Source: Sulfurimonas sp. HSL3-7
GTDB lineage: Bacteria > Campylobacterota > Campylobacteria > Campylobacterales > Sulfurimonadaceae
Direction: 5' to 3'
Assembly: GCF_039645985.1 (NCBI RefSeq)
Contig: NZ_CP147919.1
Location: forward strand, 1 to 64,000
Length of the DNA: 64,000 nt
Shown here: positions 1 to 64,000 of the stretch, one piece after another
How the letters are laid out: each line of letters starts with the position of its first letter
How positions within the stretch are numbered: the stretch's first letter is position 1
The notes under the pieces: generated by a model
Database searches by the model: none
Told to the model about the DNA's origin: nothing
Seen by the model: the letters and a program-made list of their open reading frames with translations, nothing else
Translations under genes and position numbers: made by a program

Positions 1-1
1 T

Positions 2-61
2 TTTATCACAATACAGGGAAATTACTGTATTATTCACATACTAATTCACACTCTTTTCACA
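2..61. other. oriC1-like DnaA-box cluster upstream of dnaA
   Basis: A perfect TTATTCACA lies at 30-38. Near matches in the same orientation lie at 2-10 (TTTATCACA), 42-50 (TAATTCACA) and 53-61 (CTTTTCACA). The spacing is tight and the stretch is AT-rich. In Helicobacter pylori the origin is bipartite, with boxes on both sides of dnaA; this is the upstream half by position and sequence. The cluster may continue left of the window. Confidence 0.7.
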
Positions 62-83
62 GGTGAATAAACAGGGGACATGC

Positions 84-1403
84 ATGAATATCGGCGGTGA
101 AATTTTAATGATGCTCAAAAATGAGATATCTGAAATCGACTACAATCGCTACATCAAACAGCTCACCTTTTCGACAGCCCAGTCCAAAAGCAATTATGCC
201 GTCTATTTTGCTCCGAATGCCTTGATCGCCAACTACATCAAACGGAAATTTGCCGACAAGATAGCACACCTCTTTGAAGTAAGGACAGGGACCAAGACAG
301 TCGTAAGTATTGAACTCAAATCGGCTAAAAAAGGAAAATCTTCCGCTAAAGTCGAACAAAAAAGCGAAAAACTGCAGCACTCACTGCTGAACCCCTCCTA
401 TACTTTTGAAAACTATGTACCCGGTTCATCCAACCAATTTGCCTACTCCGCCGCTAAGAGCGTCAGCGAAAAACCGGGTGAACTCTACAACCCTCTTTTC
501 ATCTACGGAGGCGTTGGCCTGGGTAAAACCCACCTGATGCAGGCGGTCGGAAACGTGCTCCAGCATCAGGGCAAAAGTGTCATCTATACCTCGGTGGAGC
601 AGTTTTTGAATGACTTCACCTCGCACATGCGCAACAAGACCATGGACCGCTTTAAAGACAAATACCGAAAATGCGATGTGCTGCTTATCGACGATATCCA
701 GTTTCTGAGCAATAAGGTCCAGACACAGGAGGAGTTTTTTCATACCTTTGAGGCGCTCAGAAACGAACACAAGCAGATCATTATGACGGCCGATAAAAAG
801 CCGAAACAGATCGCAGGGCTTGAAGATCGCCTGAAAAGCCGCTTTGAATGGGGTCTTGTCGCCGATATCCAGCCGCCTGAACTTGAAACAAAAATCGCGA
901 TCATCCAGAAAAAGTGCGAGATCAACCGCATTAATGTCGATAATGACGTCATTAACTATATCGCAACGATCATTGAACAGAATGTCCGAGAGATCGAAGG
1001 TATTCTGGCCAAGCTTCACGCCTATGCCCAACTGATGCATCAGCCTATTACGATCGAATTCGCCCAGAATGTGCTCAAAGAGACCCTTGAAGAGAAGCGA
1101 GACAATATCTCTATCGATTTTATTATGAGCATGGTTGCCAAAGAGCTTAATGTCAAGCCCTCGGAGATACGCTCCAAAAACCGCAGCAGAAATATTGTCT
1201 ATACCCGGCGTATCGCCATCTACCTGGCACGCGAACTGACGCCGATGTCGATGCCTGAACTGGCCAAGTATTTTGGAATGAAAGACCACACTGCCGTCAG
1301 CCACACCATGAAAAAGATCAATGAGCTGCTTCAAAACGATGAGGACTTCAAAGTCAAGATCGACGAATTAACCAATAAAATAACCACCTCTATCCAGGAG
1401 TAG
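84..1403 (+). CDS. dnaA: chromosomal replication initiator DnaA
   Basis: Initiator ATPase that binds DnaA boxes, melts the origin and loads the helicase. The Walker A motif GGVGLGKT lies near residue 142 and Walker B LLIDDIQF near residue 200. The C-terminal domain IV signature (MKDHTAVSHT) reads DnaA boxes. The start at 84 is preferred over an in-frame GTG at 63 because AGGGGA sits 5-10 nt upstream of the ATG, and the N-terminus (NIGGEILMMLKNEISE) then fits the short domain I of the phylum. Length is 439 aa. It is flanked by box clusters on both sides, so the protein probably binds its own promoter. dnaN follows after 377 bp of origin DNA. Confidence 0.97.
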   Translation: MNIGGEILMMLKNEISEIDYNRYIKQLTFSTAQSKSNYAVYFAPNALIANYIKRKFADKIAHLFEVRTGTKTVVSIELKSAKKGKSSAKVEQKSEKLQHSLLNPSYTFENYVPGSSNQFAYSAAKSVSEKPGELYNPLFIYGGVGLGKTHLMQAVGNVLQHQGKSVIYTSVEQFLNDFTSHMRNKTMDRFKDKYRKCDVLLIDDIQFLSNKVQTQEEFFHTFEALRNEHKQIIMTADKKPKQIAGLEDRLKSRFEWGLVADIQPPELETKIAIIQKKCEINRINVDNDVINYIATIIEQNVREIEGILAKLHAYAQLMHQPITIEFAQNVLKETLEEKRDNISIDFIMSMVAKELNVKPSEIRSKNRSRNIVYTRRIAIYLARELTPMSMPELAKYFGMKDHTAVSHTMKKINELLQNDEDFKVKIDELTNKITTSIQE

Positions 1404-1412
1404 CCTCTAAAA

Positions 1413-1442
1413 GGGATCAAAATCCCGATAAATATATTTTTT
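1413..1442 (+). terminator. weak intrinsic terminator after dnaA
   Basis: GGGAT-CAAA-ATCCC hairpin (1413-1426), followed after a short AT stretch by a T-run at 1437-1442. The stem is only 5 bp, so efficiency is uncertain. Confidence 0.4.
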
Positions 1443-1641
1443 AAGATGGCTTATCCGTACCTGGTTTTCATATATCTTAAAAACCCTTGTCAAATACCTT
1501 CTTTTTCATGTACTTTATATAGTATGAAACTTCAATCATTTCTGCCTATCTGCCTCTTTGTGTTCCACAAATCTGAAAGATGCCCTGCAGTAGGCCTATC
1601 TCCGTATTGGAACTCTATAAAAAAAAAGATATAATTTGAGC

Positions 1642-1773
1642 AGTGAATAAATGTGAATAAACTCTAATTGCTTTTTCACATCCAAGAAGTCCCTCTCTTC
1701 GGGCTTAAATGATAGTTTTCACCTAAACACAGGGTTTTATTACTATTACAAAAAAATTATATATATAAAAAGG
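1642..1773. other. oriC2-like region: DnaA boxes and AT-rich unwinding region
   Basis: The 377-bp dnaA-dnaN spacer holds a perfect inverted DnaA box TGTGAATAA at 1652-1660. Close relatives lie at 1642-1650 (AGTGAATAA) and at 1672-1680 (TTTTTCACA, opposite orientation). An A/T-only stretch runs through about 1740-1768, directly before the dnaN ribosome-binding site, and is the best candidate for the DNA unwinding element. Boxes plus AT-rich stretch match the oriC2 position known in H. pylori and relatives. The rest of the spacer (about 1443-1640) shows no convincing gene. Confidence 0.7.
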
Positions 1774-1780
1774 AATTTCG

Positions 1781-2848
1781 ATGCGAATCGCTATTGCCAA
1801 ATCGGTTCTTGAAAATATGCTCATCCATGTTCAACCTTTCCTTGAAAAAAAAGACACCTCTCAGATCACTTCCCATGTCTGTTTTGAAGTCCAGGGAAAA
1901 ACGCTTGTCGTCAAAGCAACGGATTATGAAGTCGGTCTTATTATTGAAAGTGATCAAGTCGCTGTAGAGATGAGCGGTTCGATCACGGCTAACGGTAAAA
2001 AACTGCTTGATATCGTCCGTATTTTAAAAGAGAGCGAGATCGTCCTCGAAACCGTACAAAACACACTTCACATTCAACAAGGCCATTCAAACTTTAAACT
2101 GCCTACGTTTAATGCCAATGAATTTCCTTCATTCCCCGAATTTACAGATAAACCGAAAATCGGTATCAATTCACAGCTTTTGGTCGAATCCTTAAAAAAG
2201 ATCACCCCTTCCACAGATACCAACAATCCTAAATTCGAACTCAATGGTGCACTTATCGATATCAAAAGCGATCAGATCAATTTCGTTTCAACTGATACCC
2301 GACGCCTGGCTATCGTCAACATTAACAACAACAATGAAACGGAACTCTCTATCATCGTTCCCAAAAAAGCTATTGTTGAAATTCAAAAGCTCTTTTTTGA
2401 CAATATCGAAATCTATTACGATAACACCTACCTGATCATCCGTTCTGACCAGTATGTCTTTTTTACCAAACTTATAAACGGTAAATTCCCGGATTACACG
2501 CGTATTATTCCAAAAGAGATAGCAAAAACCTTAATGCTTCCGAAAGCACCGATGGTCGATGCTATCAAACAGATCACAACGATCTCCAATGATCTCAAAA
2601 TTACTTTTACCGGACAGACAATAGAGTTCGAAAGTCTTAGTGATGATAATATTGAAGCAAAAACAGAACTTAACTTAGAAACAGGTTTTGAATCACCGTT
2701 TATGTTTGCCGTAAACAGCCGATATATCTTGGACTTTATCGGCCAGACAAAAAACAGTGAATTTTCAATCGGACTGAATGAATCGAACATGCCTTTTGTT
2801 TTGGAAGATGAAAATTTCAAAACAATTGTAATGCCGATCGTCATCTGA
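1781..2848 (+). CDS. dnaN: DNA polymerase III sliding clamp (beta subunit)
   Basis: Ring-shaped processivity clamp that tethers DNA polymerase III and other partners to DNA. At 355 aa it has the usual length of three repeated clamp folds. It starts MRIAIAKSVLENML and ends with the conserved (I/V)MPIVI-type tail that forms part of the partner-binding pocket. The start is supported by AAGGA 8-12 nt upstream. It follows dnaA in the standard dnaA-dnaN-gyrB order, and its promoter lies within the origin spacer. Codon use resembles its neighbours. Confidence 0.96.
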   Translation: MRIAIAKSVLENMLIHVQPFLEKKDTSQITSHVCFEVQGKTLVVKATDYEVGLIIESDQVAVEMSGSITANGKKLLDIVRILKESEIVLETVQNTLHIQQGHSNFKLPTFNANEFPSFPEFTDKPKIGINSQLLVESLKKITPSTDTNNPKFELNGALIDIKSDQINFVSTDTRRLAIVNINNNNETELSIIVPKKAIVEIQKLFFDNIEIYYDNTYLIIRSDQYVFFTKLINGKFPDYTRIIPKEIAKTLMLPKAPMVDAIKQITTISNDLKITFTGQTIEFESLSDDNIEAKTELNLETGFESPFMFAVNSRYILDFIGQTKNSEFSIGLNESNMPFVLEDENFKTIVMPIVI

Positions 2849-2856
2849 TTTTCTAC

Positions 2857-2872
2857 GGCAGCTAGAGCTGCC
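2857..2872 (+). terminator. hairpin after dnaN
   Basis: Perfect inverted repeat GGCAGCT-AG-AGCTGCC, 9 bp after the dnaN stop, followed by a pyrimidine-rich stretch rather than a clean T-run. It may stabilise or end the dnaN transcript. Confidence 0.35.
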
Positions 2873-2954
2873 TGCTCCTCTTTTCTACAATTTTCCATTA
2901 AAATCGTCATAAATGTCATTTAAAGGGCTTTTTGGCAACTCTACGCTATTATAA

Positions 2955-5327
<2,373 letters not shown>

Positions 5328-5334
5328 GTTTTAG

Positions 5335-6753
5335 ATGCTCCTGCCGGAAGAGAAAGAGCGGGCCCTTCGTTTTAAATTGGCACTGCGTATGGGCTTGCCG
5401 ATATTTCTTCTGTTTCTCATCGTCTCGATCAGTTTTTTTTCTATTGAACAAGAGACAATCCCCAGCTACTATTTTGTCATAGTAATCTCTGTTTTTGTCG
5501 TGATGATCTATTACATCTTCTACCTGATATATCAGGGGTATGAAGAGCGTATCACGGACCCTATCACGCACACCTTCAGCCGCGAATATCTGATAAATTA
5601 TTTCAAAAAGAAGATTGACAATGGTCCCTACACGATATTGCTGATCTCTGTGCATAACCTGACGGATATTAACAGCCGGTACGGGGTAAAAAAAGGTGAC
5701 AAGGTGCTCTATGAGGTAGGCCAGTGGATAGGTGCTTTTTTAAAAGAGAAAGAGATCGAACGTTTTCCGATCGGTCATTATAAAGGTTCCGATTTTCTGA
5801 TCGGCCTCGAGGGTACGAAAGAGCGTTATCAGAATATGCTTGATCTGATGTGTCTGAAATTCCAAAACAGAACCATAGACGAGATTGAGATCAATCTAAC
5901 AGCCGCTATCGTTGACACCAATTATTCCCAAGACCTTGAGCAGTTGACGACCCGCCTCTTTGACCTTTTGGATGAAAAGATGTTGGACCGACAAGCTTTT
6001 GAAGAGGAGGAGATCGACCCGACCGAACTTGAATCATCGGTTATCCAGGCGATCCAGAGACAATCTTTTTCATTGATGTATCAAACAGTTTATGAGAAAG
6101 ATACGCCGAGCATGCTCGAAGCGAGCATCAAACTGATAAACGATGAAGGCAAGATCATCCATCAAAACAAATACATGCCGGTGATCGACCGTCTGGGTCT
6201 TACGCGCACCTATGATGAGATCATACTGGAAAAAGTCGTCCAGGCATGTGAAAGTGTACCGCATCGTCTAATCTTGGCACTTACACTTTCTCCCTCATCG
6301 GTACGAAACAACAGTTTTTTTGAAAGGACTTTGACCCTTTTAAACAACAATGAGACGGCGCGCGGCAGAATTATGTTTGTATTGAGCGAAAACGAATATT
6401 ATCACCATCCGAAACGTTACAATGAACTCTTGCAAGCTTATAGAAGACTGGGTGTTTTTATTGCCATTGATAATCTCGGTGCATTTAAAAGTACGATGGC
6501 ACTGTTAAAAGATCTCAAAGTTGACGTGGTGCGTTTTGATAATCAGTACGGCAAGCATATTAAAGAGAGGGAGTATCAGAACATTGTCAAAGGGCTTCAT
6601 ATTATTGCCCAGGGTTTTGGCATGCGCAGTTGGATACGGATGGTCGAAGACGAGACCGAATATAAAAATGTCAAATCACTTGGGATCGATTTTATTCAGG
6701 GCAATTATCTGGGCAAGATCGGATCACTGGAAGAAGTGGATAAGATGTTATGA
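5335..6753 (+). CDS. membrane GGDEF/EAL protein with both catalytic motifs lost
   Basis: 472 aa. Two membrane segments lie near residues 20-38 and 45-65. A GGDEF-like domain follows (about 75-215), then an EAL-like domain (about 225-470). The cyclase motif reads GSDFL at residues 151-155 instead of GGDEF. The phosphodiesterase motif reads EASIKL at 262-267 instead of EALxR, the DDFG loop reads IDNLGAF, and the usual lysine and glutamate sites are also replaced. Cyclic-di-GMP synthesis and hydrolysis are therefore unlikely. By inference the protein may sense a nucleotide or act as a scaffold. It begins 7 bp after gyrB and is probably cotranscribed. The reading frame is intact, so this is divergence and not decay. 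Confidence 0.8.
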   Translation: MLLPEEKERALRFKLALRMGLPIFLLFLIVSISFFSIEQETIPSYYFVIVISVFVVMIYYIFYLIYQGYEERITDPITHTFSREYLINYFKKKIDNGPYTILLISVHNLTDINSRYGVKKGDKVLYEVGQWIGAFLKEKEIERFPIGHYKGSDFLIGLEGTKERYQNMLDLMCLKFQNRTIDEIEINLTAAIVDTNYSQDLEQLTTRLFDLLDEKMLDRQAFEEEEIDPTELESSVIQAIQRQSFSLMYQTVYEKDTPSMLEASIKLINDEGKIIHQNKYMPVIDRLGLTRTYDEIILEKVVQACESVPHRLILALTLSPSSVRNNSFFERTLTLLNNNETARGRIMFVLSENEYYHHPKRYNELLQAYRRLGVFIAIDNLGAFKSTMALLKDLKVDVVRFDNQYGKHIKEREYQNIVKGLHIIAQGFGMRSWIRMVEDETEYKNVKSLGIDFIQGNYLGKIGSLEEVDKML

Positions 6754-6884
6754 AATGTGGTGAAGAAAATGTTTGCGAATTTGATGTCGAAAAAGATCTG
6801 AAGATCGTTTCCGATTTCAGCCCGTGGTACAATATCCGTACGGTCATTGAGATCAACAGTTCGAAGATGACAAAAGCCAGTTAA
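6750..6884 (+). pseudogene. queF: internally deleted remnant of queF (preQ0 reductase)
   Basis: A 44-codon frame starts in an ATGA overlap with the preceding stop. Residues 1-18 (CGEENVCEFDVEKDLK) resemble the start of short-type QueF proteins, which read roughly KYGEK..EFD..KDLEIWPN. Residues 19-40 (IVSDFSPWYNIRTVIEIN) resemble their C-terminal end (DFNPRGNVHTVIEID). About 80 middle residues, including the catalytic cysteine region, are absent, and the two ends are joined in frame. This resemblance is from memory of the family, not an alignment. QueF makes preQ1 for queuosine, so this copy cannot work. A functional copy may exist elsewhere. Alternatively it is an expressed small protein of unknown role. 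Confidence 0.65.
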
Positions 6885-6999
6885 AAAGCTTGCCACTTTT
6901 AGAAGATACCGTAATTGTGGTTTCTGCTGCTTACCCGATTCCCTTATGAGAAAACAATCCTAGACTTCAATTTGTTAATGGTATACTTTTACAATTTAT

Positions 7000-7021
7000 T
7001 GTAACTAAAATGTTGCATATC
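7000..7021 (+). promoter_or_regulatory. putative Pho box of pit
   Basis: TGTAAC (7000-7005) and TGTTGC (7011-7016) are spaced 11 bp apart and run into a CATATC -10-like element. The layout matches the stronger boxes at pstS and the two porins, but only two half-sites are clear here. Confidence 0.5.
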
Positions 7022-7034
7022 AAGGCCAGTGAAG

Positions 7035-8621
7035 ATGGATATCCACACAATCAAAAAAATGGAAAAAAAAGCAGTTAAGAGTTCGCGATCGGACTTTTTT
7101 CGTATGGGAATCGCCCTCTTTTTTATGGTCATCGTACTTTGGTACTCGTTTGCGACCAATCACAGTATACCGAATAACGCATTTTTGGCGATAGCTGCTC
7201 TTTTTGGTGCCTATATGGCGCTTAATATCGGCGCGAACGATGTCGCTAACAATGTCGGTCCGGCTGTCGGTTCGAAAGCATTGACGATGGGCGGTGCGAT
7301 CCTGATCGCCGCCATCTTTGAAGCCAGCGGTGCGATAATCGCCGGCGGCGACGTTGTCAGCACCATAAAAAAAGGGATTATCGACCCTGCATTCTTTATT
7401 AACCCGCAGGAGTTCATCTGGGCGATGACAGCGGCGCTTTTGGCAGGCGGGCTCTGGTTAAATGTTGCCACCGCTATCGGCGCACCGGTCTCGACGACCC
7501 ACTCCATCGTGGGTGGTGTGATGGGCGGCGGTATTGCCGCCGCCGGTTTCAGTATCGTCTCGTGGGGAACTATGGGGAAGATCGCTTCCTCATGGGTGAT
7601 CTCGCCTGTCCTGGGCGGTGTCGTGGCGGCACTTTTTCTCTACTCGATCAAAAAGAGCATTGTCTACAAAGAAGACAAGCTGGCCGCGATGCGCAAGATG
7701 GTACCGATCTATGTTGCGATCATGAGTTGGGCTTTCGGAACCTATCTGATGCTCAAAGGGGTCAAGCACATTGTCAAGGTCGATTTTATGACAGCATCGT
7801 TGATCGGGCTTGTTGCCGCTGTCGGAGCCTATTTGATCGTCAAACCGATGGTCAACAAAGCCTCGCTCAAGTTGAGCAACTCCCGATCGGACGCCAACAC
7901 TCTCTTTACAATCCCTCTTATTTTTGCAGCGGCATTGCTCAGTTTCGCCCATGGTGCCAATGATGTCGCCAATGCGATCGGCCCCCTGGCTGCAATCGCT
8001 GATGCTGTCCAGCACACGACCATCGCTTCCAAAGCGCCGATCCCGCTCTGGGTGATGATGGTGGGTGCGATCGGTATCTCACTCGGTCTTGCGCTTTATG
8101 GCCCAAAACTGATCAAAACGGTCGGCAGCGAGATCACCGAGCTCGATCAGATCCGCGCTTTCAGTGTGGCAATGGCCGCGGCAATTACAGTCATCGTCGC
8201 TTCGCAGTTGGGACTGCCGGTCAGTTCGACCCATATCGCGGTCGGCGGCATTTTTGGCGTCGGCTTTTTACGCGAGTATCTCTCTACCACCTCGGAAGAG
8301 GAGAAGATCCGTGAAGAGCGCGCTCATTTGGCAGAAGACAAGAAGATACTTAGAGCGCTTTGCAATGAGCGTGAGGGTCTGGAGAAAAAAGAGGGCAAGA
8401 CAAAAGAGGATTACCAGCGTATTACCGAACTCTACCAGATGATTGAAGATGAAGAGGATCGGATCAAAGCAGAGAAAAAACTGATTAAACGTGCTGAGAA
8501 TGTCAAGTATGTCAAACGCGATGCGGTCAAGAAGATCATTGCTGCCTGGATCATCACTGTGCCTGCTGCTGCTGTTCTATCAGCGGCGATCTTCTATATG
8601 ATCAAAGGGTTTATGTCGTAG
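7035..8621 (+). CDS. pit: inorganic phosphate transporter, PiT family
   Basis: Low-affinity inner-membrane phosphate symporter of the PHO4/PiT family. The family's inverted repeat is visible as GANDVANN near residue 66 and GANDVANA near residue 307, each followed by a second signature (GAPVSTTHSIVGG and GLPVSSTHIAVGG). About ten membrane segments are predicted. A charged helical insert of roughly 90 residues (about 420-510) precedes the last membrane segment, longer than in E. coli PitA. ATG 7035 is preferred over GTG 7029 because AAGG lies 9 nt upstream. It converges with the pst operon and carries a Pho-box-like promoter, so control by phosphate is likely. Confidence 0.92.
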   Translation: MDIHTIKKMEKKAVKSSRSDFFRMGIALFFMVIVLWYSFATNHSIPNNAFLAIAALFGAYMALNIGANDVANNVGPAVGSKALTMGGAILIAAIFEASGAIIAGGDVVSTIKKGIIDPAFFINPQEFIWAMTAALLAGGLWLNVATAIGAPVSTTHSIVGGVMGGGIAAAGFSIVSWGTMGKIASSWVISPVLGGVVAALFLYSIKKSIVYKEDKLAAMRKMVPIYVAIMSWAFGTYLMLKGVKHIVKVDFMTASLIGLVAAVGAYLIVKPMVNKASLKLSNSRSDANTLFTIPLIFAAALLSFAHGANDVANAIGPLAAIADAVQHTTIASKAPIPLWVMMVGAIGISLGLALYGPKLIKTVGSEITELDQIRAFSVAMAAAITVIVASQLGLPVSSTHIAVGGIFGVGFLREYLSTTSEEEKIREERAHLAEDKKILRALCNEREGLEKKEGKTKEDYQRITELYQMIEDEEDRIKAEKKLIKRAENVKYVKRDAVKKIIAAWIITVPAAAVLSAAIFYMIKGFMS

Positions 8622-8646
8622 CGACGTGTCCTTTTTCTCTGCAGCA

Positions 8647-8671
8647 GCCGTTATCTCTTGCTCGATACGGC
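8647..8671. terminator. hairpin between convergent pit and pstB
   Basis: GCCGTTATC pairs with GATACGGC with one bulged T, in the 176-bp gap between the converging pit and pstB genes. There is no adjacent T-run, so it is only a candidate bidirectional terminator. The rest of the gap shows no gene. Confidence 0.3.
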
Positions 8672-8797
8672 AAGGTGTAGAGAATACTTTTTCTTTCTCC
8701 CTCTTTTAATGCAATAGTTTCAGAACCCGAACGGTAGAAAAGTATGCATGAATGCATAAGGGTAAAAGTGGGGCTTTTTTACAGCATCAAGAGAATA

Positions 8798-9583
8798 TCA
8801 ACCGAACTTACCGGTGATATACTCTTCTGTTAGAGACTCTGCAGGCGTTACAAAGAGCTCTTCCGTCTTACCGAGCTCAACGAGTTCACCGAGGTACATA
8901 AAGCCCGTATAATCGCTTACACGTGCCGCCTGCTGCATGTTATGGGTTACGATAATGATCGAGACCTTCTCTTTGAGCTCAGTCACCAGCTCTTCGATCC
9001 CCTGCGTCGAGATAGGGTCAAGCGCGGAGGTCGGCTCATCAAAAAGAAGCACTTTCGGCTCTACCGCGATGGCGCGTGCGATACAAAGGCGCTGCTGCTG
9101 ACCGCCGGAGAGACCGTTAGCATCATGCTTCAGTCTATCTTTCACCTCTTTCCAGATGGCGGCATCTTTTAGCGCTTTTTCGACACGGTCCCCCAGTTCA
9201 GTCTTGTTTTTGATCCCCTGCAGACGCATACCGTAGGCGACATTGTCATAGATGCTCATTGGGAAAGCCGTCGGCTTCTGGAAGATCATCCCGATGTTGA
9301 TGCGCAGGTTGATGAGATCCTCTTTTGGATCAAGGATATTGCGTTCCTCAAAGAGGATCTCTCCCCCGTATCGGTTGCCGGGATAGAGATCATGCATGCG
9401 GTTTATTGAACGAAGAAGTGTTGACTTACCACATCCTGACGGTCCGATCAGCGCCGTCACGGAGTTTTTGGCGATCGGCATAGTGACCTGCTTAAGACTC
9501 GGTTCCTCGGCACCGGCATAGGTAAATTCGAAGTTATTGATTTCTAGCGCTTTTTCTTCTGTGACGTTGACGATAGTTGCCAT
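8798..9583 (-). CDS. pstB: phosphate ABC transporter ATPase PstB
   Basis: Energises high-affinity phosphate uptake on the cytoplasmic face of the PstCA channel. Walker [10 protein letters not shown] lies at residues 47-55, the signature LSGGQQQR near 157 and Walker [12 protein letters not shown] near 181, all typical of PstB. Length is 261 aa. Its start meets the end of pstA, so the two are translationally coupled. It is last in the leftward pstC-pstA-pstB group. The binding protein pstS lies apart, on the other strand 6 kb to the right. Confidence 0.96.
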
Positions 9584-10425
9584 TATTTGACCTTTTTAGT
9601 AAGTAGAATGAGACGGCCTATGATATTGAGACCCAGGATAAATACAGAGAGGATGAAGGCGGCGGCCCAGCCAAGGCGCTGCCAATCCTCGTACGGACTG
9701 GTGGCATAGTTGAACATGGTAACGGTCAGTGATGCCATCGGCTCGAAGAGGTCGGTACTCATAAAATTGTCGTTGAACGAGGTAAAGAGCAGTGGCGCGG
9801 TCTCGCCGGCAACACGGGCTACACCCAGTAAGATACCGGTCAGGATACCTGCTTTGGCACCACGGTAGACGACTTGAATGATCACCTTGTATTTAGGTGC
9901 CCCAAGGGCGAAGGCCGCTTCGCGCAGGGTGGATGGGACAAGATGCAGCATATCGTCCGTGGTACGAAGAATGATCGGTAGCATGATGATGGTCAGTGCC
10001 GCAACACCGGCCAGGGCACTGAAATGCCCCATCGGTATGACAACGATAGCATAGACAAATGCGCCGATAACGATACTCGGTGCCGACATCATGATGTCCG
10101 AGATATCACGGATGGTCTCAGCCAGTTTCGATCTTTGACCGTACTCGCTCAGGTAGGTGCCGGCCAATATACCAAGCGGCACGCCGATGAGCGTTGCAAG
10201 ACCGACAATGATAAGCTGGCCGATCAGTGCCTGTTTGAGACCGCTCTCTTCATAACCCGGAGGTGCTCCTTCGAACATGAATATATCCCAGTTTATCGCC
10301 TCGATCCCATTGCTGACGAGTATAAAGAGGATCCAGAAAAGAAAGCCCAGACCGATCAGTGCAGAGAGGGTGGAGAGTGCCATGACGATTTTATTGATTA
10401 AGACACGTTTTTGTGTTGCAGTCAT
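9583..10425 (-). CDS. pstA: phosphate ABC transporter permease PstA
   Basis: One of two inner-membrane subunits forming the phosphate channel. 280 aa with about six membrane segments and a conserved permease loop ([18 protein letters not shown], around residue 170) that docks the ATPase. The longer periplasmic loop after the first segment is usual for PstA. It overlaps pstC by 4 bp (ATGA) and abuts pstB, so it belongs to a coupled operon. Confidence 0.95.
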
Positions 10426-11282
10426 TTGACGCTCCTTTTGCGGCGAAGGAAGTAGAACTTCGCTATCGAGATGATGGTAAAGCTGATCACAAGCAGTATC
10501 AGTGCCAACTCAAAAAGGCTGGAGAAGTAGAGGTCTGTATCGGCTTCGGTAAACTCGTTGGCCAGTGTTACCGGAATCGAGGTAGCGGGCTGGGTCAGGT
10601 CGAGCGACACTTTATGGACATTGCCCATAACAAAGGTAACTGCCATCGTCTCACCGATAGCACGGCCGAGGGCAAGGATAAGTGCGCCGATGATGCCTGC
10701 TTTTGAGTAGGGGATGACAACATCTTTGATAACATCCCACTTCGTTCCGCCCAGTGCATAGGCGGACTCTTTCAGAATGTCCGGGGTGGTATTCATCGCA
10801 TCTCTGGTGACGGCAGCCATAAACGGGAGGATCATAATGGCAAGGACGATACCGGCCGTAAGCATACCGATCCCCAGTCCGCCGAAAAGATCCCGGATGA
10901 TAGGCACGAAGTAAAAAAGTCCCCACATACCGTAGATAACAGAGGGGATGGCCGCAAGCAGCTCGATCGAGACACCGACCGGCGCTTTAAGCTTCTGATG
11001 TGCGATCTCGCTTAAAAAGATAGCGACGCCGATCGCCACGGGGATAGCCAGAACCATCGCCAGAAAGGTGGAGATGATAGAACCCATAATCGCGGCATAG
11101 GCACCGAATTTTTCCAGGTTGGGAGCCCATTTTGACTCGGTGACAAAGTCAAGACCAAAGGTCTGCATGGAGAGCAGGGACTCCTGGAATAAAACGGTAA
11201 ATATCCATGCGGTGATCAGTAAAATAGCAATGGCGATCAGACGGGTCGCATTGGCAAAGATATTGTCTATGATTTTTGTCAT
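10422..11282 (-). CDS. pstC: phosphate ABC transporter permease PstC
   Basis: Second channel subunit of the Pst importer. 286 aa with about six membrane segments and the coupling-loop motif ESAYALGGTKWDVIKDVV near residue 170. It is first in the pstCAB group, 83 bp after cca. The gap holds a two-unit Pho box and a TATTCT -10-like element on this strand, so the group likely has its own phosphate-controlled promoter in addition to readthrough from phoU-phoB-phoR-cca. Confidence 0.95.
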   Translation of the reverse strand: MTKIIDNIFANATRLIAIAILLITAWIFTVLFQESLLSMQTFGLDFVTESKWAPNLEKFGAYAAIMGSIISTFLAMVLAIPVAIGVAIFLSEIAHQKLKAPVGVSIELLAAIPSVIYGMWGLFYFVPIIRDLFGGLGIGMLTAGIVLAIMILPFMAAVTRDAMNTTPDILKESAYALGGTKWDVIKDVVIPYSKAGIIGALILALGRAIGETMAVTFVMGNVHKVSLDLTQPATSIPVTLANEFTEADTDLYFSSLFELALILLVISFTIISIAKFYFLRRKRSVK

Positions 11283-11328
11283 TCAGGCACTTCTTTTAAA
11301 TATAGTGCCGCGATTTTAGAATAGTAAG

Positions 11329-11345
11329 GTTACAAGAAGGTTACA
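11329..11345 (-). promoter_or_regulatory. putative Pho box of pstCAB
   Basis: Read on the minus strand, TGTAAC occurs twice exactly 11 bp apart (11345-11340 and 11334-11329), followed after 5 nt by TATTCT as a -10-like element. It lies 47 bp upstream of the pstC start. This is the same array as at the other phosphate genes. Confidence 0.65.
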
Positions 11346-11365
11346 TTCGTTGAAATAACGTTCCG

Positions 11366-12751
11366 TTACAGGTCGTTTCCAAGCAGCTCTTTCAACCATA
11401 AAATTGCTTCTTGATGCGTGCAGATACTTCCCTCTATCTGCGCTTCATAGGCCTCTTCTAAAATCTGTTTAAAAGCCGTGGAGGGAGCAAGTCCTGCTTT
11501 GATAAGGTCTCGTCCCTGCAGCAGCGGTTTGAGCGGTGCTTCGAGGACATTCAGTGCCGCCGCTCTCTCCTGAAGCCATTCGCCGGCTTTAAACCTGCCG
11601 TTTCCGGCTTCTTCGGTGTTGCGGCCCAAAAAGTCCGCTTTAGCGAGAATAATGAGCTCTTTTATATTGACTGCATTGGCGAGACGTCGGATGGCGGCAG
11701 CTTCCGCATCGCGTCTATAGAACTGCAACGGCTTTAGGTGGTTCTGAACAAGGGGCAGGATGCTTTCAACAAGCGCTTTTTCGTCCGTCATTCGTCCAAG
11801 CAGTGTCTGTGTCAGCGCAATCCCCGTGTTTTCGTGCCCGATCGCGCTGATCGTTCCGTCTATGAAAGCCGTTGTGTTTGCCTTGCCGAGGTCGTGACAA
11901 AGTGCGGCCAAAGAGAGCCGAAGATTGCTCTTTTCATCTTCACCGTGAAGTGTTGTCATGGCATCCAGCACCATCATCGTATGGGTCCAGACATCGCCTT
12001 CGGGATGGCAGTGGGAGTCCTGTGGCAGTCTTTTAAGGGCTTTGAGTTCCGGAAAACAGTTCAGCATGCCGAGTTCATCCATCAGTGCAAATCCGACAGA
12101 GGGTCTCCTGCTCTTCAAGAGCAGTTTCTTGAACTCTTCGAAAATACGCTCTTTCGGCAGTTCATCAAGCATCTTCGTTTCTACCATTTGACGGCCCAAG
12201 TCCAGCAGTTTTTTCGAAGGCGTCAGTTCAAAACGCGCGGCAAACTGCACCGCGCGGTAGAGCCGGAGCGGATCTTCGATAAATGTTTGGGGATCGACAA
12301 GGTCCAGACGCTTTGCCTTAAGATCATCCTGCCCGTTGAAAGGGTCTAGCAGTTTTTTTTCGACAAGATCATACCCCATGGCATTGATGGTAAAATCCCG
12401 TCGTCTGGCCGCCTCTTTAAAGCTGAGTGTACCATCAAGAGTAACGGAAAAGCCTTTGTGCCCCCGTGCGATCTTCTTCTCCTGGCGCGGAAGGGAAAAA
12501 TCGACTTCCGTATCATCTTGCTGCAGTTTGACAACACCGAAGCTTTTGCCGACACTGTTGACCTTTCCGAACGGAAGCAGCAGCTGTTCAAGCTGGCCGA
12601 GGTCTTTGAGGCCGAAGACCTCGATATCGATATCTTTGGAGGGGATGTTCAGGAGCGAATCGCGTACATAACCGCCCACCACGACAGGGCGGCATTTTTT
12701 TGCTACAAGATGATCGATAACAGGAAGCAGGGCGGAGGGCAGCTTTATCAT
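11366..12751 (-). CDS. cca: CCA tRNA nucleotidyltransferase / poly(A) polymerase family with HD domain
   Basis: Adds or repairs the 3' CCA end of tRNAs. 461 aa. The N-terminal nucleotidyltransferase head has VGGYVRDSLL near residue 25 and DIDIEVFG near 40, the metal-binding carboxylates of class II enzymes. The RRRDFTINAMGYD element and the RLYRAVQFAARF neck follow. A C-terminal HD phosphohydrolase-like domain shows HCHPEGDVWTHT and CHDLGK. It sits between phoR (33 bp upstream) and pstC, an unusual place for a tRNA enzyme, and its expression may follow phosphate. A poly(A) polymerase role cannot be ruled out from sequence. Confidence 0.88.
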   Translation of the reverse strand: MIKLPSALLPVIDHLVAKKCRPVVVGGYVRDSLLNIPSKDIDIEVFGLKDLGQLEQLLLPFGKVNSVGKSFGVVKLQQDDTEVDFSLPRQEKKIARGHKGFSVTLDGTLSFKEAARRRDFTINAMGYDLVEKKLLDPFNGQDDLKAKRLDLVDPQTFIEDPLRLYRAVQFAARFELTPSKKLLDLGRQMVETKMLDELPKERIFEEFKKLLLKSRRPSVGFALMDELGMLNCFPELKALKRLPQDSHCHPEGDVWTHTMMVLDAMTTLHGEDEKSNLRLSLAALCHDLGKANTTAFIDGTISAIGHENTGIALTQTLLGRMTDEKALVESILPLVQNHLKPLQFYRRDAEAAAIRRLANAVNIKELIILAKADFLGRNTEEAGNGRFKAGEWLQERAAALNVLEAPLKPLLQGRDLIKAGLAPSTAFKQILEEAYEAQIEGSICTHQEAILWLKELLGNDL

Positions 12752-12784
12752 GGCTTTATTGTAGCGTATCTTTGAACGGGCCCG

Positions 12785-14188
12785 TTATGCTGAAGCCCCC
12801 TTCAGCATGTTTTTCAAAGAAAAACCGAACCTGGACCCTTCGCCAACTTCACTCTCAATGATCAGCTTGGTCTTATGGAGGTTGAGTATATAGCTTACTA
12901 TGGCCAGCCCGAGCCCCATAGAGTTGTCCCAGGTGTTTTTGTCGACGCGATAGAACTTTGATGCGACCTTGTCAAGTTCGCTTTTGCTGATGCCCATACC
13001 CTTGTCTGTCACCATCAGGGTGTTGTTGCTAATCGTCACCATCACATCCTCATCGGAGTATTTCAGGGCATTGTCGATAAGGTTTGTCAGTACATTGTCA
13101 AGCATATCCTTGTCGGCATAGACCGTGCACGCCTCGTCATTGAAGAGGATCTTTCTGTCGCGGTATTTTTTCGAAAGGTTCAGTATGACATCCTGAATAA
13201 GATCGGCCAGGTTGAACTGGATCGGATGAATGGTCAGATCATTGTTTTCAAGTTTGACCGAGAGGGCAAGACGGTCGATCATATAGGTGATCTTTCGTGC
13301 ATTGGCGAGGATCTTCTCCAGAAAACGGTCTCTGATCTTTGGGTTGATCTCCGGATCGTCCAAAATAGTATCGGCATAGCCCATGATCGAAGCGATCGGG
13401 TTTTTGAACTCATGCGAAATGGCCGATAGAATATCGTTGCGCTGTTTATTGACAAGGCGAAGTTTAGCGGTGTACTTGCGTTTTTGTTTGTCACGAGTGG
13501 CGAGTTTTTTGGCCAGGTCTTTGAGGTTCAGCGCAATATGCAGAAATTCGCTGAAATAGCGGGTCTTGATGACCGCTTTGTAGTTTTTGTTGGAGATCTC
13601 TTCAAGGTATTTGGTGATCTGGGCGATGTCATAGCGCACCCGCTTGCTCATCTGATAGGCTGCGATCAGGCCGATGATCATGAAGATGATAAAGATCACG
13701 ATCAGGCGGTACCAGAGCGTATAGAAGTTAGACATAACGGTGTGCAGCGGGGTGGCAAGACGAAGGTAGATGACACGGTCGTCCACAAGGATCTTTTTAG
13801 CGACATAGAGATAATGGATGTGGGTCGTTGCGGAATAACGGGTATCAACACCAAGCCCGTCGCGTCTGGCCTGCATGATCTCATAACGGTCGGCATGGTT
13901 TTCCATCGCGAATTTGTCTGTGTTGCTGTCGGCAAGAACGGTACCGTCTTCCGCGACAAAGGTGACCCGGTCCTGAATGGAGGCGTGGGCATTTGCTGCA
14001 ATACGGTCGAGGTCGCTGAGGTGATAGGATTGTAACTGCAGCAAAGTGATGCTCTGCTCAAGCTGCTTTTGATTTTCCGTGATGACGAAGGTCTTCAGGG
14101 TGTAATAGCTCACAATCGAGGAGATAACGAGGGTGGCTAAAAAGAGTCCGACGATATTGGCAAAAAAGAAGTGGTGGAGTTTCAGCAC
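12785..14188 (-). CDS. phoR: PhoR-type sensor histidine kinase
   Basis: Membrane sensor that, by family and context, phosphorylates PhoB under phosphate limitation. 467 aa. A first membrane segment lies near residues 11-33, a periplasmic sensor region of about 130 residues follows, then a second segment near 160-185. The HisKA H-box SAISHEFKNP lies near 257, the N-box near 360 (NLIDNALKYS), and G-boxes are DKGMGIS and GLGLAIV. The start overlaps phoB by 7 bp, so translation is coupled. The substantial periplasmic loop differs from E. coli PhoR, so the input may differ. Confidence 0.88.
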   Translation of the reverse strand: MLKLHHFFFANIVGLFLATLVISSIVSYYTLKTFVITENQKQLEQSITLLQLQSYHLSDLDRIAANAHASIQDRVTFVAEDGTVLADSNTDKFAMENHADRYEIMQARRDGLGVDTRYSATTHIHYLYVAKKILVDDRVIYLRLATPLHTVMSNFYTLWYRLIVIFIIFMIIGLIAAYQMSKRVRYDIAQITKYLEEISNKNYKAVIKTRYFSEFLHIALNLKDLAKKLATRDKQKRKYTAKLRLVNKQRNDILSAISHEFKNPIASIMGYADTILDDPEINPKIRDRFLEKILANARKITYMIDRLALSVKLENNDLTIHPIQFNLADLIQDVILNLSKKYRDRKILFNDEACTVYADKDMLDNVLTNLIDNALKYSDEDVMVTISNNTLMVTDKGMGISKSELDKVASKFYRVDKNTWDNSMGLGLAIVSYILNLHKTKLIIESEVGEGSRFGFSLKNMLKGASA

Positions 14189-14856
14189 AGGGTATAACCT
14201 ATCCCTCTAACCGTTTTAATGTACTCTTTGGACTTGTCGGGATCGATCTTCTCTTTCAGACGGTTGATCGCCACATTGACGGTACGGTCCTGGTAGATCG
14301 CATCGCCGCCCCAGACACGCTCAAGCAGGTAGTCACGGTCCAAAACGATATTCTGGTTTGCGATAAGCGTGTAAAGGAGGTCAAATTCAAGTTTGGTCAG
14401 TTCGACATTTTTACCGTCGATAGTAAGTTCTCTCGACCCGAGGTCAAGAATGATGTCACGGTAGACGACCTTGCCTTCGTTCCTGTCTTTTTTAGTGCGC
14501 TTGAGCAGTGCTTTGATGCGAAGGACAAGCTCTTTCATATTGAAGGGTTTGGTGATGTAGTCATCACCGCCGCGCTCGAACCCCTCCTCGATATCGCTCT
14601 CTTTGTTCTTGGCGGTCAGATAGATGACGGGCGTTTCGACACCCAGGTCACGCATCTGCGCTACAAACTCGCTTCCTTCGACACCGGGAAGATTGCGGTC
14701 CATGATGAGAAGATCGACTTTCTCCTCTTCCAAAAACTGACTTACATTTTTTGTACTGGTAAAACCGACGGTCTCAAATCCCTCTTTTTCAAGGTTGTAT
14801 TCGATGAGTTCCAGGATATCTTCCTCATCTTCCACAATGACGATCAAACCACTCAT
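14182..14856 (-). CDS. phoB: phosphate response regulator PhoB
   Basis: OmpR/PhoB-type transcription factor. The receiver domain (residues 1-120) has acidic residues at 10-12, the phosphoacceptor Asp53 in LLIMDRNLPG, and the lysine of the TKPFN motif near 103. A winged-helix domain follows (about 130-222) with GSRELTIDGKNVELTKLE and TVRGIGYTLC. 224 aa. It starts 31 bp after phoU with AAAGGA upstream. It is the obvious candidate to bind the 11-bp-phased TGTAAC arrays at pit, pstC, phoU, pstS and both porins. Confidence 0.92.
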   Translation of the reverse strand: MSGLIVIVEDEEDILELIEYNLEKEGFETVGFTSTKNVSQFLEEEKVDLLIMDRNLPGVEGSEFVAQMRDLGVETPVIYLTAKNKESDIEEGFERGGDDYITKPFNMKELVLRIKALLKRTKKDRNEGKVVYRDIILDLGSRELTIDGKNVELTKLEFDLLYTLIANQNIVLDRDYLLERVWGGDAIYQDRTVNVAINRLKEKIDPDKSKEYIKTVRGIGYTLC

Positions 14857-14887
14857 TTCAATCCTTTTCCAGCGCTGTTAGTCACTG

Positions 14888-15556
14888 TTAGTAAATGCGC
14901 ATCTCACCGCCTTTTGCGGCATAGAGCAGCAAATTAGCGATATTGACAGCGCGGTCACAACCGCGTTCAAGTTTTCTTAGTGTACCAAGAACATGCACGT
15001 ATTCGACTGAAAGCTCCTGCTCCCCCATGATCTGCGTCATGATCTCTTTTTCCAGGATGCTGAAAAGATCGTCATTTTTACTCTCTTCGACCATGATCTT
15101 ACGATAAAGCTCTTCCATATCACAATCACCCGGAGTTTCAAAACACTCAAGGATATAGGTCATCGCATTCAGCATGGTGGTGTGAAGCTTTATGACGATG
15201 TCGTCAAACATTTTGAGGGTGCATTCACCTTCGCAGTGCGCCTGCATGCGAGCAGCGTATTTCTTGCTGCCTTCCGCAATACGCAGCAGTTCGTTAGTCA
15301 GTTTGAGATAGGCAACAAGCATACGCAGCTCTTGCGCCTCCGGGCCAAAGAGGGCAAAGGTCTTGATGATCTCGTTATCGATCGCGTTAGCTTCAGCATC
15401 AATCGATTTCAACACCGTTTTGACCGCGCTGTATTTATTGTTGTCGTGTGTTTTGTAGGCGTCAAGTGAAATTTGGTTTGCTTCCACTACCTGTCCCATG
15501 AGCTCTGCGATCATATTTTGGATATTATGAATCTTCTGTTCGTATTTTGGCAGCAT
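14888..15556 (-). CDS. phoU: phosphate signalling protein PhoU
   Basis: Cytoplasmic helical-bundle protein that links Pst transport to PhoR activity and limits phosphate uptake. 222 aa of alpha-helical sequence with the paired PhoU-type acidic stretches. AAGGAG lies just upstream of the ATG. It is first of the leftward phoU-phoB-phoR-cca unit and divergent from pstS. The 352-bp shared upstream region carries a Pho box for each direction. Confidence 0.85.
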   Translation of the reverse strand: MLPKYEQKIHNIQNMIAELMGQVVEANQISLDAYKTHDNNKYSAVKTVLKSIDAEANAIDNEIIKTFALFGPEAQELRMLVAYLKLTNELLRIAEGSKKYAARMQAHCEGECTLKMFDDIVIKLHTTMLNAMTYILECFETPGDCDMEELYRKIMVEESKNDDLFSILEKEIMTQIMGEQELSVEYVHVLGTLRKLERGCDRAVNIANLLLYAAKGGEMRIY

Positions 15557-15602
15557 AATGCTCCTTATCCTTATAAAATTGCCGCGATTGTATCAAGGCT
15601 AT

Positions 15603-15630
15603 GTAACAGTATGGTTACAAGGGCGTTATA
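15603..15630 (-). promoter_or_regulatory. putative Pho box of phoU-phoB-phoR
   Basis: On the minus strand TATAAC (15630-15625), TGTAAC (15619-15614) and TGTTAC (15608-15603) follow each other at exact 11-bp steps, 47 bp upstream of phoU. A TACAAT lies about 11 nt further on. This implies autoregulation of the signalling genes. Confidence 0.6.
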
Positions 15631-15832
15631 ACATGACATTATAGGACGATCTGAGATTATATTGTCTTATCAGGGAGCTTAGGGCTGTCCAAATAGACGA
15701 AAGTAGTGTTATTTATCTGGTGATGAAGAGATAAACGTTAATTGTTCGTAAGCGCTTTTGATACAGGTAAACACCGATTTAGTCTTTACCATATATATTG
15801 ATTTCAGCATCCTGCTATCCTTCTTGCTGCAA

Positions 15833-15876
15833 TGTCCACTTTCTGTAACCTTCTTGTTACATTCCTGTTTTACAAT
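15833..15876 (+). promoter_or_regulatory. putative Pho box and promoter of pstS
   Basis: Four half-sites at 11-bp steps: TGTCCA (15833), TGTAAC (15844), TGTTAC (15855) and TGTTTT (15866). The last runs directly into the -10-like TACAAT (15871-15876). There is no good -35 hexamer, as expected if PhoB replaces the sigma contact there. Confidence 0.7.
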
Positions 15877-15908
15877 GCCGCCATCAAACATCCAAAAGGA
15901 TCTCAATT

Positions 15909-16913
15909 ATGTTAAAAAAACTCGTTACAAGTGCATTGTTGGCCGCCGTTGCAGCAACAGTGTCTATCGCAGGCGATAAGATCAGTGGGGCAGGCGCCTC
16001 TTTCCCGGCACCTCTATATTATGACTGGGCATTCCAGTATGGAAAAGAGACGAAATCCCGTGTCAACTACCAAAGTATCGGTTCAGGCGGGGGGATCAAG
16101 CAGATCTCAAAACGCATTGTCGACTTCGGTGCTTCGGACAAGCCTCTTAAAGCGAAAGAGCTTGCTAAGTCTAAACTGCTTCAATTCCCTGCCGTGATCG
16201 GTTCGATCGTTGTTGCACTGAATGTACCGGGTATCGAAGATGAAAAGCTCCGCCTTACCAATGAAGCGGTAGCCGACATCTTCGCCGGCAAGATCACGAT
16301 GTGGAACGACCCGAAGATCGCTGCCGAGAACAAAGGGCTCAAGCTTCCGAATCAAAAGATCATCGTTGTCCACCGTTCGGACGGATCGGGTACGACATAC
16401 AACTTCACCTACTACCTGAACAAAAGCTCTAAGAACTGGGCCGACAATTACGGTGCGGGTAAAGCGATCGACTGGGCGACCGGCATCGGCGGTAAAGGCA
16501 ACGAGGGTGTGGCATCATTGATCAAACAGACCCCGTATACGATCGGCTATATCGAAAACGCCTACAAAGAGAAAAACCACCTTGCTGCGGCGACACTGCA
16601 GAGTGCGAGCGGAAAATGGGTACCGGCGAGAGAAGAAAACTTCAAAGCGGCGGCAAAATATGCTAACTGGACAAAAGAGGGGCACTTTTACGCCATGTTG
16701 ACGCTTCAGCCGGGCGACACCTCTTACCCTATTGTTGCGGCAACGTTTATCCTCCTTCCGGTTGAGAAGGCTGATATGAACAAAAAAGTGATCGCTTTTT
16801 ATGACTACGCTTTTAAAACAGGTGACGAAGCTGCGAAAAAACTCGGCTACATCCCGCTTCCGGAAGCAACGAAAAAAATGATCCGCGAATACTGGGCAGC
16901 AAACATTAAATAG
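15909..16913 (+). CDS. pstS: periplasmic phosphate-binding protein PstS
   Basis: Captures phosphate for the PstCAB importer. 334 aa. A signal peptide covers about residues 1-20 (MLKKLVTSALLAAVAATVSI), followed by the phosphate-binding loop GAGASFPAPLY. The second family signature HRSDGSGTTYNFTYYL lies near residue 157. AAAGGA lies upstream of the ATG. It is monocistronic, divergent from phoU and separated from pstCAB, with its own four-unit Pho box. Confidence 0.95.
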   Translation: MLKKLVTSALLAAVAATVSIAGDKISGAGASFPAPLYYDWAFQYGKETKSRVNYQSIGSGGGIKQISKRIVDFGASDKPLKAKELAKSKLLQFPAVIGSIVVALNVPGIEDEKLRLTNEAVADIFAGKITMWNDPKIAAENKGLKLPNQKIIVVHRSDGSGTTYNFTYYLNKSSKNWADNYGAGKAIDWATGIGGKGNEGVASLIKQTPYTIGYIENAYKEKNHLAAATLQSASGKWVPAREENFKAAAKYANWTKEGHFYAMLTLQPGDTSYPIVAATFILLPVEKADMNKKVIAFYDYAFKTGDEAAKKLGYIPLPEATKKMIREYWAANIK

Positions 16914-16922
16914 TACACTGCT

Positions 16923-16938
16923 GGGGACCCAGTTCCCC
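16923..16938 (+). terminator. hairpin after pstS
   Basis: GGGGA and TCCCC pair around a 6-nt loop 9 bp after the pstS stop. No T-run follows, so this may be an RNA-stability or weak termination element. Confidence 0.3.
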
Positions 16939-17110
16939 TTCACTGCGTTTTCATTCGAGGTGGTATTTTATGCCTCGCATGTACGGTATTCTCGATGCTT
17001 GTCAGCGGGGATCCCTCGCGTCAATGCGCTCTTTCTCACAACTTGTACTAAATCTAAAGTTTCTGTAGTTTTAGATCATGTCAAGATGGTTTTTGTCATC
17101 TTTCTATAAT

Positions 17111-17231
17111 CCATTCACCATTCACCATTCACCATTCACCATTCACCATTCACCATTCACCATTCACCATTCACCATTCACCATTCACCATTCACCATTC
17201 ACCATTCACCATTCACCATTCACCATTCACC
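17111..17231. repeat. tandem array of the 7-mer CCATTCA, about 17 copies
   Basis: A perfect head-to-tail array of CCATTCA fills 121 bp in the 493-bp gap between pstS and the first porin. No interruptions are visible. Because 7 is not a multiple of 3, any frame cycles through a repeating peptide, so the frame spanning it is not taken as a gene. The array sits about 100 bp upstream of the porin Pho box. Copy-number change by slipped replication is likely. The flanks hold inverted repeats (ATCTAAA with TTTAGAT near 17050-17075, and ACCTTT-TGC-AAAGGT near 17281-17296). Confidence 0.95.
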
Positions 17232-17333
17232 GAGAGTTGCCCTTAAAATTATCGTATAATGGAAAGTGTTGGTTCCAAGGACCTTTTGCAAAGGTAACCA
17301 GTAGGGTTTGTCTGTACCTAATCAAAAGCGGAG

Positions 17334-17377
17334 TGTAACTGTTTTGTAACCATGATGTAACCGAAATGTTCTACAAT
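17334..17377 (+). promoter_or_regulatory. putative Pho box and promoter of porin 1
   Basis: Three perfect TGTAAC half-sites (17334, 17345, 17356) and a fourth TGTTCT (17367) at exact 11-bp steps, leading into a -10-like TACAAT at 17372-17377. Among the clearest arrays in the window. Confidence 0.75.
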
Positions 17378-17406
17378 CTGCTCAATATACATTCAGGAGA
17401 ATGACA

Positions 17407-18753
17407 ATGAACAAAGTCGTATTATCAACACTAGCAGCCTTGGCGCTGAGTACCGCAGCCTCTGCCGAGGCGATGACGCTTTACACGGACCCCGTGACGG
17501 GCCAGGTCTTTACAAAAGATGGCGAAGGGCGTCAGGCGATGGGTGACTACGTCAGTGCCGAAGCAGCTGCTTCTGACAAGGGGCCGACGGTGGAAAACCC
17601 GGATTCGGTCGAGTTCTTGATGGGCAAAGAGACCGGCCCGAACATGAAGTTCACCGCTTCCGACAATCCGGATATGTGGATCAAGCTTGGGGTACGTATC
17701 CAGGGTACCTTTGAGAACTGGAAGACGGATTATGCCGATGCTACACCGGACACTGATAACTGGGATGCCTACCTGCGCCGTACCCGTTTAGAGGTCGCAG
17801 CCGGCTTTACGAAACATATCTCCTATGTGATGGATATCCGTAACGATAAGGCCAACTATCAGGACGACGGTGAAGGGACATTCAACGTAGGCGATGCCTA
17901 CCTGCAGATCAAGAAGCCGTTCGGGACCTCACTGGTCAACTACAAGCTCTACCGCGGCAAGATCGATGTCTCGCGTACCGAGACGGTCAAGTCGGCTTAT
18001 GTCCTGCATTACGACCGTCCGCATGTCGCAGACGAAGCGGCACAGTACATCACGCACAACCGCCGCGGCACCAACGCCAAGATGTATGGGGACTGGAAGA
18101 AAAAGATCCACTACGAAGTGGCCTTTGGAGACGGTGTAAGCTCGGCGAAGTTCAAAGACGCAAGCGGTAACAGCATCGGTGGTGATGTGGATCAGGAGAG
18201 CTTCTTCTACGGTGGTAAGGTTGTCCTCTCGCCATTTAGCGGCTGGGAGGAGACGAAGCGTACCGAGACCTATTTCGCGCAGGGCAAACACTTTGAGATC
18301 GGTGCGGCTTACTGGAAAAGCCCGGACATCAATTATGACAATGGTACTATATCTCAAAAGATTGACCATGAATTGATCAACTTGGAGATGTCGGCACACT
18401 ACAAGGGGGCCTTCATCCAGGCGGAGTACTTCGAGTTCGACGGTGTCGTCAAAAATCGGTTGTCAAGCGAAACAGGCAAGTCGAACGGCTGGTACGCGAC
18501 GGGTGAGTATGTCATCGAGCAGCTGGGTTACCTTGCACCGTTTGTCCGTTACGAGAAGTGGGACAAGTGGGAAGACGCGGCTTCGGGAGAGGATTACGAG
18601 CTTGAGTCCAAAATCGCCGGTATCAACTGGTACCTCCGAGGCAACACGACCAAAGTGGGCCTTGTCTACCAGGAAGACGACTACGGCGCGAGTCTTAAAG
18701 GCGGGGAGCATACCGATACCCGCATGAAACTGACCACGCAGTGGTTCTTCTAA
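17407..18753 (+). CDS. OprP/OprO-like phosphate-selective porin 1
   Basis: Outer-membrane beta-barrel likely passing phosphate or related anions. 448 aa from ATG 17407, chosen because AGGAGA lies 6 nt upstream; an ATG at 17401 directly abuts it. The signal peptide ends near residue 20 (STAASA-EA). After it comes a conserved head, LYTDPxTGQxFT then GEGRxAMG, shared with the next porin. The rest is alternating beta-strand sequence ending in a terminal WFF, the usual sorting signal. Function follows from the strong upstream Pho box and weak porin-family resemblance. The exact substrate is not visible. Confidence 0.8.
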   Translation: MNKVVLSTLAALALSTAASAEAMTLYTDPVTGQVFTKDGEGRQAMGDYVSAEAAASDKGPTVENPDSVEFLMGKETGPNMKFTASDNPDMWIKLGVRIQGTFENWKTDYADATPDTDNWDAYLRRTRLEVAAGFTKHISYVMDIRNDKANYQDDGEGTFNVGDAYLQIKKPFGTSLVNYKLYRGKIDVSRTETVKSAYVLHYDRPHVADEAAQYITHNRRGTNAKMYGDWKKKIHYEVAFGDGVSSAKFKDASGNSIGGDVDQESFFYGGKVVLSPFSGWEETKRTETYFAQGKHFEIGAAYWKSPDINYDNGTISQKIDHELINLEMSAHYKGAFIQAEYFEFDGVVKNRLSSETGKSNGWYATGEYVIEQLGYLAPFVRYEKWDKWEDAASGEDYELESKIAGINWYLRGNTTKVGLVYQEDDYGASLKGGEHTDTRMKLTTQWFF

Positions 18754-18768
18754 CACCTCTTTTTTTCT

Positions 18769-18787
18769 GCATCCCTGCCGGGGATGC
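18769..18787 (+). terminator. hairpin after porin 1
   Basis: GCATCCC-TGCCG-GGGATGC, a 7-bp perfect stem 15 bp after the stop. A T-run precedes rather than follows it, so termination efficiency is unclear. Confidence 0.35.
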
Positions 18788-18841
18788 GTGATAATCTATC
18801 CACTCTTTCATTACAAATACTAATGTCAACAGACGGTGAAC

Positions 18842-18885
18842 TGTAACTTTTTTGTAACCTAAATGTAACCAAAATGTTCTATTAT
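18842..18885 (+). promoter_or_regulatory. putative Pho box and promoter of porin 2
   Basis: TGTAAC at 18842, 18853 and 18864, then TGTTCT at 18875, all at 11-bp steps, leading into TATTAT (18880-18885) as -10. The order, the number of half-sites and the degenerate last unit are the same as at porin 1. Confidence 0.75.
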
Positions 18886-18914
18886 TCGACCAATATTAGT
18901 TCGGGAGAATAAAA

Positions 18915-20135
18915 ATGAAAAAAGCGGCTTTATCTACATTGGCGGCAATGACGCTAAGCATGACGGCCTATGCGGAGGGAATTGAACTCTATACCGATCC
19001 TGCTACCGGCCAGATCTTTACACAGAGCGGTGAGGGCCGCGAGGCAATGGGACGTTTTGTCAGTGCGGATGCACCTACGAAAGAGGTGCCGTGGTACTCG
19101 CATGCCGATAAACTGAAATTCGGCGGTCTAACCTATCTAGGGTTTACGCATACAGACTTTAAAGATGATGCGATTTCAGACACGGACAAATTCGAGATGC
19201 GTCGTGCCTACGTTCAGATCAAAGCGTACCTGCTTGAGGACCCCAAATCGTACTTCCGTGTGACACTTGATATGGAGCATGTTACCAGCGATGCGACAGC
19301 CGGTGACTACAACGTGCGTTTCAAATATGCCTACCTCTACCTGAACGAGATCCTTCCGTACACCGGTGTCGAACTGGGTATGGCGCACCGTCCGTGGATC
19401 GATTACGAAGAGCACAACTCGTGGTTTTACCGCGATACGCACTGGACCTTCACCGAAGCGGACAACTCCGCAAAACTCTCCAACTCGGCGGACCTCGGTG
19501 TCAACTTCAAGACAGAGACGAAATACTTCGGCAGCGAAGTGGGTCTCTTTACAGGTGAAGGGTACCACAACGTTGAAGACGGTGCAGGCATCTCTTTCGA
19601 GTGGCGTGCAACGGCGCACCTTCTTGGCGAGAACGGTAAAGACAAGCAGACGACGACGACCTACTGGGATGCATCGTTCTTCGGCCAGTACAACATGGAC
19701 AACCACAAATACACGCAAGCCGGTGAGAATCAGGACCTGATCTGGGGCGGTCTGCACACGGTCTTCAATATGCCGTCGTTTATGGTTGCAGCACAGTACA
19801 TCAAGTCAGAGGACACGATAGATGGACCGACGGTCTACAGCAAAGCGGGTGAAGGTTACAATGCCCACGCCGTCTACCGTTTCGGCAGCGAGAAGCAGTT
19901 CCGTGTCGTCGGCCGCTATGATGCTTGGACGCCAGAGGAAAAATACGGCGTAGACAACGAAACATTGACAAAACACACCTACTACGGCGGTTTTGTCTGG
20001 GAGCAGAATAAGAACATCGAATGGGTTGCCAACGTGTTGACTTATGACAACGATGTGGCTGCAGACAGTACTAAAGCGAGCGGTGCAAAAGACAACTCGA
20101 CCAACTATATGCTGACAGCACAGGTCTCTTTCTAA
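18915..20135 (+). CDS. OprP/OprO-like phosphate-selective porin 2
   Basis: 406-aa outer-membrane porin with a signal peptide of about 20 residues (ending TAYA-EG). It has the same LYTDPxTGQxFT and GEGRxAMG head as porin 1, but the barrel is otherwise diverged (KLKFGGLTYLGFTHTDF, FEMRRAYVQIKAYL). The C-terminal residue is Phe, as in most outer-membrane barrels. GGGAGAA lies upstream of the ATG. The separate Pho box suggests two differently tuned pores under the same control. It is probably an old tandem duplication. Substrate specificity is inferred from context only. Confidence 0.8.
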   Translation: MKKAALSTLAAMTLSMTAYAEGIELYTDPATGQIFTQSGEGREAMGRFVSADAPTKEVPWYSHADKLKFGGLTYLGFTHTDFKDDAISDTDKFEMRRAYVQIKAYLLEDPKSYFRVTLDMEHVTSDATAGDYNVRFKYAYLYLNEILPYTGVELGMAHRPWIDYEEHNSWFYRDTHWTFTEADNSAKLSNSADLGVNFKTETKYFGSEVGLFTGEGYHNVEDGAGISFEWRATAHLLGENGKDKQTTTTYWDASFFGQYNMDNHKYTQAGENQDLIWGGLHTVFNMPSFMVAAQYIKSEDTIDGPTVYSKAGEGYNAHAVYRFGSEKQFRVVGRYDAWTPEEKYGVDNETLTKHTYYGGFVWEQNKNIEWVANVLTYDNDVAADSTKASGAKDNSTNYMLTAQVSF

Positions 20136-20148
20136 GAACCTCCACTTT

Positions 20149-20195
20149 GATGCCTTCAGGCATCACACCTCTTTATCTGTGCCGATCCTTATCGG
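20149..20195 (+). terminator. two hairpins after porin 2
   Basis: GATGCCT-TC-AGGCATC (20149-20164) and CCGAT-CCTT-ATCGG (20182-20195) lie in tandem in the gap before the converging acetyltransferase gene. Neither has a clean T-run. Confidence 0.4.
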
Positions 20196-20260
20196 AGGCA
20201 TAGATACTTTCTTTTACCAATAACATCTGTGTCGATCCGCTTCAACGTTATTATATTGTT

Positions 20261-20827
20261 TCAGAACCCGAAAGACTTTTTAAACCGTTCCTCTTCGAGG
20301 CTTTTTTCCGCACGTTCTTTCACGGCTGTTTTTTTGTCAAACTTTTTGAGCATCGTGAAGGAGGGTAACCCTGTGGCACCGGTATGTTCGGAACCTTCCA
20401 CCTTTGTAAATCCCAACCGTTCGTAGAGCTTTATGGACGGGCTCTCTTCCTGGACAGAAAGAGAGAGCTGCGAATAGACTTTTTCAGCTTCCGTAAAGAG
20501 CTGTTCCATCAGTTGTGTTCCCAAGCCTTGATTGCGATATTCCGGAAGGACGGCAAGGAGAAGCTCCGGGGTTACGTTGTCAACGTGACCAAAGCCGTTG
20601 AGCAGCATACGGACCCAGGCCCCGCCTGCGACTTTGTGGTCAACAATGGCATAGACGCCGATGTCACCGTTGTAATTGCCGTAGTTTCGATGGTATTGTT
20701 CGAGAGAAGGATGATCATCCAATGTCTCTGCTCTCTCGTCCAGACGGGCAGCGTAATAGAGTAGCTCTTTGACGATAAAATGTTCGGAAGAGCGTAAAAA
20801 ATAAAGTTGCGTATTCATAAACCGCAT
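20261..20827 (-). CDS. GNAT-family N-acetyltransferase
   Basis: 188-aa acetyltransferase of the GNAT fold. The acetyl-CoA-binding motif RNQGLGTQLM lies near residue 117, after the beta-strand LLLAVLPEY. A second conserved piece, SPSIKLYERLGFTKVEG, is typical of the C-terminal half. The substrate cannot be read from sequence. The start could be the first or the fourth codon (both Met). The highly charged C-terminal tail of about 25 residues (KERAEKSLEEERFKK) is not part of the fold. It stands alone between porin 2 and the pfkA leader. Confidence 0.8.
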   Translation of the reverse strand: MRFMNTQLYFLRSSEHFIVKELLYYAARLDERAETLDDHPSLEQYHRNYGNYNGDIGVYAIVDHKVAGGAWVRMLLNGFGHVDNVTPELLLAVLPEYRNQGLGTQLMEQLFTEAEKVYSQLSLSVQEESPSIKLYERLGFTKVEGSEHTGATGLPSFTMLKKFDKKTAVKERAEKSLEEERFKKSFGF

Positions 20828-20874
20828 TATACCTTTTGTAGTACAATAACACAGAATCGATGTGAAGGTGTGAG

Positions 20875-20970
20875 ATGAAAGAGACTACTGTTTTATGTTT
20901 TGGCGGAGATGATATCTCCAAGAGAAAAGCAAGGCCACGAAAAACCATCGAAGCTAGAGGAGAGAATTGA
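20875..20970 (+). CDS. leader ORF 1: partial copy of the pfkA start
   Basis: A 31-codon frame beginning MKETTVLCFGGDDISKRK and ending ARGEN. Its middle (VLCFGGD) matches the start of PfkA (ILCSGGD). Its last codons contain GAGGAGA, which also forms the ribosome-binding site for the next unit. A TACAAT at 20841-20846 is a possible -10. It may be a translated leader peptide or only the relic of a tandem duplication. Confidence 0.4.
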   Translation: MKETTVLCFGGDDISKRKARPRKTIEARGEN

Positions 20971-20971
20971 T

Positions 20972-21097
20972 ATGGGCAATATAGCTATCTTATGTTCCGG
21001 CGGAGATGATATCTCCCAGAGAAAAGTGAGTGGACTCACTTTTTTTGTGAGTAAAGTAAGATCACTAAAAACCATCGCAGCTAGAGGAGAAAATTGA
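20972..21097 (+). CDS. leader ORF 2: second partial copy of the pfkA start
   Basis: 41 codons. The first eleven (MGNIAILCSGG) are identical to those of PfkA, after which the frame leaves the family and ends AARGEN. AGAGGAGAG lies 6-14 nt upstream. The hairpin at 21022-21043 lies inside this frame, so ribosome movement here could affect RNA folding. One nucleotide separates its stop from the pfkA ATG. Confidence 0.45.
   Translation: MGNIAILCSGGDDISQRKVSGLTFFVSKVRSLKTIAARGEN
21022..21051 (+). terminator. attenuator-like hairpin in the pfkA leader
   Basis: AAAAGTGAG-TGGA-CTCACTTTT forms a 9-bp stem (21022-21043) running into T7, a standard intrinsic terminator 55 bp before pfkA. The CTCAC arm (21035-21039) can instead pair with a second GTGAG at 21047-21051, which would break the terminator. 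The two folds are mutually exclusive. Confidence 0.6.
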
Positions 21098-21098
21098 T

Positions 21099-22067
21099 AT
21101 GGGAAACATAGCTATTTTATGTTCTGGCGGAGATGTTTCCGGTATGAACCCCGCCATCAAGTATTTTGTCGAATACAGCATTGCAAAAGGGTTGACCCCC
21201 TATCTGGTCTATGACGGTTTTGAAGGGCTGATCGATAACAAGATCGTTAGCGCGAGTTATCAGGACGTTAGCGGTATTATCAACCGAGGCGGTACCAAGA
21301 TCGGCTCGGCACGTTCAAAACGTTTTATGGAAGCCTCTTACCGCAAAATAGCCAAAGAGAATCTGGACAAACACCGCATCGACAAACTGGTTGTGCTTGG
21401 CGGCGACGGCAGTTTCCGCGGAATGGAAAAGTTTTATGAAGAGCAGGGGATTGCATTTACGGGGATCCCTTCGACGATCGACAACGATATTGCGGGTACG
21501 GATTACTGTCTGGGTGTCGATACGGCACTCAATATCATCAGAGAGGCACTCGATGCCATTCGGGATACGGCATCGTCGTTCAAACGTGCCTTTGTAGTCG
21601 AGACAATGGGACGTGACTGCGGTTATCTGGCGCTTGTCTCAGCCGTCACTTCGGGTGCCGAGCTCTGTCTTATTCCGGAGGTCTCTTATGATCTGCGCAA
21701 GTATGAAGCAAGGTTCAGGCAGGAGCTCCTTGAGGGACGCCGATACTTTTTGGCTGTTATCTCAGAAGGGGTAAGACAGTCCTCCCAGGAGATCGCTGCG
21801 TGGTTTGAAGAGAAGATCGGTATCGAATCACGGATAACGATTTTGGGGCATATCCAGCGCGGCGGCAATCCGACAAGCAGGGACAGGTTGATGGCGTACC
21901 GGTTTATTGCCTTTGGCATTGACGGGCTTCTGAGAGGTGAAAAAGACAAGATATGCTGCTATAACAGCGGTAAACTTAACTATAAGTCCATTGCCGATGT
22001 CGCTAACAAAAAATATGAGATCGAACCGGCTCTGATGGAACTTGCCGGTCCATGCCTGGGGAACTAA
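21099..22067 (+). CDS. pfkA: 6-phosphofructokinase
   Basis: Phosphorylates fructose 6-phosphate to the 1,6-bisphosphate in glycolysis. 322 aa, the usual length of bacterial PfkA. The phosphate-binding loop is GGDVSGMN at residues 10-17 (more often GGDAPGMN). LGGDGS near 100 has the Gly found in ATP-dependent enzymes. STIDND near 124 contains the catalytic Asp. VVETMGRDCGYLA and GHIQRGG complete the active site. It replaces the common PGTIDND/PKTIDND with PSTIDND, so the phosphoryl donor (ATP or pyrophosphate) is not certain. The ribosome-binding site AGAGGAGAAAA precedes the ATG. The unusual repeated leader suggests regulated expression. Confidence 0.92.
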   Translation: MGNIAILCSGGDVSGMNPAIKYFVEYSIAKGLTPYLVYDGFEGLIDNKIVSASYQDVSGIINRGGTKIGSARSKRFMEASYRKIAKENLDKHRIDKLVVLGGDGSFRGMEKFYEEQGIAFTGIPSTIDNDIAGTDYCLGVDTALNIIREALDAIRDTASSFKRAFVVETMGRDCGYLALVSAVTSGAELCLIPEVSYDLRKYEARFRQELLEGRRYFLAVISEGVRQSSQEIAAWFEEKIGIESRITILGHIQRGGNPTSRDRLMAYRFIAFGIDGLLRGEKDKICCYNSGKLNYKSIADVANKKYEIEPALMELAGPCLGN

Positions 22068-22795
22068 AGAACCACTTCCCTGTAATCGCTGCGTGTATTT
22101 GGTATGGGTTTGTTTGAGCATGCCCGCACACTGTAAACAAACGATATCTTGGGTGTGTCCGTATTGTTTTTACGTGCATAGTGCAGTGTTTTGGCGTGGA
22201 ATAATACGACGTCGCCCTTTTTCAGGTCAAAATGGACCCGTTTGGCGATGATGGCCCGGTTTTGCGGCAGGTCTTCTCTGAAGCCTGACTGCGCATCAAA
22301 CTGCTCAGGTGCAAATTTCATCTTGTGGCTTCCCGGAATAAACTCAAGCAGGCCATTCTCAAGATACTCATCGCCCAGACTCAGCCAGACACTCAGAAGA
22401 TTGTCGTTCTCATAGTGCCAGTAGCGGATATCCTGATGCCAGGAGGTGACGGAACTGACATGCGGCAGCTTGGTCATGATGGAGTTATGATGGGCCAGGA
22501 GCAGGCGGGGCTCTTCTCCGAGAAGCTGCTCCAAAACAGGGCGTATTTCAGGCTCTGTCATCCACTCTGCAAACAGCGGATCCCTGTCATAGACCTGACG
22601 GAGACGGCGCACTGTTTTTTTCGAGCTGTTCTGTTGCAGATACTCCTCTTCGCTCTCCAGCGGTTCACTTTTTTCTGCCAGATATTTTTTTGCCAGTTCA
22701 AGGATGGCGTCGCAGCGCTGAGGGTCGGCGAACTTGGGAAGAAGGAGAAACCCGTTTGTCTGAAAATCGTTGATCTGCTGAGGTGTTAGTGTCAT
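22064..22795 (-). CDS. phytanoyl-CoA dioxygenase (PhyH) family protein
   Basis: 243-aa Fe(II)/2-oxoglutarate-dependent oxygenase of the PhyH family. The metal-binding HxD is seen in SWHQDIRYW (near 120-122), and the distal His in LFHAKTLHYARKN (near 205). The fold elements LSVWLSLGDEYLENGLLEFIPGSH are typical. The substrate is unknown. It converges with pfkA with a 4-bp overlap. It lies downstream of the LLM flavoprotein and methyltransferase genes on the same strand, which start at a ModE-like site, so it may belong to that unit despite a 103-bp gap. Confidence 0.78.
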   Translation of the reverse strand: MTLTPQQINDFQTNGFLLLPKFADPQRCDAILELAKKYLAEKSEPLESEEEYLQQNSSKKTVRRLRQVYDRDPLFAEWMTEPEIRPVLEQLLGEEPRLLLAHHNSIMTKLPHVSSVTSWHQDIRYWHYENDNLLSVWLSLGDEYLENGLLEFIPGSHKMKFAPEQFDAQSGFREDLPQNRAIIAKRVHFDLKKGDVVLFHAKTLHYARKNNTDTPKISFVYSVRACSNKPIPNTRSDYREVVL

Positions 22796-22898
22796 TTCGC
22801 CGCCCTATATTGATGCGACATTCTCTCACTCATGCCATTAAGACAAGCTAAAAGCCTTTGTTTCATGAAGGAGATCGGTTTTGGAAAGAGACGTATGT

Positions 22899-23894
22899 TC
22901 AAGAGACACTCTTATCGCTGGTGATCTCTGCAAATGCGTTGATGATGGCGATGTTCTCTTCGAGGCTGCTTCCCCCCGGCCGGATGGCGAGTGAGGTGAC
23001 ACCGGCCTCTTGGTAGCCACGTAGCTGTTCAAGGCATTCTTGAGGGGTACCGGCCAGTGCAGCGGAGGCCATCGGGTGTGAAGCGAAGAGTGTTTTGCGG
23101 GTGGTACCGAAGCCGGCGTCGCTGCGCGGCGTGTTCTGTGCTTTGACTGCAAGCATACGCTCTGAGAAGGCGTGTGCCGACAGCAGCGCCTGTGCACGTG
23201 CACGTTTGCCGTCTTCGTCAATGTAGCAGAGACGAAGCAGCGTCAGTTCGGGTGTTCTGCCGCTGCAGCGTTTGTAGAGAGTAACGGCGGCAGAGAGCTG
23301 CTCTAGTGTCGCCGTCTGTCCCATCATCAGCCCGAAACCGTGTTCTGCGGCAAACCGGACACTCTCTTCCGAGCCGAAGGTGGCGATATGGCCGGGGATG
23401 ATTCCCGATGGGGAGGGGACCACCGTCGCTTGCTTCAGGTTGAAATAGTTTCCTTCAAAAGTGACGTTCTTCTCGCTGAGCAGCCGCTGTATCAGTAGGG
23501 CGGCCTCATAGAGCGCTTCTCTGTTGCGTACGGGGTCCGAGCGAAAATGGCTGTCATCAAGGGGGAAAGCGCCCTTGGCCATGCCGAAGAGGATCCTTCC
23601 CGGGTTCAGCCGCTCCATGACGGCCAGTGCTTCGGCGACCATGACCGGCGAGTGATAGGGGAGTAAAACGGCGGCTGAGCCGACGGTTATACGCTGTGTA
23701 ACACCGCTCAGGTAGGCCATCAGAGGCAAGATCGGTCCACTGACGCTATAGTCGTTGAAGTGGTGCTCGCTTACCCACACTTCATCGAGCCCTCTGTTCT
23801 CGGCTTCGCGTACGAGAGAGACCTGTTCGTTCAGGGCACGGGTGAAGTCCCGGTGCGGATTGTCAAAAAAAGCAAATAGGGCGCTACGCATCAT
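22899..23894 (-). CDS. LLM-class flavin-dependent oxidoreductase 1
   Basis: 331-aa member of the bacterial luciferase-like TIM-barrel family that uses reduced flavin and often oxygen to oxidise small organic compounds. Family features are GLDEVWVSEHHFNDYSVSG near residue 35 and the flavin region ITVGSAAVLLPYHSP, followed by LNPGRILFGMAKG and GTPQECLEQLRGY near the C-terminus. It lies 24 bp after the methyltransferase gene on the same strand. A distant paralog is encoded at 28317-29216 in the divergent operon. Both are placed under ModE-like operators. The substrate cannot be predicted. Confidence 0.82.
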   Translation of the reverse strand: MMRSALFAFFDNPHRDFTRALNEQVSLVREAENRGLDEVWVSEHHFNDYSVSGPILPLMAYLSGVTQRITVGSAAVLLPYHSPVMVAEALAVMERLNPGRILFGMAKGAFPLDDSHFRSDPVRNREALYEAALLIQRLLSEKNVTFEGNYFNLKQATVVPSPSGIIPGHIATFGSEESVRFAAEHGFGLMMGQTATLEQLSAAVTLYKRCSGRTPELTLLRLCYIDEDGKRARAQALLSAHAFSERMLAVKAQNTPRSDAGFGTTRKTLFASHPMASAALAGTPQECLEQLRGYQEAGVTSLAIRPGGSSLEENIAIINAFAEITSDKSVS

Positions 23895-23918
23895 GCGTAC
23901 CGCCGTAGAGAGAGGATG

Positions 23919-24668
23919 TTATGCATGCCACAGTACGACCCCTTTCTCCGCTTCGGTGTGAAAGCAGACGATGTTGCCCGTGCGGTGTGAGTGGAGTATC
24001 GTTTCAACTTTGCAGGGATCGGGTTCGATCGACTGGCGTTCAAGCTGACCGTAGGCGTAGCAGCGCGCGTCATCGATGTTCATCCTCTCCTCCCACTCCG
24101 TGGTGAAAAAATGTATTTTATGCTCGATACCACGCCGGGTCATGGCATCGCCGAATCGCCGGGTCGTGCCTGCCATCGTCGGATAGGAGCAGTCGTGAGC
24201 TTCAAAGAGTGCTTCAAGCATTTTATTGATGCGGTAGGCGCCCCAGCCGACGTAGATGCCGCATGACGTTGCCGACTGCAGCATCTTCTCGATCTCATCG
24301 TCGTGCGTGACCGCCGGTGTCATGGAGGCAATGACAATGTCGTAGCTGTTAGGCTCAGCCGCCTTTTTCCAGTCCATGTTGCGCATGCTGACCAGCTCAC
24401 CGACCTCTGCGCGCCGGGCATCCGTGCGGAATTTGTTAAGCATGAGCGCGGAGATATCGATGCCCGTGACATGAGCGCCGCGCTGGGCCAGAGGGATAGC
24501 GACCGTACCGGTGCCGCAGCCGATGTCCAAAACCCTTTTCTCCCGGAAGTCAATACCGGTGCTTTCGCACCAGGTGATGATCTTGCTGACGTCTTCTCTC
24601 ATGGCCGGGTCGTCATAACTCGGATAGCGTTTGGCCATCTCATCCCAAAATGTTAACGGTGTCTGCAT
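23919..24668 (-). CDS. class I SAM-dependent methyltransferase 1
   Basis: 249 aa. The SAM-binding motif VLDIGCGTGTVAIPLA lies near residue 44, then the acidic strand-end GIDIS and the motif DIVIASMTPAV near 110. The substrate is unknown. AGGAGG sits upstream of the ATG. It is first in a leftward unit with an LLM flavoprotein, and divergent from the large TonB/MolABC operon. Both units start around the ModE-like palindrome at 24712. Related genes of unknown substrate at 34685-35311 suggest a recurring methyltransferase role, but the two proteins look only distantly similar. Confidence 0.8.
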   Translation of the reverse strand: MQTPLTFWDEMAKRYPSYDDPAMREDVSKIITWCESTGIDFREKRVLDIGCGTGTVAIPLAQRGAHVTGIDISALMLNKFRTDARRAEVGELVSMRNMDWKKAAEPNSYDIVIASMTPAVTHDDEIEKMLQSATSCGIYVGWGAYRINKMLEALFEAHDCSYPTMAGTTRRFGDAMTRRGIEHKIHFFTTEWEERMNIDDARCYAYGQLERQSIEPDPCKVETILHSHRTGNIVCFHTEAEKGVVLWHA

Positions 24669-24711
24669 TGTCTCCTCCTGATAATAAACGGAACGGCCTG
24701 TCCCGATTATT

Positions 24712-24735
24712 CGTTATATTATTGACAATATAGCG
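24712..24735. promoter_or_regulatory. ModE-like operator A
   Basis: CGTTATAT-N8-ATATAGCG. With the flanking TT/AA the arms extend to 11 bp with one mismatch (24710-24737). It has the same 8-8-8 layout as the E. coli modA operator (CGTTATAT-N8-ACATAACG). It sits between the divergent methyltransferase and binding-protein operons. Confidence 0.78.
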
Positions 24736-24809
24736 AAATTAACATACAATTCGGAAAAATACTGCCTATTATTTTGGCATTTGTGTAATTTTTTAATGTT
24801 TTTACTCTT

Positions 24810-24833
24810 CATTATATATATGTTTATATAAAG
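24810..24833 (+). promoter_or_regulatory. ModE-like operator A2
   Basis: CATTATAT-N8-ATATAAAG, one base from the best right arm, and overlapping the AAGG ribosome-binding site of the binding-protein gene. It could overlap a -10 element or act as a roadblock. Together with site A it gives the large operon two operators. Confidence 0.55.
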
Positions 24834-24840
24834 GTTTGTC

Positions 24841-25851
24841 ATGTTTCAAAGGCTTTTTTTGCTCCCGCTTCTGTTTCTGCAACTTGCTGCGTCCGAAATG
24901 AAGGAGTGCTCCGGTCTCCCTTTTGTTGCGAAACATATCTACGGGGCATCTCCGCCGGTCAACTATCTGCTCTATGCGGTTGACCCTTCTCTGCTCGTTG
25001 GTCTGAATTTCCCGCTGCGCCGACATGAAGAGGCCTATTTCGGCGATGTGTCAGGGTTGCCCGTCATCGGAGGCTGGTTCGGACAGGGACGGACACCCAA
25101 CCTCGAGATGTTGGCAGCGGTGGCGCCTGATCTGACGATCACGTGGAACTACCGCGGTGATTTCGGGCGTATCGCAAAGACGCTTGATGGGCTCGGCCTG
25201 GTCTCTTGCGCGCTGCCGATAGACCGTCTTGACGATTATCCCGAAGCGTTCAGAACGCTCGGAAAGATCACTCAGAAGGAGGCGAGAGGGCAGGCACTGG
25301 CCGACGATTTTGAGCGGCGGCTACAGGCTGCGGAGGCGGTGCGTCTGAAACACAGCGGAAAAAAAGCGCCGCGCGTCTACTACGCGGAAGGGCCTGATGG
25401 GCTTAAAACGGAGTGTTCGGGTTCGGTCCATGCCGAATTGATCGAGAGGGCCGGCGGAGAGAATGTCCATCGTTGCAGCATTACAGGCGGGTTCGGGATG
25501 GAACAGATCACGGTCGAGCAGCTGCTGCTCTACGATCCCGATCTCATCATTGTCTTTGACCCGTCGTTTTACAAAAAGATCTTCGGGGATGAACGTTTTT
25601 CGCGTCTGAAGGCTGTCAAAGAGGGGAAGGTCTATCCCATCCCGCGTTCGCCGGTCAACTGGTTTGACCGTCCCCCTTCGTTTATGCGCATTGCCGGCCT
25701 GGAGTGGCTGCAGCATCGCTTATGGCCGGAGGCAACGGACGGGGCGCTGGTGCAATCGCTGAAGGGTTTTTTCGAACTCTATTTTAAGCGGAAGATGTCG
25801 CCGGATGAGATCCGGTTGCTGCTGTACCCGAGACAGGAGGAGAAGCGATGA
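24841..25851 (+). CDS. MolA/FecB-like periplasmic binding protein 1
   Basis: 336-aa substrate-binding protein of the helical-backbone (FecB/BtuF/MolA) class. The signal peptide is about residues 1-18 (ending LAAS); no lipobox is seen. Conserved with the paralog at 29814: LVGLNFPL, an ECSGS-HAELIE-AGG stretch with two cysteines, and NWFDRPPSFMR near residue 275. These shared residues may form the ligand pocket. AAGG lies 6 nt upstream of the ATG. It is first gene of a roughly 10-kb operon with a TonB receptor, an importer and TonB-ExbBD. By context and ModE-like sites the ligand is molybdate, tungstate or a chelate; a ferric siderophore is the main alternative. Confidence 0.75.
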   Translation: MFQRLFLLPLLFLQLAASEMKECSGLPFVAKHIYGASPPVNYLLYAVDPSLLVGLNFPLRRHEEAYFGDVSGLPVIGGWFGQGRTPNLEMLAAVAPDLTITWNYRGDFGRIAKTLDGLGLVSCALPIDRLDDYPEAFRTLGKITQKEARGQALADDFERRLQAAEAVRLKHSGKKAPRVYYAEGPDGLKTECSGSVHAELIERAGGENVHRCSITGGFGMEQITVEQLLLYDPDLIIVFDPSFYKKIFGDERFSRLKAVKEGKVYPIPRSPVNWFDRPPSFMRIAGLEWLQHRLWPEATDGALVQSLKGFFELYFKRKMSPDEIRLLLYPRQEEKR

Positions 25852-26342
25852 AGACAGTGATAGCACTGCTGCTGGGTTTTGCCCTTTTACAGGCCGGTGT
25901 TCTTGAGATCGGGGGGAGTGTCGAGAAACCGCTTCGCATCGACAGCGGCGCCTTTTCAGCCATGAAGCAGACCGAACTTGAAAAGGTAGGGCTGGTTTGC
26001 ATGAGCGGCGAGACAAAAGCAGCACCGAAGCGCCGCAAAGGGGTACTGCTGCGCACGCTGTTTGAAGCGTCCGGGCTGAAGGTTTCCCGCCGCGGCGACC
26101 GAAACCGCGCGGTCGTGCTTGCTTCGGGAAGGGACGGCTACAGTGTGGCGTTCAGCTACCAGGAGCTTGTCAACACGCCGGTAGGTGAGAGGGTCCTGGT
26201 CGTGGATGAGGACGGGATGTTCGGTCTCTATACCGAGCAGGATTATATCACCGGACCGCGCCATGTCCGCAACCTTGTCCGGCTGGAGGCTGTAATCCTC
26301 GACAGCGGCATATCAAATCAAAAGGATACAAATGAAAAATGA
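25848..26342 (+). CDS. small secreted protein with sulfite-oxidase-like (molybdopterin-binding) fold
   Basis: 164 aa with a signal peptide (about 1-16, LLQA-GV). The body resembles the Oxidored_molyb domain: a start like VLEIGGSVEKPLRI, a cysteine at VCMSGETK where sulfite oxidases ligate molybdenum, then RKGVLLRTLFEASGL, DGYSVAFSYQEL and RHVRNLVRLEAV. It is shorter than true enzymes and lacks their dimerisation domain. By inference it binds a molybdenum species or handles it in the periplasm. It overlaps the binding protein by 4 bp and the TonB receptor by 11 bp, so the three are tightly coupled. Confidence 0.65.
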   Translation: MKTVIALLLGFALLQAGVLEIGGSVEKPLRIDSGAFSAMKQTELEKVGLVCMSGETKAAPKRRKGVLLRTLFEASGLKVSRRGDRNRAVVLASGRDGYSVAFSYQELVNTPVGERVLVVDEDGMFGLYTEQDYITGPRHVRNLVRLEAVILDSGISNQKDTNEK

Positions 26343-28314
26343 AAAATCGACGGTGCTTGCAGCCCTGCTGGCTTCAAGTCTCCTGCAGGCGGAGAGCTTT
26401 GATCTGGGAAAGGTCAGCGTTGCGACGACTGAAGAGTCAGTCGGGCTGTTTGAAACAGAGGTGACGGACGAAGCGATGACACTGCACTCAAGCGAGACGA
26501 TCGCTGATGCGCTCAACAATGTCAGCGGCGTCTATGTCGGCAATATGGGCGGGCGAAACGAGACCACGGTCAGTATCCGCGGTTTTGATGCCCGCCGTAT
26601 CGCCGTTTTTGCAGACGGGGTACCGATTTACGTTCCGTATGACGGTAACTTCGACTACGGCCGTTTTATGACTTCGGATCTCGGGGAGATCACCGTTTCA
26701 AAAGGGTTTTCCTCCGTTCTCTACGGGGCCAACACCTTTGCCGGGGTCATCAATCTTGTCTCGAAAAAGCCGCTCAAGCCGTTTGAAGCGGAGATAGGTA
26801 CGACACTAGTGCTCGACAGTGATGCCACAATGGCCCGCTATCTCGGCGCGCTCAATGTCGGCACCCGTCAGGAGAACATCTATGCGCAGCTGAGCGCCAG
26901 CTATATGCAACAGGACCATTTCCGTCTCAGCGACGATTATGAGGCTACAGCGGAGCAGCCTGCAGGCGACCGGCTGCGTTCGCAGAGCGAAGACAAGAAG
27001 GTGAGCTTCAAGATCGGCTATATTGCCGATGACAAGAGCGAGATCGCACTCTCTTACGCGAACCAGCAGGCGGAAAAAGAGCAGCCGCCGGTGACGGACC
27101 CCGCGTACAGCCGGACCAAATACTGGGATTGGCCGAAATGGGATAAAGAGAGTATCAGTCTAAACGGCCGGAAGAACTTTGACGGCAGTTATGTTAGAGG
27201 GAACATCTATTACGATACCTATAACAATGCGCTTGATTCCTATGATGACGCCAATTATACGACGATGAACAAGAAGTATGCCTTCAAAAGCGAATATGAC
27301 GACTATAGTGCCGGAGGACGGCTGGAGTACGGCATTGAACTGGGCGATTACAGTATCAAAGCGGCCGTCAACTACAAGAGAGATGTCCACCGCGGCTACG
27401 ACATTGACAAGGTGACGGATGCGTCGACCCTGATAGAGGAGTACCACGACGATATCTATTCGTTCGGTCTTGAAGGGACCTACCGGGCGACGGAGGTCCT
27501 TTCAGTGATCGCCGGCATCGGCTACGACCGCATGAAACCGGGGAAATTCTACGATACCAACAAAGACCAGAACGTCAGTGGCGGTGAAGCACAGGGCGCG
27601 TTAAACCCTCAGCTGGCACTGCTTTACGGTTTCGGAAGGATGGGTACGCTCCGTGCCAGCGTCGCACAGAAGACCCACCTGGCGACTATGAAAGAGCGCT
27701 ATTCACGCAAGCTAGGCTATGCTGTCGCAAACCCGGATCTGGGCGAAGAGCGTGCAACGCATTATGAGCTTGCTTATCAGTTTGCAAGGTCGGGATTCTT
27801 ACTGGCCACGTCGCTCTACTACTCCCGTATCAGTGATGCGATCCAAAACGTCTACTATGACACTTTTGACGGCGTAGACCGTACCCGTAATGAGAACATC
27901 GGCGATTTTGCACATACAGGTTTCGAGGTCGACCTCGGTTATATGCGCGGTGCATGGCAGGGCGGTATGAATTATGCCTATATCAACGTCAACAACCTTG
28001 ATCAGAGCAGCGAGAAGATGATCAATGTCCCGAAACACGAGCTTTTCGCCTATGTGGATTATGCGCTGACTAAAGCGTTATCACTGTATGGGAATATGCA
28101 CTTTAGAGACGGTGCCTATTCGCAGGATAGCAGCGGAAACTATCTGGAGGTCCCTTCGTTTACCACCTTCGATCTCAAGGCGACCTATACGATAGGCGAG
28201 AGCCTGAAAGCCGCAGCCGGGGTCAAGAACCTCCTGGACAAGAACTACGCGTACGATCTTGGTTTTCCCGAAGCGGGACGCGAGTTTTTCATGACGCTGG
28301 CCTACAGCTACTGA
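26332..28314 (+). CDS. TonB-dependent outer-membrane receptor 1
   Basis: 660 aa. The signal peptide ends near residue 20 (SLLQA-ES). A plug domain follows (about 45-155: ETIADALNNVSGVYV, VSIRGFDARRIAVFADGVPIYVPY, GEITVSKGFSSVLYGANTFAGVINLVSKKP). A 22-strand-type barrel ends in AYSY. AAAGGAT precedes the ATG. It is one of three such receptors in the window, all downstream of ModE-like palindromes. Imports a substrate too large or too scarce for porins, powered by TonB-ExbB-ExbD, which this operon also encodes. The ligand is inferred as a molybdenum/tungsten species. Confidence 0.88.
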   Translation: MKNEKSTVLAALLASSLLQAESFDLGKVSVATTEESVGLFETEVTDEAMTLHSSETIADALNNVSGVYVGNMGGRNETTVSIRGFDARRIAVFADGVPIYVPYDGNFDYGRFMTSDLGEITVSKGFSSVLYGANTFAGVINLVSKKPLKPFEAEIGTTLVLDSDATMARYLGALNVGTRQENIYAQLSASYMQQDHFRLSDDYEATAEQPAGDRLRSQSEDKKVSFKIGYIADDKSEIALSYANQQAEKEQPPVTDPAYSRTKYWDWPKWDKESISLNGRKNFDGSYVRGNIYYDTYNNALDSYDDANYTTMNKKYAFKSEYDDYSAGGRLEYGIELGDYSIKAAVNYKRDVHRGYDIDKVTDASTLIEEYHDDIYSFGLEGTYRATEVLSVIAGIGYDRMKPGKFYDTNKDQNVSGGEAQGALNPQLALLYGFGRMGTLRASVAQKTHLATMKERYSRKLGYAVANPDLGEERATHYELAYQFARSGFLLATSLYYSRISDAIQNVYYDTFDGVDRTRNENIGDFAHTGFEVDLGYMRGAWQGGMNYAYINVNNLDQSSEKMINVPKHELFAYVDYALTKALSLYGNMHFRDGAYSQDSSGNYLEVPSFTTFDLKATYTIGESLKAAAGVKNLLDKNYAYDLGFPEAGREFFMTLAYSY

Positions 28315-28316
28315 TC

Positions 28317-29216
28317 ATGGAACTGGGACTTACGCTTGTCGGGGATGCGACCGACACCACTCCTGCTGAAGCGAGCGCAGCTTTTCTGGAGCTCTGCCGA
28401 ACGGCGGAGCAGAGCGGTCTGCAGACCCTCTGGTTTACCGAACACCATCATAACCCCACACGAATGAGCTCAACGATCCCGGTGCTGATGGCGGCAGCCG
28501 GGGCACAGACGAGCTTGAATCTCGGGGCGGCGACGCTGTTGCCGGGACTGCATGACACCACCCGTATGGCGGAGTCGATGGGCACGCTCGAATCGCTCTA
28601 TCCGGGACGATTGCTATGGGGATTCGGCAAGGGGGGACGCAGTGAGATCCTCTATACCCATCTGGAGCATATCACGCCGGAAAATGCACGTGAAGAGATG
28701 ATGCGCAACCTGCGTTCTTTGCTGGCACTTCGGGGCAGCGAAGAGGTGATGCCGCCGCTCTCGCATGACACCCCATGGTTCGTGGCCACCCGCGATACCG
28801 CGGCAGTACAGCTGGCTGCCGAAAACGGACTTGGCGTGATGTTCGGCCATAAATGGCCGCTCGAAGAGCTTGTCGGGATTGTCTCTACCTACCGGTCGGC
28901 CCATCCGGAAGGGCGGGCCCCGGCCATCATGCTTTCGCGCTATTTTCTCTGCGACAGCGACGGGGAACAGGTGCAGCGGAGGATGACCGAGGAGGTGGGA
29001 AAACGGCGGGAACATATGCGCCGGAGGGGACGTTCGCTCGGTGAGGCGTCCGGAGAGGGTATCCGTTTCCGTGAGTCGCTGGTCGGCACACCCCAGGAGT
29101 GCCGTGAACGCATGGCCTATTTCAGAGCGATGGGCGTGACCCATCTGAGCCTGCGGCCTGTCTCCACATGTCACGAAGATACGGCAGCCTCGCTTGTCAT
29201 GCTTGCGCAGCGATAG
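28317..29216 (+). CDS. LLM-class flavin-dependent oxidoreductase 2
   Basis: 299-aa luciferase-like flavoprotein. The TIM-barrel landmarks are SGLQTLWFTEHHHNP near residue 35, LNLGAATLLPGLHD, YPGRLLWGFGKGG and GTPQECRERMAYFRAMGVTHLSLRP near the C-terminus. It starts 2 bp after the receptor stop, so it is within the operon. It is distantly similar to the protein at 22899-23894. Neither matches a named enzyme I can recognise, so the substrate is open. Oxidation of an organic ligand after metal delivery is one possibility, but this is inference. Confidence 0.8.
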   Translation: MELGLTLVGDATDTTPAEASAAFLELCRTAEQSGLQTLWFTEHHHNPTRMSSTIPVLMAAAGAQTSLNLGAATLLPGLHDTTRMAESMGTLESLYPGRLLWGFGKGGRSEILYTHLEHITPENAREEMMRNLRSLLALRGSEEVMPPLSHDTPWFVATRDTAAVQLAAENGLGVMFGHKWPLEELVGIVSTYRSAHPEGRAPAIMLSRYFLCDSDGEQVQRRMTEEVGKRREHMRRRGRSLGEASGEGIRFRESLVGTPQECRERMAYFRAMGVTHLSLRPVSTCHEDTAASLVMLAQR

Positions 29217-29246
29217 TGCTGTTAACTAAAAAATCAAGGAGTTACG

Positions 29247-29804
29247 ATGAATGAAGAGGCGATCTCTACCTTTAGAGAGTGCAATGTGAATGCCCGTTTT
29301 ACACCTGCGGGCGATGAGGTGAGGAAAGTTGAGCCGAAGGTCGACTTTGTCTACCCGGCGGTTCCTTTCCCTTCGAAACGGATCTTCGGTGCGATGGGAG
29401 AGGAACGGATCCAGGAGATGGTCTACCATCACCATGCCCTGCTTCGCAAGAGCGCCGTCGGGGAGATGTTCCCGGCCGACAATGCCGCTTTTGAAGCTGC
29501 CGTTCTCAAGACAGCCGACTTTTTTATTGAGGCAACGGGCGGTCCGAGCGTCTTTACATCGCAGTACGGCCATCCGGCGCTGCGTGAGCGCCATTTCCGC
29601 TTTCTGATCGATGAAAGAGCGCGGGAGATCTGGCTGATGATGTATAAAAAGACCCTCAAAGAGATCGCCTTTCCTAAAGAGCATCTCCGGGAGTTCTGGA
29701 GCTGGATCGAGCCCCTCTCGATCCGCATGATCAACCGCCGTACCGGTTTTGAGATGCCCAAGCGTTATCCGTTTGAGACCATTGCCCATGAGTTCGGGCT
29801 TTAA
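29247..29804 (+). CDS. truncated-hemoglobin-family protein
   Basis: 185 aa. The core resembles group III truncated globins: MVYHHHALLRKSAVGEMFP, FFIEATGGPSVFTSQYGHP, LRERHFRFLIDERAREIWLM, then MYKKTLKEI. The His within QYGHP or RERHF is the probable proximal heme ligand region. It is longer than the usual 120-130 aa because of an N-terminal extension (about 45 residues) and a C-terminal tail. No signal peptide, so cytoplasmic. AAGGAG precedes the ATG. Globins of this group handle oxygen or nitric oxide or act in redox steps. Its place between an LLM flavoprotein and molA is unusual. Confidence 0.72.
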   Translation: MNEEAISTFRECNVNARFTPAGDEVRKVEPKVDFVYPAVPFPSKRIFGAMGEERIQEMVYHHHALLRKSAVGEMFPADNAAFEAAVLKTADFFIEATGGPSVFTSQYGHPALRERHFRFLIDERAREIWLMMYKKTLKEIAFPKEHLREFWSWIEPLSIRMINRRTGFEMPKRYPFETIAHEFGL

Positions 29805-29813
29805 GGAGAGAAA

Positions 29814-30824
29814 ATGTTACGTATGATCCTGATATTTCTGCTGCTCGGCAGCACTTTTCATGCCCGCATGATAACCGATATGGCGGGACGCAGCGTGGAC
29901 GTCGAAGCGAACCTGACCCGCGTTTTCGGCTCCTCGCCGCCGACGACCTATCTGGTTGTCCTCTTTAAACCGGAGGCACTGGTGGGGCTGAACTTCCCGC
30001 TTGACAACCCGAACAACAGAGGTTCCGATATCCTCGATGCGCGCCTCAAGACACTTCCGATCCTCAAAGGGTGGCACGGCAACGCCGGTGGCAGCAGCGC
30101 CGAAAAGCTGCTTGAACGCAGGACCCAGTTGATCATCGGCTGGAACAACGCCTTTTTGAACAATATGATCGAAAAGAGCCTGCACGGTGCCGATATCCCG
30201 GTGATCTATGTGGAGCCTGATGATATGCAGAAGCTGCCGGCGACCTTTCGTTTCCTCGGAAAACTTTTTGAAAAAGAGCAGCGGGGCGAAGCGCTCGCTT
30301 CGTATGCCGAAACGGTCAACAGCCGTCTTGCATCGCTGCGTAAAGGGGTGAAAAAGCCCAAGAGTGTCTATTATGCTCTCGGTCCGAAAGGGCTTAACAG
30401 CGAATGCGACAACTCGTTCCATGCCAATTTTATCGAAGCGGCCGGGGCCGTCAATATCAACCATTGTGAACAAAGTTCGCTGATCGGGATGGAAGCGGTC
30501 TCCTTCGAATCGCTACTTGCCAGACAGCCCGATGCGATTCTGGTACAGGATAGGAACTTCTACCGTACCATCTTTGACGATCCTCAGTGGGGACTGCTGA
30601 GAGCGGTCAAGGAGAAGGCGGTCTATTATGTGCCGAAAACACCGATCAACTGGCTGGACCGTCCGCCTTCGTTTATGCGCCTGATCGGGACACAATGGCT
30701 GGCTGCCACCCTCTATCCGGAGCACTTTAAAGAGGATCTAAATGCCGAGATAACGCGCTTTTTCGACCTTTTTTTCGGCCGTTCCCTTGAAGAGCAGCAG
30801 CGCAGAAAGATGATGCAACCATGA
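29814..30824 (+). CDS. molA: MolA-like periplasmic molybdate/tungstate-binding protein 2
   Basis: 336-aa FecB/MolA-class binding protein. The signal peptide is about residues 1-17 (STFHA). MITDMAGRSVDVE is the usual start of the class. It shares LVGLNFPL, ECDNSFHANFIEAAG and NWLDRPPSFMR with the protein at 24841, with which it is the same length. The name follows Haemophilus influenzae MolA, a binding protein of this class for molybdate and tungstate with the FecCD-type MolBC. It overlaps the permease gene by 4 bp. AAGGAGA lies before the ATG. The two binding proteins sharing one permease could bind different forms of the metal. Confidence 0.72.
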   Translation: MLRMILIFLLLGSTFHARMITDMAGRSVDVEANLTRVFGSSPPTTYLVVLFKPEALVGLNFPLDNPNNRGSDILDARLKTLPILKGWHGNAGGSSAEKLLERRTQLIIGWNNAFLNNMIEKSLHGADIPVIYVEPDDMQKLPATFRFLGKLFEKEQRGEALASYAETVNSRLASLRKGVKKPKSVYYALGPKGLNSECDNSFHANFIEAAGAVNINHCEQSSLIGMEAVSFESLLARQPDAILVQDRNFYRTIFDDPQWGLLRAVKEKAVYYVPKTPINWLDRPPSFMRLIGTQWLAATLYPEHFKEDLNAEITRFFDLFFGRSLEEQQRRKMMQP

Positions 30825-31804
30825 GCAGGACCCTGAGCATCTCCGCATTGACGGGGGTATTGGTATTGAGCATGCTACTGGCGCTGGGAATAGGGAAGTA
30901 TCCTATCGGGCTTGACACCTGGAGTGCGTTGCTACAGGGAACGGCACCCGACATTGCGGGCAGTGTCGTTTTCGAACTGCGGCTGCCGAGAATCATCGCG
31001 GCCGTACTGGTCGGCGCGGCCCTGTCGGTTTCGGGAGCAGCGTTTCAGTCGATGTTCGTCAACCCGCTTGTATCACCTAGCCTGCTGGGGGTGCTTGCCG
31101 GAGCCTCGTTCGGTTCGGCATTGGGCATCCTGCTCTCCGAAAGCTGGTTCGTCGTACAGCTGCTCACTTTCGCTTTCGGCGGGATCGCGGTTCTCTTTGC
31201 GATGGGCATCGCGTTGATGTACCGCGGCAGCGGTATTCTGATACTCGTTCTTGGGGGGATTATCAGTACCTCGCTCTTTACCTCGCTGCTCTCCGTTATC
31301 AAATACACCGCCGACCCCTACGACCAGCTTCCTTCGATCGTCTACTGGCTGATGGGCTCGTTTGCGCTCGTCGAGCGCTCGACGCTGCTGGGTGTCGCCC
31401 TGCCGATGCTTCTGGGCATAGCGACGCTGATGCTGCTGTCGAAATATCTCAACGTCCTCAGCATGGGCGATGACGAAGCGCGTGCTCTCGGCGTGAACGT
31501 CCGCTGGATCCGCATTGCCGCGATTACCGCGGCAACCCTGATCAGTAGTCTCACGGTGGTGACGGCGGGGGTAATCGGCTGGGTGGGGCTTGTCATTCCT
31601 CACATCGCACGTATGGCGGTGGGGCCGGACAACAGGCTGTTGATCCCGACCAGCGCGCTGCTCGGCGGCACCTACCTGCTTCTGGTCGATACCCTATCAA
31701 GGACGATGTTTGATTCGGAGATCCCGATCGGCATCCTCACCTCTCTTGTCGGGATCCCGGCCTTTGTCATCATCCTCAGAAACGCCAAAAAAGGGTGGGG
31801 CTGA
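30821..31804 (+). CDS. molB: FecCD/MolB-type ABC transporter permease
   Basis: 327-aa inner-membrane permease of the BtuC/FecCD family with about ten membrane segments. Family motifs are LRLPRIIAAVLVGAALSVSG, NPLVSPSLLGVLAGA and, near the C-terminus, GWVGLVIPHIARM. H. influenzae MolB belongs to this family and carries molybdate/tungstate; most other members carry ferric siderophores or vitamin B12. The gene shares 4 bp with molA and one base with the ATPase gene. The assignment to Mo/W is based on the ModE-like operators and neighbouring genes, not on specificity residues. Confidence 0.8.
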   Translation: MSRTLSISALTGVLVLSMLLALGIGKYPIGLDTWSALLQGTAPDIAGSVVFELRLPRIIAAVLVGAALSVSGAAFQSMFVNPLVSPSLLGVLAGASFGSALGILLSESWFVVQLLTFAFGGIAVLFAMGIALMYRGSGILILVLGGIISTSLFTSLLSVIKYTADPYDQLPSIVYWLMGSFALVERSTLLGVALPMLLGIATLMLLSKYLNVLSMGDDEARALGVNVRWIRIAAITAATLISSLTVVTAGVIGWVGLVIPHIARMAVGPDNRLLIPTSALLGGTYLLLVDTLSRTMFDSEIPIGILTSLVGIPAFVIILRNAKKGWG

Positions 31805-32586
31805 TGCTGCGCGCCGAGAATATCCACTTCGCTTATGAACACGGCAAGGTGCTTGACGGGATTTCGTTCCATATCCGCCCGGGGGAGGTGGTCTCGCTGC
31901 TTGGCCCCAACGGAACCGGGAAGTCGACGCTGATCAGAATATTGACGGGGCTGAACGCGCCCGATGCCGGCCGGGTCCTTCTGGAGGGAAGAGATCTCCG
32001 TGAGATCTCTTTCGGTGAGCGGGCAAAAATGGTCGCCTATGTTCCGCAGTCGCACCGAAGCGCTTTCGGGTATGCGGTGCTTGACGTGGTGCTGATGGGG
32101 CGGATCGCTTCACAGTCGCTCTTTTCGCGATACAGCAGAGAAGACCGTGAAAAGGCAGAAGAGGCGCTCGAACGCGTCGGTATGCTGAAGTATGCCGGCA
32201 AGAGCTATACGATGCTCAGCGGGGGCGAACGCCAGCTGGTCCTGATCGCCCGTGCACTGGCACAGGGGGCGAGCCTCTTTATTATGGACGAACCGGTATC
32301 GGGGCTCGATTACGGCAACCAGCTGCGCTTGCTGCAGCAGATCGACGCACTGGCTTCGCAGGGGTACACCTTTTTGAAATCGACGCACTATCCCGACCAT
32401 GCGATGATGGTCTCGACGCGGGTGATCATGCTCCGCGACGGAACGGTACGCGCGGACGGTGCACCGAAAGAGGTGGTCACCCCGGAACGTATCGACGAGC
32501 TCTATGATGTCAGGGTATCGATGCATGACCACCCTTCGGGGATGCGTCTCTGCGTGCCAGATGCTTTCGGAGGAAAGCAGGTATGA
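31804..32586 (+). CDS. molC: FecE/MolC-type ABC transporter ATPase
   Basis: 260-aa ATPase for the FecCD-type permease. Walker A GPNGTGKST lies near residue 35, the signature MLSGGERQLV near 137 and Walker B LFIMDEPVSGLD near 157. A late H-loop histidine is in STHYPDHA. ATG 31804 is preferred because it shares one base with the permease stop (TGATG); an in-frame GTG at 31795 would lengthen the overlap. It overlaps the tonB gene by 4 bp, so importer and TonB machinery are translationally chained. Confidence 0.82.
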   Translation: MLRAENIHFAYEHGKVLDGISFHIRPGEVVSLLGPNGTGKSTLIRILTGLNAPDAGRVLLEGRDLREISFGERAKMVAYVPQSHRSAFGYAVLDVVLMGRIASQSLFSRYSREDREKAEEALERVGMLKYAGKSYTMLSGGERQLVLIARALAQGASLFIMDEPVSGLDYGNQLRLLQQIDALASQGYTFLKSTHYPDHAMMVSTRVIMLRDGTVRADGAPKEVVTPERIDELYDVRVSMHDHPSGMRLCVPDAFGGKQV

Positions 32587-33293
32587 AACGGCTGCTGTTT
32601 TTTTTCTTTCTGGCCTGCCTGAGCGTCTTCGGAGCGATCGCCGGGGTCGTGCACTATCCCGAACAGAGCACGGCTGAGGTGCACAAAAGCAACGAGGAGC
32701 CGGTCGTACTCACCTTCTATACACCGCCCAGACCGGAACCGGCCAAAAAAAGAAAGAGCGTTCCAAAAGAGGTGAAAAAAACGGCGCCGAAACCGCTTCC
32801 GAGGCCGAAAACGGAAACAAAGAGGGCAGATACGCTGAAACCCGAACCGCAGAAGATGGCACGCAAGACGGTGCCGGAACCAGCGGAGTCGTTGCCACCG
32901 AAGGTCCAGGAGGCGGTTCCGGCTGAAGAGGAAATGCCAGTGAGTGCCGTGCCGACGGAAGAGGCGGTCTCTCCTGAAGTACCGCAGCCTTCAAAAAGTG
33001 AGTCACAGCACATTGTCGAGGCCTATTACGGCAAGCTATACAGCAGGATAAGCCGCCAGAAGTACTATCCGCACCAGGCCAGACGCTTCGGTATCGAAGG
33101 GGAGGTCACTGTCGTTTTCTTTCTCGATTCTGAGGGGAAGATCATCGAGACGAAGCTTCTGAAAAAAAGCGGCAGCCGTCTTCTTGACCGTGCCGCGCTG
33201 GAGATATTCAGGCAGATAGAACAGTTCGAAAAGCCACCGGAGACGATGGTGAAACGCAGTTTTGAGATTACGATAGATTACCATCTAAGTTAG
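32583..33293 (+). CDS. tonB: TonB energy transducer
   Basis: 236 aa. It has an N-terminal membrane anchor (about 1-22), a Pro/Lys/Glu-rich spacer (about 40-135, many KP and EP steps) that spans the periplasm, and a C-terminal TonB domain (about 145-236: YYPHQARRFGIEGEVTVVFF, DRAALEIFRQIEQFEKPP). It transmits proton-motive force from ExbBD to outer-membrane receptors. It lies directly between molC and exbB in an operon with a receptor, so it probably serves the three local receptors. No other tonB is in the window. Confidence 0.88.
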   Translation: MKRLLFFFFLACLSVFGAIAGVVHYPEQSTAEVHKSNEEPVVLTFYTPPRPEPAKKRKSVPKEVKKTAPKPLPRPKTETKRADTLKPEPQKMARKTVPEPAESLPPKVQEAVPAEEEMPVSAVPTEEAVSPEVPQPSKSESQHIVEAYYGKLYSRISRQKYYPHQARRFGIEGEVTVVFFLDSEGKIIETKLLKKSGSRLLDRAALEIFRQIEQFEKPPETMVKRSFEITIDYHLS

Positions 33294-33301
33294 GAGAGAT
33301 C

Positions 33302-33853
33302 ATGGAAGAGATTATTAGTTTTATCGTGCAGAGCGACTGGGTCGTCAAGACTTTTTTCGGTGCCAGTATCATTTTGCTGACGCTAACGGCCGACCGTCTT
33401 TACGAGCTGGCCCGTACGCATCGGGAAATGACGCGTATCGAGGCGGACCCGCATGCTGCGGTGCGGGAGACGTCGCCGCTGCAGACATTGTTAAGAGGCG
33501 ACTGGGGGGACGAGCGTGGGCTCGATCTTCTGCTGAGCCGGTTCGAGCAGCAGCTCCAGCGCTACAGTACGGTGCTGGGGCTCATTGCCGTTCTTGCTCC
33601 GATGCTGGGACTTATAGGGACCTTTCTGGGGGTTTTTCAGGTCTTTGACGGGGTATCAAGCGTCGGTCTGAGCGATCCCAAAGTGATCGCAGGCGGTATC
33701 CGCAAGGTGCTCGTAGACACGGTAGCCGGGCTGAGCATCGCGATCCCGGCCATGGCGGCATTCAAGAGCTTCGAGGTCTGGACGCTTTCGCTCTCGCTGC
33801 GTGCAGAGGCGCTGCTGATGAGTCGGCAAAAGGGTGCTGATGGCACGGCGTAG
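33302..33853 (+). CDS. exbB: ExbB/TolQ-family proton channel subunit
   Basis: 183 aa with three membrane segments (about 12-32, 90-115, 135-160). MotA/TolQ/ExbB family motifs are LGLIAVLAPMLGLIGTFLGVFQVF and ADTVAGLSIAIPAMAAF-like VDTVAGLSIAIPA. Forms the proton-conducting complex with ExbD that drives TonB. The first gene of the pair starts 8 bp after tonB with GGAGAG upstream. Compared with E. coli ExbB it is shorter, as is common in this phylum. Confidence 0.85.
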   Translation: MEEIISFIVQSDWVVKTFFGASIILLTLTADRLYELARTHREMTRIEADPHAAVRETSPLQTLLRGDWGDERGLDLLLSRFEQQLQRYSTVLGLIAVLAPMLGLIGTFLGVFQVFDGVSSVGLSDPKVIAGGIRKVLVDTVAGLSIAIPAMAAFKSFEVWTLSLSLRAEALLMSRQKGADGTA

Positions 33854-34256
33854 GCGCAGGGTCAACTTTGCGATGGACATCGCACCGGTCAACCTGATCG
33901 ACCTGGTGCTGATACTGCTGATCTTTTTTATCACGACGACCACCTTTCTCAACATAAAGCTGATCGAACTGGCCCTGCCAAGTGCCGAAGGAGAGGTGAT
34001 GGAGAGCGATAAAAAACCGCTGGTAATCTCTATAGACCGGGAAGGGACGCTCTTCGTGGACAAGGAAGAGCTCTGTTTCGATGCGCTGCCCGAGCTGCTG
34101 AAAGCGCGTCATCAGCACAATCCGAAGCTTGAAGTGGTGATCGCTGCAGACGCGAAGAGCCGTCACGAAAGTTTCGTCAAAGCGGTTTCGGCCGTCAAAA
34201 ATGAAGATATCGGGCGTATCGGGATCATTACCGATACGCCGAACGAGGAGAAATAA
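33840..34256 (+). CDS. exbD: ExbD/TolR-family protein
   Basis: 138 aa. A short basic cytoplasmic start (MARRRRRVNFAMDIAP) precedes one membrane segment NLIDLVLILLIFFITTTTF, whose Asp (residue about 20) is the proton-carrying carboxylate of the family, and a periplasmic domain follows. ATG 33840 is chosen over GTG 33834. It overlaps exbB by 14 bp and cytochrome c by one base, consistent with coupled translation. Confidence 0.85.
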   Translation: MARRRRRVNFAMDIAPVNLIDLVLILLIFFITTTTFLNIKLIELALPSAEGEVMESDKKPLVISIDREGTLFVDKEELCFDALPELLKARHQHNPKLEVVIAADAKSRHESFVKAVSAVKNEDIGRIGIITDTPNEEK

Positions 34257-34660
34257 TGAAAAGATCTATCACCGTTTTCGCATTTGCTGCGATTTTGACT
34301 ACCAATGCGTTTGGCGGCGAGCCTTCAAAGGGCGAGGCCCTATTTGATGCGAAATGCGCCGCATGCCATATCAAGACACGTCCGACACCGGAGAAGAAAA
34401 AGGGTCTGACAGCGCCGCCGGCGATGGGGGTGATGTTTCATGTCAAAGCGGCGTTCAGTGACCGGAAGGCCGCGACGGCCTTTGTCTCGGACTACGCCCT
34501 AAACCCTTCTGAGAAAAAGGCCAAATGCCTGCCGCGTTCAATCCGGCGTTTCGGGGTGATGCCGTCGCAAAAAGGTGCCGTCACGGAGGCGGAACTCTCC
34601 CTGATCGCCGACTACCTCTACGACAACTTCCCGTCGAAAGGCTTTCGCCACAGCCGTTGA
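34256..34660 (+). CDS. periplasmic monoheme cytochrome c
   Basis: 134 aa with a signal peptide (about 1-20, TNAFG-GE) and one heme-attachment motif CAACH near residue 35. A distal Met in FGVMPSQKG is a likely second iron ligand. The domain looks like class I cytochrome c with a C-terminal helix (LSLIADYLYDNF). It is the last gene of the ModE-linked operon, starting in the ATGA overlap with exbD. Its partner is unknown. A link to redox handling of the imported metal or to a molybdoenzyme is inference only. Confidence 0.82.
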   Translation: MKRSITVFAFAAILTTNAFGGEPSKGEALFDAKCAACHIKTRPTPEKKKGLTAPPAMGVMFHVKAAFSDRKAATAFVSDYALNPSEKKAKCLPRSIRRFGVMPSQKGAVTEAELSLIADYLYDNFPSKGFRHSR

Positions 34661-34684
34661 GGCTGCCGTAGCACATTTCAAGGA

Positions 34685-35311
34685 TCAGCGTACAAAATGG
34701 GCCATGAAGCCTCTCTCGTCGCGTGTGATCTCGATTTCGGAGGCGTCCAGGGCCATGACCCCTGCTACCAGCCGTTTTGCCGCATCGGGCACGCTGTGGC
34801 GTTTGATGCGCTCCTGCCACTGCGGGTCGCGCAGCGCCATCTTCGCAAATACCTCCTTTTTTATTTCGGCATTGCCGAAACCGCCGCCGATAAAGGCGTG
34901 ACCGCCAGGACGCAGTACACGCAAGATCTCTGCAACCGCTTTTTCCGGCGTGTTCCAAAACGGGAAGGAACCCCTGCTGATCACAAGGTCGACGCTTGCG
35001 TCGGGGAGTCCGATGGCATGGACATCGCTGCAGAGTGTCGAAGTACGTTCGGCGAGGCCGCAGCCCTGTGCATGGTTTTCGGCGAGTTCGAGCATCGCCT
35101 CAGAAATGTCAAGATAGGTGACGCAGAAGCGGCTCTGCTGCGCCAGGGCTCTGCCGAGCCAGCCGCTGCCGCAGCCGAGGTCGAGGCAGTGCCCCTCCTG
35201 CATGCCGCAGCTCTCCAGGATCCTGCCGGCCATAACGGGGTAGAGCGGGGCAAAGACCTCTCTTGCGATCGCATCGAAACGCTGCGGTGCCCCTGTTTTA
35301 CGCATCGCCAT
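34685..35311 (-). CDS. class I SAM-dependent methyltransferase 2
   Basis: 208 aa of the Methyltransf_11 type. CLDLGCGSGWLGRALA lies near residue 46, then YLDISEAMLELA and VDLVISRGSFPFW near 107, and LRVLRPGGHAFIGG. The substrate is unknown. The start shares one base with the receptor stop (TGATG on this strand), so it is translated after TonB receptor 2. It converges with the cytochrome gene with a 24-bp gap. This is the second methyltransferase tied to a ModE-like operator in the window. Confidence 0.82.
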   Translation of the reverse strand: MAMRKTGAPQRFDAIAREVFAPLYPVMAGRILESCGMQEGHCLDLGCGSGWLGRALAQQSRFCVTYLDISEAMLELAENHAQGCGLAERTSTLCSDVHAIGLPDASVDLVISRGSFPFWNTPEKAVAEILRVLRPGGHAFIGGGFGNAEIKKEVFAKMALRDPQWQERIKRHSVPDAAKRLVAGVMALDASEIEITRDERGFMAHFVR

Positions 35312-37239
35312 CAGAATGCCAGCCTGTAGCTGGCACCGACGACACGCCCCATGCTGGGAAAACCGTAGATCGATTCGTAATCGTCATCGGCAAGGTTGCG
35401 TGCATAGAGCTGCACTTTGTTGTCGACACTGAGGGCCCTGAATGCGTATCCGAGTGAGAGATCGACGTTGGTGTAGCCGCCGGCGTCGCCGGTACCGGCT
35501 TTGTTGACCGTTTCAAACCGGTCGACATAATAGGCGCCAAGCGTCGCTTCATAGCCGTTCTGACGGTAGCTGACGACCCCGTTGAAGGTGGAGTTCGGGA
35601 TGCGGTTGTCGAGAAGCTCGTCGTTGTTGGCGTTGTAGCTGTAGGAGAGCTGGTACGAGAGGTGAGAGAGCGTTCCCGCCAGCGCCAGCTCCGCACCGTA
35701 CTCATGCCAGCTTTTGTCGCTGTAGACGTTGACCAGTTCGGTCGGATCTTCAGGATCAGGGTGCTGCGATGAGACGTAGGGCGCGTCCATGACATTGAGG
35801 AAATAGAGGCTGAGGCGCGGTCTGAGAAATACAAAACTGCTGTTCTCCCAGCCTCCTTCGATGTTATAACGTCTGCTGGCAGGGAGGGAAGAGCTGTCTT
35901 CGGTCTCGACATCGGGTGCGTTCTGGGTGCTAAGCCGGGATCGGATGAAGAGCGCACTGCTTTTTGTATAGTCCCATCGTCCCCCGACCGCGACCGCCAT
36001 GACAGGCTCGTAACTCTGGTCTTCGATGCGCACTTTTTTCGGCCCGATCTGTTCGTACCCGATATCGATCCACGTTTTGTCTACGCGCAGACCGGCATCA
36101 AGGCTGAACGCACCGAGCTGCCACTCGTCCTGGATAAAGATACCGGCGGTACGCTCTTTTTTCTCCCATCCGGTATAAAAGTATTCGCCGGTCGGGGTAT
36201 GCCACCAGATCCCTTCGAGACCGGCACGCAGGGTATGGTCGCCCAACGAGACGGCGTGATCGAGCCGCAGATCATCGAAGTTCTCGCGCTGCTCCTCTGT
36301 CGCATGGTAGTCGGGGTCGCTCCACTTTTCCTGCTGCAGCTGGGAATTAAGATAGCTGTGGGCATAGGAGAGCGATGTGACGCCGTAAGAAGAGGTGTAG
36401 CCCAGTTTGGCAGAGCCCTCCGCGATCCGCATCGGGTCATAGCTCCATTTGGCGTCGCTCACCCCCGGGGTGGTGCTTCGCTGCAGCTCCTGGACCGTAT
36501 CCGTGAGAAAGGCCTGTGCGTCGAAAGTCCAATTGCCGAAGAAGAGCCCGCCTTTGGCATAGAGTGAACGTTTTTCAAAGCCGGTCGTCCAGTCTGGGTC
36601 ACCGTTGCTCTTGTCATAGTCGGCGATGAAGTTCAGGTAGCCGTTCTCGCCGAGCGTGCCTGCCATCGCGTTGACATGTTTTCGGTCGAAACTCTCCCCC
36701 TGCAGCAGCAGGGTCCCCTCACTGCTTATGGAGGGAAGTCTTGTTTCGATAACAAGGTAGCCGGCATCATCGCCGCCGATCAGACCACCGGTTCCGTTGG
36801 GAAGCGGTCCCAGGTTCAACGTAGCAGAATCCCGAACGATGCGGATGCGTTCGATCGCTTCGACCGGAAGGGTGGCAAGTATCCTGCTGGTGACAGCGGC
36901 AGGGATGTAGATTCCGTCGATAATGATCCCCAGAGAGCGGTTGCCCCGGACTTTGACCCATGCAGGGGCTTTGCGCCCCTGTCTCTGGATAAAAACAGAG
37001 CTGGCATACTGCAGCACATCAAAGATATCGGAGGGGTTCAGGGCCTCGATCGTCTCGCGGGTGATGGTCTCTTCAAGCGTTGAAGCGCTTTTCGGTAGCG
37101 AGGTGTTACGCGATGGGACGATGCCTTCGGACGATACCGTAATCGGAGCAGTGGCAACATCGACACTCCCAAGGGGGACGGTGGTTCCGCCGTAAAGCAG
37201 TGCCGACGCCGACAGACTGATCACATATAGTTTTCGCAT
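35311..37239 (-). CDS. TonB-dependent outer-membrane receptor 2
   Basis: 642 aa from ATG 37239, chosen because AAGGAAA lies just upstream; longer in-frame starts lack it. The signal peptide ends near residue 17 (SALLYGG). The TonB-box-like region is followed by a plug (ETIEALNPSDIFDVLQYASSV, VRGNRSLGIIIDGIYIP, IERIRIVRDSATLNLGP), then a barrel ending YRLAF. The plug contains a Gly-rich stretch (LPNGTGGLIGGDDAG) not seen in receptors 1 and 3. A ModE-like palindrome lies about 150 bp upstream. The ligand is inferred as a molybdenum/tungsten species. Confidence 0.86.
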   Translation of the reverse strand: MRKLYVISLSASALLYGGTTVPLGSVDVATAPITVSSEGIVPSRNTSLPKSASTLEETITRETIEALNPSDIFDVLQYASSVFIQRQGRKAPAWVKVRGNRSLGIIIDGIYIPAAVTSRILATLPVEAIERIRIVRDSATLNLGPLPNGTGGLIGGDDAGYLVIETRLPSISSEGTLLLQGESFDRKHVNAMAGTLGENGYLNFIADYDKSNGDPDWTTGFEKRSLYAKGGLFFGNWTFDAQAFLTDTVQELQRSTTPGVSDAKWSYDPMRIAEGSAKLGYTSSYGVTSLSYAHSYLNSQLQQEKWSDPDYHATEEQRENFDDLRLDHAVSLGDHTLRAGLEGIWWHTPTGEYFYTGWEKKERTAGIFIQDEWQLGAFSLDAGLRVDKTWIDIGYEQIGPKKVRIEDQSYEPVMAVAVGGRWDYTKSSALFIRSRLSTQNAPDVETEDSSSLPASRRYNIEGGWENSSFVFLRPRLSLYFLNVMDAPYVSSQHPDPEDPTELVNVYSDKSWHEYGAELALAGTLSHLSYQLSYSYNANNDELLDNRIPNSTFNGVVSYRQNGYEATLGAYYVDRFETVNKAGTGDAGGYTNVDLSLGYAFRALSVDNKVQLYARNLADDDYESIYGFPSMGRVVGASYRLAF

Positions 37240-37388
37240 AGATTTCCTTTTTGTCTCCCGTTTTCGATGCATCTGTATGTCTGCTGCTTTTTAGCATGGC
37301 TGTCAGAAAAGAGAATATTTACGGACACATCGCTGATGGGTAGATGGGTATATAACGCAGAGAAGAGCCTCCAGGCTAAAAGCCATTT

Positions 37389-37412
37389 CATTATATAAAT
37401 GAAAATATAACG
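37389..37412 (-). promoter_or_regulatory. ModE-like operator B
   Basis: CATTATAT-N8-ATATAACG, 150 bp upstream of TonB receptor 2 and read towards it. A lone half-site ATATAACG also lies at 37350-37357. Near it GGCT-AAA-AGCC and AGCCT-CC-AGGCT inverted repeats occur (37366-37384). Confidence 0.75.
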
Positions 37413-37474
37413 TTTGGATTGTTAAGGCGTTCTTAACTCTGTATAGAGTCATAAACACAAGAGGTGGACCATTT

Positions 37475-37552
37475 AGTCCTTTCGGAAGGGAAACAGTGCT
37501 GTTTTATTCTATTTGCATCACAGAATAAATACAACATGAATAAAAGTGGACT
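37475..37552. other. inverted-repeat-rich intergenic segment 1
   Basis: TTTATTCT (37503-37510) pairs with AGAATAAA (37522-37529) around an 11-nt loop. AGTCC (37475-37479) can pair with GGACT (37548-37552) outside it. It lies between operators B and C. No family is recognised. May be an untranslated-region structure or chance. Confidence 0.3.
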
Positions 37553-37569
37553 GTAACTAGGGAAAAAGG

Positions 37570-37652
37570 CCTTTCGCGATGTTTTTGTTGAGTTCGGGTA
37601 TGTTCAGTGACTGAAAGGAGAATATACGGGAATAAGGCCCATCGCGCAAAGG
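37570..37652. ncRNA. candidate structured RNA between operators B and C
   Basis: CCTTTCGCGATG (37570-37581) pairs with CATCGCGCAAAGG (37640-37652) with one bulge. Inside, TTCAG-TGA-CTGAA (near 37603-37615) forms a hairpin flanked by GTAT and ATAC. On the minus strand the outer stem is followed by a T-run, like an intrinsic terminator. Could be a small RNA, a leader of TonB receptor 2 or a riboswitch; I do not recognise the class. Confidence 0.4.
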
Positions 37653-37703
37653 ATCGGGGGTAATATATAATGAAAAGGTTCCTCGTTGACATGCTGTCAT
37701 TTT

Positions 37704-37727
37704 CATTATATATTAAAAAATATAACG
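37704..37727. promoter_or_regulatory. ModE-like operator C
   Basis: CATTATAT-N8-ATATAACG, the same arms as operator B, in the 797-bp gap between TonB receptor 2 and modE. A TATAAT lies at 37666-37671. The direction it controls is unclear; transcription toward the candidate structured RNA or toward modE are both possible. Confidence 0.7.
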
Positions 37728-37933
37728 ATTAGAATATTAAAGTTTGCTGAATCTTTATTTTTAGACATATATTTACGCTTCCCTCCTTCTGCAAAATGAA
37801 AAAAATAGAGATCTGGCTGATATCGTTGGTTTGATTGTAAATCGTCATTTTTTACTTACGGCCTTACATTAATAATGGAAATGAAACGCTCAGGCGCTGT
37901 CTGTAAAAAATTATGCCCTCCGGCTGGTGTGGA

Positions 37934-37962
37934 TTGCATTTCCTTATATAATCGTGTATACT
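37934..37962 (+). promoter_or_regulatory. sigma-70-like promoter of modE
   Basis: TTGCAT (37934-37939) and TATACT (37957-37962) with 17-bp spacing, about 75 bp upstream of the modE start. It does not overlap any ModE-like palindrome, so modE may not be tightly autoregulated. Confidence 0.55.
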
Positions 37963-38036
37963 ACGTAAAAGATTTTTTTGACGTCAGTCACATGGTAAAT
38001 GTGGTTGTTGCAAGTAAAAAAAAGTAAGGCAGTGGT

Positions 38037-38828
38037 ATGGAAAATGCACTTGAAGGTAGACTCTGGATCAGTAAAGCGGACCACAGTTTTCTGGGACAGG
38101 GACGGATAGAGCTGTTGCGACAGATCGGCGAGACAGGTTCAATCTCAAAAGCGGCGAAAGCGATGAAGATGAGCTACAAAGCTGCCTGGGATGCCGTGGA
38201 TGCGATGAACAACCTTGCCGAAGCACCGCTTGTCGAGCGTTCGACAGGCGGAAAGGGCGGCGGTGGTACCCGGCTGACACCGTACGGCAGGGAGATCATC
38301 GAGACCTATACGGTGCTGCATGAAGAGCATCAGCGTTTCCTTAACAACCTCTCCCTGCGTATCAATACACAGGAGGGGCACCTGCGTCTGCTTGAGCGGA
38401 TGACAATGCGCGTCAGCGCCAGAAACCAGCTCTTGGGAAGTGTCGTCAAGATCCATAAAGGGGCGGTTCACAGTGAAGTGGTGCTGCGTCTTAAGGGTGA
38501 GGATACGATCACTGCCATCATCACCAACGACTCGATCAAGTCGCTCGACCTTCAGATCGATACCGAGGCGTATGCGCTTTTCAAAGCGGGATCGGTCATA
38601 CTGAGTACGGATCTTGATCTGGCGATCAGTACCCGTAACCGCTTTGAAGGGACGGTGGAGCGCATCGAGCGTGGAAGCATCAACAGCGAGGTGATCGTCA
38701 ATCTCAAGGGGGGCAATACGATCTGCTCCACCGTGACCAACGAGTCGCTCGATGAACTGCAGCTGAGTGAAGGGAAGCCGGTCGTTGCCCTCTGCAAGGC
38801 GAGTAATATCATTCTTGGCCTTCAGTAG
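38037..38828 (+). CDS. modE: molybdate-responsive regulator ModE
   Basis: 263-aa transcription factor, the full-length E. coli type. The winged-helix domain covers about residues 15-85 (IELLRQIGETGSISKAAKAM, SYKAAWDAVDAMNN, GGTRLTPYGREII). Two Mop/TOBE domains follow, about 126-190 and 197-262 (SARNQLLGSVVKIHKGAVHSE, STRNRFEGTVERIERGSINSE). Binding of molybdate or tungstate at the paired Mop domains activates DNA binding, usually as repressor. AAGG lies 8 nt upstream of the ATG. It is the obvious reader of the seven palindromes in this window. Confidence 0.95.
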   Translation: MENALEGRLWISKADHSFLGQGRIELLRQIGETGSISKAAKAMKMSYKAAWDAVDAMNNLAEAPLVERSTGGKGGGGTRLTPYGREIIETYTVLHEEHQRFLNNLSLRINTQEGHLRLLERMTMRVSARNQLLGSVVKIHKGAVHSEVVLRLKGEDTITAIITNDSIKSLDLQIDTEAYALFKAGSVILSTDLDLAISTRNRFEGTVERIERGSINSEVIVNLKGGNTICSTVTNESLDELQLSEGKPVVALCKASNIILGLQ

Positions 38829-38842
38829 AGGGCCTTTTTTTT
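38817..38842 (+). terminator. intrinsic terminator after modE
   Basis: GGCC (38817-38820) and GGCC (38831-38834) pair across the end of modE and run directly into T8. The stem is short, but the T-run is strong. Confidence 0.5.
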
Positions 38843-38849
38843 GGTATAG

Positions 38850-38873
38850 CGTTATATATTAAAATATATTATG
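38850..38873 (+). promoter_or_regulatory. ModE-like operator D
   Basis: CGTTATAT-N8-ATATTATG, 148 bp upstream of the porin-led mod operon and directly after the modE terminator. The arms are identical to those of operator F in front of modD-modB-modC. Confidence 0.7.
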
Positions 38874-39020
38874 AGCTGACAATGAAAAACAAAAACCGAC
38901 AAAAAGGAGGAAGAGTATCACAATCCGGACAGAGAACTTGCAGCGGCAACTGCAAGCAAGGCGCTTTGATATAAGCTGCAATCAGTATAACAAAAAAAGA
39001 TAAGAAAAGAAAGGAATCCG

Positions 39021-40499
39021 ATGAATAACATAATAACAGGTGCGGGCATATTGGCCGTAGCACTGCTTTTGACGTCGAATGTATCTGGGAATGAGGAACT
39101 TCCGAAGCGTACACTCAAGACCAACTACCAGGAGGTCTATAACGAGAATCCGGGTTCTGCGAAGAGCTTTACGGAAATGTTTTCAGAGGGGATGTTCTAC
39201 GGGCGTCTGCGTTCGAACACCTTCTACTACAACTGGAAAAAAGAGAGCGACACGCAGAAAAACCACCTTGTCAGCGGCCTCGGCGGATCGCTGATCTACA
39301 AGAGTGCAGCGCTGGACGGCTTTGATTTTGGCGGAGGACTCTACTACTCGCGCGCCTTTTTTGACAGCACGGATGACCCTGTCGGCAGCTTGAAACCGGG
39401 CAAAGATGTGTTGAGCCGTTATGACTATGCCAATACGGGGAACAAGTCGATGGGTACCCTTGGTCAGGCTTATGTGCGCTACCGCGGTATCCCTCAGACC
39501 CAGATTATCGCCGGTCGTCAGCTGGTGGAGACCTTCTATACCAAGTCCAACGATACCAAGATGATTCCGAACACTTTCGACGGTCTGGTCGTCGAGACGA
39601 AAGTGATCCCGGACACCGGTGTCAAACTCGCCTACCTTTATCAGCAGAAGCTGCGTGACCATACCCAGGCACACTCGGTGCTGATGTACGGCGATGCCAA
39701 TTCAACCTCTTCAGTGAGTCCGAACTGGAGCGAGAATGACGACTCGGCGATGCACAAAGGGCTCACCTATACCCGTTTAAAAGAGGCCGGTGTCAGCACG
39801 AAAGCACCGCTGATCGTCGGTGATCTTCACAACCAGTCGGTTGCGAACCTGAAGCTCGACGCCTCGTTTTACGCGGTACCGGAGCTGGTCTCGGAGGTAA
39901 TGGCCGAGGCAAACTACAAGATCGGCATGGGGAGTTTCTCCCTGACGCCGGGTGTGCGCTACATCAAACAGTTTGACAACGGCGCGGGCGAGATCGGCGG
40001 GGCTTCCTACAGTGGAAAACTGGCCGGTCTGAGTGGCGAGAGTGGTGGTTACAAAGAGGCAGACTCGCTTGATTCACAGATGGTCGCGGCGCGTCTGGTC
40101 GGAAGCTATGGCCTCTACAAGCTCAACCTCGGCTATTCGCAGGTCTTTGACGAGGCCGACTTGATCACTCCGTGGCGTGGTTTCCCGACGGCAGGCTACA
40201 CCCGTTCGATGGCGCGTTACAACTGGATGGCAAACACCAAAAGCTACCGTATCGAGCTGCAGCGAAATGCCAACAAGAAGGGGATCTACACCGACCTCTT
40301 TATCCAGGCCTCGATCCTTCATACCGATGCGGATGAGAGTAAGGGTTACTTTGACGAGAACTTCTACTACGTCGGCTTTGTGCAGAATGTTCCGGCTCTT
40401 ATCGAGCTGCAGTGGCGCCTGAGACTGGGCTATACCGACACCGAAAAAACCGATGCGGACAGCCTTGACGGCCGTTTCGAACTTAACTACCTGTTCTAA
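39021..40499 (+). CDS. OprD-family outer-membrane porin of the mod operon
   Basis: 492 aa with a signal peptide (about 1-24). The barrel resembles the OprD family: FTEMFSEGMFYGRLRSNTFYY, IYKSAALDGFDFGGGLYYSRAF, AYVRYRGIPQTQIIAGRQLV, DGLVVETKVIPDTGVKLAYL, ending FELNYLF. It starts an operon continuing with a di-Mop protein, ModA, another di-Mop protein and a TSUP permease, under operator D. Porins of this family admit small solutes passively, so a molybdate- or tungstate-favouring pore is inferred. GGAAT lies upstream of the ATG. Confidence 0.82.
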   Translation: MNNIITGAGILAVALLLTSNVSGNEELPKRTLKTNYQEVYNENPGSAKSFTEMFSEGMFYGRLRSNTFYYNWKKESDTQKNHLVSGLGGSLIYKSAALDGFDFGGGLYYSRAFFDSTDDPVGSLKPGKDVLSRYDYANTGNKSMGTLGQAYVRYRGIPQTQIIAGRQLVETFYTKSNDTKMIPNTFDGLVVETKVIPDTGVKLAYLYQQKLRDHTQAHSVLMYGDANSTSSVSPNWSENDDSAMHKGLTYTRLKEAGVSTKAPLIVGDLHNQSVANLKLDASFYAVPELVSEVMAEANYKIGMGSFSLTPGVRYIKQFDNGAGEIGGASYSGKLAGLSGESGGYKEADSLDSQMVAARLVGSYGLYKLNLGYSQVFDEADLITPWRGFPTAGYTRSMARYNWMANTKSYRIELQRNANKKGIYTDLFIQASILHTDADESKGYFDENFYYVGFVQNVPALIELQWRLRLGYTDTEKTDADSLDGRFELNYLF

Positions 40500-40510
40500 A
40501 AGGAAAAACA

Positions 40511-40930
40511 GTGAAAATCAGTGCAAGAAATCAGATAGAAGCGGCTGTTACGGCGGTCGAAAAGGGTGCGGTGAATGCCGCCGTGACGCTGAAAGCGCCG
40601 ATGGGTACCGAACTATCGGCAATCATCACCAACCAGAGTGCAGAGATGCTGGGGCTGGAAGCAGGTCAGTATGTGACAGGTTTTTTCAAAGCCTCGCACG
40701 TTCTGATCGCGATCGGTGGGATACCGAACATCAGTGCCCGTAACAAACTGAAGGGCAGCGTCGTTAAGATCACAAAAGGCGCTGTCAACAGCGAGATCGA
40801 TGTCAAGCTTGTCAGCGGCGATATTATTGTGGCGATTATTACAAATGAGGCTGTAACCGACTTGTCTTTGAAAGAGGGCAGCGAAGTGTTCGCGATCATC
40901 AAATCGACCGACGTTATGATCGCAAAATAA
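40511..40930 (+). CDS. mop: molbindin-like di-Mop protein 1
   Basis: 139 aa made of two Mop (TOBE) domains, about 1-70 and 72-139 (ISARNQIEAAVTAVEKGAVNA and ISARNKLKGSVVKITKGAVNSE). Such molbindins store or buffer molybdate and tungstate in the cytoplasm as multimers. GTG start at 40511 with AGGA upstream. It lies 11 bp after the porin and 15 bp before modA. The two domains closely resemble the second half of ModE, suggesting a common origin. Confidence 0.9.
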   Translation: MKISARNQIEAAVTAVEKGAVNAAVTLKAPMGTELSAIITNQSAEMLGLEAGQYVTGFFKASHVLIAIGGIPNISARNKLKGSVVKITKGAVNSEIDVKLVSGDIIVAIITNEAVTDLSLKEGSEVFAIIKSTDVMIAK

Positions 40931-40945
40931 GAGGAGGAGAAGAAA

Positions 40946-41692
40946 ATGAAAAAGTCTTTATTAGCACTGCTATTTGCCGCGGCAACCCTTGCCGCAGGCG
41001 AGATCAACATCGCGGTGGCGGCCAATGTCAGCTACGCCATCGATGAACTGAAGGCGGAATTCGCCAAGAGCCATCCTGATACCAAGGTGCAGGTGACGCT
41101 CGGCAGCAGCGGAAAACTGACGGCGCAGATCAAAAACGGTGCCCCTTACGGCCTCTTTATGGCGGCCAATATGAAGTACCCGCAGGCCCTTTACAGCGAC
41201 AAGGTCGCCGTAACGGAGCCGGTGGTCTATGCGCAGGGGGCACTGGCCTACCTGAGCGTCAAGAAGCAGAATTTCGCAGAGGGGATCACGCTGCTTGGAA
41301 GCGACAAGATCGGTAAGATCGCCGTTGCCAACCCCAAGACGGCCCCTTACGGCAAGGCGGCAATCGAGGCGATGAAGAACGGCGGGGTCTACGAGAAAGC
41401 CAAAGAAAAATTCGTCTTTGCCGAATCGATCTCACAGACCGTCACCTATGCGATCACGGCGGCCGACATCGGTCTGATCGCCAAGTCCTCGCTCTACAGC
41501 GACAAGATGACACAGTACAAAGAGGGGGTGAACTGGGCGGCGGTCGATCCCAAGCTCTATACGCCGATCAAACAGGGGATCGTCCTGCTTAAAAACAGTG
41601 AAGGCAACGGCGAATACCGGGCCTTTTACGACTTTATCCTGAGTGCCAAGGCGAAGGCGATCCTGAAAGCGTACGGGTACATAGTAGAATGA
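40946..41692 (+). CDS. modA: periplasmic molybdate-binding protein ModA 1
   Basis: 248 aa. The signal peptide is about residues 1-18. The oxyanion-binding fold starts INIAVAANVSYAIDELKAEF, then VQVTLGSSGKLTAQIKNGAPYG, and later IGKIAVANPKTAPYGKAAIEA, all typical of ModA. GGAGGAG precedes the ATG. No ModB or ModC gene lies in this operon. The nearest permease-ATPase pair is encoded at 47799-49336, so ModA must work with a permease from another unit. Confidence 0.92.
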   Translation: MKKSLLALLFAAATLAAGEINIAVAANVSYAIDELKAEFAKSHPDTKVQVTLGSSGKLTAQIKNGAPYGLFMAANMKYPQALYSDKVAVTEPVVYAQGALAYLSVKKQNFAEGITLLGSDKIGKIAVANPKTAPYGKAAIEAMKNGGVYEKAKEKFVFAESISQTVTYAITAADIGLIAKSSLYSDKMTQYKEGVNWAAVDPKLYTPIKQGIVLLKNSEGNGEYRAFYDFILSAKAKAILKAYGYIVE

Positions 41693-42087
41693 ACAAGATC
41701 AGTGCGAGCGTAACGTCTATCGAGAGCGTTGACAGTGTCAGTATTGTCAGCTTTGATGCCGCCGGCCAGCCGATGCGGATGATGTCGCTTGAGCTTGACG
41801 GCATGCTTGCGGCAGGCGACAGCGTGACCCTGGGCGTCAAAGCCTCGAGTATTGCTCTGGCCAAAGTGCTGGAGGGGGAGTTCAGTATCTCCAACCGTCT
41901 TGAGTGTGCGGTCGAAAGTCTGACGGAGGGGCAGCTGCTCTGCAGCGTAAAGCTCCGTTTCGGCAAGGCCCTGCTCGAGAGTGTCATCACCCGCGAATCT
42001 GCAGAGCGTCTGCACCTGCAGGTCGGCGATACCGTTACCGCACTGATCAAGGCCAGTGATGTCTCGATTCTTGAAACGATCAGATAG
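41689..42087 (+). CDS. divergent di-Mop protein 2
   Basis: 132 aa with two TOBE/Mop-like halves. The second (about 65-132: FSISNRLECAVESLTEGQLLCSVKL, VITRESAERLHLQVGD) fits the family. The first half is degenerate (SASVTSIESVDSVSIVSF). It overlaps modA by 4 bp and the TSUP gene by 29 bp. It may bind the oxyanion weakly, or act as an adaptor subunit. This is the second such protein in the same operon. Confidence 0.78.
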   Translation: MNKISASVTSIESVDSVSIVSFDAAGQPMRMMSLELDGMLAAGDSVTLGVKASSIALAKVLEGEFSISNRLECAVESLTEGQLLCSVKLRFGKALLESVITRESAERLHLQVGDTVTALIKASDVSILETIR

Positions 42088-42877
42088 ACGAAACCGCGCG
42101 GGGTTCTTCGCGGCGGCTGCGGTCGCATCGCTGGCCGGTCTCATCGGGCTGGGCGGCGCGGAGTTCCGGCTGCCCATCCTCAAAGCACTCTTTCGTCTAC
42201 CGTCGCTGAAGGCGGTCATCTTCAACAAAGCCACGTCGCTGGTCGTCGTCTTTTTCGCCCTTTTTTTCCGTATGCACGAGATATCGTTCGGTATGCTGGC
42301 CGATCATACTTCGATCATCCTCAACCTCCTTGGCGGCAGCCTGATCGGCGCATGGGTCTCGGCCGGTATCGCGATGCGTATATCGGAGCAGACCCTCGAT
42401 GCGGTGATCATGGTGCTTCTTTTGGCAATGGCTGCTGTTCTTCTGCTTGACCAGACCTCCTTTATGCAGAGAGAAGAGCTCTTTTTCGAAACGCTGTGGG
42501 CGCGTACCTTGGCGGGTGTCACGGCTGGTTTTTTTATCGGGATGGTCGCGGCGGTGCTCGGTGTTGCCGGGGGAGAACTGCTTATTCCGACGATCGTTTT
42601 GCTCTACGGCGTCGATATCAAGCTGGCAGGAAGCCTTTCGCTGGCGGTCAGCCTGCCGACGATGCTGGTGGGCTTTTTCCGTTACAGCAGGGGCGCCGCT
42701 TTCGAGGTACTTTCCCAGGAGCGGGGGCTTCTGATTTCTATGGTGGTGGGCTCCATCGTCGGTGCCGGCATCGGAGCGCTGCTGCTCGGTGTTGTCCCGG
42801 CCGGGTTACTGACCGTGGGCCTTTCGCTGCTGCTTATACTCTCTGCGATCAAGATTTTCAGGCACAAAACGGCCTAG
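42059..42877 (+). CDS. TSUP (TauE/SafE) family membrane permease
   Basis: 272 aa, about eight membrane segments in two halves. The family motif GLIGLGGAEFRLPIL near residue 30 recurs as VLGVAGGELLIPTIVLLYGV near 170. TSUP proteins carry sulfur oxyanions and similar organic anions. Sitting last in the modA/Mop operon under operator D, it may move molybdate or tungstate, or a competing oxyanion. It overlaps the preceding gene by 29 bp. ATG 42059 is used; GTG 42056 is also possible. Confidence 0.75.
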   Translation: MSRFLKRSDRRNRAGFFAAAAVASLAGLIGLGGAEFRLPILKALFRLPSLKAVIFNKATSLVVVFFALFFRMHEISFGMLADHTSIILNLLGGSLIGAWVSAGIAMRISEQTLDAVIMVLLLAMAAVLLLDQTSFMQREELFFETLWARTLAGVTAGFFIGMVAAVLGVAGGELLIPTIVLLYGVDIKLAGSLSLAVSLPTMLVGFFRYSRGAAFEVLSQERGLLISMVVGSIVGAGIGALLLGVVPAGLLTVGLSLLLILSAIKIFRHKTA

Positions 42878-42880
42878 CAT

Positions 42881-42905
42881 CTCCCGCGATCGGGAGGCTT
42901 TTTCT
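42881..42905 (+). terminator. intrinsic terminator between convergent TSUP and modB2
   Basis: CTCCCG-CGAT-CGGGAG stem (42881-42896) followed by GCTTTTT. It ends the rightward mod operon. The converging modB2 gene ends 19 bp further on. Confidence 0.75.
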
Positions 42906-42923
42906 GACCAATTTTTCTCATTT

Positions 42924-43598
42924 CTAATAGTTGTTTTTTTTCTGCAGGATGTTCAGGAAGAAAAAGAGCACCAGGGCGATGCTTGTCAATACGCCGCTTA
43001 GCTGCCATGCGAGATCGTATTCGCCGTCTATGACGGCGTTGTAGAGCGCAAGCGAGATGGTGTCGGTCTCTCCGATGATGTTGCCGCCGAGTATTAGGGT
43101 GATGCCCACCTCGCCAAGTGCCCTCGCCGAGGCGATCAGCAGGGCGGCGATCAGACTGCGTTTGATGCTCGGCAGTATGACGGCAAAAAGCGTCTGCATC
43201 TCCCCCTTACCGCTGATGAAAGAGGCTTCGACGATCGGCTTCGGGAAGTGCTCTATGGCGGACTGGAGGGGTTTGACCATCAGCGGGAGGCCGGCGATGA
43301 AACCGGCGATGACGAGGGCCGGAAACTCGAAGATAACGGTGATGTCAAACTCCCCCAGAAAAGCGCCTATCACGCCGTCGCGCCCCAGCAGTATCAGCAG
43401 GAAAAAGCCGAGTGCGATCGGCGGAAAGACGAGGGGCATCGTGATGACGCTCTCAAACAGCCATTTGAACCGCAGGTCCTCTTTGGCGAGATAATAGGCG
43501 GCGGGTATGCCGACAAGAAGAAAGAGGGTACTGCAGACCATGACCGTTTTCAGACTCAGCAGCAGCGGTCCGATGATCTGTCCCATCTCGATCGTCAC
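42924..43598 (-). CDS. modB: ModB-type ABC permease 2 (no partner ATPase gene nearby)
   Basis: 224-aa molybdate/tungstate-type permease with about five membrane segments. LVFPPIALGFFLLILLG is a ModB signature, and EASFISGKGEMQTLFAVILP holds the ATPase-docking loop. The GTG start lies in a GTGA overlap with the preceding modA2 stop. It is the last gene of receptor3-modA2-modB2 under operator E. No ATPase gene accompanies it, so it probably borrows ModC (48482) or another ATPase. The second ModB with its own ATPase is at 47799. Confidence 0.85.
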   Translation of the reverse strand: MTIEMGQIIGPLLLSLKTVMVCSTLFLLVGIPAAYYLAKEDLRFKWLFESVITMPLVFPPIALGFFLLILLGRDGVIGAFLGEFDITVIFEFPALVIAGFIAGLPLMVKPLQSAIEHFPKPIVEASFISGKGEMQTLFAVILPSIKRSLIAALLIASARALGEVGITLILGGNIIGETDTISLALYNAVIDGEYDLAWQLSGVLTSIALVLFFFLNILQKKNNY

Positions 43599-44308
43599 AG
43601 GCCGTACTTTTTGAATATTTCACGGGCCCGCTCACCCCGCAGGTAGTCGAGGAAGGTCTGGCAGTCTCTGCTGCGGCTGCATTCGGGCAGAGTGCCCGCG
43701 ACAATGTCGATCTTCTCATAGTACTGCTGCGGTATGACCAGGTAGCCGCCGAGCTTCTTCTCGTTTGCGAGCGCCGCGGTCAGGTTGATGAGCCCGGCAT
43801 CGACCTCGTTGGCCACCAGGTAGGCGGTGACCTGCGGAACGGTTGCGACAATACGAAGTCTCTCTTTGACCGTTTCGTAGAGGCCGCTGCGCTGCAGGAA
43901 CGTCTCTGCGGCGATGCCGTAGATCGCCTTGGAGGGCTTGGCAATGGCAATGGCACGGACACGTTCCTGCGCAAGGTCGCTGCAGGCCGTCAGGGCGGTA
44001 TTTTTGGGGTAGGCAAGCACCAGTTTGCCGCTTCCGAGACTTGTGAACCCGTCAAAGGCGAGGCCGCTCTGGTCACTGAGGTAGTTACGGTCGCCGATCA
44101 GAAGAGCGATATCGGTGTGTTTTGCCTGAACGGAGATCTGTCTGACATTGCCGAAAATGGCCTTGACAGGGGAACCTCCCTCCTGCCGATAGGCTTTTAT
44201 GACCTCCTGTAGGGGCTTTTTGTAGCCGGCCGCCGCCGCTATTTTGATCTTCTGTTCAGCATAGAGAAGCGTGCCGGCAAGGGTGAAGAGAAAAAGAAGG
44301 CGTCGCAT
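43595..44308 (-). CDS. modA: periplasmic molybdate/tungstate-binding protein ModA 2
   Basis: 237 aa with a signal peptide (about 1-17, GTLLYA-EQ). The binding fold shows IKIAAAAGYKKPLQEVIKAY, VKAIFGNVRQISVQAKHTDIALLIGD, RAIAIAKPSKAIYGIAAETF and VDAGLINLTAA. It is clearly diverged from ModA 1 (the SSGK loop is replaced by NVRQ), so its preferred oxyanion may differ. GGAG precedes the ATG. It is 9 bp after TonB receptor 3 and coupled to modB2. Confidence 0.82.
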   Translation of the reverse strand: MRRLLFLFTLAGTLLYAEQKIKIAAAAGYKKPLQEVIKAYRQEGGSPVKAIFGNVRQISVQAKHTDIALLIGDRNYLSDQSGLAFDGFTSLGSGKLVLAYPKNTALTACSDLAQERVRAIAIAKPSKAIYGIAAETFLQRSGLYETVKERLRIVATVPQVTAYLVANEVDAGLINLTAALANEKKLGGYLVIPQQYYEKIDIVAGTLPECSRSRDCQTFLDYLRGERAREIFKKYGL

Positions 44309-44317
44309 CTTCTCCGC

Positions 44318-46519
44318 CTAGAACTTGAGCGCTATACCGGCATAGACACCGAAAGGCGCCCCGGCCTGATAGCTGGTCTTTGTCGTGTTGGCCGCGAGCG
44401 CATTGTCCGGTGTGATGATGGATGAGATGTACTGGCGGTTGAAGAGGTTGGTCATCGTCACCCTGAAGGTCGCCTCTTTGAACGCCCAGAGTTTTTTATA
44501 GGTGTAGGAACCATCGATATCGACCAGTGTCGCTCCGGAGATCTTCTGGGTATTGTCCACATCGCCGTAGCGCTCGGAGTAGTAACGCAGCGAAGGGGTC
44601 AGCTGCCACCCGCCCTCGTGGTAGGTCACGGCCGCGTTGGCCATATATTTCGGGGCGTCTGGGATCTGGTTTCCCTTGATGGATGCAGTCTTGGTCGCAC
44701 CGGTCTGGAGGTCCTCCGTATAGTAGTAGCGGTTGTACGAGCCGCTTACCATGAAATCAAGGTAGCTCGTCGCGGCACCGCTGGCGGTCAGTTCGAAGCC
44801 GTAGCTCATCGCATCGGCGTTGTTGGTCGGATAGACGACATCATATTCGGCATCATACAGACTTGCCTGCTTACCGGTGACACGGGTGAAGAAGAGGTTC
44901 GGATTGAGGGTGATCCCCCCGGTGTTATACGTCATCCCCAAATCAAAGTTGTCGGAGAGCTCGGGCTGCTGTTTGTCCCATAACTGCTGCAGTGAGATCC
45001 CTTTTGCCGCGAAGTTCTGTCCCTGTTTCTGGTTGGAGACATAGAACGGGAAGAGATTGACATCGTAACCGTAGCTTCTTGTATAGTCGGTATAGAAGTG
45101 CAGGTTCTCCTGAGGTGCGTAGGCGAGGTAGAGACTCGGCAGCCACTCTCTGTAAATCTTTGCGTCAACGCTTGAGAGCGGATCGATCGAGCCGTTTTTG
45201 TAGTTGTCTATCCCTGCCAGTCTGAAGTTCAGGTAGCGCAGCCCCGCGACATAGGAGAAACCGCTATTTTCGCCGGAAAACTCGATGAAAGGGGAATTGA
45301 ACTCATGATAATCGGTCTCGGCCTGAATGGCGGTCTTTGTATAGACAGGTGTTCCGCTGCTGACGTCATAGAGCTCCTGGTCGGTCGGCGGTCCCGGAGG
45401 CTGCTGCCAGTGCATCCAGTAGCCGAGTTTGAGGCGCAGGGCTTCGAGAATCTTCTGCTCGTACTGCGCCACGCCGCCGAAGAGGTCATGGTCGATCTGC
45501 CAGTGTTTGACAGCGGTGTTGGCCGGATTTGAAGGGGCGGTATCGAACCAGTACTCCCCTTTGTCATGGAGGTAGTAGGGCTTGAAACTGACTTTGGAGC
45601 CCTCTGCAAAGGCGTACTCTATGTTGGCCATTACGGCCGTGTCCTCGAACTTCTGCTTGTTGTAATCGGCATAGGCGGCTTTTGTAGCGTCCTTGCCGTA
45701 GTCCTTGTCGTAATAGGTGTCGAGGTCGCTGGCCTCCTCATACGTCATCTGGTAGTAGTTGTTATGGGTATCTTTGTTCATGATGACATAGAGTTCGCTC
45801 TTGAAGCGGTCGTTCGGGGTATAGGCAAATCCCAGCATCCCGTTATAGCGCTCAAGGTCGCCGTCACCCTTCCATTTGTCCCCCTGGGTGTAGGAGAAGG
45901 AGCCGAAGGCCGACACATCGCCCATTTTACCCGTGTCCACCCGCATAAAAGTGCGTGCGGCGTTGTCGCTTCCCGCCATCTGCGAGAGCTGGACGGCAAA
46001 GCTGTTTTTCGGCCTATCGATGATCAGGTCGACCTTGCCGATAAGATTGGAGAAGCCGAGACTTTTGTCCACCGGCATGTAACCTTTGTAGAGGTCGACA
46101 TAGGCGAAGTTTTCCATGTCGTAGATGGTTTTTCCTCCGCCGGGATTGCTGTTTAACGGCAGCCCTTCGACCGTGAGCACACCGCCGGGCCCCGACTGGT
46201 TTTTACCGCGGATGCGCATCGGGTCGTGGAAGGAGCTCTCGTTCGAGCCGAAGGCATCCACCGAATTGAAACTGACGGAAGGGGACATGTTGATCCCCTT
46301 CAGCGCCGATGTGTTGGCTTGCGCTGAAAATGTTTTGATCCCCGCTTCGGAGTAAGATTGTACGCCGGCGAGCGTATCGGGCGCGACAGTCGCTTCCATG
46401 TTGCTCTCGGCACTTTCGTCGACGACGACCGTATCGAGAGCAACACTTTCGGCAGCCTGGAGCATTGATGTATACGAAAGTGCAGTCAGCACCAAGGATA
46501 ATGTGATTTTTGTTTGCAT
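44318..46519 (-). CDS. TonB-dependent outer-membrane receptor 3
   Basis: 733 aa. The signal peptide ends near residue 22 (LQA-AE). A TonB-box-like DTVVVDES follows, and a plug (about 50-170: DPMRIRGKNQSGPGGVLTVEG, FAYVDLYKGYMPVDKSLGFSNLIG), then a barrel ending GIALKF. It heads a leftward operon with modA2 and modB2 under operator E. A TonB receptor cotranscribed with ModA and ModB is direct contextual evidence for energised outer-membrane uptake of molybdate or tungstate. Confidence 0.88.
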   Translation of the reverse strand: MQTKITLSLVLTALSYTSMLQAAESVALDTVVVDESAESNMEATVAPDTLAGVQSYSEAGIKTFSAQANTSALKGINMSPSVSFNSVDAFGSNESSFHDPMRIRGKNQSGPGGVLTVEGLPLNSNPGGGKTIYDMENFAYVDLYKGYMPVDKSLGFSNLIGKVDLIIDRPKNSFAVQLSQMAGSDNAARTFMRVDTGKMGDVSAFGSFSYTQGDKWKGDGDLERYNGMLGFAYTPNDRFKSELYVIMNKDTHNNYYQMTYEEASDLDTYYDKDYGKDATKAAYADYNKQKFEDTAVMANIEYAFAEGSKVSFKPYYLHDKGEYWFDTAPSNPANTAVKHWQIDHDLFGGVAQYEQKILEALRLKLGYWMHWQQPPGPPTDQELYDVSSGTPVYTKTAIQAETDYHEFNSPFIEFSGENSGFSYVAGLRYLNFRLAGIDNYKNGSIDPLSSVDAKIYREWLPSLYLAYAPQENLHFYTDYTRSYGYDVNLFPFYVSNQKQGQNFAAKGISLQQLWDKQQPELSDNFDLGMTYNTGGITLNPNLFFTRVTGKQASLYDAEYDVVYPTNNADAMSYGFELTASGAATSYLDFMVSGSYNRYYYTEDLQTGATKTASIKGNQIPDAPKYMANAAVTYHEGGWQLTPSLRYYSERYGDVDNTQKISGATLVDIDGSYTYKKLWAFKEATFRVTMTNLFNRQYISSIITPDNALAANTTKTSYQAGAPFGVYAGIALKF

Positions 46520-46543
46520 ATTTTTCCCCTGTTATAAGATAAT

Positions 46544-46568
46544 GCAAGGGGACAGGACCGTCCCTTGC
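46544..46568 (-). other. strong hairpin in the 5' leader of TonB receptor 3
   Basis: GCAAGGGGAC (46544-46553) pairs with GTCCCTTGC (46560-46568) with one bulge and a 6-nt loop, 25 bp before the receptor start on the minus strand. There is no T-run, so it is more likely an RNA-stability or translation element than a terminator. Confidence 0.45.
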
Positions 46569-46603
46569 CAGACATAAATGCAGTGACCCTGTTAGAATCA
46601 TTA

Positions 46604-46627
46604 CGTTATGTTATTGGAAATATAACG
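46604..46627 (-). promoter_or_regulatory. ModE-like operator E
   Basis: CGTTATGT-N8-ATATAACG, 85 bp upstream of TonB receptor 3. The right arm is identical to those of operators B and C. Confidence 0.75.
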
Positions 46628-46762
46628 ATATGGATATTAATTTATTCTTAATTTAAAAGATAAAAATAACGGTAAAAATATCTATTTTATGGACATTATT
46701 CAGGTGAAATAGCGCTTTTATCTGATGAATTCAGATAAGCGTAACGATGCGTTTAGTTATTA

Positions 46763-46793
46763 CGTTATATAAAAAAGTATATTATGATATAAT
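46763..46793 (+). promoter_or_regulatory. ModE-like operator F and modDBC promoter
   Basis: CGTTATAT-N8-ATATTATG (46763-46786), immediately followed by TATAAT (46788-46793) as -10. The operator covers the -35 position, so bound ModE would block RNA polymerase. This is the classic repressor arrangement. Confidence 0.78.
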
Positions 46794-46956
46794 TCCGCGA
46801 TCAAATATTGCATATAGCTGGATGAAGTCTTTTCAAGGGGTACCCATCAGCCCGTATCGAGTAGTTTCAGACGCCTTGCTGCCTGCGGTGTCACAGATCA
46901 GCGATGCAACAGCTCCGCAGAGTAAAATTATGCAACCGTAGTAAGGAGAATAATCT
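46794..46956 (+). other. long 5' leader of modD
   Basis: About 150 nt between the promoter and modD. It holds GGGTACCC (46838-46845) and a CTGCGG (46883-46888) / CCGCAG (46915-46920) pair enclosing 26 nt. A 39-codon frame from ATG 46822 ends at 46941, just before the modD ribosome-binding site, and lacks a good site of its own. A molybdenum-related riboswitch or leader peptide is possible, but no known class is recognised. Confidence 0.3.
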
Positions 46957-47802
46957 ATGACCCGTCTTTCCGATCATGAGCTCTGGGCGTATATACGCGA
47001 AGATCTGCCCTATTTTGACCTGACGACCCATCTGCTTGAGGTTTCAAGCAAGACGGAATCTCTGAGTATTATCACTCGGGACAAGGTGGTGGCGGCCTGT
47101 ACAGAGGAGGCGGCGCGTATCGGTGAACTGCTGGGGTGCGAAGTCTACTATTCTGTCGCTTCAGGAACAAAGGTAGAAGAAGAGGGACTGCTTTTGGAAC
47201 TTCAAGGTGACGGTGAAGTGCTGCACCAGGCGTGGCGGCTTTGCCAGATACTGCTGGAGTATGCCTGCGGGATGGCGACCCATGCCAACAGAATGCTTCA
47301 GGATGCCCATAACGTCAATCCTGACTGCGAGATCCTGGTCACGCGTAAAAGTTTTCCCTTTGCCAAACGCTTTACAATGCGCGCCCTGCTTATCGGCGGG
47401 GTTATGCCGCACAGGCTCGGGCTCTCAGAGAGTGTTCTGATCTTTGAAAACCACCGCGCCCTCTACGATGACGAGGCGGCATTCGAAGCGGCACTGCCGC
47501 AGATCAAAAAACGGTGTGTCGAGAAGAAGCTTGTGGTCGAGTCCGAGAGTCTTGAGGATGCGAAGCGGATGCTGCAGCTCGGAGCCGATGTGATCCAGAT
47601 GGACAAAAGCGTGCCGGAGACGTTGGCGGCACTCGTCGCCTACAAACGCGAACATCATCCGCATGCTACCATCATAGCGGCAGGCGGTATAAACAGGAAA
47701 AATGTCATACAATACGCACAAACAGGTGTCGAGGCCATCGTGACCAGCAGCCTCTATCAGGCCGGTATGGCCGATCTCACCAGCAGTTGGAAAAGTTTAT
47801 GA
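46957..47802 (+). CDS. modD: ModD (quinolinate-phosphoribosyltransferase-like)
   Basis: 281-aa member of the nicotinate/quinolinate phosphoribosyltransferase fold named ModD because it occurs in molybdenum transport operons. Start [21 protein letters not shown] and later [21 protein letters not shown] (family QPRTase would read TRKT.PGLR) mark the ModD branch. [21 protein letters not shown] is part of the barrel. Its exact reaction is unknown. AAGGAG precedes the ATG. It is first in modD-modB-modC under operator F, overlapping modB by 4 bp. Confidence 0.88.
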
Positions 47803-48482
47803 ACACTCTGGATCTGGAACCTTTTTACCTTTCGTTCAAATTGGCGGGTATTACGACACTGATTCTTTTTCTGGTGGCACTGCCGGTAAGCTGGTGGCTC
47901 AGCCAGACGAAGTGCCGCTGCAAACCTTTTGTCGAAGCGGTGACTTCGCTGCCGATCGTCCTTCCTCCTTCTGTTCTTGGTTTCTATATCCTCTTTGCCC
48001 TTTCACAGAACTCCCCGATCGGTGCTTTTTTTGAAGAGCTTTTCGGCATCAAGCTGGTCTTTAACTTTACCGGGCTGGTGGTCGCAAGCTGTTTCTACTC
48101 CTTTCCCTTTATGGTACAGCCGCTTCAGGGCGGGTTCGAGACGCTCAACAAAAACATGCTTGAGGCCTCCTATATCGCAGGCAAAAGCCGCTTCCTGACA
48201 CTGTGGCGGGTGGCCTTACCCAACATCAAACCGGCATTGATGACGGCCCTTATCGTCACTTTTGCCCATACGGTCGGCGAGTTCGGCGTGGTGCTGATGG
48301 TGGGCGGCTCTATTCCGGGAGAGACGAAGGTCGCATCGGTGGCCATCTATGAGTTTGTTGAGGTGATGGACTATTCGCAGGCACATATCTACAGCGCGAT
48401 CATGCTGGCGCTCAGTTTTGCGGTGCTGCTGGGTGTCTATCTTTTCAATGAGCGTCATAACAGACGCATCGGGGTGCAGTAA
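47799..48482 (+). CDS. modB: ModB molybdate ABC permease 1
   Basis: 227 aa from ATG 47799, which overlaps the modD stop (ATGA); a TTG at 47787 is less likely. About five membrane segments, with [19 protein letters not shown] (ModB signature) and the docking loop [40 protein letters not shown] near the end is typical of ModB. It shares one base with modC. It is the permease partner of ModC and probably of one or both ModA proteins encoded in other operons. Confidence 0.93.
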
Positions 48483-49336
48483 TGGTTAAAATCAATATCA
48501 ATAAGACGCTTCAAGGGAGTATCGGCGCGATGGAGCTGGACGTGGATATCGCCATCGAAGAGCACAGTTTTATTGCATTGGCAGGTCAAAGCGGCAGCGG
48601 CAAGACGACGCTTCTGCGCATTTTGGCGGGACTTGAGAAGGCGAAGGGTGTTATCAGCGTTGGCGACGATCTCTGGCAGAAGGATCGGACTTCTCTGGCG
48701 CCCCAGAAACGGGGTATCGGTTTTGTTTTTCAGGACTATGCCCTCTTTGCCAACATGAGCGTGGAGCAGAATCTGCTCTATGTCAGCAAGGACAGAGAGC
48801 TAGCCGAGCATCTGCTGGAGCTTACCGGACTCTCCGAGCTCAAAGACCGTCTGCCAGGCATGCTGAGCGGGGGTCAGAAACAGCGGGTATCGCTCTGTCG
48901 GGCGATGATGAAGCGCCCCAAGCTGCTGCTGATGGACGAGCCGCTCTCCGCACTCGATCCGGCGATGCGCACCAAGCTGCAGCACGACATCCTGACCCTG
49001 CATAAGGAGTTCGGAACGACCACCATCATGGTCTCGCACGACCCAAGCGAGATCTACCGCCTGGCCGAGCGCGTCATTCTGCTCGAGCATGGAAGGGTGG
49101 TGCAGGACGGCACTCCCAAAGAGGTACTCTTAAAGACGCAGGGAAGCCAGAAGTTCTCGCTTACAGGCGAACTGCTCGATATTATCAAGGCGGACGTCAT
49201 CCACATCGCCGTCGTCGCCATCGGCCAGCAGATCGTCGAGGTGGTGCTCGACGAGGCCGAGGCGGCCTCGTTTACGATCGGCCAGAGCGTCCAGGTCAAC
49301 ACCAAGGCCTTTGCCCCGTCGATAAGCACACTGTAA
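48482..49336 (+). CDS. modC: ModC molybdate ABC transporter ATPase
   Basis: 284 aa. Walker A GQSGSGKTT lies near residue 34, the signature MLSGGQKQRVSLCRAM near 124, and Walker B LLLMDEPLSALD near 145. H-loop His occurs in VSHDPSEIYRL. The C-terminal 60 residues form a Mop/TOBE-like regulatory domain (LTGELLDIIKADVIHIAVVAIG). This is the only ModC-type ATPase in the window and may serve both ModB1 and ModB2. It ends the modD-modB-modC operon. Confidence 0.93.
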   Translation: MVKININKTLQGSIGAMELDVDIAIEEHSFIALAGQSGSGKTTLLRILAGLEKAKGVISVGDDLWQKDRTSLAPQKRGIGFVFQDYALFANMSVEQNLLYVSKDRELAEHLLELTGLSELKDRLPGMLSGGQKQRVSLCRAMMKRPKLLLMDEPLSALDPAMRTKLQHDILTLHKEFGTTTIMVSHDPSEIYRLAERVILLEHGRVVQDGTPKEVLLKTQGSQKFSLTGELLDIIKADVIHIAVVAIGQQIVEVVLDEAEAASFTIGQSVQVNTKAFAPSISTL

Positions 49337-49395
49337 GGGCTGAATTTACCTTTTTCTTAAGAATAGGCAGGATAGAATTACTGCCTGCAACGTGT

Positions 49396-49473
49396 CGGGG
49401 TGTAGCTCAGTTTGGTTAGAGTACGAGTCTGGGGGACTTGGGGCCGCTGGTTCGAATCCAGTCACTCCGACCA
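49396..49473 (+). tRNA. tRNA-Pro (anticodon GGG)
   Basis: Acceptor CGGGGTG pairs with CACTCCG (one G-T), followed by A and an encoded CCA. The anticodon stem CGAGT/ACTTG encloses the loop CTGGGGG with U33 and anticodon GGG at the standard place. The T-arm CTGG-TTCGAAT-CCAG is regular. A T-run follows at 49479-49485 and may terminate it. The upstream GGCAG...CTGCC inverted repeat (49367-49386) overlaps the probable promoter. Confidence 0.93.
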
Positions 49474-49560
49474 TCGATTTTTTTACAACGTCTGAACCGT
49501 AACTTTTCCAGAACAATCCTCGTTTTTATTATCTGCTAACCGTGTTTGTATAGAGATCCT

Positions 49561-50049
49561 TTATTTGTGCCCACTTCCGCCCATTCTTGGAAGCAGACAC
49601 TCCATGTTTTCGCCGCCGACTACGTAAGCTTCGCCGAACCCGAAGGTGGCTTCGCCGGCAACGGCAGTCAGCTCATAGAGGTTGAAATCCTTCATCTTCA
49701 TCAGCATCGAGACCATCTCCTCGCCGAACTTTTCATCGAAGCCTGCCATCACCGGGGCAAACCTGTCCTCCTCCCTTGGGACGGCTGCCGCATCACACTG
49801 CAGGGAGATCCGTTTGCGGGCGAAGATATTGGCGGAGCGGGTTTCGTCCTCGATAAAGAAAAGTGAAGCCCTGTTATCCTTTTTGAGGTTTTTGGCATGC
49901 GAGGCGATATCGCTGATAAAGATGTAGAAACGGTGGTCATAATGGACAAAGGGAGCGTACGAAGAGAAGGGGCGCCCTTCACTGTCAAGCGTGCCGATGA
50001 CGACGCTCTTGAAGGGGGCGATAAAAGGGAGGATGGTCTTTTCGGCCAT
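49561..50049 (-). CDS. HugZ/HutZ-like split-barrel protein (pyridoxamine-oxidase fold)
   Basis: 162 aa. FMN-binding split barrel: SVVIGTLDSEGRPFSSYAPFV near residue 14, FYIFISDIASHAKNLKKDNRASLFFIEDE, then FNLYELTAVAGEATFGFGEAY. The C-terminal GGSGHK resembles the tail of heme-binding HugZ/HutZ proteins, where a His binds heme. It is shorter than H. pylori HugZ. A role in heme use is possible; a generic flavin-binding role is the alternative. The next gene on the strand starts 2 bp away and lies upstream. Confidence 0.72.
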   Translation of the reverse strand: MAEKTILPFIAPFKSVVIGTLDSEGRPFSSYAPFVHYDHRFYIFISDIASHAKNLKKDNRASLFFIEDETRSANIFARKRISLQCDAAAVPREEDRFAPVMAGFDEKFGEEMVSMLMKMKDFNLYELTAVAGEATFGFGEAYVVGGENMECLLPRMGGSGHK

Positions 50050-50051
50050 CG

Positions 50052-50444
50052 TTAAACCAATTGCGCCGAGACACCCGAGAGAACAGCATCGGCTTTGGTG
50101 GCGTCACCGCTGTATTTGGCAATAGAGATGCCGTAGTTGACCATCGCGGCAGCGGTGTTTTTGCAGGCTCGTTTGGCGACGAGATAATCGCAATCCTCGA
50201 GCACCTCGGCCATCTTGACATGCTCCTGGACGTGCGCCTCGTCATCATGGCCGTGCGAGCAGTGCTCGTTTCCGTCGTTATGCTCATGGTCGAGGTCGGT
50301 GCGCGGGTTCTTGCGCAGCTCTTCGAATGCAAAGGCTTTGAACATCCCGGCCCCTTTTACGGCGTAAACGGCGAAATAGGGGGTATGGCCGGCGTTGCCG
50401 AAGAAGGTGAGGGTATCGTCTTTGACAGGGATAGCAACTTTCAT
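50052..50444 (-). CDS. NifX/NafY-family protein with His-rich insertion
   Basis: 130 aa of the dinitrogenase iron-molybdenum cofactor family (a short ribonuclease-H-like fold). Start MKVAIPVKDDTLTFFGNAGH and end NYGISIAKYSGDATKADAVL are family-like. A loop near residues 52-75 is very rich in His, Asp and Glu (HEHND, EHCSHGHDDEAH), probably metal-binding. Family members carry iron-sulfur-molybdenum clusters or similar. No nif gene is in the window, so its role is open. A TATAAT-like element lies 25-30 bp upstream. It precedes the HugZ-like gene in one unit. Confidence 0.75.
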   Translation of the reverse strand: MKVAIPVKDDTLTFFGNAGHTPYFAVYAVKGAGMFKAFAFEELRKNPRTDLDHEHNDGNEHCSHGHDDEAHVQEHVKMAEVLEDCDYLVAKRACKNTAAAMVNYGISIAKYSGDATKADAVLSGVSAQLV

Positions 50445-50624
50445 AAAAAATCCTTCTGTTTTTTTAAATTATACTCTAAAAAGGGAAGGAAATATCTGAC
50501 GTACTTTTCTGTGCGTAATGATACTGTTTGAGAATGCTCTTTGTGTAGTTTTACCTTAAAACAGACCAGGAATATCTCAAGAACTAAAGGTGCGGCATCG
50601 GACATTCCAATGCATTATGCTGTT

Positions 50625-51224
50625 CTAATGGTTAAAGTACAGTTTTGCCCCGATAACAAGATCGTCATGTGCCCGTAAGAAAAAGTTTGAAGGGGTCTCG
50701 ATATTAAAGTCACTGTATCTGATACGAATGTTTCCTTCTATAAAAAGCTGACCGTTCTCATCTTTGAGGGTCACCGGAAAAGTGATCTTTTTTGTCACCC
50801 CATTGATCTTCATATCACCCTCTGCTATATTTTCACGAATCTCATAGTCATAGGTCATCAACTTATACGTCTCTGCATTTAGATATTCCTCAACATTGTC
50901 GTCTCGATAGCTATCATTACTGTCAAACGTAAAAACATCAATACGCAACTTACCCTTATACCCAAGCTCTCTCTTCTCCAGTGAACCGCTTAACCCTCTG
51001 TTTATACCCCGTACAGGATAGGTATTGAAAAACTGCTTTTTTTTAGCTTCATAATAGACATACGATTTGTTTGTGTCCAGTGTAAAGTCACTTGCACTCC
51101 GGGGAAGTTGTTCGGAATATGTTTCGAGAAGTACAGGAGATTGTGTTGTACAGCCTGAAAACATCGTAAACAGAAACAGTAAAAACAGCCTCAATAAATG
51201 TCTTGCATATGCCGAATGAACCAT
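50625..51224 (-). CDS. YceI-like lipoprotein
   Basis: 199 aa. The lipobox FSGC at about residues 22-25 follows a hydrophobic signal, so a lipid-anchored periplasmic protein is expected. The body has a YceI-like beta-barrel layout (FTLDTNKSYVYYEAK, LRIDVFTFDSND, MTYDYEIRENIAEGDMKINGVTKKITFPV). YceI proteins bind isoprenoid-like lipids. Resemblance is moderate. It stands alone. Confidence 0.65.
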   Translation of the reverse strand: MVHSAYARHLLRLFLLFLFTMFSGCTTQSPVLLETYSEQLPRSASDFTLDTNKSYVYYEAKKKQFFNTYPVRGINRGLSGSLEKRELGYKGKLRIDVFTFDSNDSYRDDNVEEYLNAETYKLMTYDYEIRENIAEGDMKINGVTKKITFPVTLKDENGQLFIEGNIRIRYSDFNIETPSNFFLRAHDDLVIGAKLYFNH

Positions 51225-51306
51225 TTTAAACCGCCTTCACAAGATTTTCAAAGAGTGCCAATGATGTTCTTTCTCTCAATACAAATCAGTATACTTATTT
51301 TTACTT

Positions 51307-51326
51307 ATTTCTTTAAGTAAAGAAAT
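51307..51326. repeat. perfect 8-4-8 inverted repeat
   Basis: ATTTCTTT-AAGT-AAAGAAAT in the 295-bp gap between the divergent lipoprotein and recQ genes. It could be an operator for an unknown regulator. The rest of the gap is AT-rich with no clear gene. Confidence 0.5.
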
Positions 51327-51519
51327 TGGACCTGAATTCGTGCTGTTTTGAAACGGTAAGCCCATCAGGTTAGCATTGGATATCTATTATATTCACAATT
51401 CCTAAACATTAGAGACAGAGTGCATTAAAATTCTCTGATTGTTATTCCAATCAACGCTTTAAAATCATGTATAAATGGCATAGAAAACGGTATTTGATCA
51501 AAAAAACTGCTACTATTTG

Positions 51520-53346
51520 ATGAAGAATTCAAAAGAAGAGCAGATGCCGCAAACAGACCGCCAAAAAGAGAAGTACAGAGTATTACAATCCCAGTTTGGG
51601 CACAAGACATTCAGAGCCCTGCAGGAGGAGGCGGTCGATACCATTCTGGCGGGCAAAGACCTGCTGATGATCCTGCCGACGGGCGGCGGCAAATCGCTCT
51701 CCTATCAGCTTCCGGCGCTCCTGATGGAGGGGACGACGGTGGTCGTCTCGCCGCTGCTGGCCTTGATGCACGACCAGGTGCAGAGCCTCAAAGCCCAGGG
51801 GATGCGTGCCGAGATGCTCTCCTCGATGCAGAGTTCCGAAGAGAGCGGCGACATCATCCGCCGTCTCTACGCCGGCGAGGTCGATTTTCTCTACCTCTCC
51901 CCCGAGCGGCTCAACACCGACGGCATGCGCAACATCCTCTCGCAGATCAGGCTCAACTACTTTGTCATCGACGAGGCGCACTGTATCAGTGAATGGGGCC
52001 ATGAGTTCCGTGCCGACTACCGGGCGCTTTCACAGCTGCGCGACTACTTCCCGAACGTGACAGTCGCCGCCTTTACCGCCACCGCGACCGAGCATGTACG
52101 CGACGATATCGTCCGTCTGCTCCGTCTGCACGACGCGACGCTGCTGCAGGGGAAGATCTTCAGAGAGAACCTGCAGATCACGGCGCGCCACCGCATCAGG
52201 GACGGCTATGACCAGCTGACCGACTTTCTAAACGACCACAAGGGCGAGAGCGGGATCGTCTACGCCTTTTCGCGAAAGAACGTCGAGGCGATCGCCCACC
52301 ATCTTCAGAAAAAGGGGTATGCGGCCGCGGCGTACCACGCCGGGATGCCGAGCGAAGAGCGCAATAGCGTCTTCCACGACTTCGTCCATGACGAGGTGAA
52401 GATCATCGTCGCCACCATCGCTTTCGGGATGGGGATCGACAAGAGCAACATCCGTTTTGTCGTCCACATGTCCCTGCCCAAGACCCTGGAGAACTACTAC
52501 CAGGAGATCGGACGGGCGGGGCGCGACGGCGACCATGCCGACGTGGTCCTGCTCTTCAGTGCCGCCGACAGCATCCAGCAGAAGCGTTTTATCGAGATGA
52601 ACGACGATGACGGCTATAAACAGCACCTGCTGCAGAAGCTTACCGCGATCCAGCGCTACGCCACCAGCGAGAGCTGCCGCCACCAGCAGCTGGCCGCCTA
52701 TTTCGGTGACACCCTGGAACCCTGCGGTGACAAATGCGACAACTGCCTTGAACCCGACCACGAGAAGCGCGACATCACTACCGAAGCGCAGATGCTCCTC
52801 TCGACTGTCTACCGTACGGGACAGTCTTTCGGCAAAAACTATCTGATCGACGTGCTTCGGGGCTCACGCGAGCAGAAGATACTCGCCAACGGCCATGACG
52901 AGCTGACAGTCTACGGTGTCGGCGAGAAGCTCAGCAAGAAGCAGTGGTTTGTCGTCATCGACCGCCTGCTGGAAGTCGAAGCCCTTAACGTGAATGAGCA
53001 TCAGGGGCTGATGCTGAGCGAAACGGGGCTGCAGATACTCAAGGGAGAGCAGAAGCTGCTGATCCGAAGCGAGCGTCTCAACGTCAAAGCCAAGACCGTC
53101 AAAAAATCGGCTCCGGAGAGTTTCGACTATGATACCGGGCTTTTTGAAACGCTTCGCGGACTGCGTCAGGAGATAGCGCAGGAGCAGGGTGTTCCGCCCT
53201 ATATCGTCTTTGGCGACAAAACACTCAAAGAGATGGCTGCAAAACGTCCGCAGACAAAAGACGAGATGCTGCAGGTGGGCGGCATAGGCGAAGTGAAGTT
53301 CGAGCGTTACGGCGAAGAGTTCCTGGCACTGCTTCAGGGAATCTAG
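51520..53346 (+). CDS. recQ: RecQ-family ATP-dependent DNA helicase
   Basis: 608 aa from ATG 51520; ATG 51544 is a plausible shorter start. 3'-5' helicase acting in recombination and repair. Motif I LPTGGGKSLSYQLP lies near residue 52, DEAH box VIDEAHCISEWGHEFR near 152, and motif VI QEIGRAGRDG near 331. The zinc-binding region is SCRHQQLAAYFGD...CGDKCDNC, then the RQC domain and a C-terminal HRDC domain (FGDKTLKEMAAKRPQTKDE). Base composition is visibly more GC-rich than the upstream region. It stands alone between lipoprotein and deaminase genes. Confidence 0.94.
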   Translation: MKNSKEEQMPQTDRQKEKYRVLQSQFGHKTFRALQEEAVDTILAGKDLLMILPTGGGKSLSYQLPALLMEGTTVVVSPLLALMHDQVQSLKAQGMRAEMLSSMQSSEESGDIIRRLYAGEVDFLYLSPERLNTDGMRNILSQIRLNYFVIDEAHCISEWGHEFRADYRALSQLRDYFPNVTVAAFTATATEHVRDDIVRLLRLHDATLLQGKIFRENLQITARHRIRDGYDQLTDFLNDHKGESGIVYAFSRKNVEAIAHHLQKKGYAAAAYHAGMPSEERNSVFHDFVHDEVKIIVATIAFGMGIDKSNIRFVVHMSLPKTLENYYQEIGRAGRDGDHADVVLLFSAADSIQQKRFIEMNDDDGYKQHLLQKLTAIQRYATSESCRHQQLAAYFGDTLEPCGDKCDNCLEPDHEKRDITTEAQMLLSTVYRTGQSFGKNYLIDVLRGSREQKILANGHDELTVYGVGEKLSKKQWFVVIDRLLEVEALNVNEHQGLMLSETGLQILKGEQKLLIRSERLNVKAKTVKKSAPESFDYDTGLFETLRGLRQEIAQEQGVPPYIVFGDKTLKEMAAKRPQTKDEMLQVGGIGEVKFERYGEEFLALLQGI

Positions 53347-53390
53347 AGGGTATCCAAAGAGAGAACGGGGAAAAGAGAACCCCGCTAAGG

Positions 53391-53852
53391 TCAATACATC
53401 TGACGGTCCTCTTTCGCAAGCCACTGATCGAATAGTTTAGCGTTGACCTCATAATCGATCTGTTTGAGTACTACGTCATGGTTCTGGCCGCGTATCATCT
53501 CGTAAAAGCGCTGGTCGTCAAAACCGCCTCTGGCAGCATCGAATTCCGTTGCACCGTAGTAAACCGTACCGATGCGTGCCCAAAAGATGGCGCCCAGACA
53601 CATGGGGCAGGGCTTGCAGGTGCAGTAGAGGACACACTCGGAAAGATCAAAGCTGCCGAGCTGTTCACTGGCGATCCGGATGGCATTGATCTCGGCATGG
53701 GCCGTGGGATCATTGGTCTTGAGCACTTCGTTATGTGCCGTCGCTATGACCTTATCCCTGTGAACAATGACGGCGCCGAAAGGACCGCCGTCATTGGCGA
53801 GCATCCCTTCCGTTGCCTCGTTATGCGCTATCTTCATCCATTTATTCATCAT
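53391..53852 (-). CDS. guanine-deaminase-type nucleoside/base deaminase
   Basis: 153-aa zinc-dependent cytidine-deaminase-fold enzyme. HAE in DPTAHAEINAIR near residue 51 and PCPMC near 81 supply the zinc ligands and catalytic Glu. The overall layout (PFGAVIVHRDKVIATAHNEV, TEFDAARGGFDDQRFYEMI) matches bacterial guanine deaminase GuaD rather than TadA. Converts guanine to xanthine. Adjacent adenine deaminase, NCS2 permease and, further on, xanthine-dehydrogenase subunits support a purine role. Confidence 0.82.
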   Translation of the reverse strand: MMNKWMKIAHNEATEGMLANDGGPFGAVIVHRDKVIATAHNEVLKTNDPTAHAEINAIRIASEQLGSFDLSECVLYCTCKPCPMCLGAIFWARIGTVYYGATEFDAARGGFDDQRFYEMIRGQNHDVVLKQIDYEVNAKLFDQWLAKEDRQMY

Positions 53853-53984
53853 CCTGTTATTGTAGGCTAATAGAAATTAGAAGTCACTGGCAGACTTCTT
53901 CCGGATCCGGTCAATATAACGGCACTAATAGACTCTTTATGCTATCTGTGCAAAAATGTATTAGATCAAGAGGGAGGTGTACCT

Positions 53985-55622
53985 ATGGAGATCAGAGCCA
54001 ATTTTGTCGATATCGGCCGGCGTGAGATATACCCCGCAAGGGTGGTGATCGAGAAACAAAAAATAGCGTCTGTCACGAAGATCGACGAACCCTGCTCGAG
54101 TTATATCCTGCCCGGTTTCATCGATGCCCATATCCATATAGAGAGTTCGATGCTTCCTCCAAGCGAATTTGCCCGTCTGGCCGTACGCCACGGCACGGTC
54201 GCCACCGTTTCCGATCCGCACGAGATCGCCAATGTCCTCGGGATAGCAGGTGTTGAGTTCATGCTGGATAATGCCGAGAAGGTCAATTTCAAATTCTACT
54301 TCGGGGCATCGCCCTGTGTACCGGCAACACCCTTTGAGACCAGCGGCGCGGCACTGGGCGTCGAGGAGATCAAAACCCTGCTCAAAAAACCGCAGATCAA
54401 GTACCTTAGCGAAGTGATGAATTTTCCGGGGGTCATCGATGGGGATGAGGATCTGCTCTCAAAGATAAAAGCAGCGCAGGAACTCGGCAAACCGGTAGAC
54501 GGTCACGCGCCCGGACTTCGAGGCGATGACCTTAAACGCTATATCGACGCGGGCATCATGACCGACCATGAGGCATTTACCTATGAAGAGGGGCTCGAAA
54601 AGATCCGAAACGGTATGAAGATCGTGATACGCGAAGGCTCGGCTGCGAAAAACTTCAACGCCCTGGCACCGCTGATCGATGAACATTATGCGATGCTGAT
54701 GTTCTGCAGCGATGACCGCCACCCGAACGATCTCTACAACGACCATATCAACAAGCTTGTCAAACGTGCCCTGGCAAAAGGCAATGATCTCTTCAAAGTC
54801 CTGCAGATCGCCTGCATCAACCCGATCATGCATTACGATCTGGATGTCGGCATGCTGCGAGAGGGTGACAGTGCCGATTTCATCGAAGTGGACAACCTGG
54901 ATGATCTTACCGTTTTAAAAACAGTGATCAACGGTGAAGTGGTCGCCCAAAACGGCGAAACGACGATCAGCCCGGTGCCGGTTTCGAAGATCAACAACTT
55001 TCATACCGGGACAAAAGAGGCGGGGGATTTTGCGATGCCTGCCTGTGAAACGGTCGAGGTGATCGAGGCCATTGACCATGAACTGATCACGCATGAAAAA
55101 GTGGTAACGCTTCGCAATGTCTCCTCGCAGACGGTGGGCGACCCGGAGCATGACATCCTGAAAATAGGTGTCGTGAACCGCTATGAGGATGTTGCACCGG
55201 CCGTCGCCTATGTCAACGGGTTCGGGCTGAAAGAGGGGGCGATCGCATCGAGTGTCGCCCACGATTCGCACAATATCGTTGCCGTGGGGTGCAGCGATGA
55301 GATGATCGCCAAGGCGGTCAACCTGCTTATCAAGAAGCAGGGCGGCATCTGCGCCGTCAGCGGGGAAGAGTCGTGGGTCCTGCCTCTGGAGATCGCAGGG
55401 ATCATGAGCGCCGACGACGGTTTCCGTGTCGCAAGAGAGTATGAAAAGATCGACCGCATTGTCAAAGAGCGTCTGGGCTCGCCGTTAAGCGCACCGTTTA
55501 TGACCCTCTCGTTTATGGCGCTGCTGGTGATACCGGAACTCAAGCTCAGCGATAAAGGTCTTTTTGACGGACGGACATTCCATTTCATCAACGGCTGCAA
55601 GACGAAGCATGAACCTTTTTAA
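53985..55622 (+). CDS. ade: adenine deaminase
   Basis: 545-aa amidohydrolase-fold enzyme converting adenine to hypoxanthine. Metal-binding HIHIESSMLPPSEFARL lies near residue 47 and SDPHEIANVLG near 75, both AdeC-type. The later motif SDDRHPNDLYNDHINKLV near 242 is also characteristic, and ICAVSGEESWVLPLEIAGIMS is in the C-terminal domain. Strong ribosome-binding site GGAGGT 7 nt upstream of the ATG. It overlaps the permease gene by 14 bp. Confidence 0.93.
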   Translation: MEIRANFVDIGRREIYPARVVIEKQKIASVTKIDEPCSSYILPGFIDAHIHIESSMLPPSEFARLAVRHGTVATVSDPHEIANVLGIAGVEFMLDNAEKVNFKFYFGASPCVPATPFETSGAALGVEEIKTLLKKPQIKYLSEVMNFPGVIDGDEDLLSKIKAAQELGKPVDGHAPGLRGDDLKRYIDAGIMTDHEAFTYEEGLEKIRNGMKIVIREGSAAKNFNALAPLIDEHYAMLMFCSDDRHPNDLYNDHINKLVKRALAKGNDLFKVLQIACINPIMHYDLDVGMLREGDSADFIEVDNLDDLTVLKTVINGEVVAQNGETTISPVPVSKINNFHTGTKEAGDFAMPACETVEVIEAIDHELITHEKVVTLRNVSSQTVGDPEHDILKIGVVNRYEDVAPAVAYVNGFGLKEGAIASSVAHDSHNIVAVGCSDEMIAKAVNLLIKKQGGICAVSGEESWVLPLEIAGIMSADDGFRVAREYEKIDRIVKERLGSPLSAPFMTLSFMALLVIPELKLSDKGLFDGRTFHFINGCKTKHEPF

Positions 55623-56892
55623 ACTTCAAGAACACAAAACAGATGTAAAGACCGAGGTTACGGCCGGGTTTACGACCTTTATGGCGATGCTCTACATCGT
55701 GCCGGTCAATGCTGCCATCATGAGCGCCTCGGGTATGCCTTACGATGCACTGATCACCGCAACGGCGGTTATGACCATTATCGCATCGATACTCAACGGG
55801 TTTTGGGCAAATACACCGATCGCCATGAGTGTCGGCATGGGGCTGAACGCCTATTTCAGTTTCGGACTGGTCAAAGGGATGGGCATTCCCTGGCAGAGTG
55901 CCCTGGGAATCGTCTTTGCCTCGGGGATCCTCTATGTGATCATCAGCATGACGCCGCTGCGCCGCCTGATGATCGAGACGATTCCTGTGGACATCAAGCG
56001 GGCTGTCAGCGCGGGGATCGGTGCCTTCATCGCATTTATCGGGCTGGAACAGATGAAGATGATCACGGAGAGCCCCTCTACACTGGTGACCGTCGGTGAT
56101 TTTCAGGACAGCCATGTGCTGCTCGGTCTGCTGGGTCTGGCGCTGGCCGTTTTCTTCAGCCTCAAACAGTACAGAGGCGCCTTTATCCTTTCGATCGTTA
56201 TGACAACACTCTTTGCATGGGCTGCGGGGATCGAGAAGCTGCCTGAACAGCTGGTCTCGATGCCCGCATCCATGGCGCCGATCGCATTTGAGCTGGATAT
56301 TTCCTCTGTGCTGACACTCTCGATGCTACCGGTGGTCATCATCTTTTTGATCACCGACGTCTTCGATACGCTCGGTACCCTGACCGGCGTCGGCATGCGG
56401 GCAGATCTTTTTAACGAAGAGAGTTCCGTTCCCCTGCAAAAAACCATCGAAGCCGATGCCTTCGCCACCCTGCTTAGCGGCCTAGCCGGCGTCACCAGCA
56501 CCACCTCCTACATTGAAAGTGCCGCCGGCGTGGAAGAGGGGGGACGGACCGGTCTGAGCGCTGTGGTGGTCGGGGTGCTGTTTGTTCTGCCCCTCTTTCT
56601 GCTCCCTTTTTTCCAGGCCATCCCCTCCAATGCGATCTATCCGATCCTGGTCGTCATCGGCGTGATGATGTTCAGCGAGCTCCAGCATATCGACTATAGT
56701 GATCCCGCCGTCAAATACGGCACCTTTTTTATTGTGATGGGCATGCCGCTGACATACTCCATCACCAACGGCCTGTTGCTGGGTGCGCTGGTCTTTGTTT
56801 TTGTCAACCTCGCGCTGAGAAGGTTCAGGCAGATCGATATCGCGATGGGCGTTCTGGCAGCGGTTGCTTTGCTGGTGTTTTTTGCGCTCTGA
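55609..56892 (+). CDS. NCS2-family purine permease (AzgA/PbuG type)
   Basis: 427 aa from ATG 55609, which overlaps the adenine deaminase end by 14 bp. About twelve membrane segments. Motifs AGFTTFMAMLYIVPVNAAIM, MSVGMGLNAYFSFGLVKGMG and GLAGVTSTTSYIESAAGVEEGGRTGL match the AzgA/PbuG group for hypoxanthine, guanine or adenine. Together with adenine and guanine deaminases this gives import and conversion of purines. Confidence 0.88.
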   Translation: MNLFKLQEHKTDVKTEVTAGFTTFMAMLYIVPVNAAIMSASGMPYDALITATAVMTIIASILNGFWANTPIAMSVGMGLNAYFSFGLVKGMGIPWQSALGIVFASGILYVIISMTPLRRLMIETIPVDIKRAVSAGIGAFIAFIGLEQMKMITESPSTLVTVGDFQDSHVLLGLLGLALAVFFSLKQYRGAFILSIVMTTLFAWAAGIEKLPEQLVSMPASMAPIAFELDISSVLTLSMLPVVIIFLITDVFDTLGTLTGVGMRADLFNEESSVPLQKTIEADAFATLLSGLAGVTSTTSYIESAAGVEEGGRTGLSAVVVGVLFVLPLFLLPFFQAIPSNAIYPILVVIGVMMFSELQHIDYSDPAVKYGTFFIVMGMPLTYSITNGLLLGALVFVFVNLALRRFRQIDIAMGVLAAVALLVFFAL

Positions 56893-56935
56893 TGCAATCT
56901 AAACGTATTTAAATCAAATTGAAAAGGCAGAGGAT

Positions 56936-58291
56936 ATGGTGAAGAGATGTTTATCTGAAAGGTTGTCACACAGAGCGGCAACGTTTGGCTTTCTATTTAT
57001 CTTGTTGATATCGGTTTTTGCGCAAAGCCGCGCCGATGATACGCTGAAAAATGCGATAAATGAGGATTACCCCTATATTGACAGACTCTATACGCATCTT
57101 CACAGCCATCCGGAGCTCTCCTTTCATGAACAGAAAACCGCCGAACGCCTTGCAAAAGAGCTGCGTGAAACAGGTTTTGAGGTCACGGAAGGGGTCGGCG
57201 GATACGGTCTGGTTGCACTGATGCGAAACGGCAAGGGGCCGACGGTGATGATCCGGACCGATATGGATGCCCTGCCTGTCAAGGAGAAAACCGGGCTTCC
57301 CTATGCCAGCAAACAGTATTACCGGGGAGAGGACGGTCATACTATTCCAATGATGCATGCCTGCGGTCACGACATCCATATGTCGGTGTTTGTCGGGTCT
57401 GCCCGAAGAATGGCGGCAATGAAAGAGCAGTGGTCAGGTACGCTCATGATGATCGCCCAACCGGCTGAAGAGCGGGGTGCCGGTGCCCGTCGCATGCTTG
57501 AAGATGGACTGTTTAAGCGATTTGCACGGCCCGATTACAATCTTGCGCTACATGTTTACCCCGAACTCCCCAGCGGTACAGTGGCAGTAGTGTCCGGATA
57601 CAGTTTTGCCAATGTGGATTCGGTAGATATCCGTGTCTATGGAGTGGGCGGGCACGGAGCCTATCCTCATTCTGCCAAAGACCCTGTCGTGCTTGCCGCA
57701 CAGATCATAGTCGCACTGCAGACGATTGTTTCGCGGGAAGTTTCACCGCAGGATGCAGCGGTTGTGACGGTCGGGAGCATTCACGGAGGAGAGAAGCGCA
57801 ACGTCATCCCCGAACAGGTGGACCTCCAACTCACTGTTCGCTCCTACACCGATGAGACAAGAAAAAAAGTACTCGACGCCATCAAACGGATCGCCCTTAA
57901 TCAGGCACGCTCCTTCGGCATGCCCGAAGATAAATTGCCCAAGGTGCAGATTTTAAATAACTACACGCCGGCTGTATACAATAATCCTGCTCTTTCTAAG
58001 CGCATTCGCGAACATTTTGAAGAGACCATGGGCAGTCAGAGGGTCAAAAGCATACAAGCAGCTATGATCGGTGAAGATTTTACACATTACGGCCGGGTTG
58101 AGCCGCGAATTCCTTCGTTAATGTTCAGACTGGGTGCTGCTGATCCGGTAGCATATAAACAGACGAAGCAACAGAACATTTCATTGCCGCCCCTTCACTC
58201 TCCCCACTTTGCCCCGCCTCCCGAAACGACTATCAAAACAGGTATTGAAGCGATGACGGAAGCCGCTTTACTGCTGCTGGAAAAACGATAG
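56936..58291 (+). CDS. secreted M20-family amidohydrolase/peptidase
   Basis: 451 aa. A signal sequence or anchor covers about residues 10-34 (GFLFILLISVFAQSRA). The M20D amidohydrolase core shows HSHPELSFHEQKTAERLAKEL, VMIRTDMDALPV with the first metal ligand, MHACGHDIHMS, PAEERGAGARRML, and YGVGGHGAYPHS in the dimerisation domain. AmhX/hippuricase-like enzymes split N-acyl amino acids or similar amides; here it would act in the periplasm. The substrate is unknown. It starts 43 bp after the permease. Confidence 0.85.
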   Translation: MVKRCLSERLSHRAATFGFLFILLISVFAQSRADDTLKNAINEDYPYIDRLYTHLHSHPELSFHEQKTAERLAKELRETGFEVTEGVGGYGLVALMRNGKGPTVMIRTDMDALPVKEKTGLPYASKQYYRGEDGHTIPMMHACGHDIHMSVFVGSARRMAAMKEQWSGTLMMIAQPAEERGAGARRMLEDGLFKRFARPDYNLALHVYPELPSGTVAVVSGYSFANVDSVDIRVYGVGGHGAYPHSAKDPVVLAAQIIVALQTIVSREVSPQDAAVVTVGSIHGGEKRNVIPEQVDLQLTVRSYTDETRKKVLDAIKRIALNQARSFGMPEDKLPKVQILNNYTPAVYNNPALSKRIREHFEETMGSQRVKSIQAAMIGEDFTHYGRVEPRIPSLMFRLGAADPVAYKQTKQQNISLPPLHSPHFAPPPETTIKTGIEAMTEAALLLLEKR

Positions 58292-58295
58292 ACTA

Positions 58296-59813
58296 TCAGC
58301 TTTTATCATAGTGTGTTAGCCGTTGACGGTCAATTTTCCCCGTTGCACCTTTAGGGAGTTCATCGATAAAGGTGATGCTTTCAGGCAGCTTGTAATCGGC
58401 AAGGTGCTCTTTCGCGAATGTCAGCAGTTCTGCTTCGGTGACGGCTTCCGTTTCCGGTTTCAGCGCTACAAAAGCATGTACCATCTCCCCTTCAAATTTA
58501 TCCGGCACGCCGATGACACCGACTTCAAAAACAGCCGGATGGTGGTAGAAAACCTCTTCGACCTCCTGCGGCGAGATGTTGGAACCGTCATGCAGGATAA
58601 GCTGTTTTCTTCGTCCTCTGAACCAGAGATAGCCGTCTGCGTCAAAACAACCGAGATCGCCGGTCAGAAACCACCCGTTGCGATAACTTTTAGCTGTGAC
58701 TTCGGGGTTGTTAAGATAGTTTCGCATGATGATGTCACCCCTGACCGCGATCTCCCCGGTTTCACCTACCGGTGACGGGTTGCCATCATCGTCCTGAATC
58801 GCAACCTCTGTATAGGCAACAGGCAAGCCCATGGAACCTCTTTTTTTTCCTTCTTTCAGAGGGTTGAGCGCATAGATCTGTGTTTCGGTCATGCCGATGC
58901 CTTCGCACATCTCAAGACCGAAAATCTTTTGAAACTGGTCCAAGACAACAAAAGGGGTCTTGTCTCCCGCGACAATGGCCAGGCGCAATTGATTCGGAAC
59001 GGGAACTCTTTTTACTGCCGCGTGCTTGTTTAGCGCATGAAACATCACCGGCATCATATAGAGCATGGTCACACCGTTACGTTTGATCTTCCGCAGTACC
59101 TCATCCGGATCGAATGCGGCGTTGATCTCCAGTGTCGCTCCTGCATAAAGAGCGGAGAGCATCTGGTGGCTGAAGGCGAAGTTGTTGGAGAGCGCCAGGC
59201 AAACAAGTGTTTTGTCATCATTGCTGTAATCGACCAGTTTGCAGTGGTTGGCTGTGTGGACCATCATCTGGTCATGTGCCAGCACGGCACCTTTCGGCCT
59301 TCCGGTCGTTCCCGACGTATAGAGGACAACTGCATCCGTATCACCCGGAATCTCTGCATAATCCTCCGGGCGCTTTGGCGGATGCAGCAGATCCGAAAAA
59401 GGATGGGTATCCGCAAATTCCTCATCCGATTCAAGAAGATAGACCTCATTTACACTCGGCAGTTCAGACATATTCCCGGCAATCCGGGAAAAGAGGCTTT
59501 TCTGGCTGATCAGAACGGTTGGCTGGCTATGATCGATGATGTAGTGCGCCTCATCCTCTTTGAGGCGGTAATTGATGGGAATGACCGTAACACCGATCTT
59601 GAAACAGGCGAAATAGCTGATAATGATCTCCGGGCAGTTATAGAGGTAAAAGGCCAGCCGGTCACCTTTTCTCAAGCCGAGACTGGAAAGAGAAGCGGCC
59701 GTGGCATCTGTTAAATGCAACAATGTCCTGTAGGTATATTCCGTCGTGCCATAAACAGCGGCAACGGCATCGGGCGAACGTTCTGCCGAATGTTTCAAAA
59801 TCTGATAAAGCAT
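58296..59813 (-). CDS. AMP-dependent acyl-CoA synthetase/ligase
   Basis: 505 aa from ATG 59813, chosen because AAGGAAAATC directly precedes it; a longer frame from 59885 lacks a site and overlaps the upstream peptidase gene. The adenylating motif YTSGTTGRPKGA lies near residue 168, with FLTGDLGCFDADGYLWFRGR near 380 and PKGATGKIDRQRL at the C-terminus (catalytic Lys). Activates a carboxylic acid to its CoA thioester. The acid is unknown. Last gene of the leftward operon with pcp, Cache proteins and the molybdenum hydroxylase. Confidence 0.88.
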   Translation of the reverse strand: MLYQILKHSAERSPDAVAAVYGTTEYTYRTLLHLTDATAASLSSLGLRKGDRLAFYLYNCPEIIISYFACFKIGVTVIPINYRLKEDEAHYIIDHSQPTVLISQKSLFSRIAGNMSELPSVNEVYLLESDEEFADTHPFSDLLHPPKRPEDYAEIPGDTDAVVLYTSGTTGRPKGAVLAHDQMMVHTANHCKLVDYSNDDKTLVCLALSNNFAFSHQMLSALYAGATLEINAAFDPDEVLRKIKRNGVTMLYMMPVMFHALNKHAAVKRVPVPNQLRLAIVAGDKTPFVVLDQFQKIFGLEMCEGIGMTETQIYALNPLKEGKKRGSMGLPVAYTEVAIQDDDGNPSPVGETGEIAVRGDIIMRNYLNNPEVTAKSYRNGWFLTGDLGCFDADGYLWFRGRRKQLILHDGSNISPQEVEEVFYHHPAVFEVGVIGVPDKFEGEMVHAFVALKPETEAVTEAELLTFAKEHLADYKLPESITFIDELPKGATGKIDRQRLTHYDKS

Positions 59814-59844
59814 GATTTTCCTTTCAGGTTTTCCTGCATTTACG

Positions 59845-60357
59845 TTACAGCAACATCTCGGAAATCCGTTGTAATATGCGTTCAAAGTCCTCTGCCAGCG
59901 CCTCTTTATTCTCCTCCGTCAACACCGGGACATGGATAAAAAGACAGTGATGTTCCCCCTCCTGAGCAGCGAGGTGTTCAAGCATCGAATAGTAGAGTGC
60001 GTTACAGACGAACCTTCCGGTATCATGGCTGATCTCCGTCATGACAAGATCGGCAGTCAACTGTTGCAGATCAATCCCCGTATGAAGAACCTTTTCGTCC
60101 CGGACGGCCCGTGATTCTACATTGAGTTTTGTGCGCTCTTCTGCCATACCGCAGCAGACCAGCACTTTGGGCCTGAGTTCATTGAACCGGATAAGCACAT
60201 GTTGAGGTGCCAGTTCAAAATCTACAGGAATTTTTCGCAGATGCTGAAAAAAGTCAAGCTCTTTTTTCAGCAGCAAACCCAGCAGATCATCCGATGCATT
60301 CGAAGGCTGGTGGGATTTCCATGTGGCAAAGGTTGTGATTAAGATCTTATGCTCCAT
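59845..60357 (-). CDS. pcp: pyroglutamyl-peptidase (C15) family protein
   Basis: 170 aa. Resembles pyrrolidone-carboxylate peptidase, with Glu in CGMAEERTKLNVESRA, Cys in TGRFVCNALYYSML and His in LFIHVPVLTEE at the positions of the catalytic triad. It is shorter than typical (about 200-215 aa) and lacks part of the N-terminal GFEPFGG-type motif, reading TTFATWKSHQPSNAS. So activity on N-terminal pyroglutamate is probable but unproven. It is 21 bp from the Cache gene and 31 bp before the synthetase. Confidence 0.75.
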   Translation of the reverse strand: MEHKILITTFATWKSHQPSNASDDLLGLLLKKELDFFQHLRKIPVDFELAPQHVLIRFNELRPKVLVCCGMAEERTKLNVESRAVRDEKVLHTGIDLQQLTADLVMTEISHDTGRFVCNALYYSMLEHLAAQEGEHHCLFIHVPVLTEENKEALAEDFERILQRISEMLL

Positions 60358-60378
60358 TGCTGCTCCTTTATGGCAGAC

Positions 60379-61275
60379 TCAGTTGCGATACAGCCCAGCA
60401 CATACAACGAACATCTTGCCGTCAACCATCGCTTTTCGGACATACGTCGATTTTTGATATCTCTCAACATCTCCGGGTTTGGGCCAAAAATAATTTACCC
60501 AGCCATCTCCTTTGTTTCTGGCTACTTCGATGAATGCTTTTACCATATAATTTCCATCGGCATCTTTATACTCCATCACATTGCGCCCTTCAAGCTTTGG
60601 AAAGGCTGCATTAACCAGTTCCAAGCCATCTTCTGCAATCACGAAAACATACGTATCCTGATAGATGTACTGGCTCCGCCTGTCCCTGAGCGTATCGAAT
60701 GCTCTTATCCCTTCACGCTCGATCAGTTTTACCGCCGAGTCAACGGCATCCACCACAAATGACTCTTGTACCGGCATGTCATAGGCACCGCTTCCGATAA
60801 GATACACCTTGCCCGAAGGGCTCTGCACTTTCATCACATAGGTACTTTTCCACTCCGGAGCCGACTGGCCGGGTTTGGGCCAACGGTAATGGAGCCATCC
60901 TCTCCCCTCTTTTGATGCGGCGATGTTGACCATCAGCTTTCCGATCGGCTTGCCATCGATATCTTTAATTCCAAGGACATGATCCCCCTCACGGTCTCTG
61001 TCCGGCGGGTAGACGTACCGTAATCCGTTCATATCCCATACATAGAGATATTGGTCGCCACGGAACCATTTGCTCCCCTTCTGCCTGAAGGCATCAAACG
61101 CCTTCTCTCCCTTTTCGGAGATCAATGCCGCCCCATCTTCGACAAAGTGCTCCAGCTGTTCTGCGGCATGCCGTTTTTGTGCTTTTGTCTCAACATGTTC
61201 GGCATAAGAGAATGGAGAGATTATCATACTCGCCAATACGATGAAGACAAATCGCGGTAGATCTATTTTAGACAT
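60379..61275 (-). CDS. periplasmic double-Cache protein without signalling domain
   Basis: 298 aa from ATG 61275, which has GAGGGAAAAGTT directly upstream. A signal peptide (about 1-24, SPFSYA-EH) precedes two Cache_2-type sensor domains, about 30-150 and 155-298, each with the family's W-x-Y-x-W/F-P-K-P-G element (WLHYRWPKPGQ, WVNYFWPKPGD). No membrane segment after the signal peptide and no kinase, chemoreceptor or cyclase part. By inference it binds a small ligand in the periplasm. Confidence 0.82.
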   Translation of the reverse strand: MSKIDLPRFVFIVLASMIISPFSYAEHVETKAQKRHAAEQLEHFVEDGAALISEKGEKAFDAFRQKGSKWFRGDQYLYVWDMNGLRYVYPPDRDREGDHVLGIKDIDGKPIGKLMVNIAASKEGRGWLHYRWPKPGQSAPEWKSTYVMKVQSPSGKVYLIGSGAYDMPVQESFVVDAVDSAVKLIEREGIRAFDTLRDRRSQYIYQDTYVFVIAEDGLELVNAAFPKLEGRNVMEYKDADGNYMVKAFIEVARNKGDGWVNYFWPKPGDVERYQKSTYVRKAMVDGKMFVVCAGLYRN

Positions 61276-61298
61276 AACTTTTCCCTCTTTCGGTCGTT

Positions 61299-61829
61299 TC
61301 AGCGGTAGTATCCGCTTCCTATAATCCATCCGAACGGTTTGAACAGGAGCACGTAGGATCGTTTTGGCCGGGCGACAGACTCCCCTCTCTTCGGGAACCA
61401 GTACTCGACATATCCGCCGCCGTTTTTGGCAGTTTTCAGAAATTCTCTTATGAAGAGTGTACCGTTTTGGTCCTTGGCGTCAATCCTGTTCTTTCCTTCC
61501 ACATCCTTTCGACCGTATAAAACCACATTGATACCTTCCGTCGTATCGGCCCAGAAATACCCTTCACTGCCGTACCTGAGTTCACGCAGAAGGTCGGCAC
61601 CCAGCTTTTTTGCTGCCGCAAGGCTCATCTCACCCTCTTGATGTTTTGCAAAGATCGCCTGCAGCATACTTACCGCTGTTTCAACCTCGGACTTTATCAG
61701 CTTGTCTTCGGACGGTTGTCTTTGTGAAACAACATCTACTCTCTCTTTGGCAGCTGAAGAGGCAGCGAAGGCTGACATCAACAGAAGAGCCAGAAATATA
61801 TTTGCAAAACGCGCAACGGTGAAACGCAT
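61299..61829 (-). CDS. periplasmic single-Cache protein
   Basis: 176 aa with a signal peptide (about 1-26, FAASSA) and one Cache_2-like domain (LRYGSEGYFWADTTEGINVVLY, GYVEYWFPKRGE, PFGWIIGSGYYR). AAAAGGAGAAAT lies just before the ATG. Like its neighbour it carries no output domain. It lies 23 bp before the double-Cache gene and after the mocA remnant. Confidence 0.8.
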   Translation of the reverse strand: MRFTVARFANIFLALLLMSAFAASSAAKERVDVVSQRQPSEDKLIKSEVETAVSMLQAIFAKHQEGEMSLAAAKKLGADLLRELRYGSEGYFWADTTEGINVVLYGRKDVEGKNRIDAKDQNGTLFIREFLKTAKNGGGYVEYWFPKRGESVARPKRSYVLLFKPFGWIIGSGYYR

Positions 61830-61847
61830 TATTTCTCCTTTTCCTTT

Positions 61848-61980
61848 TCAGATTTCGTCACAATACTGTTTTAATGTTTCGTCCGTATCGGCGGTGCTTT
61901 CTCTCCCTCTTGACCGGATAGAGCTGTTTCGTTACAGCGGTACGGCTCGTTTTTCCGGCGGCAAGCAAGACGACCGTCAT
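61848..61980 (-). pseudogene. internally deleted remnant of a MocA-type nucleotidyltransferase
   Basis: Starts in an ATGA overlap with the FAD-subunit stop. The first codons read MTVVLLAAGKTSRTAVTKQL then YPV, the nucleotide-binding start of MocA/MobA-like enzymes (usually LAAGxSxRMG...KxLLPV). The frame then leaves the family and stops after 40 codons. In the next frame the sequence reads STADTDETLKQYCDEI, like the usual C-terminal end (DIDTPEDLxxY). About 150 middle residues are missing. MocA normally finishes the cytosine form of the molybdenum cofactor for such hydroxylases. This copy cannot be active. Confidence 0.55.
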
Positions 61981-62783
61981 GACGCTTCCAAGCTGGAAAA
62001 GGCCTCTTTGACCATATTGAATGCGACCCGCGTACGATACGCCTTGGTCGAACGGAACGAGCCCGACGGCGCGATATCCTGTGCCAATGCTTCGCTGATC
62101 TTTTCGTCACTGACATCGCCGCTGTTGAGCAGCTCTTCGACGTGTCTGAGCCGAAGGGCATAAGGGTTAAGGGATGCCCCGCTGATGCAGTAGCCTCCGC
62201 TGTTTTTAACCACAGCCAGGCTCACTTTTGCTATATTGAGCCGTTCGCGTGCGCCCGCCTTTCTGTAATACCATTGATGCTCCTGCAGGGGGATTGTAAT
62301 GCCCAGTATCATCTCATGGTCCAGTTTCGTACATTTGTAACCGCAAAAGAGCTCGTCGAGCGCTATCTCTCTCCGTCCCTGCTTTGAGCCCAGTGTGAGT
62401 GTGGCATTCAGTACCAACAGCACGGCGGTAAGGTCCGCTGCCGGAGAGGCGTTGGCGATATTGCCGCCGAGTGTCGCCAGGTTTCGGATCTGATGCGAAG
62501 CAAACACCTCCGACGCGGCGATCAGCAGCGGCAGATGGGTGCGTACCGCGGCACTCTCCATAATCTCCGTAACGGTCGCCAAAGCCCCGATGTGGATACT
62601 TTCCGAGCCCATCTCAATGGCGCGGAGCTCGCTCAGACCGCCGATATCGATCAGCCCCTGTACGGTGTTCTGGTCGCTCAACTGTACGGCGACATCGGTA
62701 CTGCCGCAAAGCAGGAGAAAGTCGGGGTGCTGATGGATCAGGTTCAACGCATCATCAAGATGTTCGGCTCTGTGATAGATCAT
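61977..62783 (-). CDS. molybdenum hydroxylase FAD-binding subunit (XdhB/CoxM type)
   Basis: 268 aa from ATG 62783, which overlaps the preceding stop (ATGA). FAD-binding motif FLLLCGSTDVAVQL near residue 22 and ASHQIRNLATLGGNIANASPAAD near 92 are diagnostic of the medium subunit of xanthine dehydrogenase/CO dehydrogenase-type enzymes. It transfers electrons from the iron-sulfur subunit to an acceptor. It is third in the leftward operon with the molybdenum and iron-sulfur subunits. Confidence 0.9.
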   Translation of the reverse strand: MIYHRAEHLDDALNLIHQHPDFLLLCGSTDVAVQLSDQNTVQGLIDIGGLSELRAIEMGSESIHIGALATVTEIMESAAVRTHLPLLIAASEVFASHQIRNLATLGGNIANASPAADLTAVLLVLNATLTLGSKQGRREIALDELFCGYKCTKLDHEMILGITIPLQEHQWYYRKAGARERLNIAKVSLAVVKNSGGYCISGASLNPYALRLRHVEELLNSGDVSDEKISEALAQDIAPSGSFRSTKAYRTRVAFNMVKEAFSSLEAS

Positions 62784-63223
62784 GACATACTCTTTACAAT
62801 GGCTTCGACGATTTTCTGGTAGCCTGTGCAGCGGCATATATTGCCGTCCAATGCCTCTTTGACGCGCTTTTCATCTTTGCTGCCCTCATGTATGATGTAG
62901 TCATAGGCACGCATGACAAACCCCGGTGTGCAAAAACCGCACTGTACCGCCCCCTCTTTGGCAAAGTTTTCGCGTATCGTTTCCGTCTCCTTCTGCAACC
63001 CTTCCAGGGTGACGATTTCGGCTCCCTGCATCTGGGGCGCAAGAAGCAGGCAGGAGTTGACCAGTTTGCCGTTGAAAAAGAGAGAGCACGTGCCGCACTC
63101 GCCTTCGCCGCACCCCTTTTTCACCGAGAGCATACCCAGCCTCCTGACAACATCAAGGAGCCGCTCCTCCGGTTCGCATTCAAAACGGTAAGGTCTGCTG
63201 TTTATCGTACATCTTATCTGCAT
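62780..63223 (-). CDS. molybdenum hydroxylase 2Fe-2S subunit (XdhC/CoxS type)
   Basis: 147 aa with two [2Fe-2S] clusters. The N-terminal plant-ferredoxin-like site is KKGCGEGECGTCS ... NSC near residues 35-58. The C-terminal helical site is QCGFCTPGFVM ... ICRCTGY near 95-135. It overlaps the Mo subunit by 10 bp and the FAD subunit by 4 bp, so the three are made together. Confidence 0.94.
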   Translation of the reverse strand: MQIRCTINSRPYRFECEPEERLLDVVRRLGMLSVKKGCGEGECGTCSLFFNGKLVNSCLLLAPQMQGAEIVTLEGLQKETETIRENFAKEGAVQCGFCTPGFVMRAYDYIIHEGSKDEKRVKEALDGNICRCTGYQKIVEAIVKSMS

Positions 63224-64000
63224 TTTTGCTCCACGACTTCAGGGGTGATGGTCAGGTTGTCAAAAGCGGTGTCAAGTGCATGGGTTAGAGCATTGCCGAT
63301 CGCGGCGGCAGGGCCGTCCATCGGAAGTTCGCCCAGCCCTTTTGACGGTTCATCCGTATTGAGAAAAGCGATATGCAGTTTTGGCAGATCCGCTGCCAGA
63401 GGCACACTGTAATCACTGAGACGGCTGCTTCTGAGTTTGCCGTCCTGATAGGCGATCCTCTCATAGAGGGCGTAGCCGATCCCCTGGGCCACGCCGCCCT
63501 CCACCTGTCCCTCCGCCATCATGGGATTGACTACTTTTCCGACATCGTTGTAGGCATAAAAGTCGCTGACCCGTACCCTGTAATCGACGGGGTCGACTTC
63601 GACTTCAGCGACATAGCAGCCCAGAGAGTAGCCGTCATACCCGTTGCCGTAAAAATGCTCCTCATCCCATTGAACGGTGTCAGGTTTTTGATAGGCCGCC
63701 TGAAAACGGCTCTGTGCACCGCTTTTGAGATAGGCCCTGACGGCGTCAAGGTACTCGGCCTCGCTGCCGTAGCGACCAAGCGCCTCTTTAAGCGCGTTTG
63801 CCGCCTCCCTTAGAAGCTCTCCGACGATCATCACGGTACGCGAAGCGACGGTAGGCCCGCTGTCGGCGACTTTGGCGGTATTGGGAAGATGATATCGAAT
63901 CATCGTGATCGGAAGTGCCAGCACGTCGGCTACGATCTGCGGCAGTGCCGTCAAGGTTCCCTGTCCCATCTCGACACTGCCGATCCTGATCTCGACCATC
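63214..64000 (-). CDS. molybdenum hydroxylase large (molybdopterin) subunit, C-terminal part
   Basis: The gene runs off the right edge; the last 261 residues are inside. EMGQGT near the edge is a molybdopterin-cytosine-dinucleotide contact of the family. GLGELPMDGPAAAIGNA near residue 235 contains the catalytic Glu. VNPMMAEGQVEGGVAQGIGYAL is also conserved. The purine genes near by make xanthine dehydrogenase the likely activity, but aldehyde or nicotinate hydroxylases share these motifs. Confidence 0.88.
   Translation of the reverse strand, partial: MVEIRIGSVEMGQGTLTALPQIVADVLALPITMIRYHLPNTAKVADSGPTVASRTVMIVGELLREAANALKEALGRYGSEAEYLDAVRAYLKSGAQSRFQAAYQKPDTVQWDEEHFYGNGYDGYSLGCYVAEVEVDPVDYRVRVSDFYAYNDVGKVVNPMMAEGQVEGGVAQGIGYALYERIAYQDGKLRSSRLSDYSVPLAADLPKLHIAFLNTDEPSKGLGELPMDGPAAAIGNALTHALDTAFDNLTITPEVVEQKCR

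Follow-up and report, generated by a model that had tools for sequence, protein, structure and literature searches.

A 22-kb molybdenum locus in the 2.87-Mb genome of Sulfurimonas sp. HSL3-7 brings together three TonB-dependent receptors (TBDR1, TBDR2 and TBDR3), a TonB-ExbB-ExbD set, two periplasmic binding proteins, a FecCD-type importer and seven ModE boxes, and it very probably serves as a ModE-repressed, TonB-energised acquisition system for molybdenum (Mo) and/or tungsten (W). A preliminary description of the window, that is, of the whole 64,000-nucleotide stretch of DNA that was analysed, had suggested that molybdate, tungstate or a chelate might be taken up in a TonB-dependent way. The Mo/W assignment is supported by the linkage of the receptor family to ModE boxes and mod genes across phyla, by the loci of the Pasteurellaceae, by the excess of ModE boxes in relatives and by the lack of a Fur box at the receptors; as to oxyanion or chelate, we infer that the cargo is more likely a Mo/W–ligand complex than the free oxyanion.

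Molybdate is usually thought to cross the outer membrane by simple diffusion. No published TBDR for molybdate, molybdenum or tungstate was found in openly licensed PMC papers. A route for molybdate that uses secreted ModA and the outer-membrane IcmP exists in P. aeruginosa (as cited in PMC11734730); it shares with the present locus an active molybdate step at the outer membrane, but it depends on type VI secretion and on ModA that is secreted, and not on TonB.

Organization of the Locus

Twelve forward-strand genes, from MolA1 to a cytochrome c, are separated by gaps of only −20 to +30 bp and form, by this spacing, a single tight predicted operon that reaches from the outer membrane to the cytoplasm. 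The first is MolA1 (24841..25851), a class III periplasmic binding protein (Peripla_BP_2) of a 4pag-like subfamily, followed by a small periplasmic sulfite-oxidase-fold-like (SUOX-like) protein with a conserved Cys (25848..26342), homologues of which pass PF00174, and by TBDR1 (26332..28314), a member of a ModE-linked clade of TBDRs. A luciferase-like (LLM) flavin monooxygenase (28317..29216) and a truncated-globin family protein (29247..29804) precede a second 4pag-like binding protein, MolA2 (29814..30824), a MolB-like FecCD permease (30821..31804) and a MolC-like ABC ATPase (31795..32586). TonB (32583..33293), ExbB (33302..33853), ExbD (33834..34256) and a small c-type cytochrome (34256..34660) complete the run.

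On the reverse strand, a SAM methyltransferase (34685..35311) overlaps TBDR2 (35311..37272), with which it is predicted to be cotranscribed. ModE itself (38037..38828, forward), with an HTH and two TOBE domains, lies before a forward-strand mop-modA operon headed by an OprD-family porin (39021..40499) and comprising a molbindin with two TOBE domains (40511..40930) and ModA1 (40946..41692); a molbindin-like TOBE protein (41689..42087) and a TauE/SafE permease (42056..42877), both forward, come next. TBDR3 (44318..46519), ModA2 (43595..44308) and ModB2 (42924..43598) follow one another on the reverse strand with gaps of 9 and −4 bp, a spacing that fits the cotranscription previously suggested for them and from which it is predicted here. 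To the left, the locus extends through a SAM methyltransferase divergent from MolA1 (23919..24668) and a second LLM flavin monooxygenase (22899..23894), both on the reverse strand (22899-24668 together); to the right, past 46519, it continues with the forward genes modD-modB1-modC (46957-49336), encoding the QRPTase-like ModD (46957..47802; TIGR01334), ModB1 (47787..48482) and ModC (48482..49336). Homologues of the divergent methyltransferase recur in such loci, and relatives also have them as solitary genes preceded by perfect ModE boxes.

NCBIfam cut-offs were passed by ModA1, ModA2, the ModE domain and ModD. With TIGR01256 scores of 174 and 102 bits against a cut-off of 62.5, ModA1 and ModA2 both qualify as ModABC-type ModA proteins; ModB2 falls just below the TIGR02141 cut-off (178 bits vs 183). 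With four genes of the nitrogenase family and six enzymes that use molybdopterin, the host needs Mo.

ModE Boxes and Regulation

The ModE boxes have the form CGTTATAT-N8-ATATAACG, with the spacing of the E. coli ModE consensus. Two lie ahead of MolA1, one between it and the divergent methyltransferase (24712..24735, 1/16 mismatches) and one directly 5' of its start (24810..24833). The others are found 117 bp upstream of TBDR2 (37389..37412), between TBDR2 and modE (37704..37727), upstream of the porin-mop-modA operon (38850..38873), 85 bp upstream of TBDR3 (46604..46627) and upstream of modD-modB1-modC (46763..46786), and a weak ModE-like site with 3/16 mismatches occurs directly 5' of modE (37942..37965). 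All three receptors have a box with 1/16 mismatches within 500 bp. When the 2.87-Mb genome was scanned at no more than one mismatch to the R/Y form of the motif, seven of the nine best sites fell inside the locus (binomial P 5.9e-14), which bears out the ModE-like operators of the preliminary description; the remaining two one-mismatch sites (812514 and 1701881) have no obvious Mo gene adjoining. Five further TBDR loci elsewhere in the genome served for comparison, and their large ORFs have no ModE box, the best ModE-like sites there showing 5 or 6 mismatches.

Among 35 relatives, perfect boxes numbered 26, vs 0 for the reversed motif, and the genes downstream of them were mostly mod, mol, receptor, methyltransferase, porin and NifA-like genes, while 27 loci of relatives held 45 ModE boxes where 1.3 were expected. 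Genome-wide position, the Markov expectation and the reversed-motif control rule out chance matches. ModE would thus be predicted from the sequence to bind at these boxes and to repress in response to molybdate. The arrangement resembles the E. coli-type ModE-ModABC regulon in its identical box sequence and spacing, its ModE with an HTH and two TOBE domains, its modABC and its modD, but the regulon of this locus adds three TBDRs, TonB-ExbBD, a FecCD importer and a porin. The ModE linkage speaks to the condition of use and not to the identity of the cargo.

Receptors and Their Probable Energisation

The three TBDRs recognized earlier were confirmed by Pfam domains, with both Plug and barrel matched in TBDR1, Plug in TBDR2 and barrel in TBDR3, and by AF2 models. 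The top structural alignment of the TBDR1 model was to BtuB (Z 39.0, 531 residues, 2.5 A), and the TBDR3 model (pLDDT 81) aligned best to FhuA (Z 36.6), each match running the length of the receptor, so that Pfam and the models of TBDR1 and TBDR3 together give the plug and 22-strand barrel of a TonB-dependent receptor. TonB-box-like receptor N-termini were seen by eye only; TonB, ExbB and ExbD themselves are encoded in the 12-gene predicted operon (32583-34256) and, as had been stated, are the sole such set in the window, with further TonB genes elsewhere in the genome.

None of the NCBIfam models for known receptor classes was passed. The scores of TBDR1 were all below the cut-offs (heme 150 vs 317, siderophore 144 vs 224, B12 80 vs 600, copper 69 vs 472), TBDR2 reached 54 vs 600 for the B12 receptor, and TBDR3 had no match to the siderophore, heme, B12 or copper models. 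The receptors are like those for siderophores, pseudopaline, copper (OprC), cobalamin (BtuB) and lanthanide methylolanthanin in their full barrel and plug, and in sharing a predicted operon with a binding protein and a FecCD importer, but they differ in having ModE boxes, not Fur boxes, and in passing no NCBIfam receptor model.

The likeness of TBDR1 to BtuB, together with the small SUOX-fold-like protein in its predicted operon, could be taken to mean that the receptors serve a cofactor, cobalamin-like or other (molybdopterin, for example), the need for which tracks Mo status. We consider this highly improbable, as TBDR1 is far under the B12 receptor cut-offs and a BtuB-like receptor is encoded separately in the genome, within a locus for cobalamin salvage that has no ModE box. 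To our knowledge, pterin cofactor uptake through a TBDR has no precedent.

The Receptor Family across Bacteria

The link between receptor and molybdenum is evolutionary and not local. The TBDR1 family is a well-supported TBDR clade (SH-aLRT 100) found in at least eight phyla, from which tree rows L149, L152 and L156 fall out, probably through a wrong ORF having been read. In a cross-phylum case-control comparison, a ModE box or neighbouring mod-type gene was present at 20/28 TBDR1-family loci vs 1/52 loci of other TBDRs (P 1.6e-11); a test of the PYDG motif was biased, the scan having itself used a PYDG peptide. Only ModE and the SUOX-like protein were enriched as neighbours across phyla (28 vs 52 loci). 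MolBC genes were not (7/28 vs 9/52), and as a general trait of the family their linkage is unsupported beyond Campylobacterota, Pasteurellaceae and a few others; nor were the methyltransferase, monooxygenase and globin. Cytochrome-c and peroxidase genes are receptor neighbours in some phyla. In some relatives, the neighbour of TBDR1 is the operon of a formate dehydrogenase or the gene of a TupA-like binding protein. Among the Pasteurellaceae, 22/121 genomes have a TBDR1 orthologue, and their receptor loci have adjoining MolABC-like genes in 14/20 cases and ModE boxes in 16/20.

This conservation speaks against the import of an iron siderophore or heme, with ModE control incidental or serving iron supply to molybdo-iron enzymes. 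Iron chelates are the usual cargo of FecCD-type importers, TBDR1 is weakly similar, below all cut-offs, to siderophore and heme receptor models, and the adjacent globin and methyltransferase are not Mo-specific. Iron (Fur) regulation had been named in advance as the finding that would count against a role in Mo/W uptake, yet in the 500 bp upstream of each receptor no Fur site rose above background, the best having 7/19 mismatches, equal to that of the window. Since incidental ModE control would not produce a ModE-box and mod-gene linkage conserved over phyla and families, the iron reading was rejected as very unlikely.

Importer and Binding Proteins

The importer had been described as of the MolABC type, and for the permease this holds: its best PDB match is 2nq2 (HI1471/MolB of H. 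influenzae) at 225 bits vs 169 for the next, although other FecCD permeases match too. It does not hold for the binding proteins. MolA1 and MolA2 are closest to 4pag (241 and 265 bits) and far from HI1472/MolA (45 and 64 bits), which lacks the SxH motif conserved in the MolA-like proteins, so that they are ruled out as HI1472 orthologues; none of three Pasteurellaceae binding proteins from receptor loci is a clear one either. The molybdate/tungstate importer MolBC-A (HI1470-1472) transports molybdate with low affinity and can be lost without effect where molybdate is low, and molB is repressed by molybdate via an unknown factor, which is what a ModE box would predict; TonB goes unmentioned in that paper (PMC4031551). 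The MolBC-A precedent had been said to remove the need for an iron reading, and the likeness of the permease stands; with a different binding-protein subfamily and the low affinity of MolBC-A, the precedent alone does not settle the cargo.

An alternative is that the receptors import free molybdate or tungstate, so that porin diffusion gives way to an energised step of high affinity and MolBC and ModABC work side by side as importers of the inner membrane. In its favour, TBDR3 directly adjoins modA2-modB2, and homologues of TBDR1 in other genomes have modABC or the gene of a TupA-like oxyanion-binding protein as neighbours. We nevertheless hold this to be rather unlikely. TBDRs usually carry bulky ligands, the locus already has a ModE-controlled OprD-like porin, and enzymes able to process an organic ligand recur in such loci; the known MolBC-A, moreover, binds free molybdate weakly and is dispensable when molybdate is low (PMC4031551).

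Proposed Mechanism

For a Mo/W–ligand cargo, the system would work as follows. Low cytoplasmic molybdate would take ModE off its boxes, and the three receptors, the dedicated TonB-ExbBD motor, both binding proteins and the FecCD-type ABC importer would be made alongside ModABC. For TBDR1 and TBDR2, the most likely cargo is Mo/W on a small organic ligand, either a metallophore or a ligand from neighbours. Against such a cargo, no cluster for metallophore biosynthesis is evident in the locus, and its porin could serve free molybdate. The MolA-like proteins would pass this cargo to MolBC, and cytoplasmic enzymes (the methyltransferase, the flavin monooxygenase and perhaps ModD) may alter the ligand and liberate the metal, a role suggested for these enzymes by co-location. 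TBDR3, joined to modA2-modB2, most likely supplies ModA2 with Mo/W released in the periplasm.

Implications for Mo and W Nutrition

The balance tips modestly towards a broader proposal, namely that a so far unrecognised, ModE-controlled TBDR family for Mo/W metallophores spans phyla, the Pasteurellaceae included, and has a binding-protein subfamily of its own as well as enzymes that release the ligand. If true in the Pasteurellaceae, the carriage of a Mo complex could account for the expression of MolBC-type importers at low molybdate despite their weak binding of free molybdate, and for the puzzlingly low affinity of MolBC-A. Many unnamed receptors would thereby acquire a predicted cargo that can be tested. 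Mo/W nutrition would gain an energised, regulated outer-membrane step from a TBDR family under ModE control in at least eight phyla, and complexed Mo/W would, if this is true, be an important environmental pool whose uptake has a genetic signature, with relevance to nitrogen fixation, to respiration with formate or nitrate, and to competition for metals.

The molybdenum locus and its predicted operons

Sulfurimonas sp. HSL3-7 needs molybdenum: its complete, single-contig 2.87-Mb genome encodes six molybdopterin enzymes and also holds four nitrogenase-family genes. The molybdenum locus spans 22.9 to 49.3 kb of the window and encodes ModE, two molbindins, ModA1, ModA2, ModB1, ModB2, ModC and ModD, with scores over curated cut-offs for ModA1, ModA2, the ModE domain and ModD. 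Within it lie three TonB-dependent receptors, TBDR1 (26332-28314, +), TBDR2 (35311-37272, -) and TBDR3 (44318-46519, -), together with TonB-ExbB-ExbD and two binding proteins that accompany a FecCD-type importer. Twelve genes, the first being MolA1 (24841) and the last a c-type cytochrome (34660), are separated by gaps of only -20 to +30 bp and run in the order MolA1, a SUOX-like protein, TBDR1, a luciferase-like monooxygenase, a globin, MolA2, MolB, MolC, TonB, ExbB, ExbD and cytochrome c. The TBDR2 gene overlaps a methyltransferase gene. TBDR3, described earlier as cotranscribed with modA2 and modB2, is likewise predicted from spacing to share their operon, with a 9-bp gap before modA2 and an overlap between modA2 and modB2. 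An OprD-family porin (39021-40499) is the first gene of a ModE-boxed mop-modA-mop-TauE operon. Elsewhere in the window, subunits of a xanthine dehydrogenase-type molybdenum hydroxylase (61977-63999) have an adenine deaminase gene a few kb away, and a short reading frame at 17078-17338 is a repeated peptide, PFTIHHS, that is, a tandem DNA repeat.

ModE boxes rather than Fur sites

The box pattern of the locus, CGTTATAT-N8-ATATAACG, is the E. coli arrangement, the same consensus being quoted in PMC545781. A box precedes each unit (the 12-gene run, TBDR2, TBDR3-modA2-modB2 and porin-mop-modA), which agrees with the preliminary description in placing the receptors, TonB-ExbB-ExbD and the MolABC-type importer behind ModE-like operators. 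A genome scan gave nine sites with at most one mismatch, seven of them inside the locus (P 5.9e-14). The box has 1/16 mismatches upstream of each of the three receptors; at five other receptor loci of the genome, upstream of large reading frames, the best site has 5 or 6/16. Regulation by Fur, which had been named as evidence against a molybdenum role, was checked at the same three promoters, and Fur-like sites there were no more than background. The genome's other strong FecCD match belongs to a cluster for cobalamin salvage, which has a BtuB-like receptor of its own and lacks a ModE box. Two one-mismatch ModE-like sites outside the locus (G000:C1, the source genome, 812514 and 1701881) have no obvious adjoining molybdenum gene.

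Relatives in the order and in other phyla

Homologues of TBDR1 occur in 38/299 genomes of the order and those of TBDR3 in 26/298. Twenty-seven TBDR1 loci carry 45 boxes with up to two mismatches, against 1.3 expected, and 24 have at least one. Their neighbours include MolABC, ExbBD-TonB, modE, modABC and, in L069 (whole locus), a formate dehydrogenase operon; a TupA-like binding protein sits beside TBDR1 in L057, L062 and L067, with a weak NCBIfam TupA match in L057 only. Methyltransferases are found in 19/27 and flavin monooxygenases in 15/27 of the Campylobacterota loci. Across 35 genomes there are 26 perfect boxes and none of the reversed motif, and what follows most of them is a mod or mol gene, a gene for a receptor, methyltransferase, globin or porin, or one for a GAF-domain protein. 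The GAF-domain regulator gene directly after a perfect box in L231 and L234 looks like NifA, which suggests that nitrogen fixation is under ModE control in those genomes. In the Sulfurospirillum-like L226, L227 and L232, a perfect box is followed by a lone SAM methyltransferase gene.

A scan of species genomes with the TBDR1 alignment gave a cross-phylum set of 28 close and 52 distant receptors. Linkage, meaning a mod or SUOX gene within 10 kb (the SUOX-like protein included in the mod-gene count) or a ModE box no more than 400 bp upstream, held for 20/28 close versus 1/52 distant receptors (P 1.6e-11). The box by itself gave 12/28 versus 1/52 (P 5e-6), and a ModE gene, by profile, 10/28 versus 1/52 (P 7e-5). 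The SUOX-like protein of the TBDR1 operon (25848-26342, +), which resembles a mini sulfite-oxidase fold and in which a Cys is invariant and an RH pair is conserved, adjoins 6/28 versus 0/52. A quick tree of 90 receptors, built without bootstrap, places TBDR1 inside a 38-row clade (SH-aLRT 100) that takes in Campylobacterota, Pseudomonadota, Thermodesulfobacteriota, Bacteroidota, Ignavibacteriota, Fibrobacterota, Acidobacteriota and Verrucomicrobiota, with TBDR2 and TBDR3 in separate supported groups of their own. In beta- and gammaproteobacterial loci (L143, L150, L160) TBDR1 is followed by an extracellular SBP_bac_6 solute-binding protein and a di-haem oxidoreductase; L070 and L163 have cytochrome c peroxidase-like genes downstream. 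A Geobacteraceae receptor outside the clade (L171) also has a ModE-like box upstream.

Proposed cargo

AF2 models of TBDR1 (pLDDT 85.7) and TBDR3 (pLDDT 81.0) are complete receptors including the plug; that of TBDR1 is nearest to BtuB (Z 39.0, 2.5 A, 531 residues), that of TBDR3 to FhuA (Z 36.6, 2.9 A, 623 residues). The fold common to these structures is uninformative about cargo. Under molybdenum scarcity, relief from ModE would lead to joint production of receptors, motor, binding proteins and importer. For TBDR1 and TBDR2 we favour a Mo/W-ligand complex as cargo, because of the importer class, the weak molybdate binding of the known MolBC-A, the separate porin for the free oxyanion, and the recurring methyltransferases and flavin monooxygenases, which could alter the ligand in the cytoplasm. 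For TBDR3, with ModA2-ModB2, the end product may be free oxyanion in the periplasm. The OprD-family porin is plausibly a dedicated molybdate porin, and similar ones accompany modA-type genes in L131, L136 and L240.

Entry of molybdate through the outer membrane has been stated as porin diffusion (PMC8264917), and a TonB step is unmentioned in the MolBC-A paper (PMC4031551) and in a molybdenum-enzyme review. No TonB-dependent receptor for Mo or W was found in the openly licensed papers searched, and one may have been described elsewhere. What is new is the assignment of the parts to Mo/W under ModE, the parts themselves being of known kinds.

Pasteurellaceae and MolBC-A

A TBDR1 orthologue is present in 22/121 Pasteurellaceae genomes, MolABC-like genes adjoining in 14/20 loci and a box being present in 16/20. 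The Haemophilus massiliensis locus combines a MolABC-like importer, a methyltransferase, a small membrane protein, the orthologue and a molbindin; its boxes have 0 and 1 mismatch. In four genomes (G330, G368, G372, G377) the orthologue is split into separate reading frames, and in two of these the MolABC-like genes still lie next to the broken receptor. The receptor-adjoining binding proteins form a distinct subfamily, nearer to 4pag than to H. influenzae MolA (HI1472); they share a DGL.T...SxH motif and a PPS segment that is conserved. H. influenzae MolBC-A is a molybdate transporter of low affinity; its loss is harmless when molybdate is low, and molybdate represses its gene via an unknown factor (PMC4031551). 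Although the subfamily of binding proteins differs, a molybdenum complex delivered by a TBDR1-type receptor would make sense of these properties.
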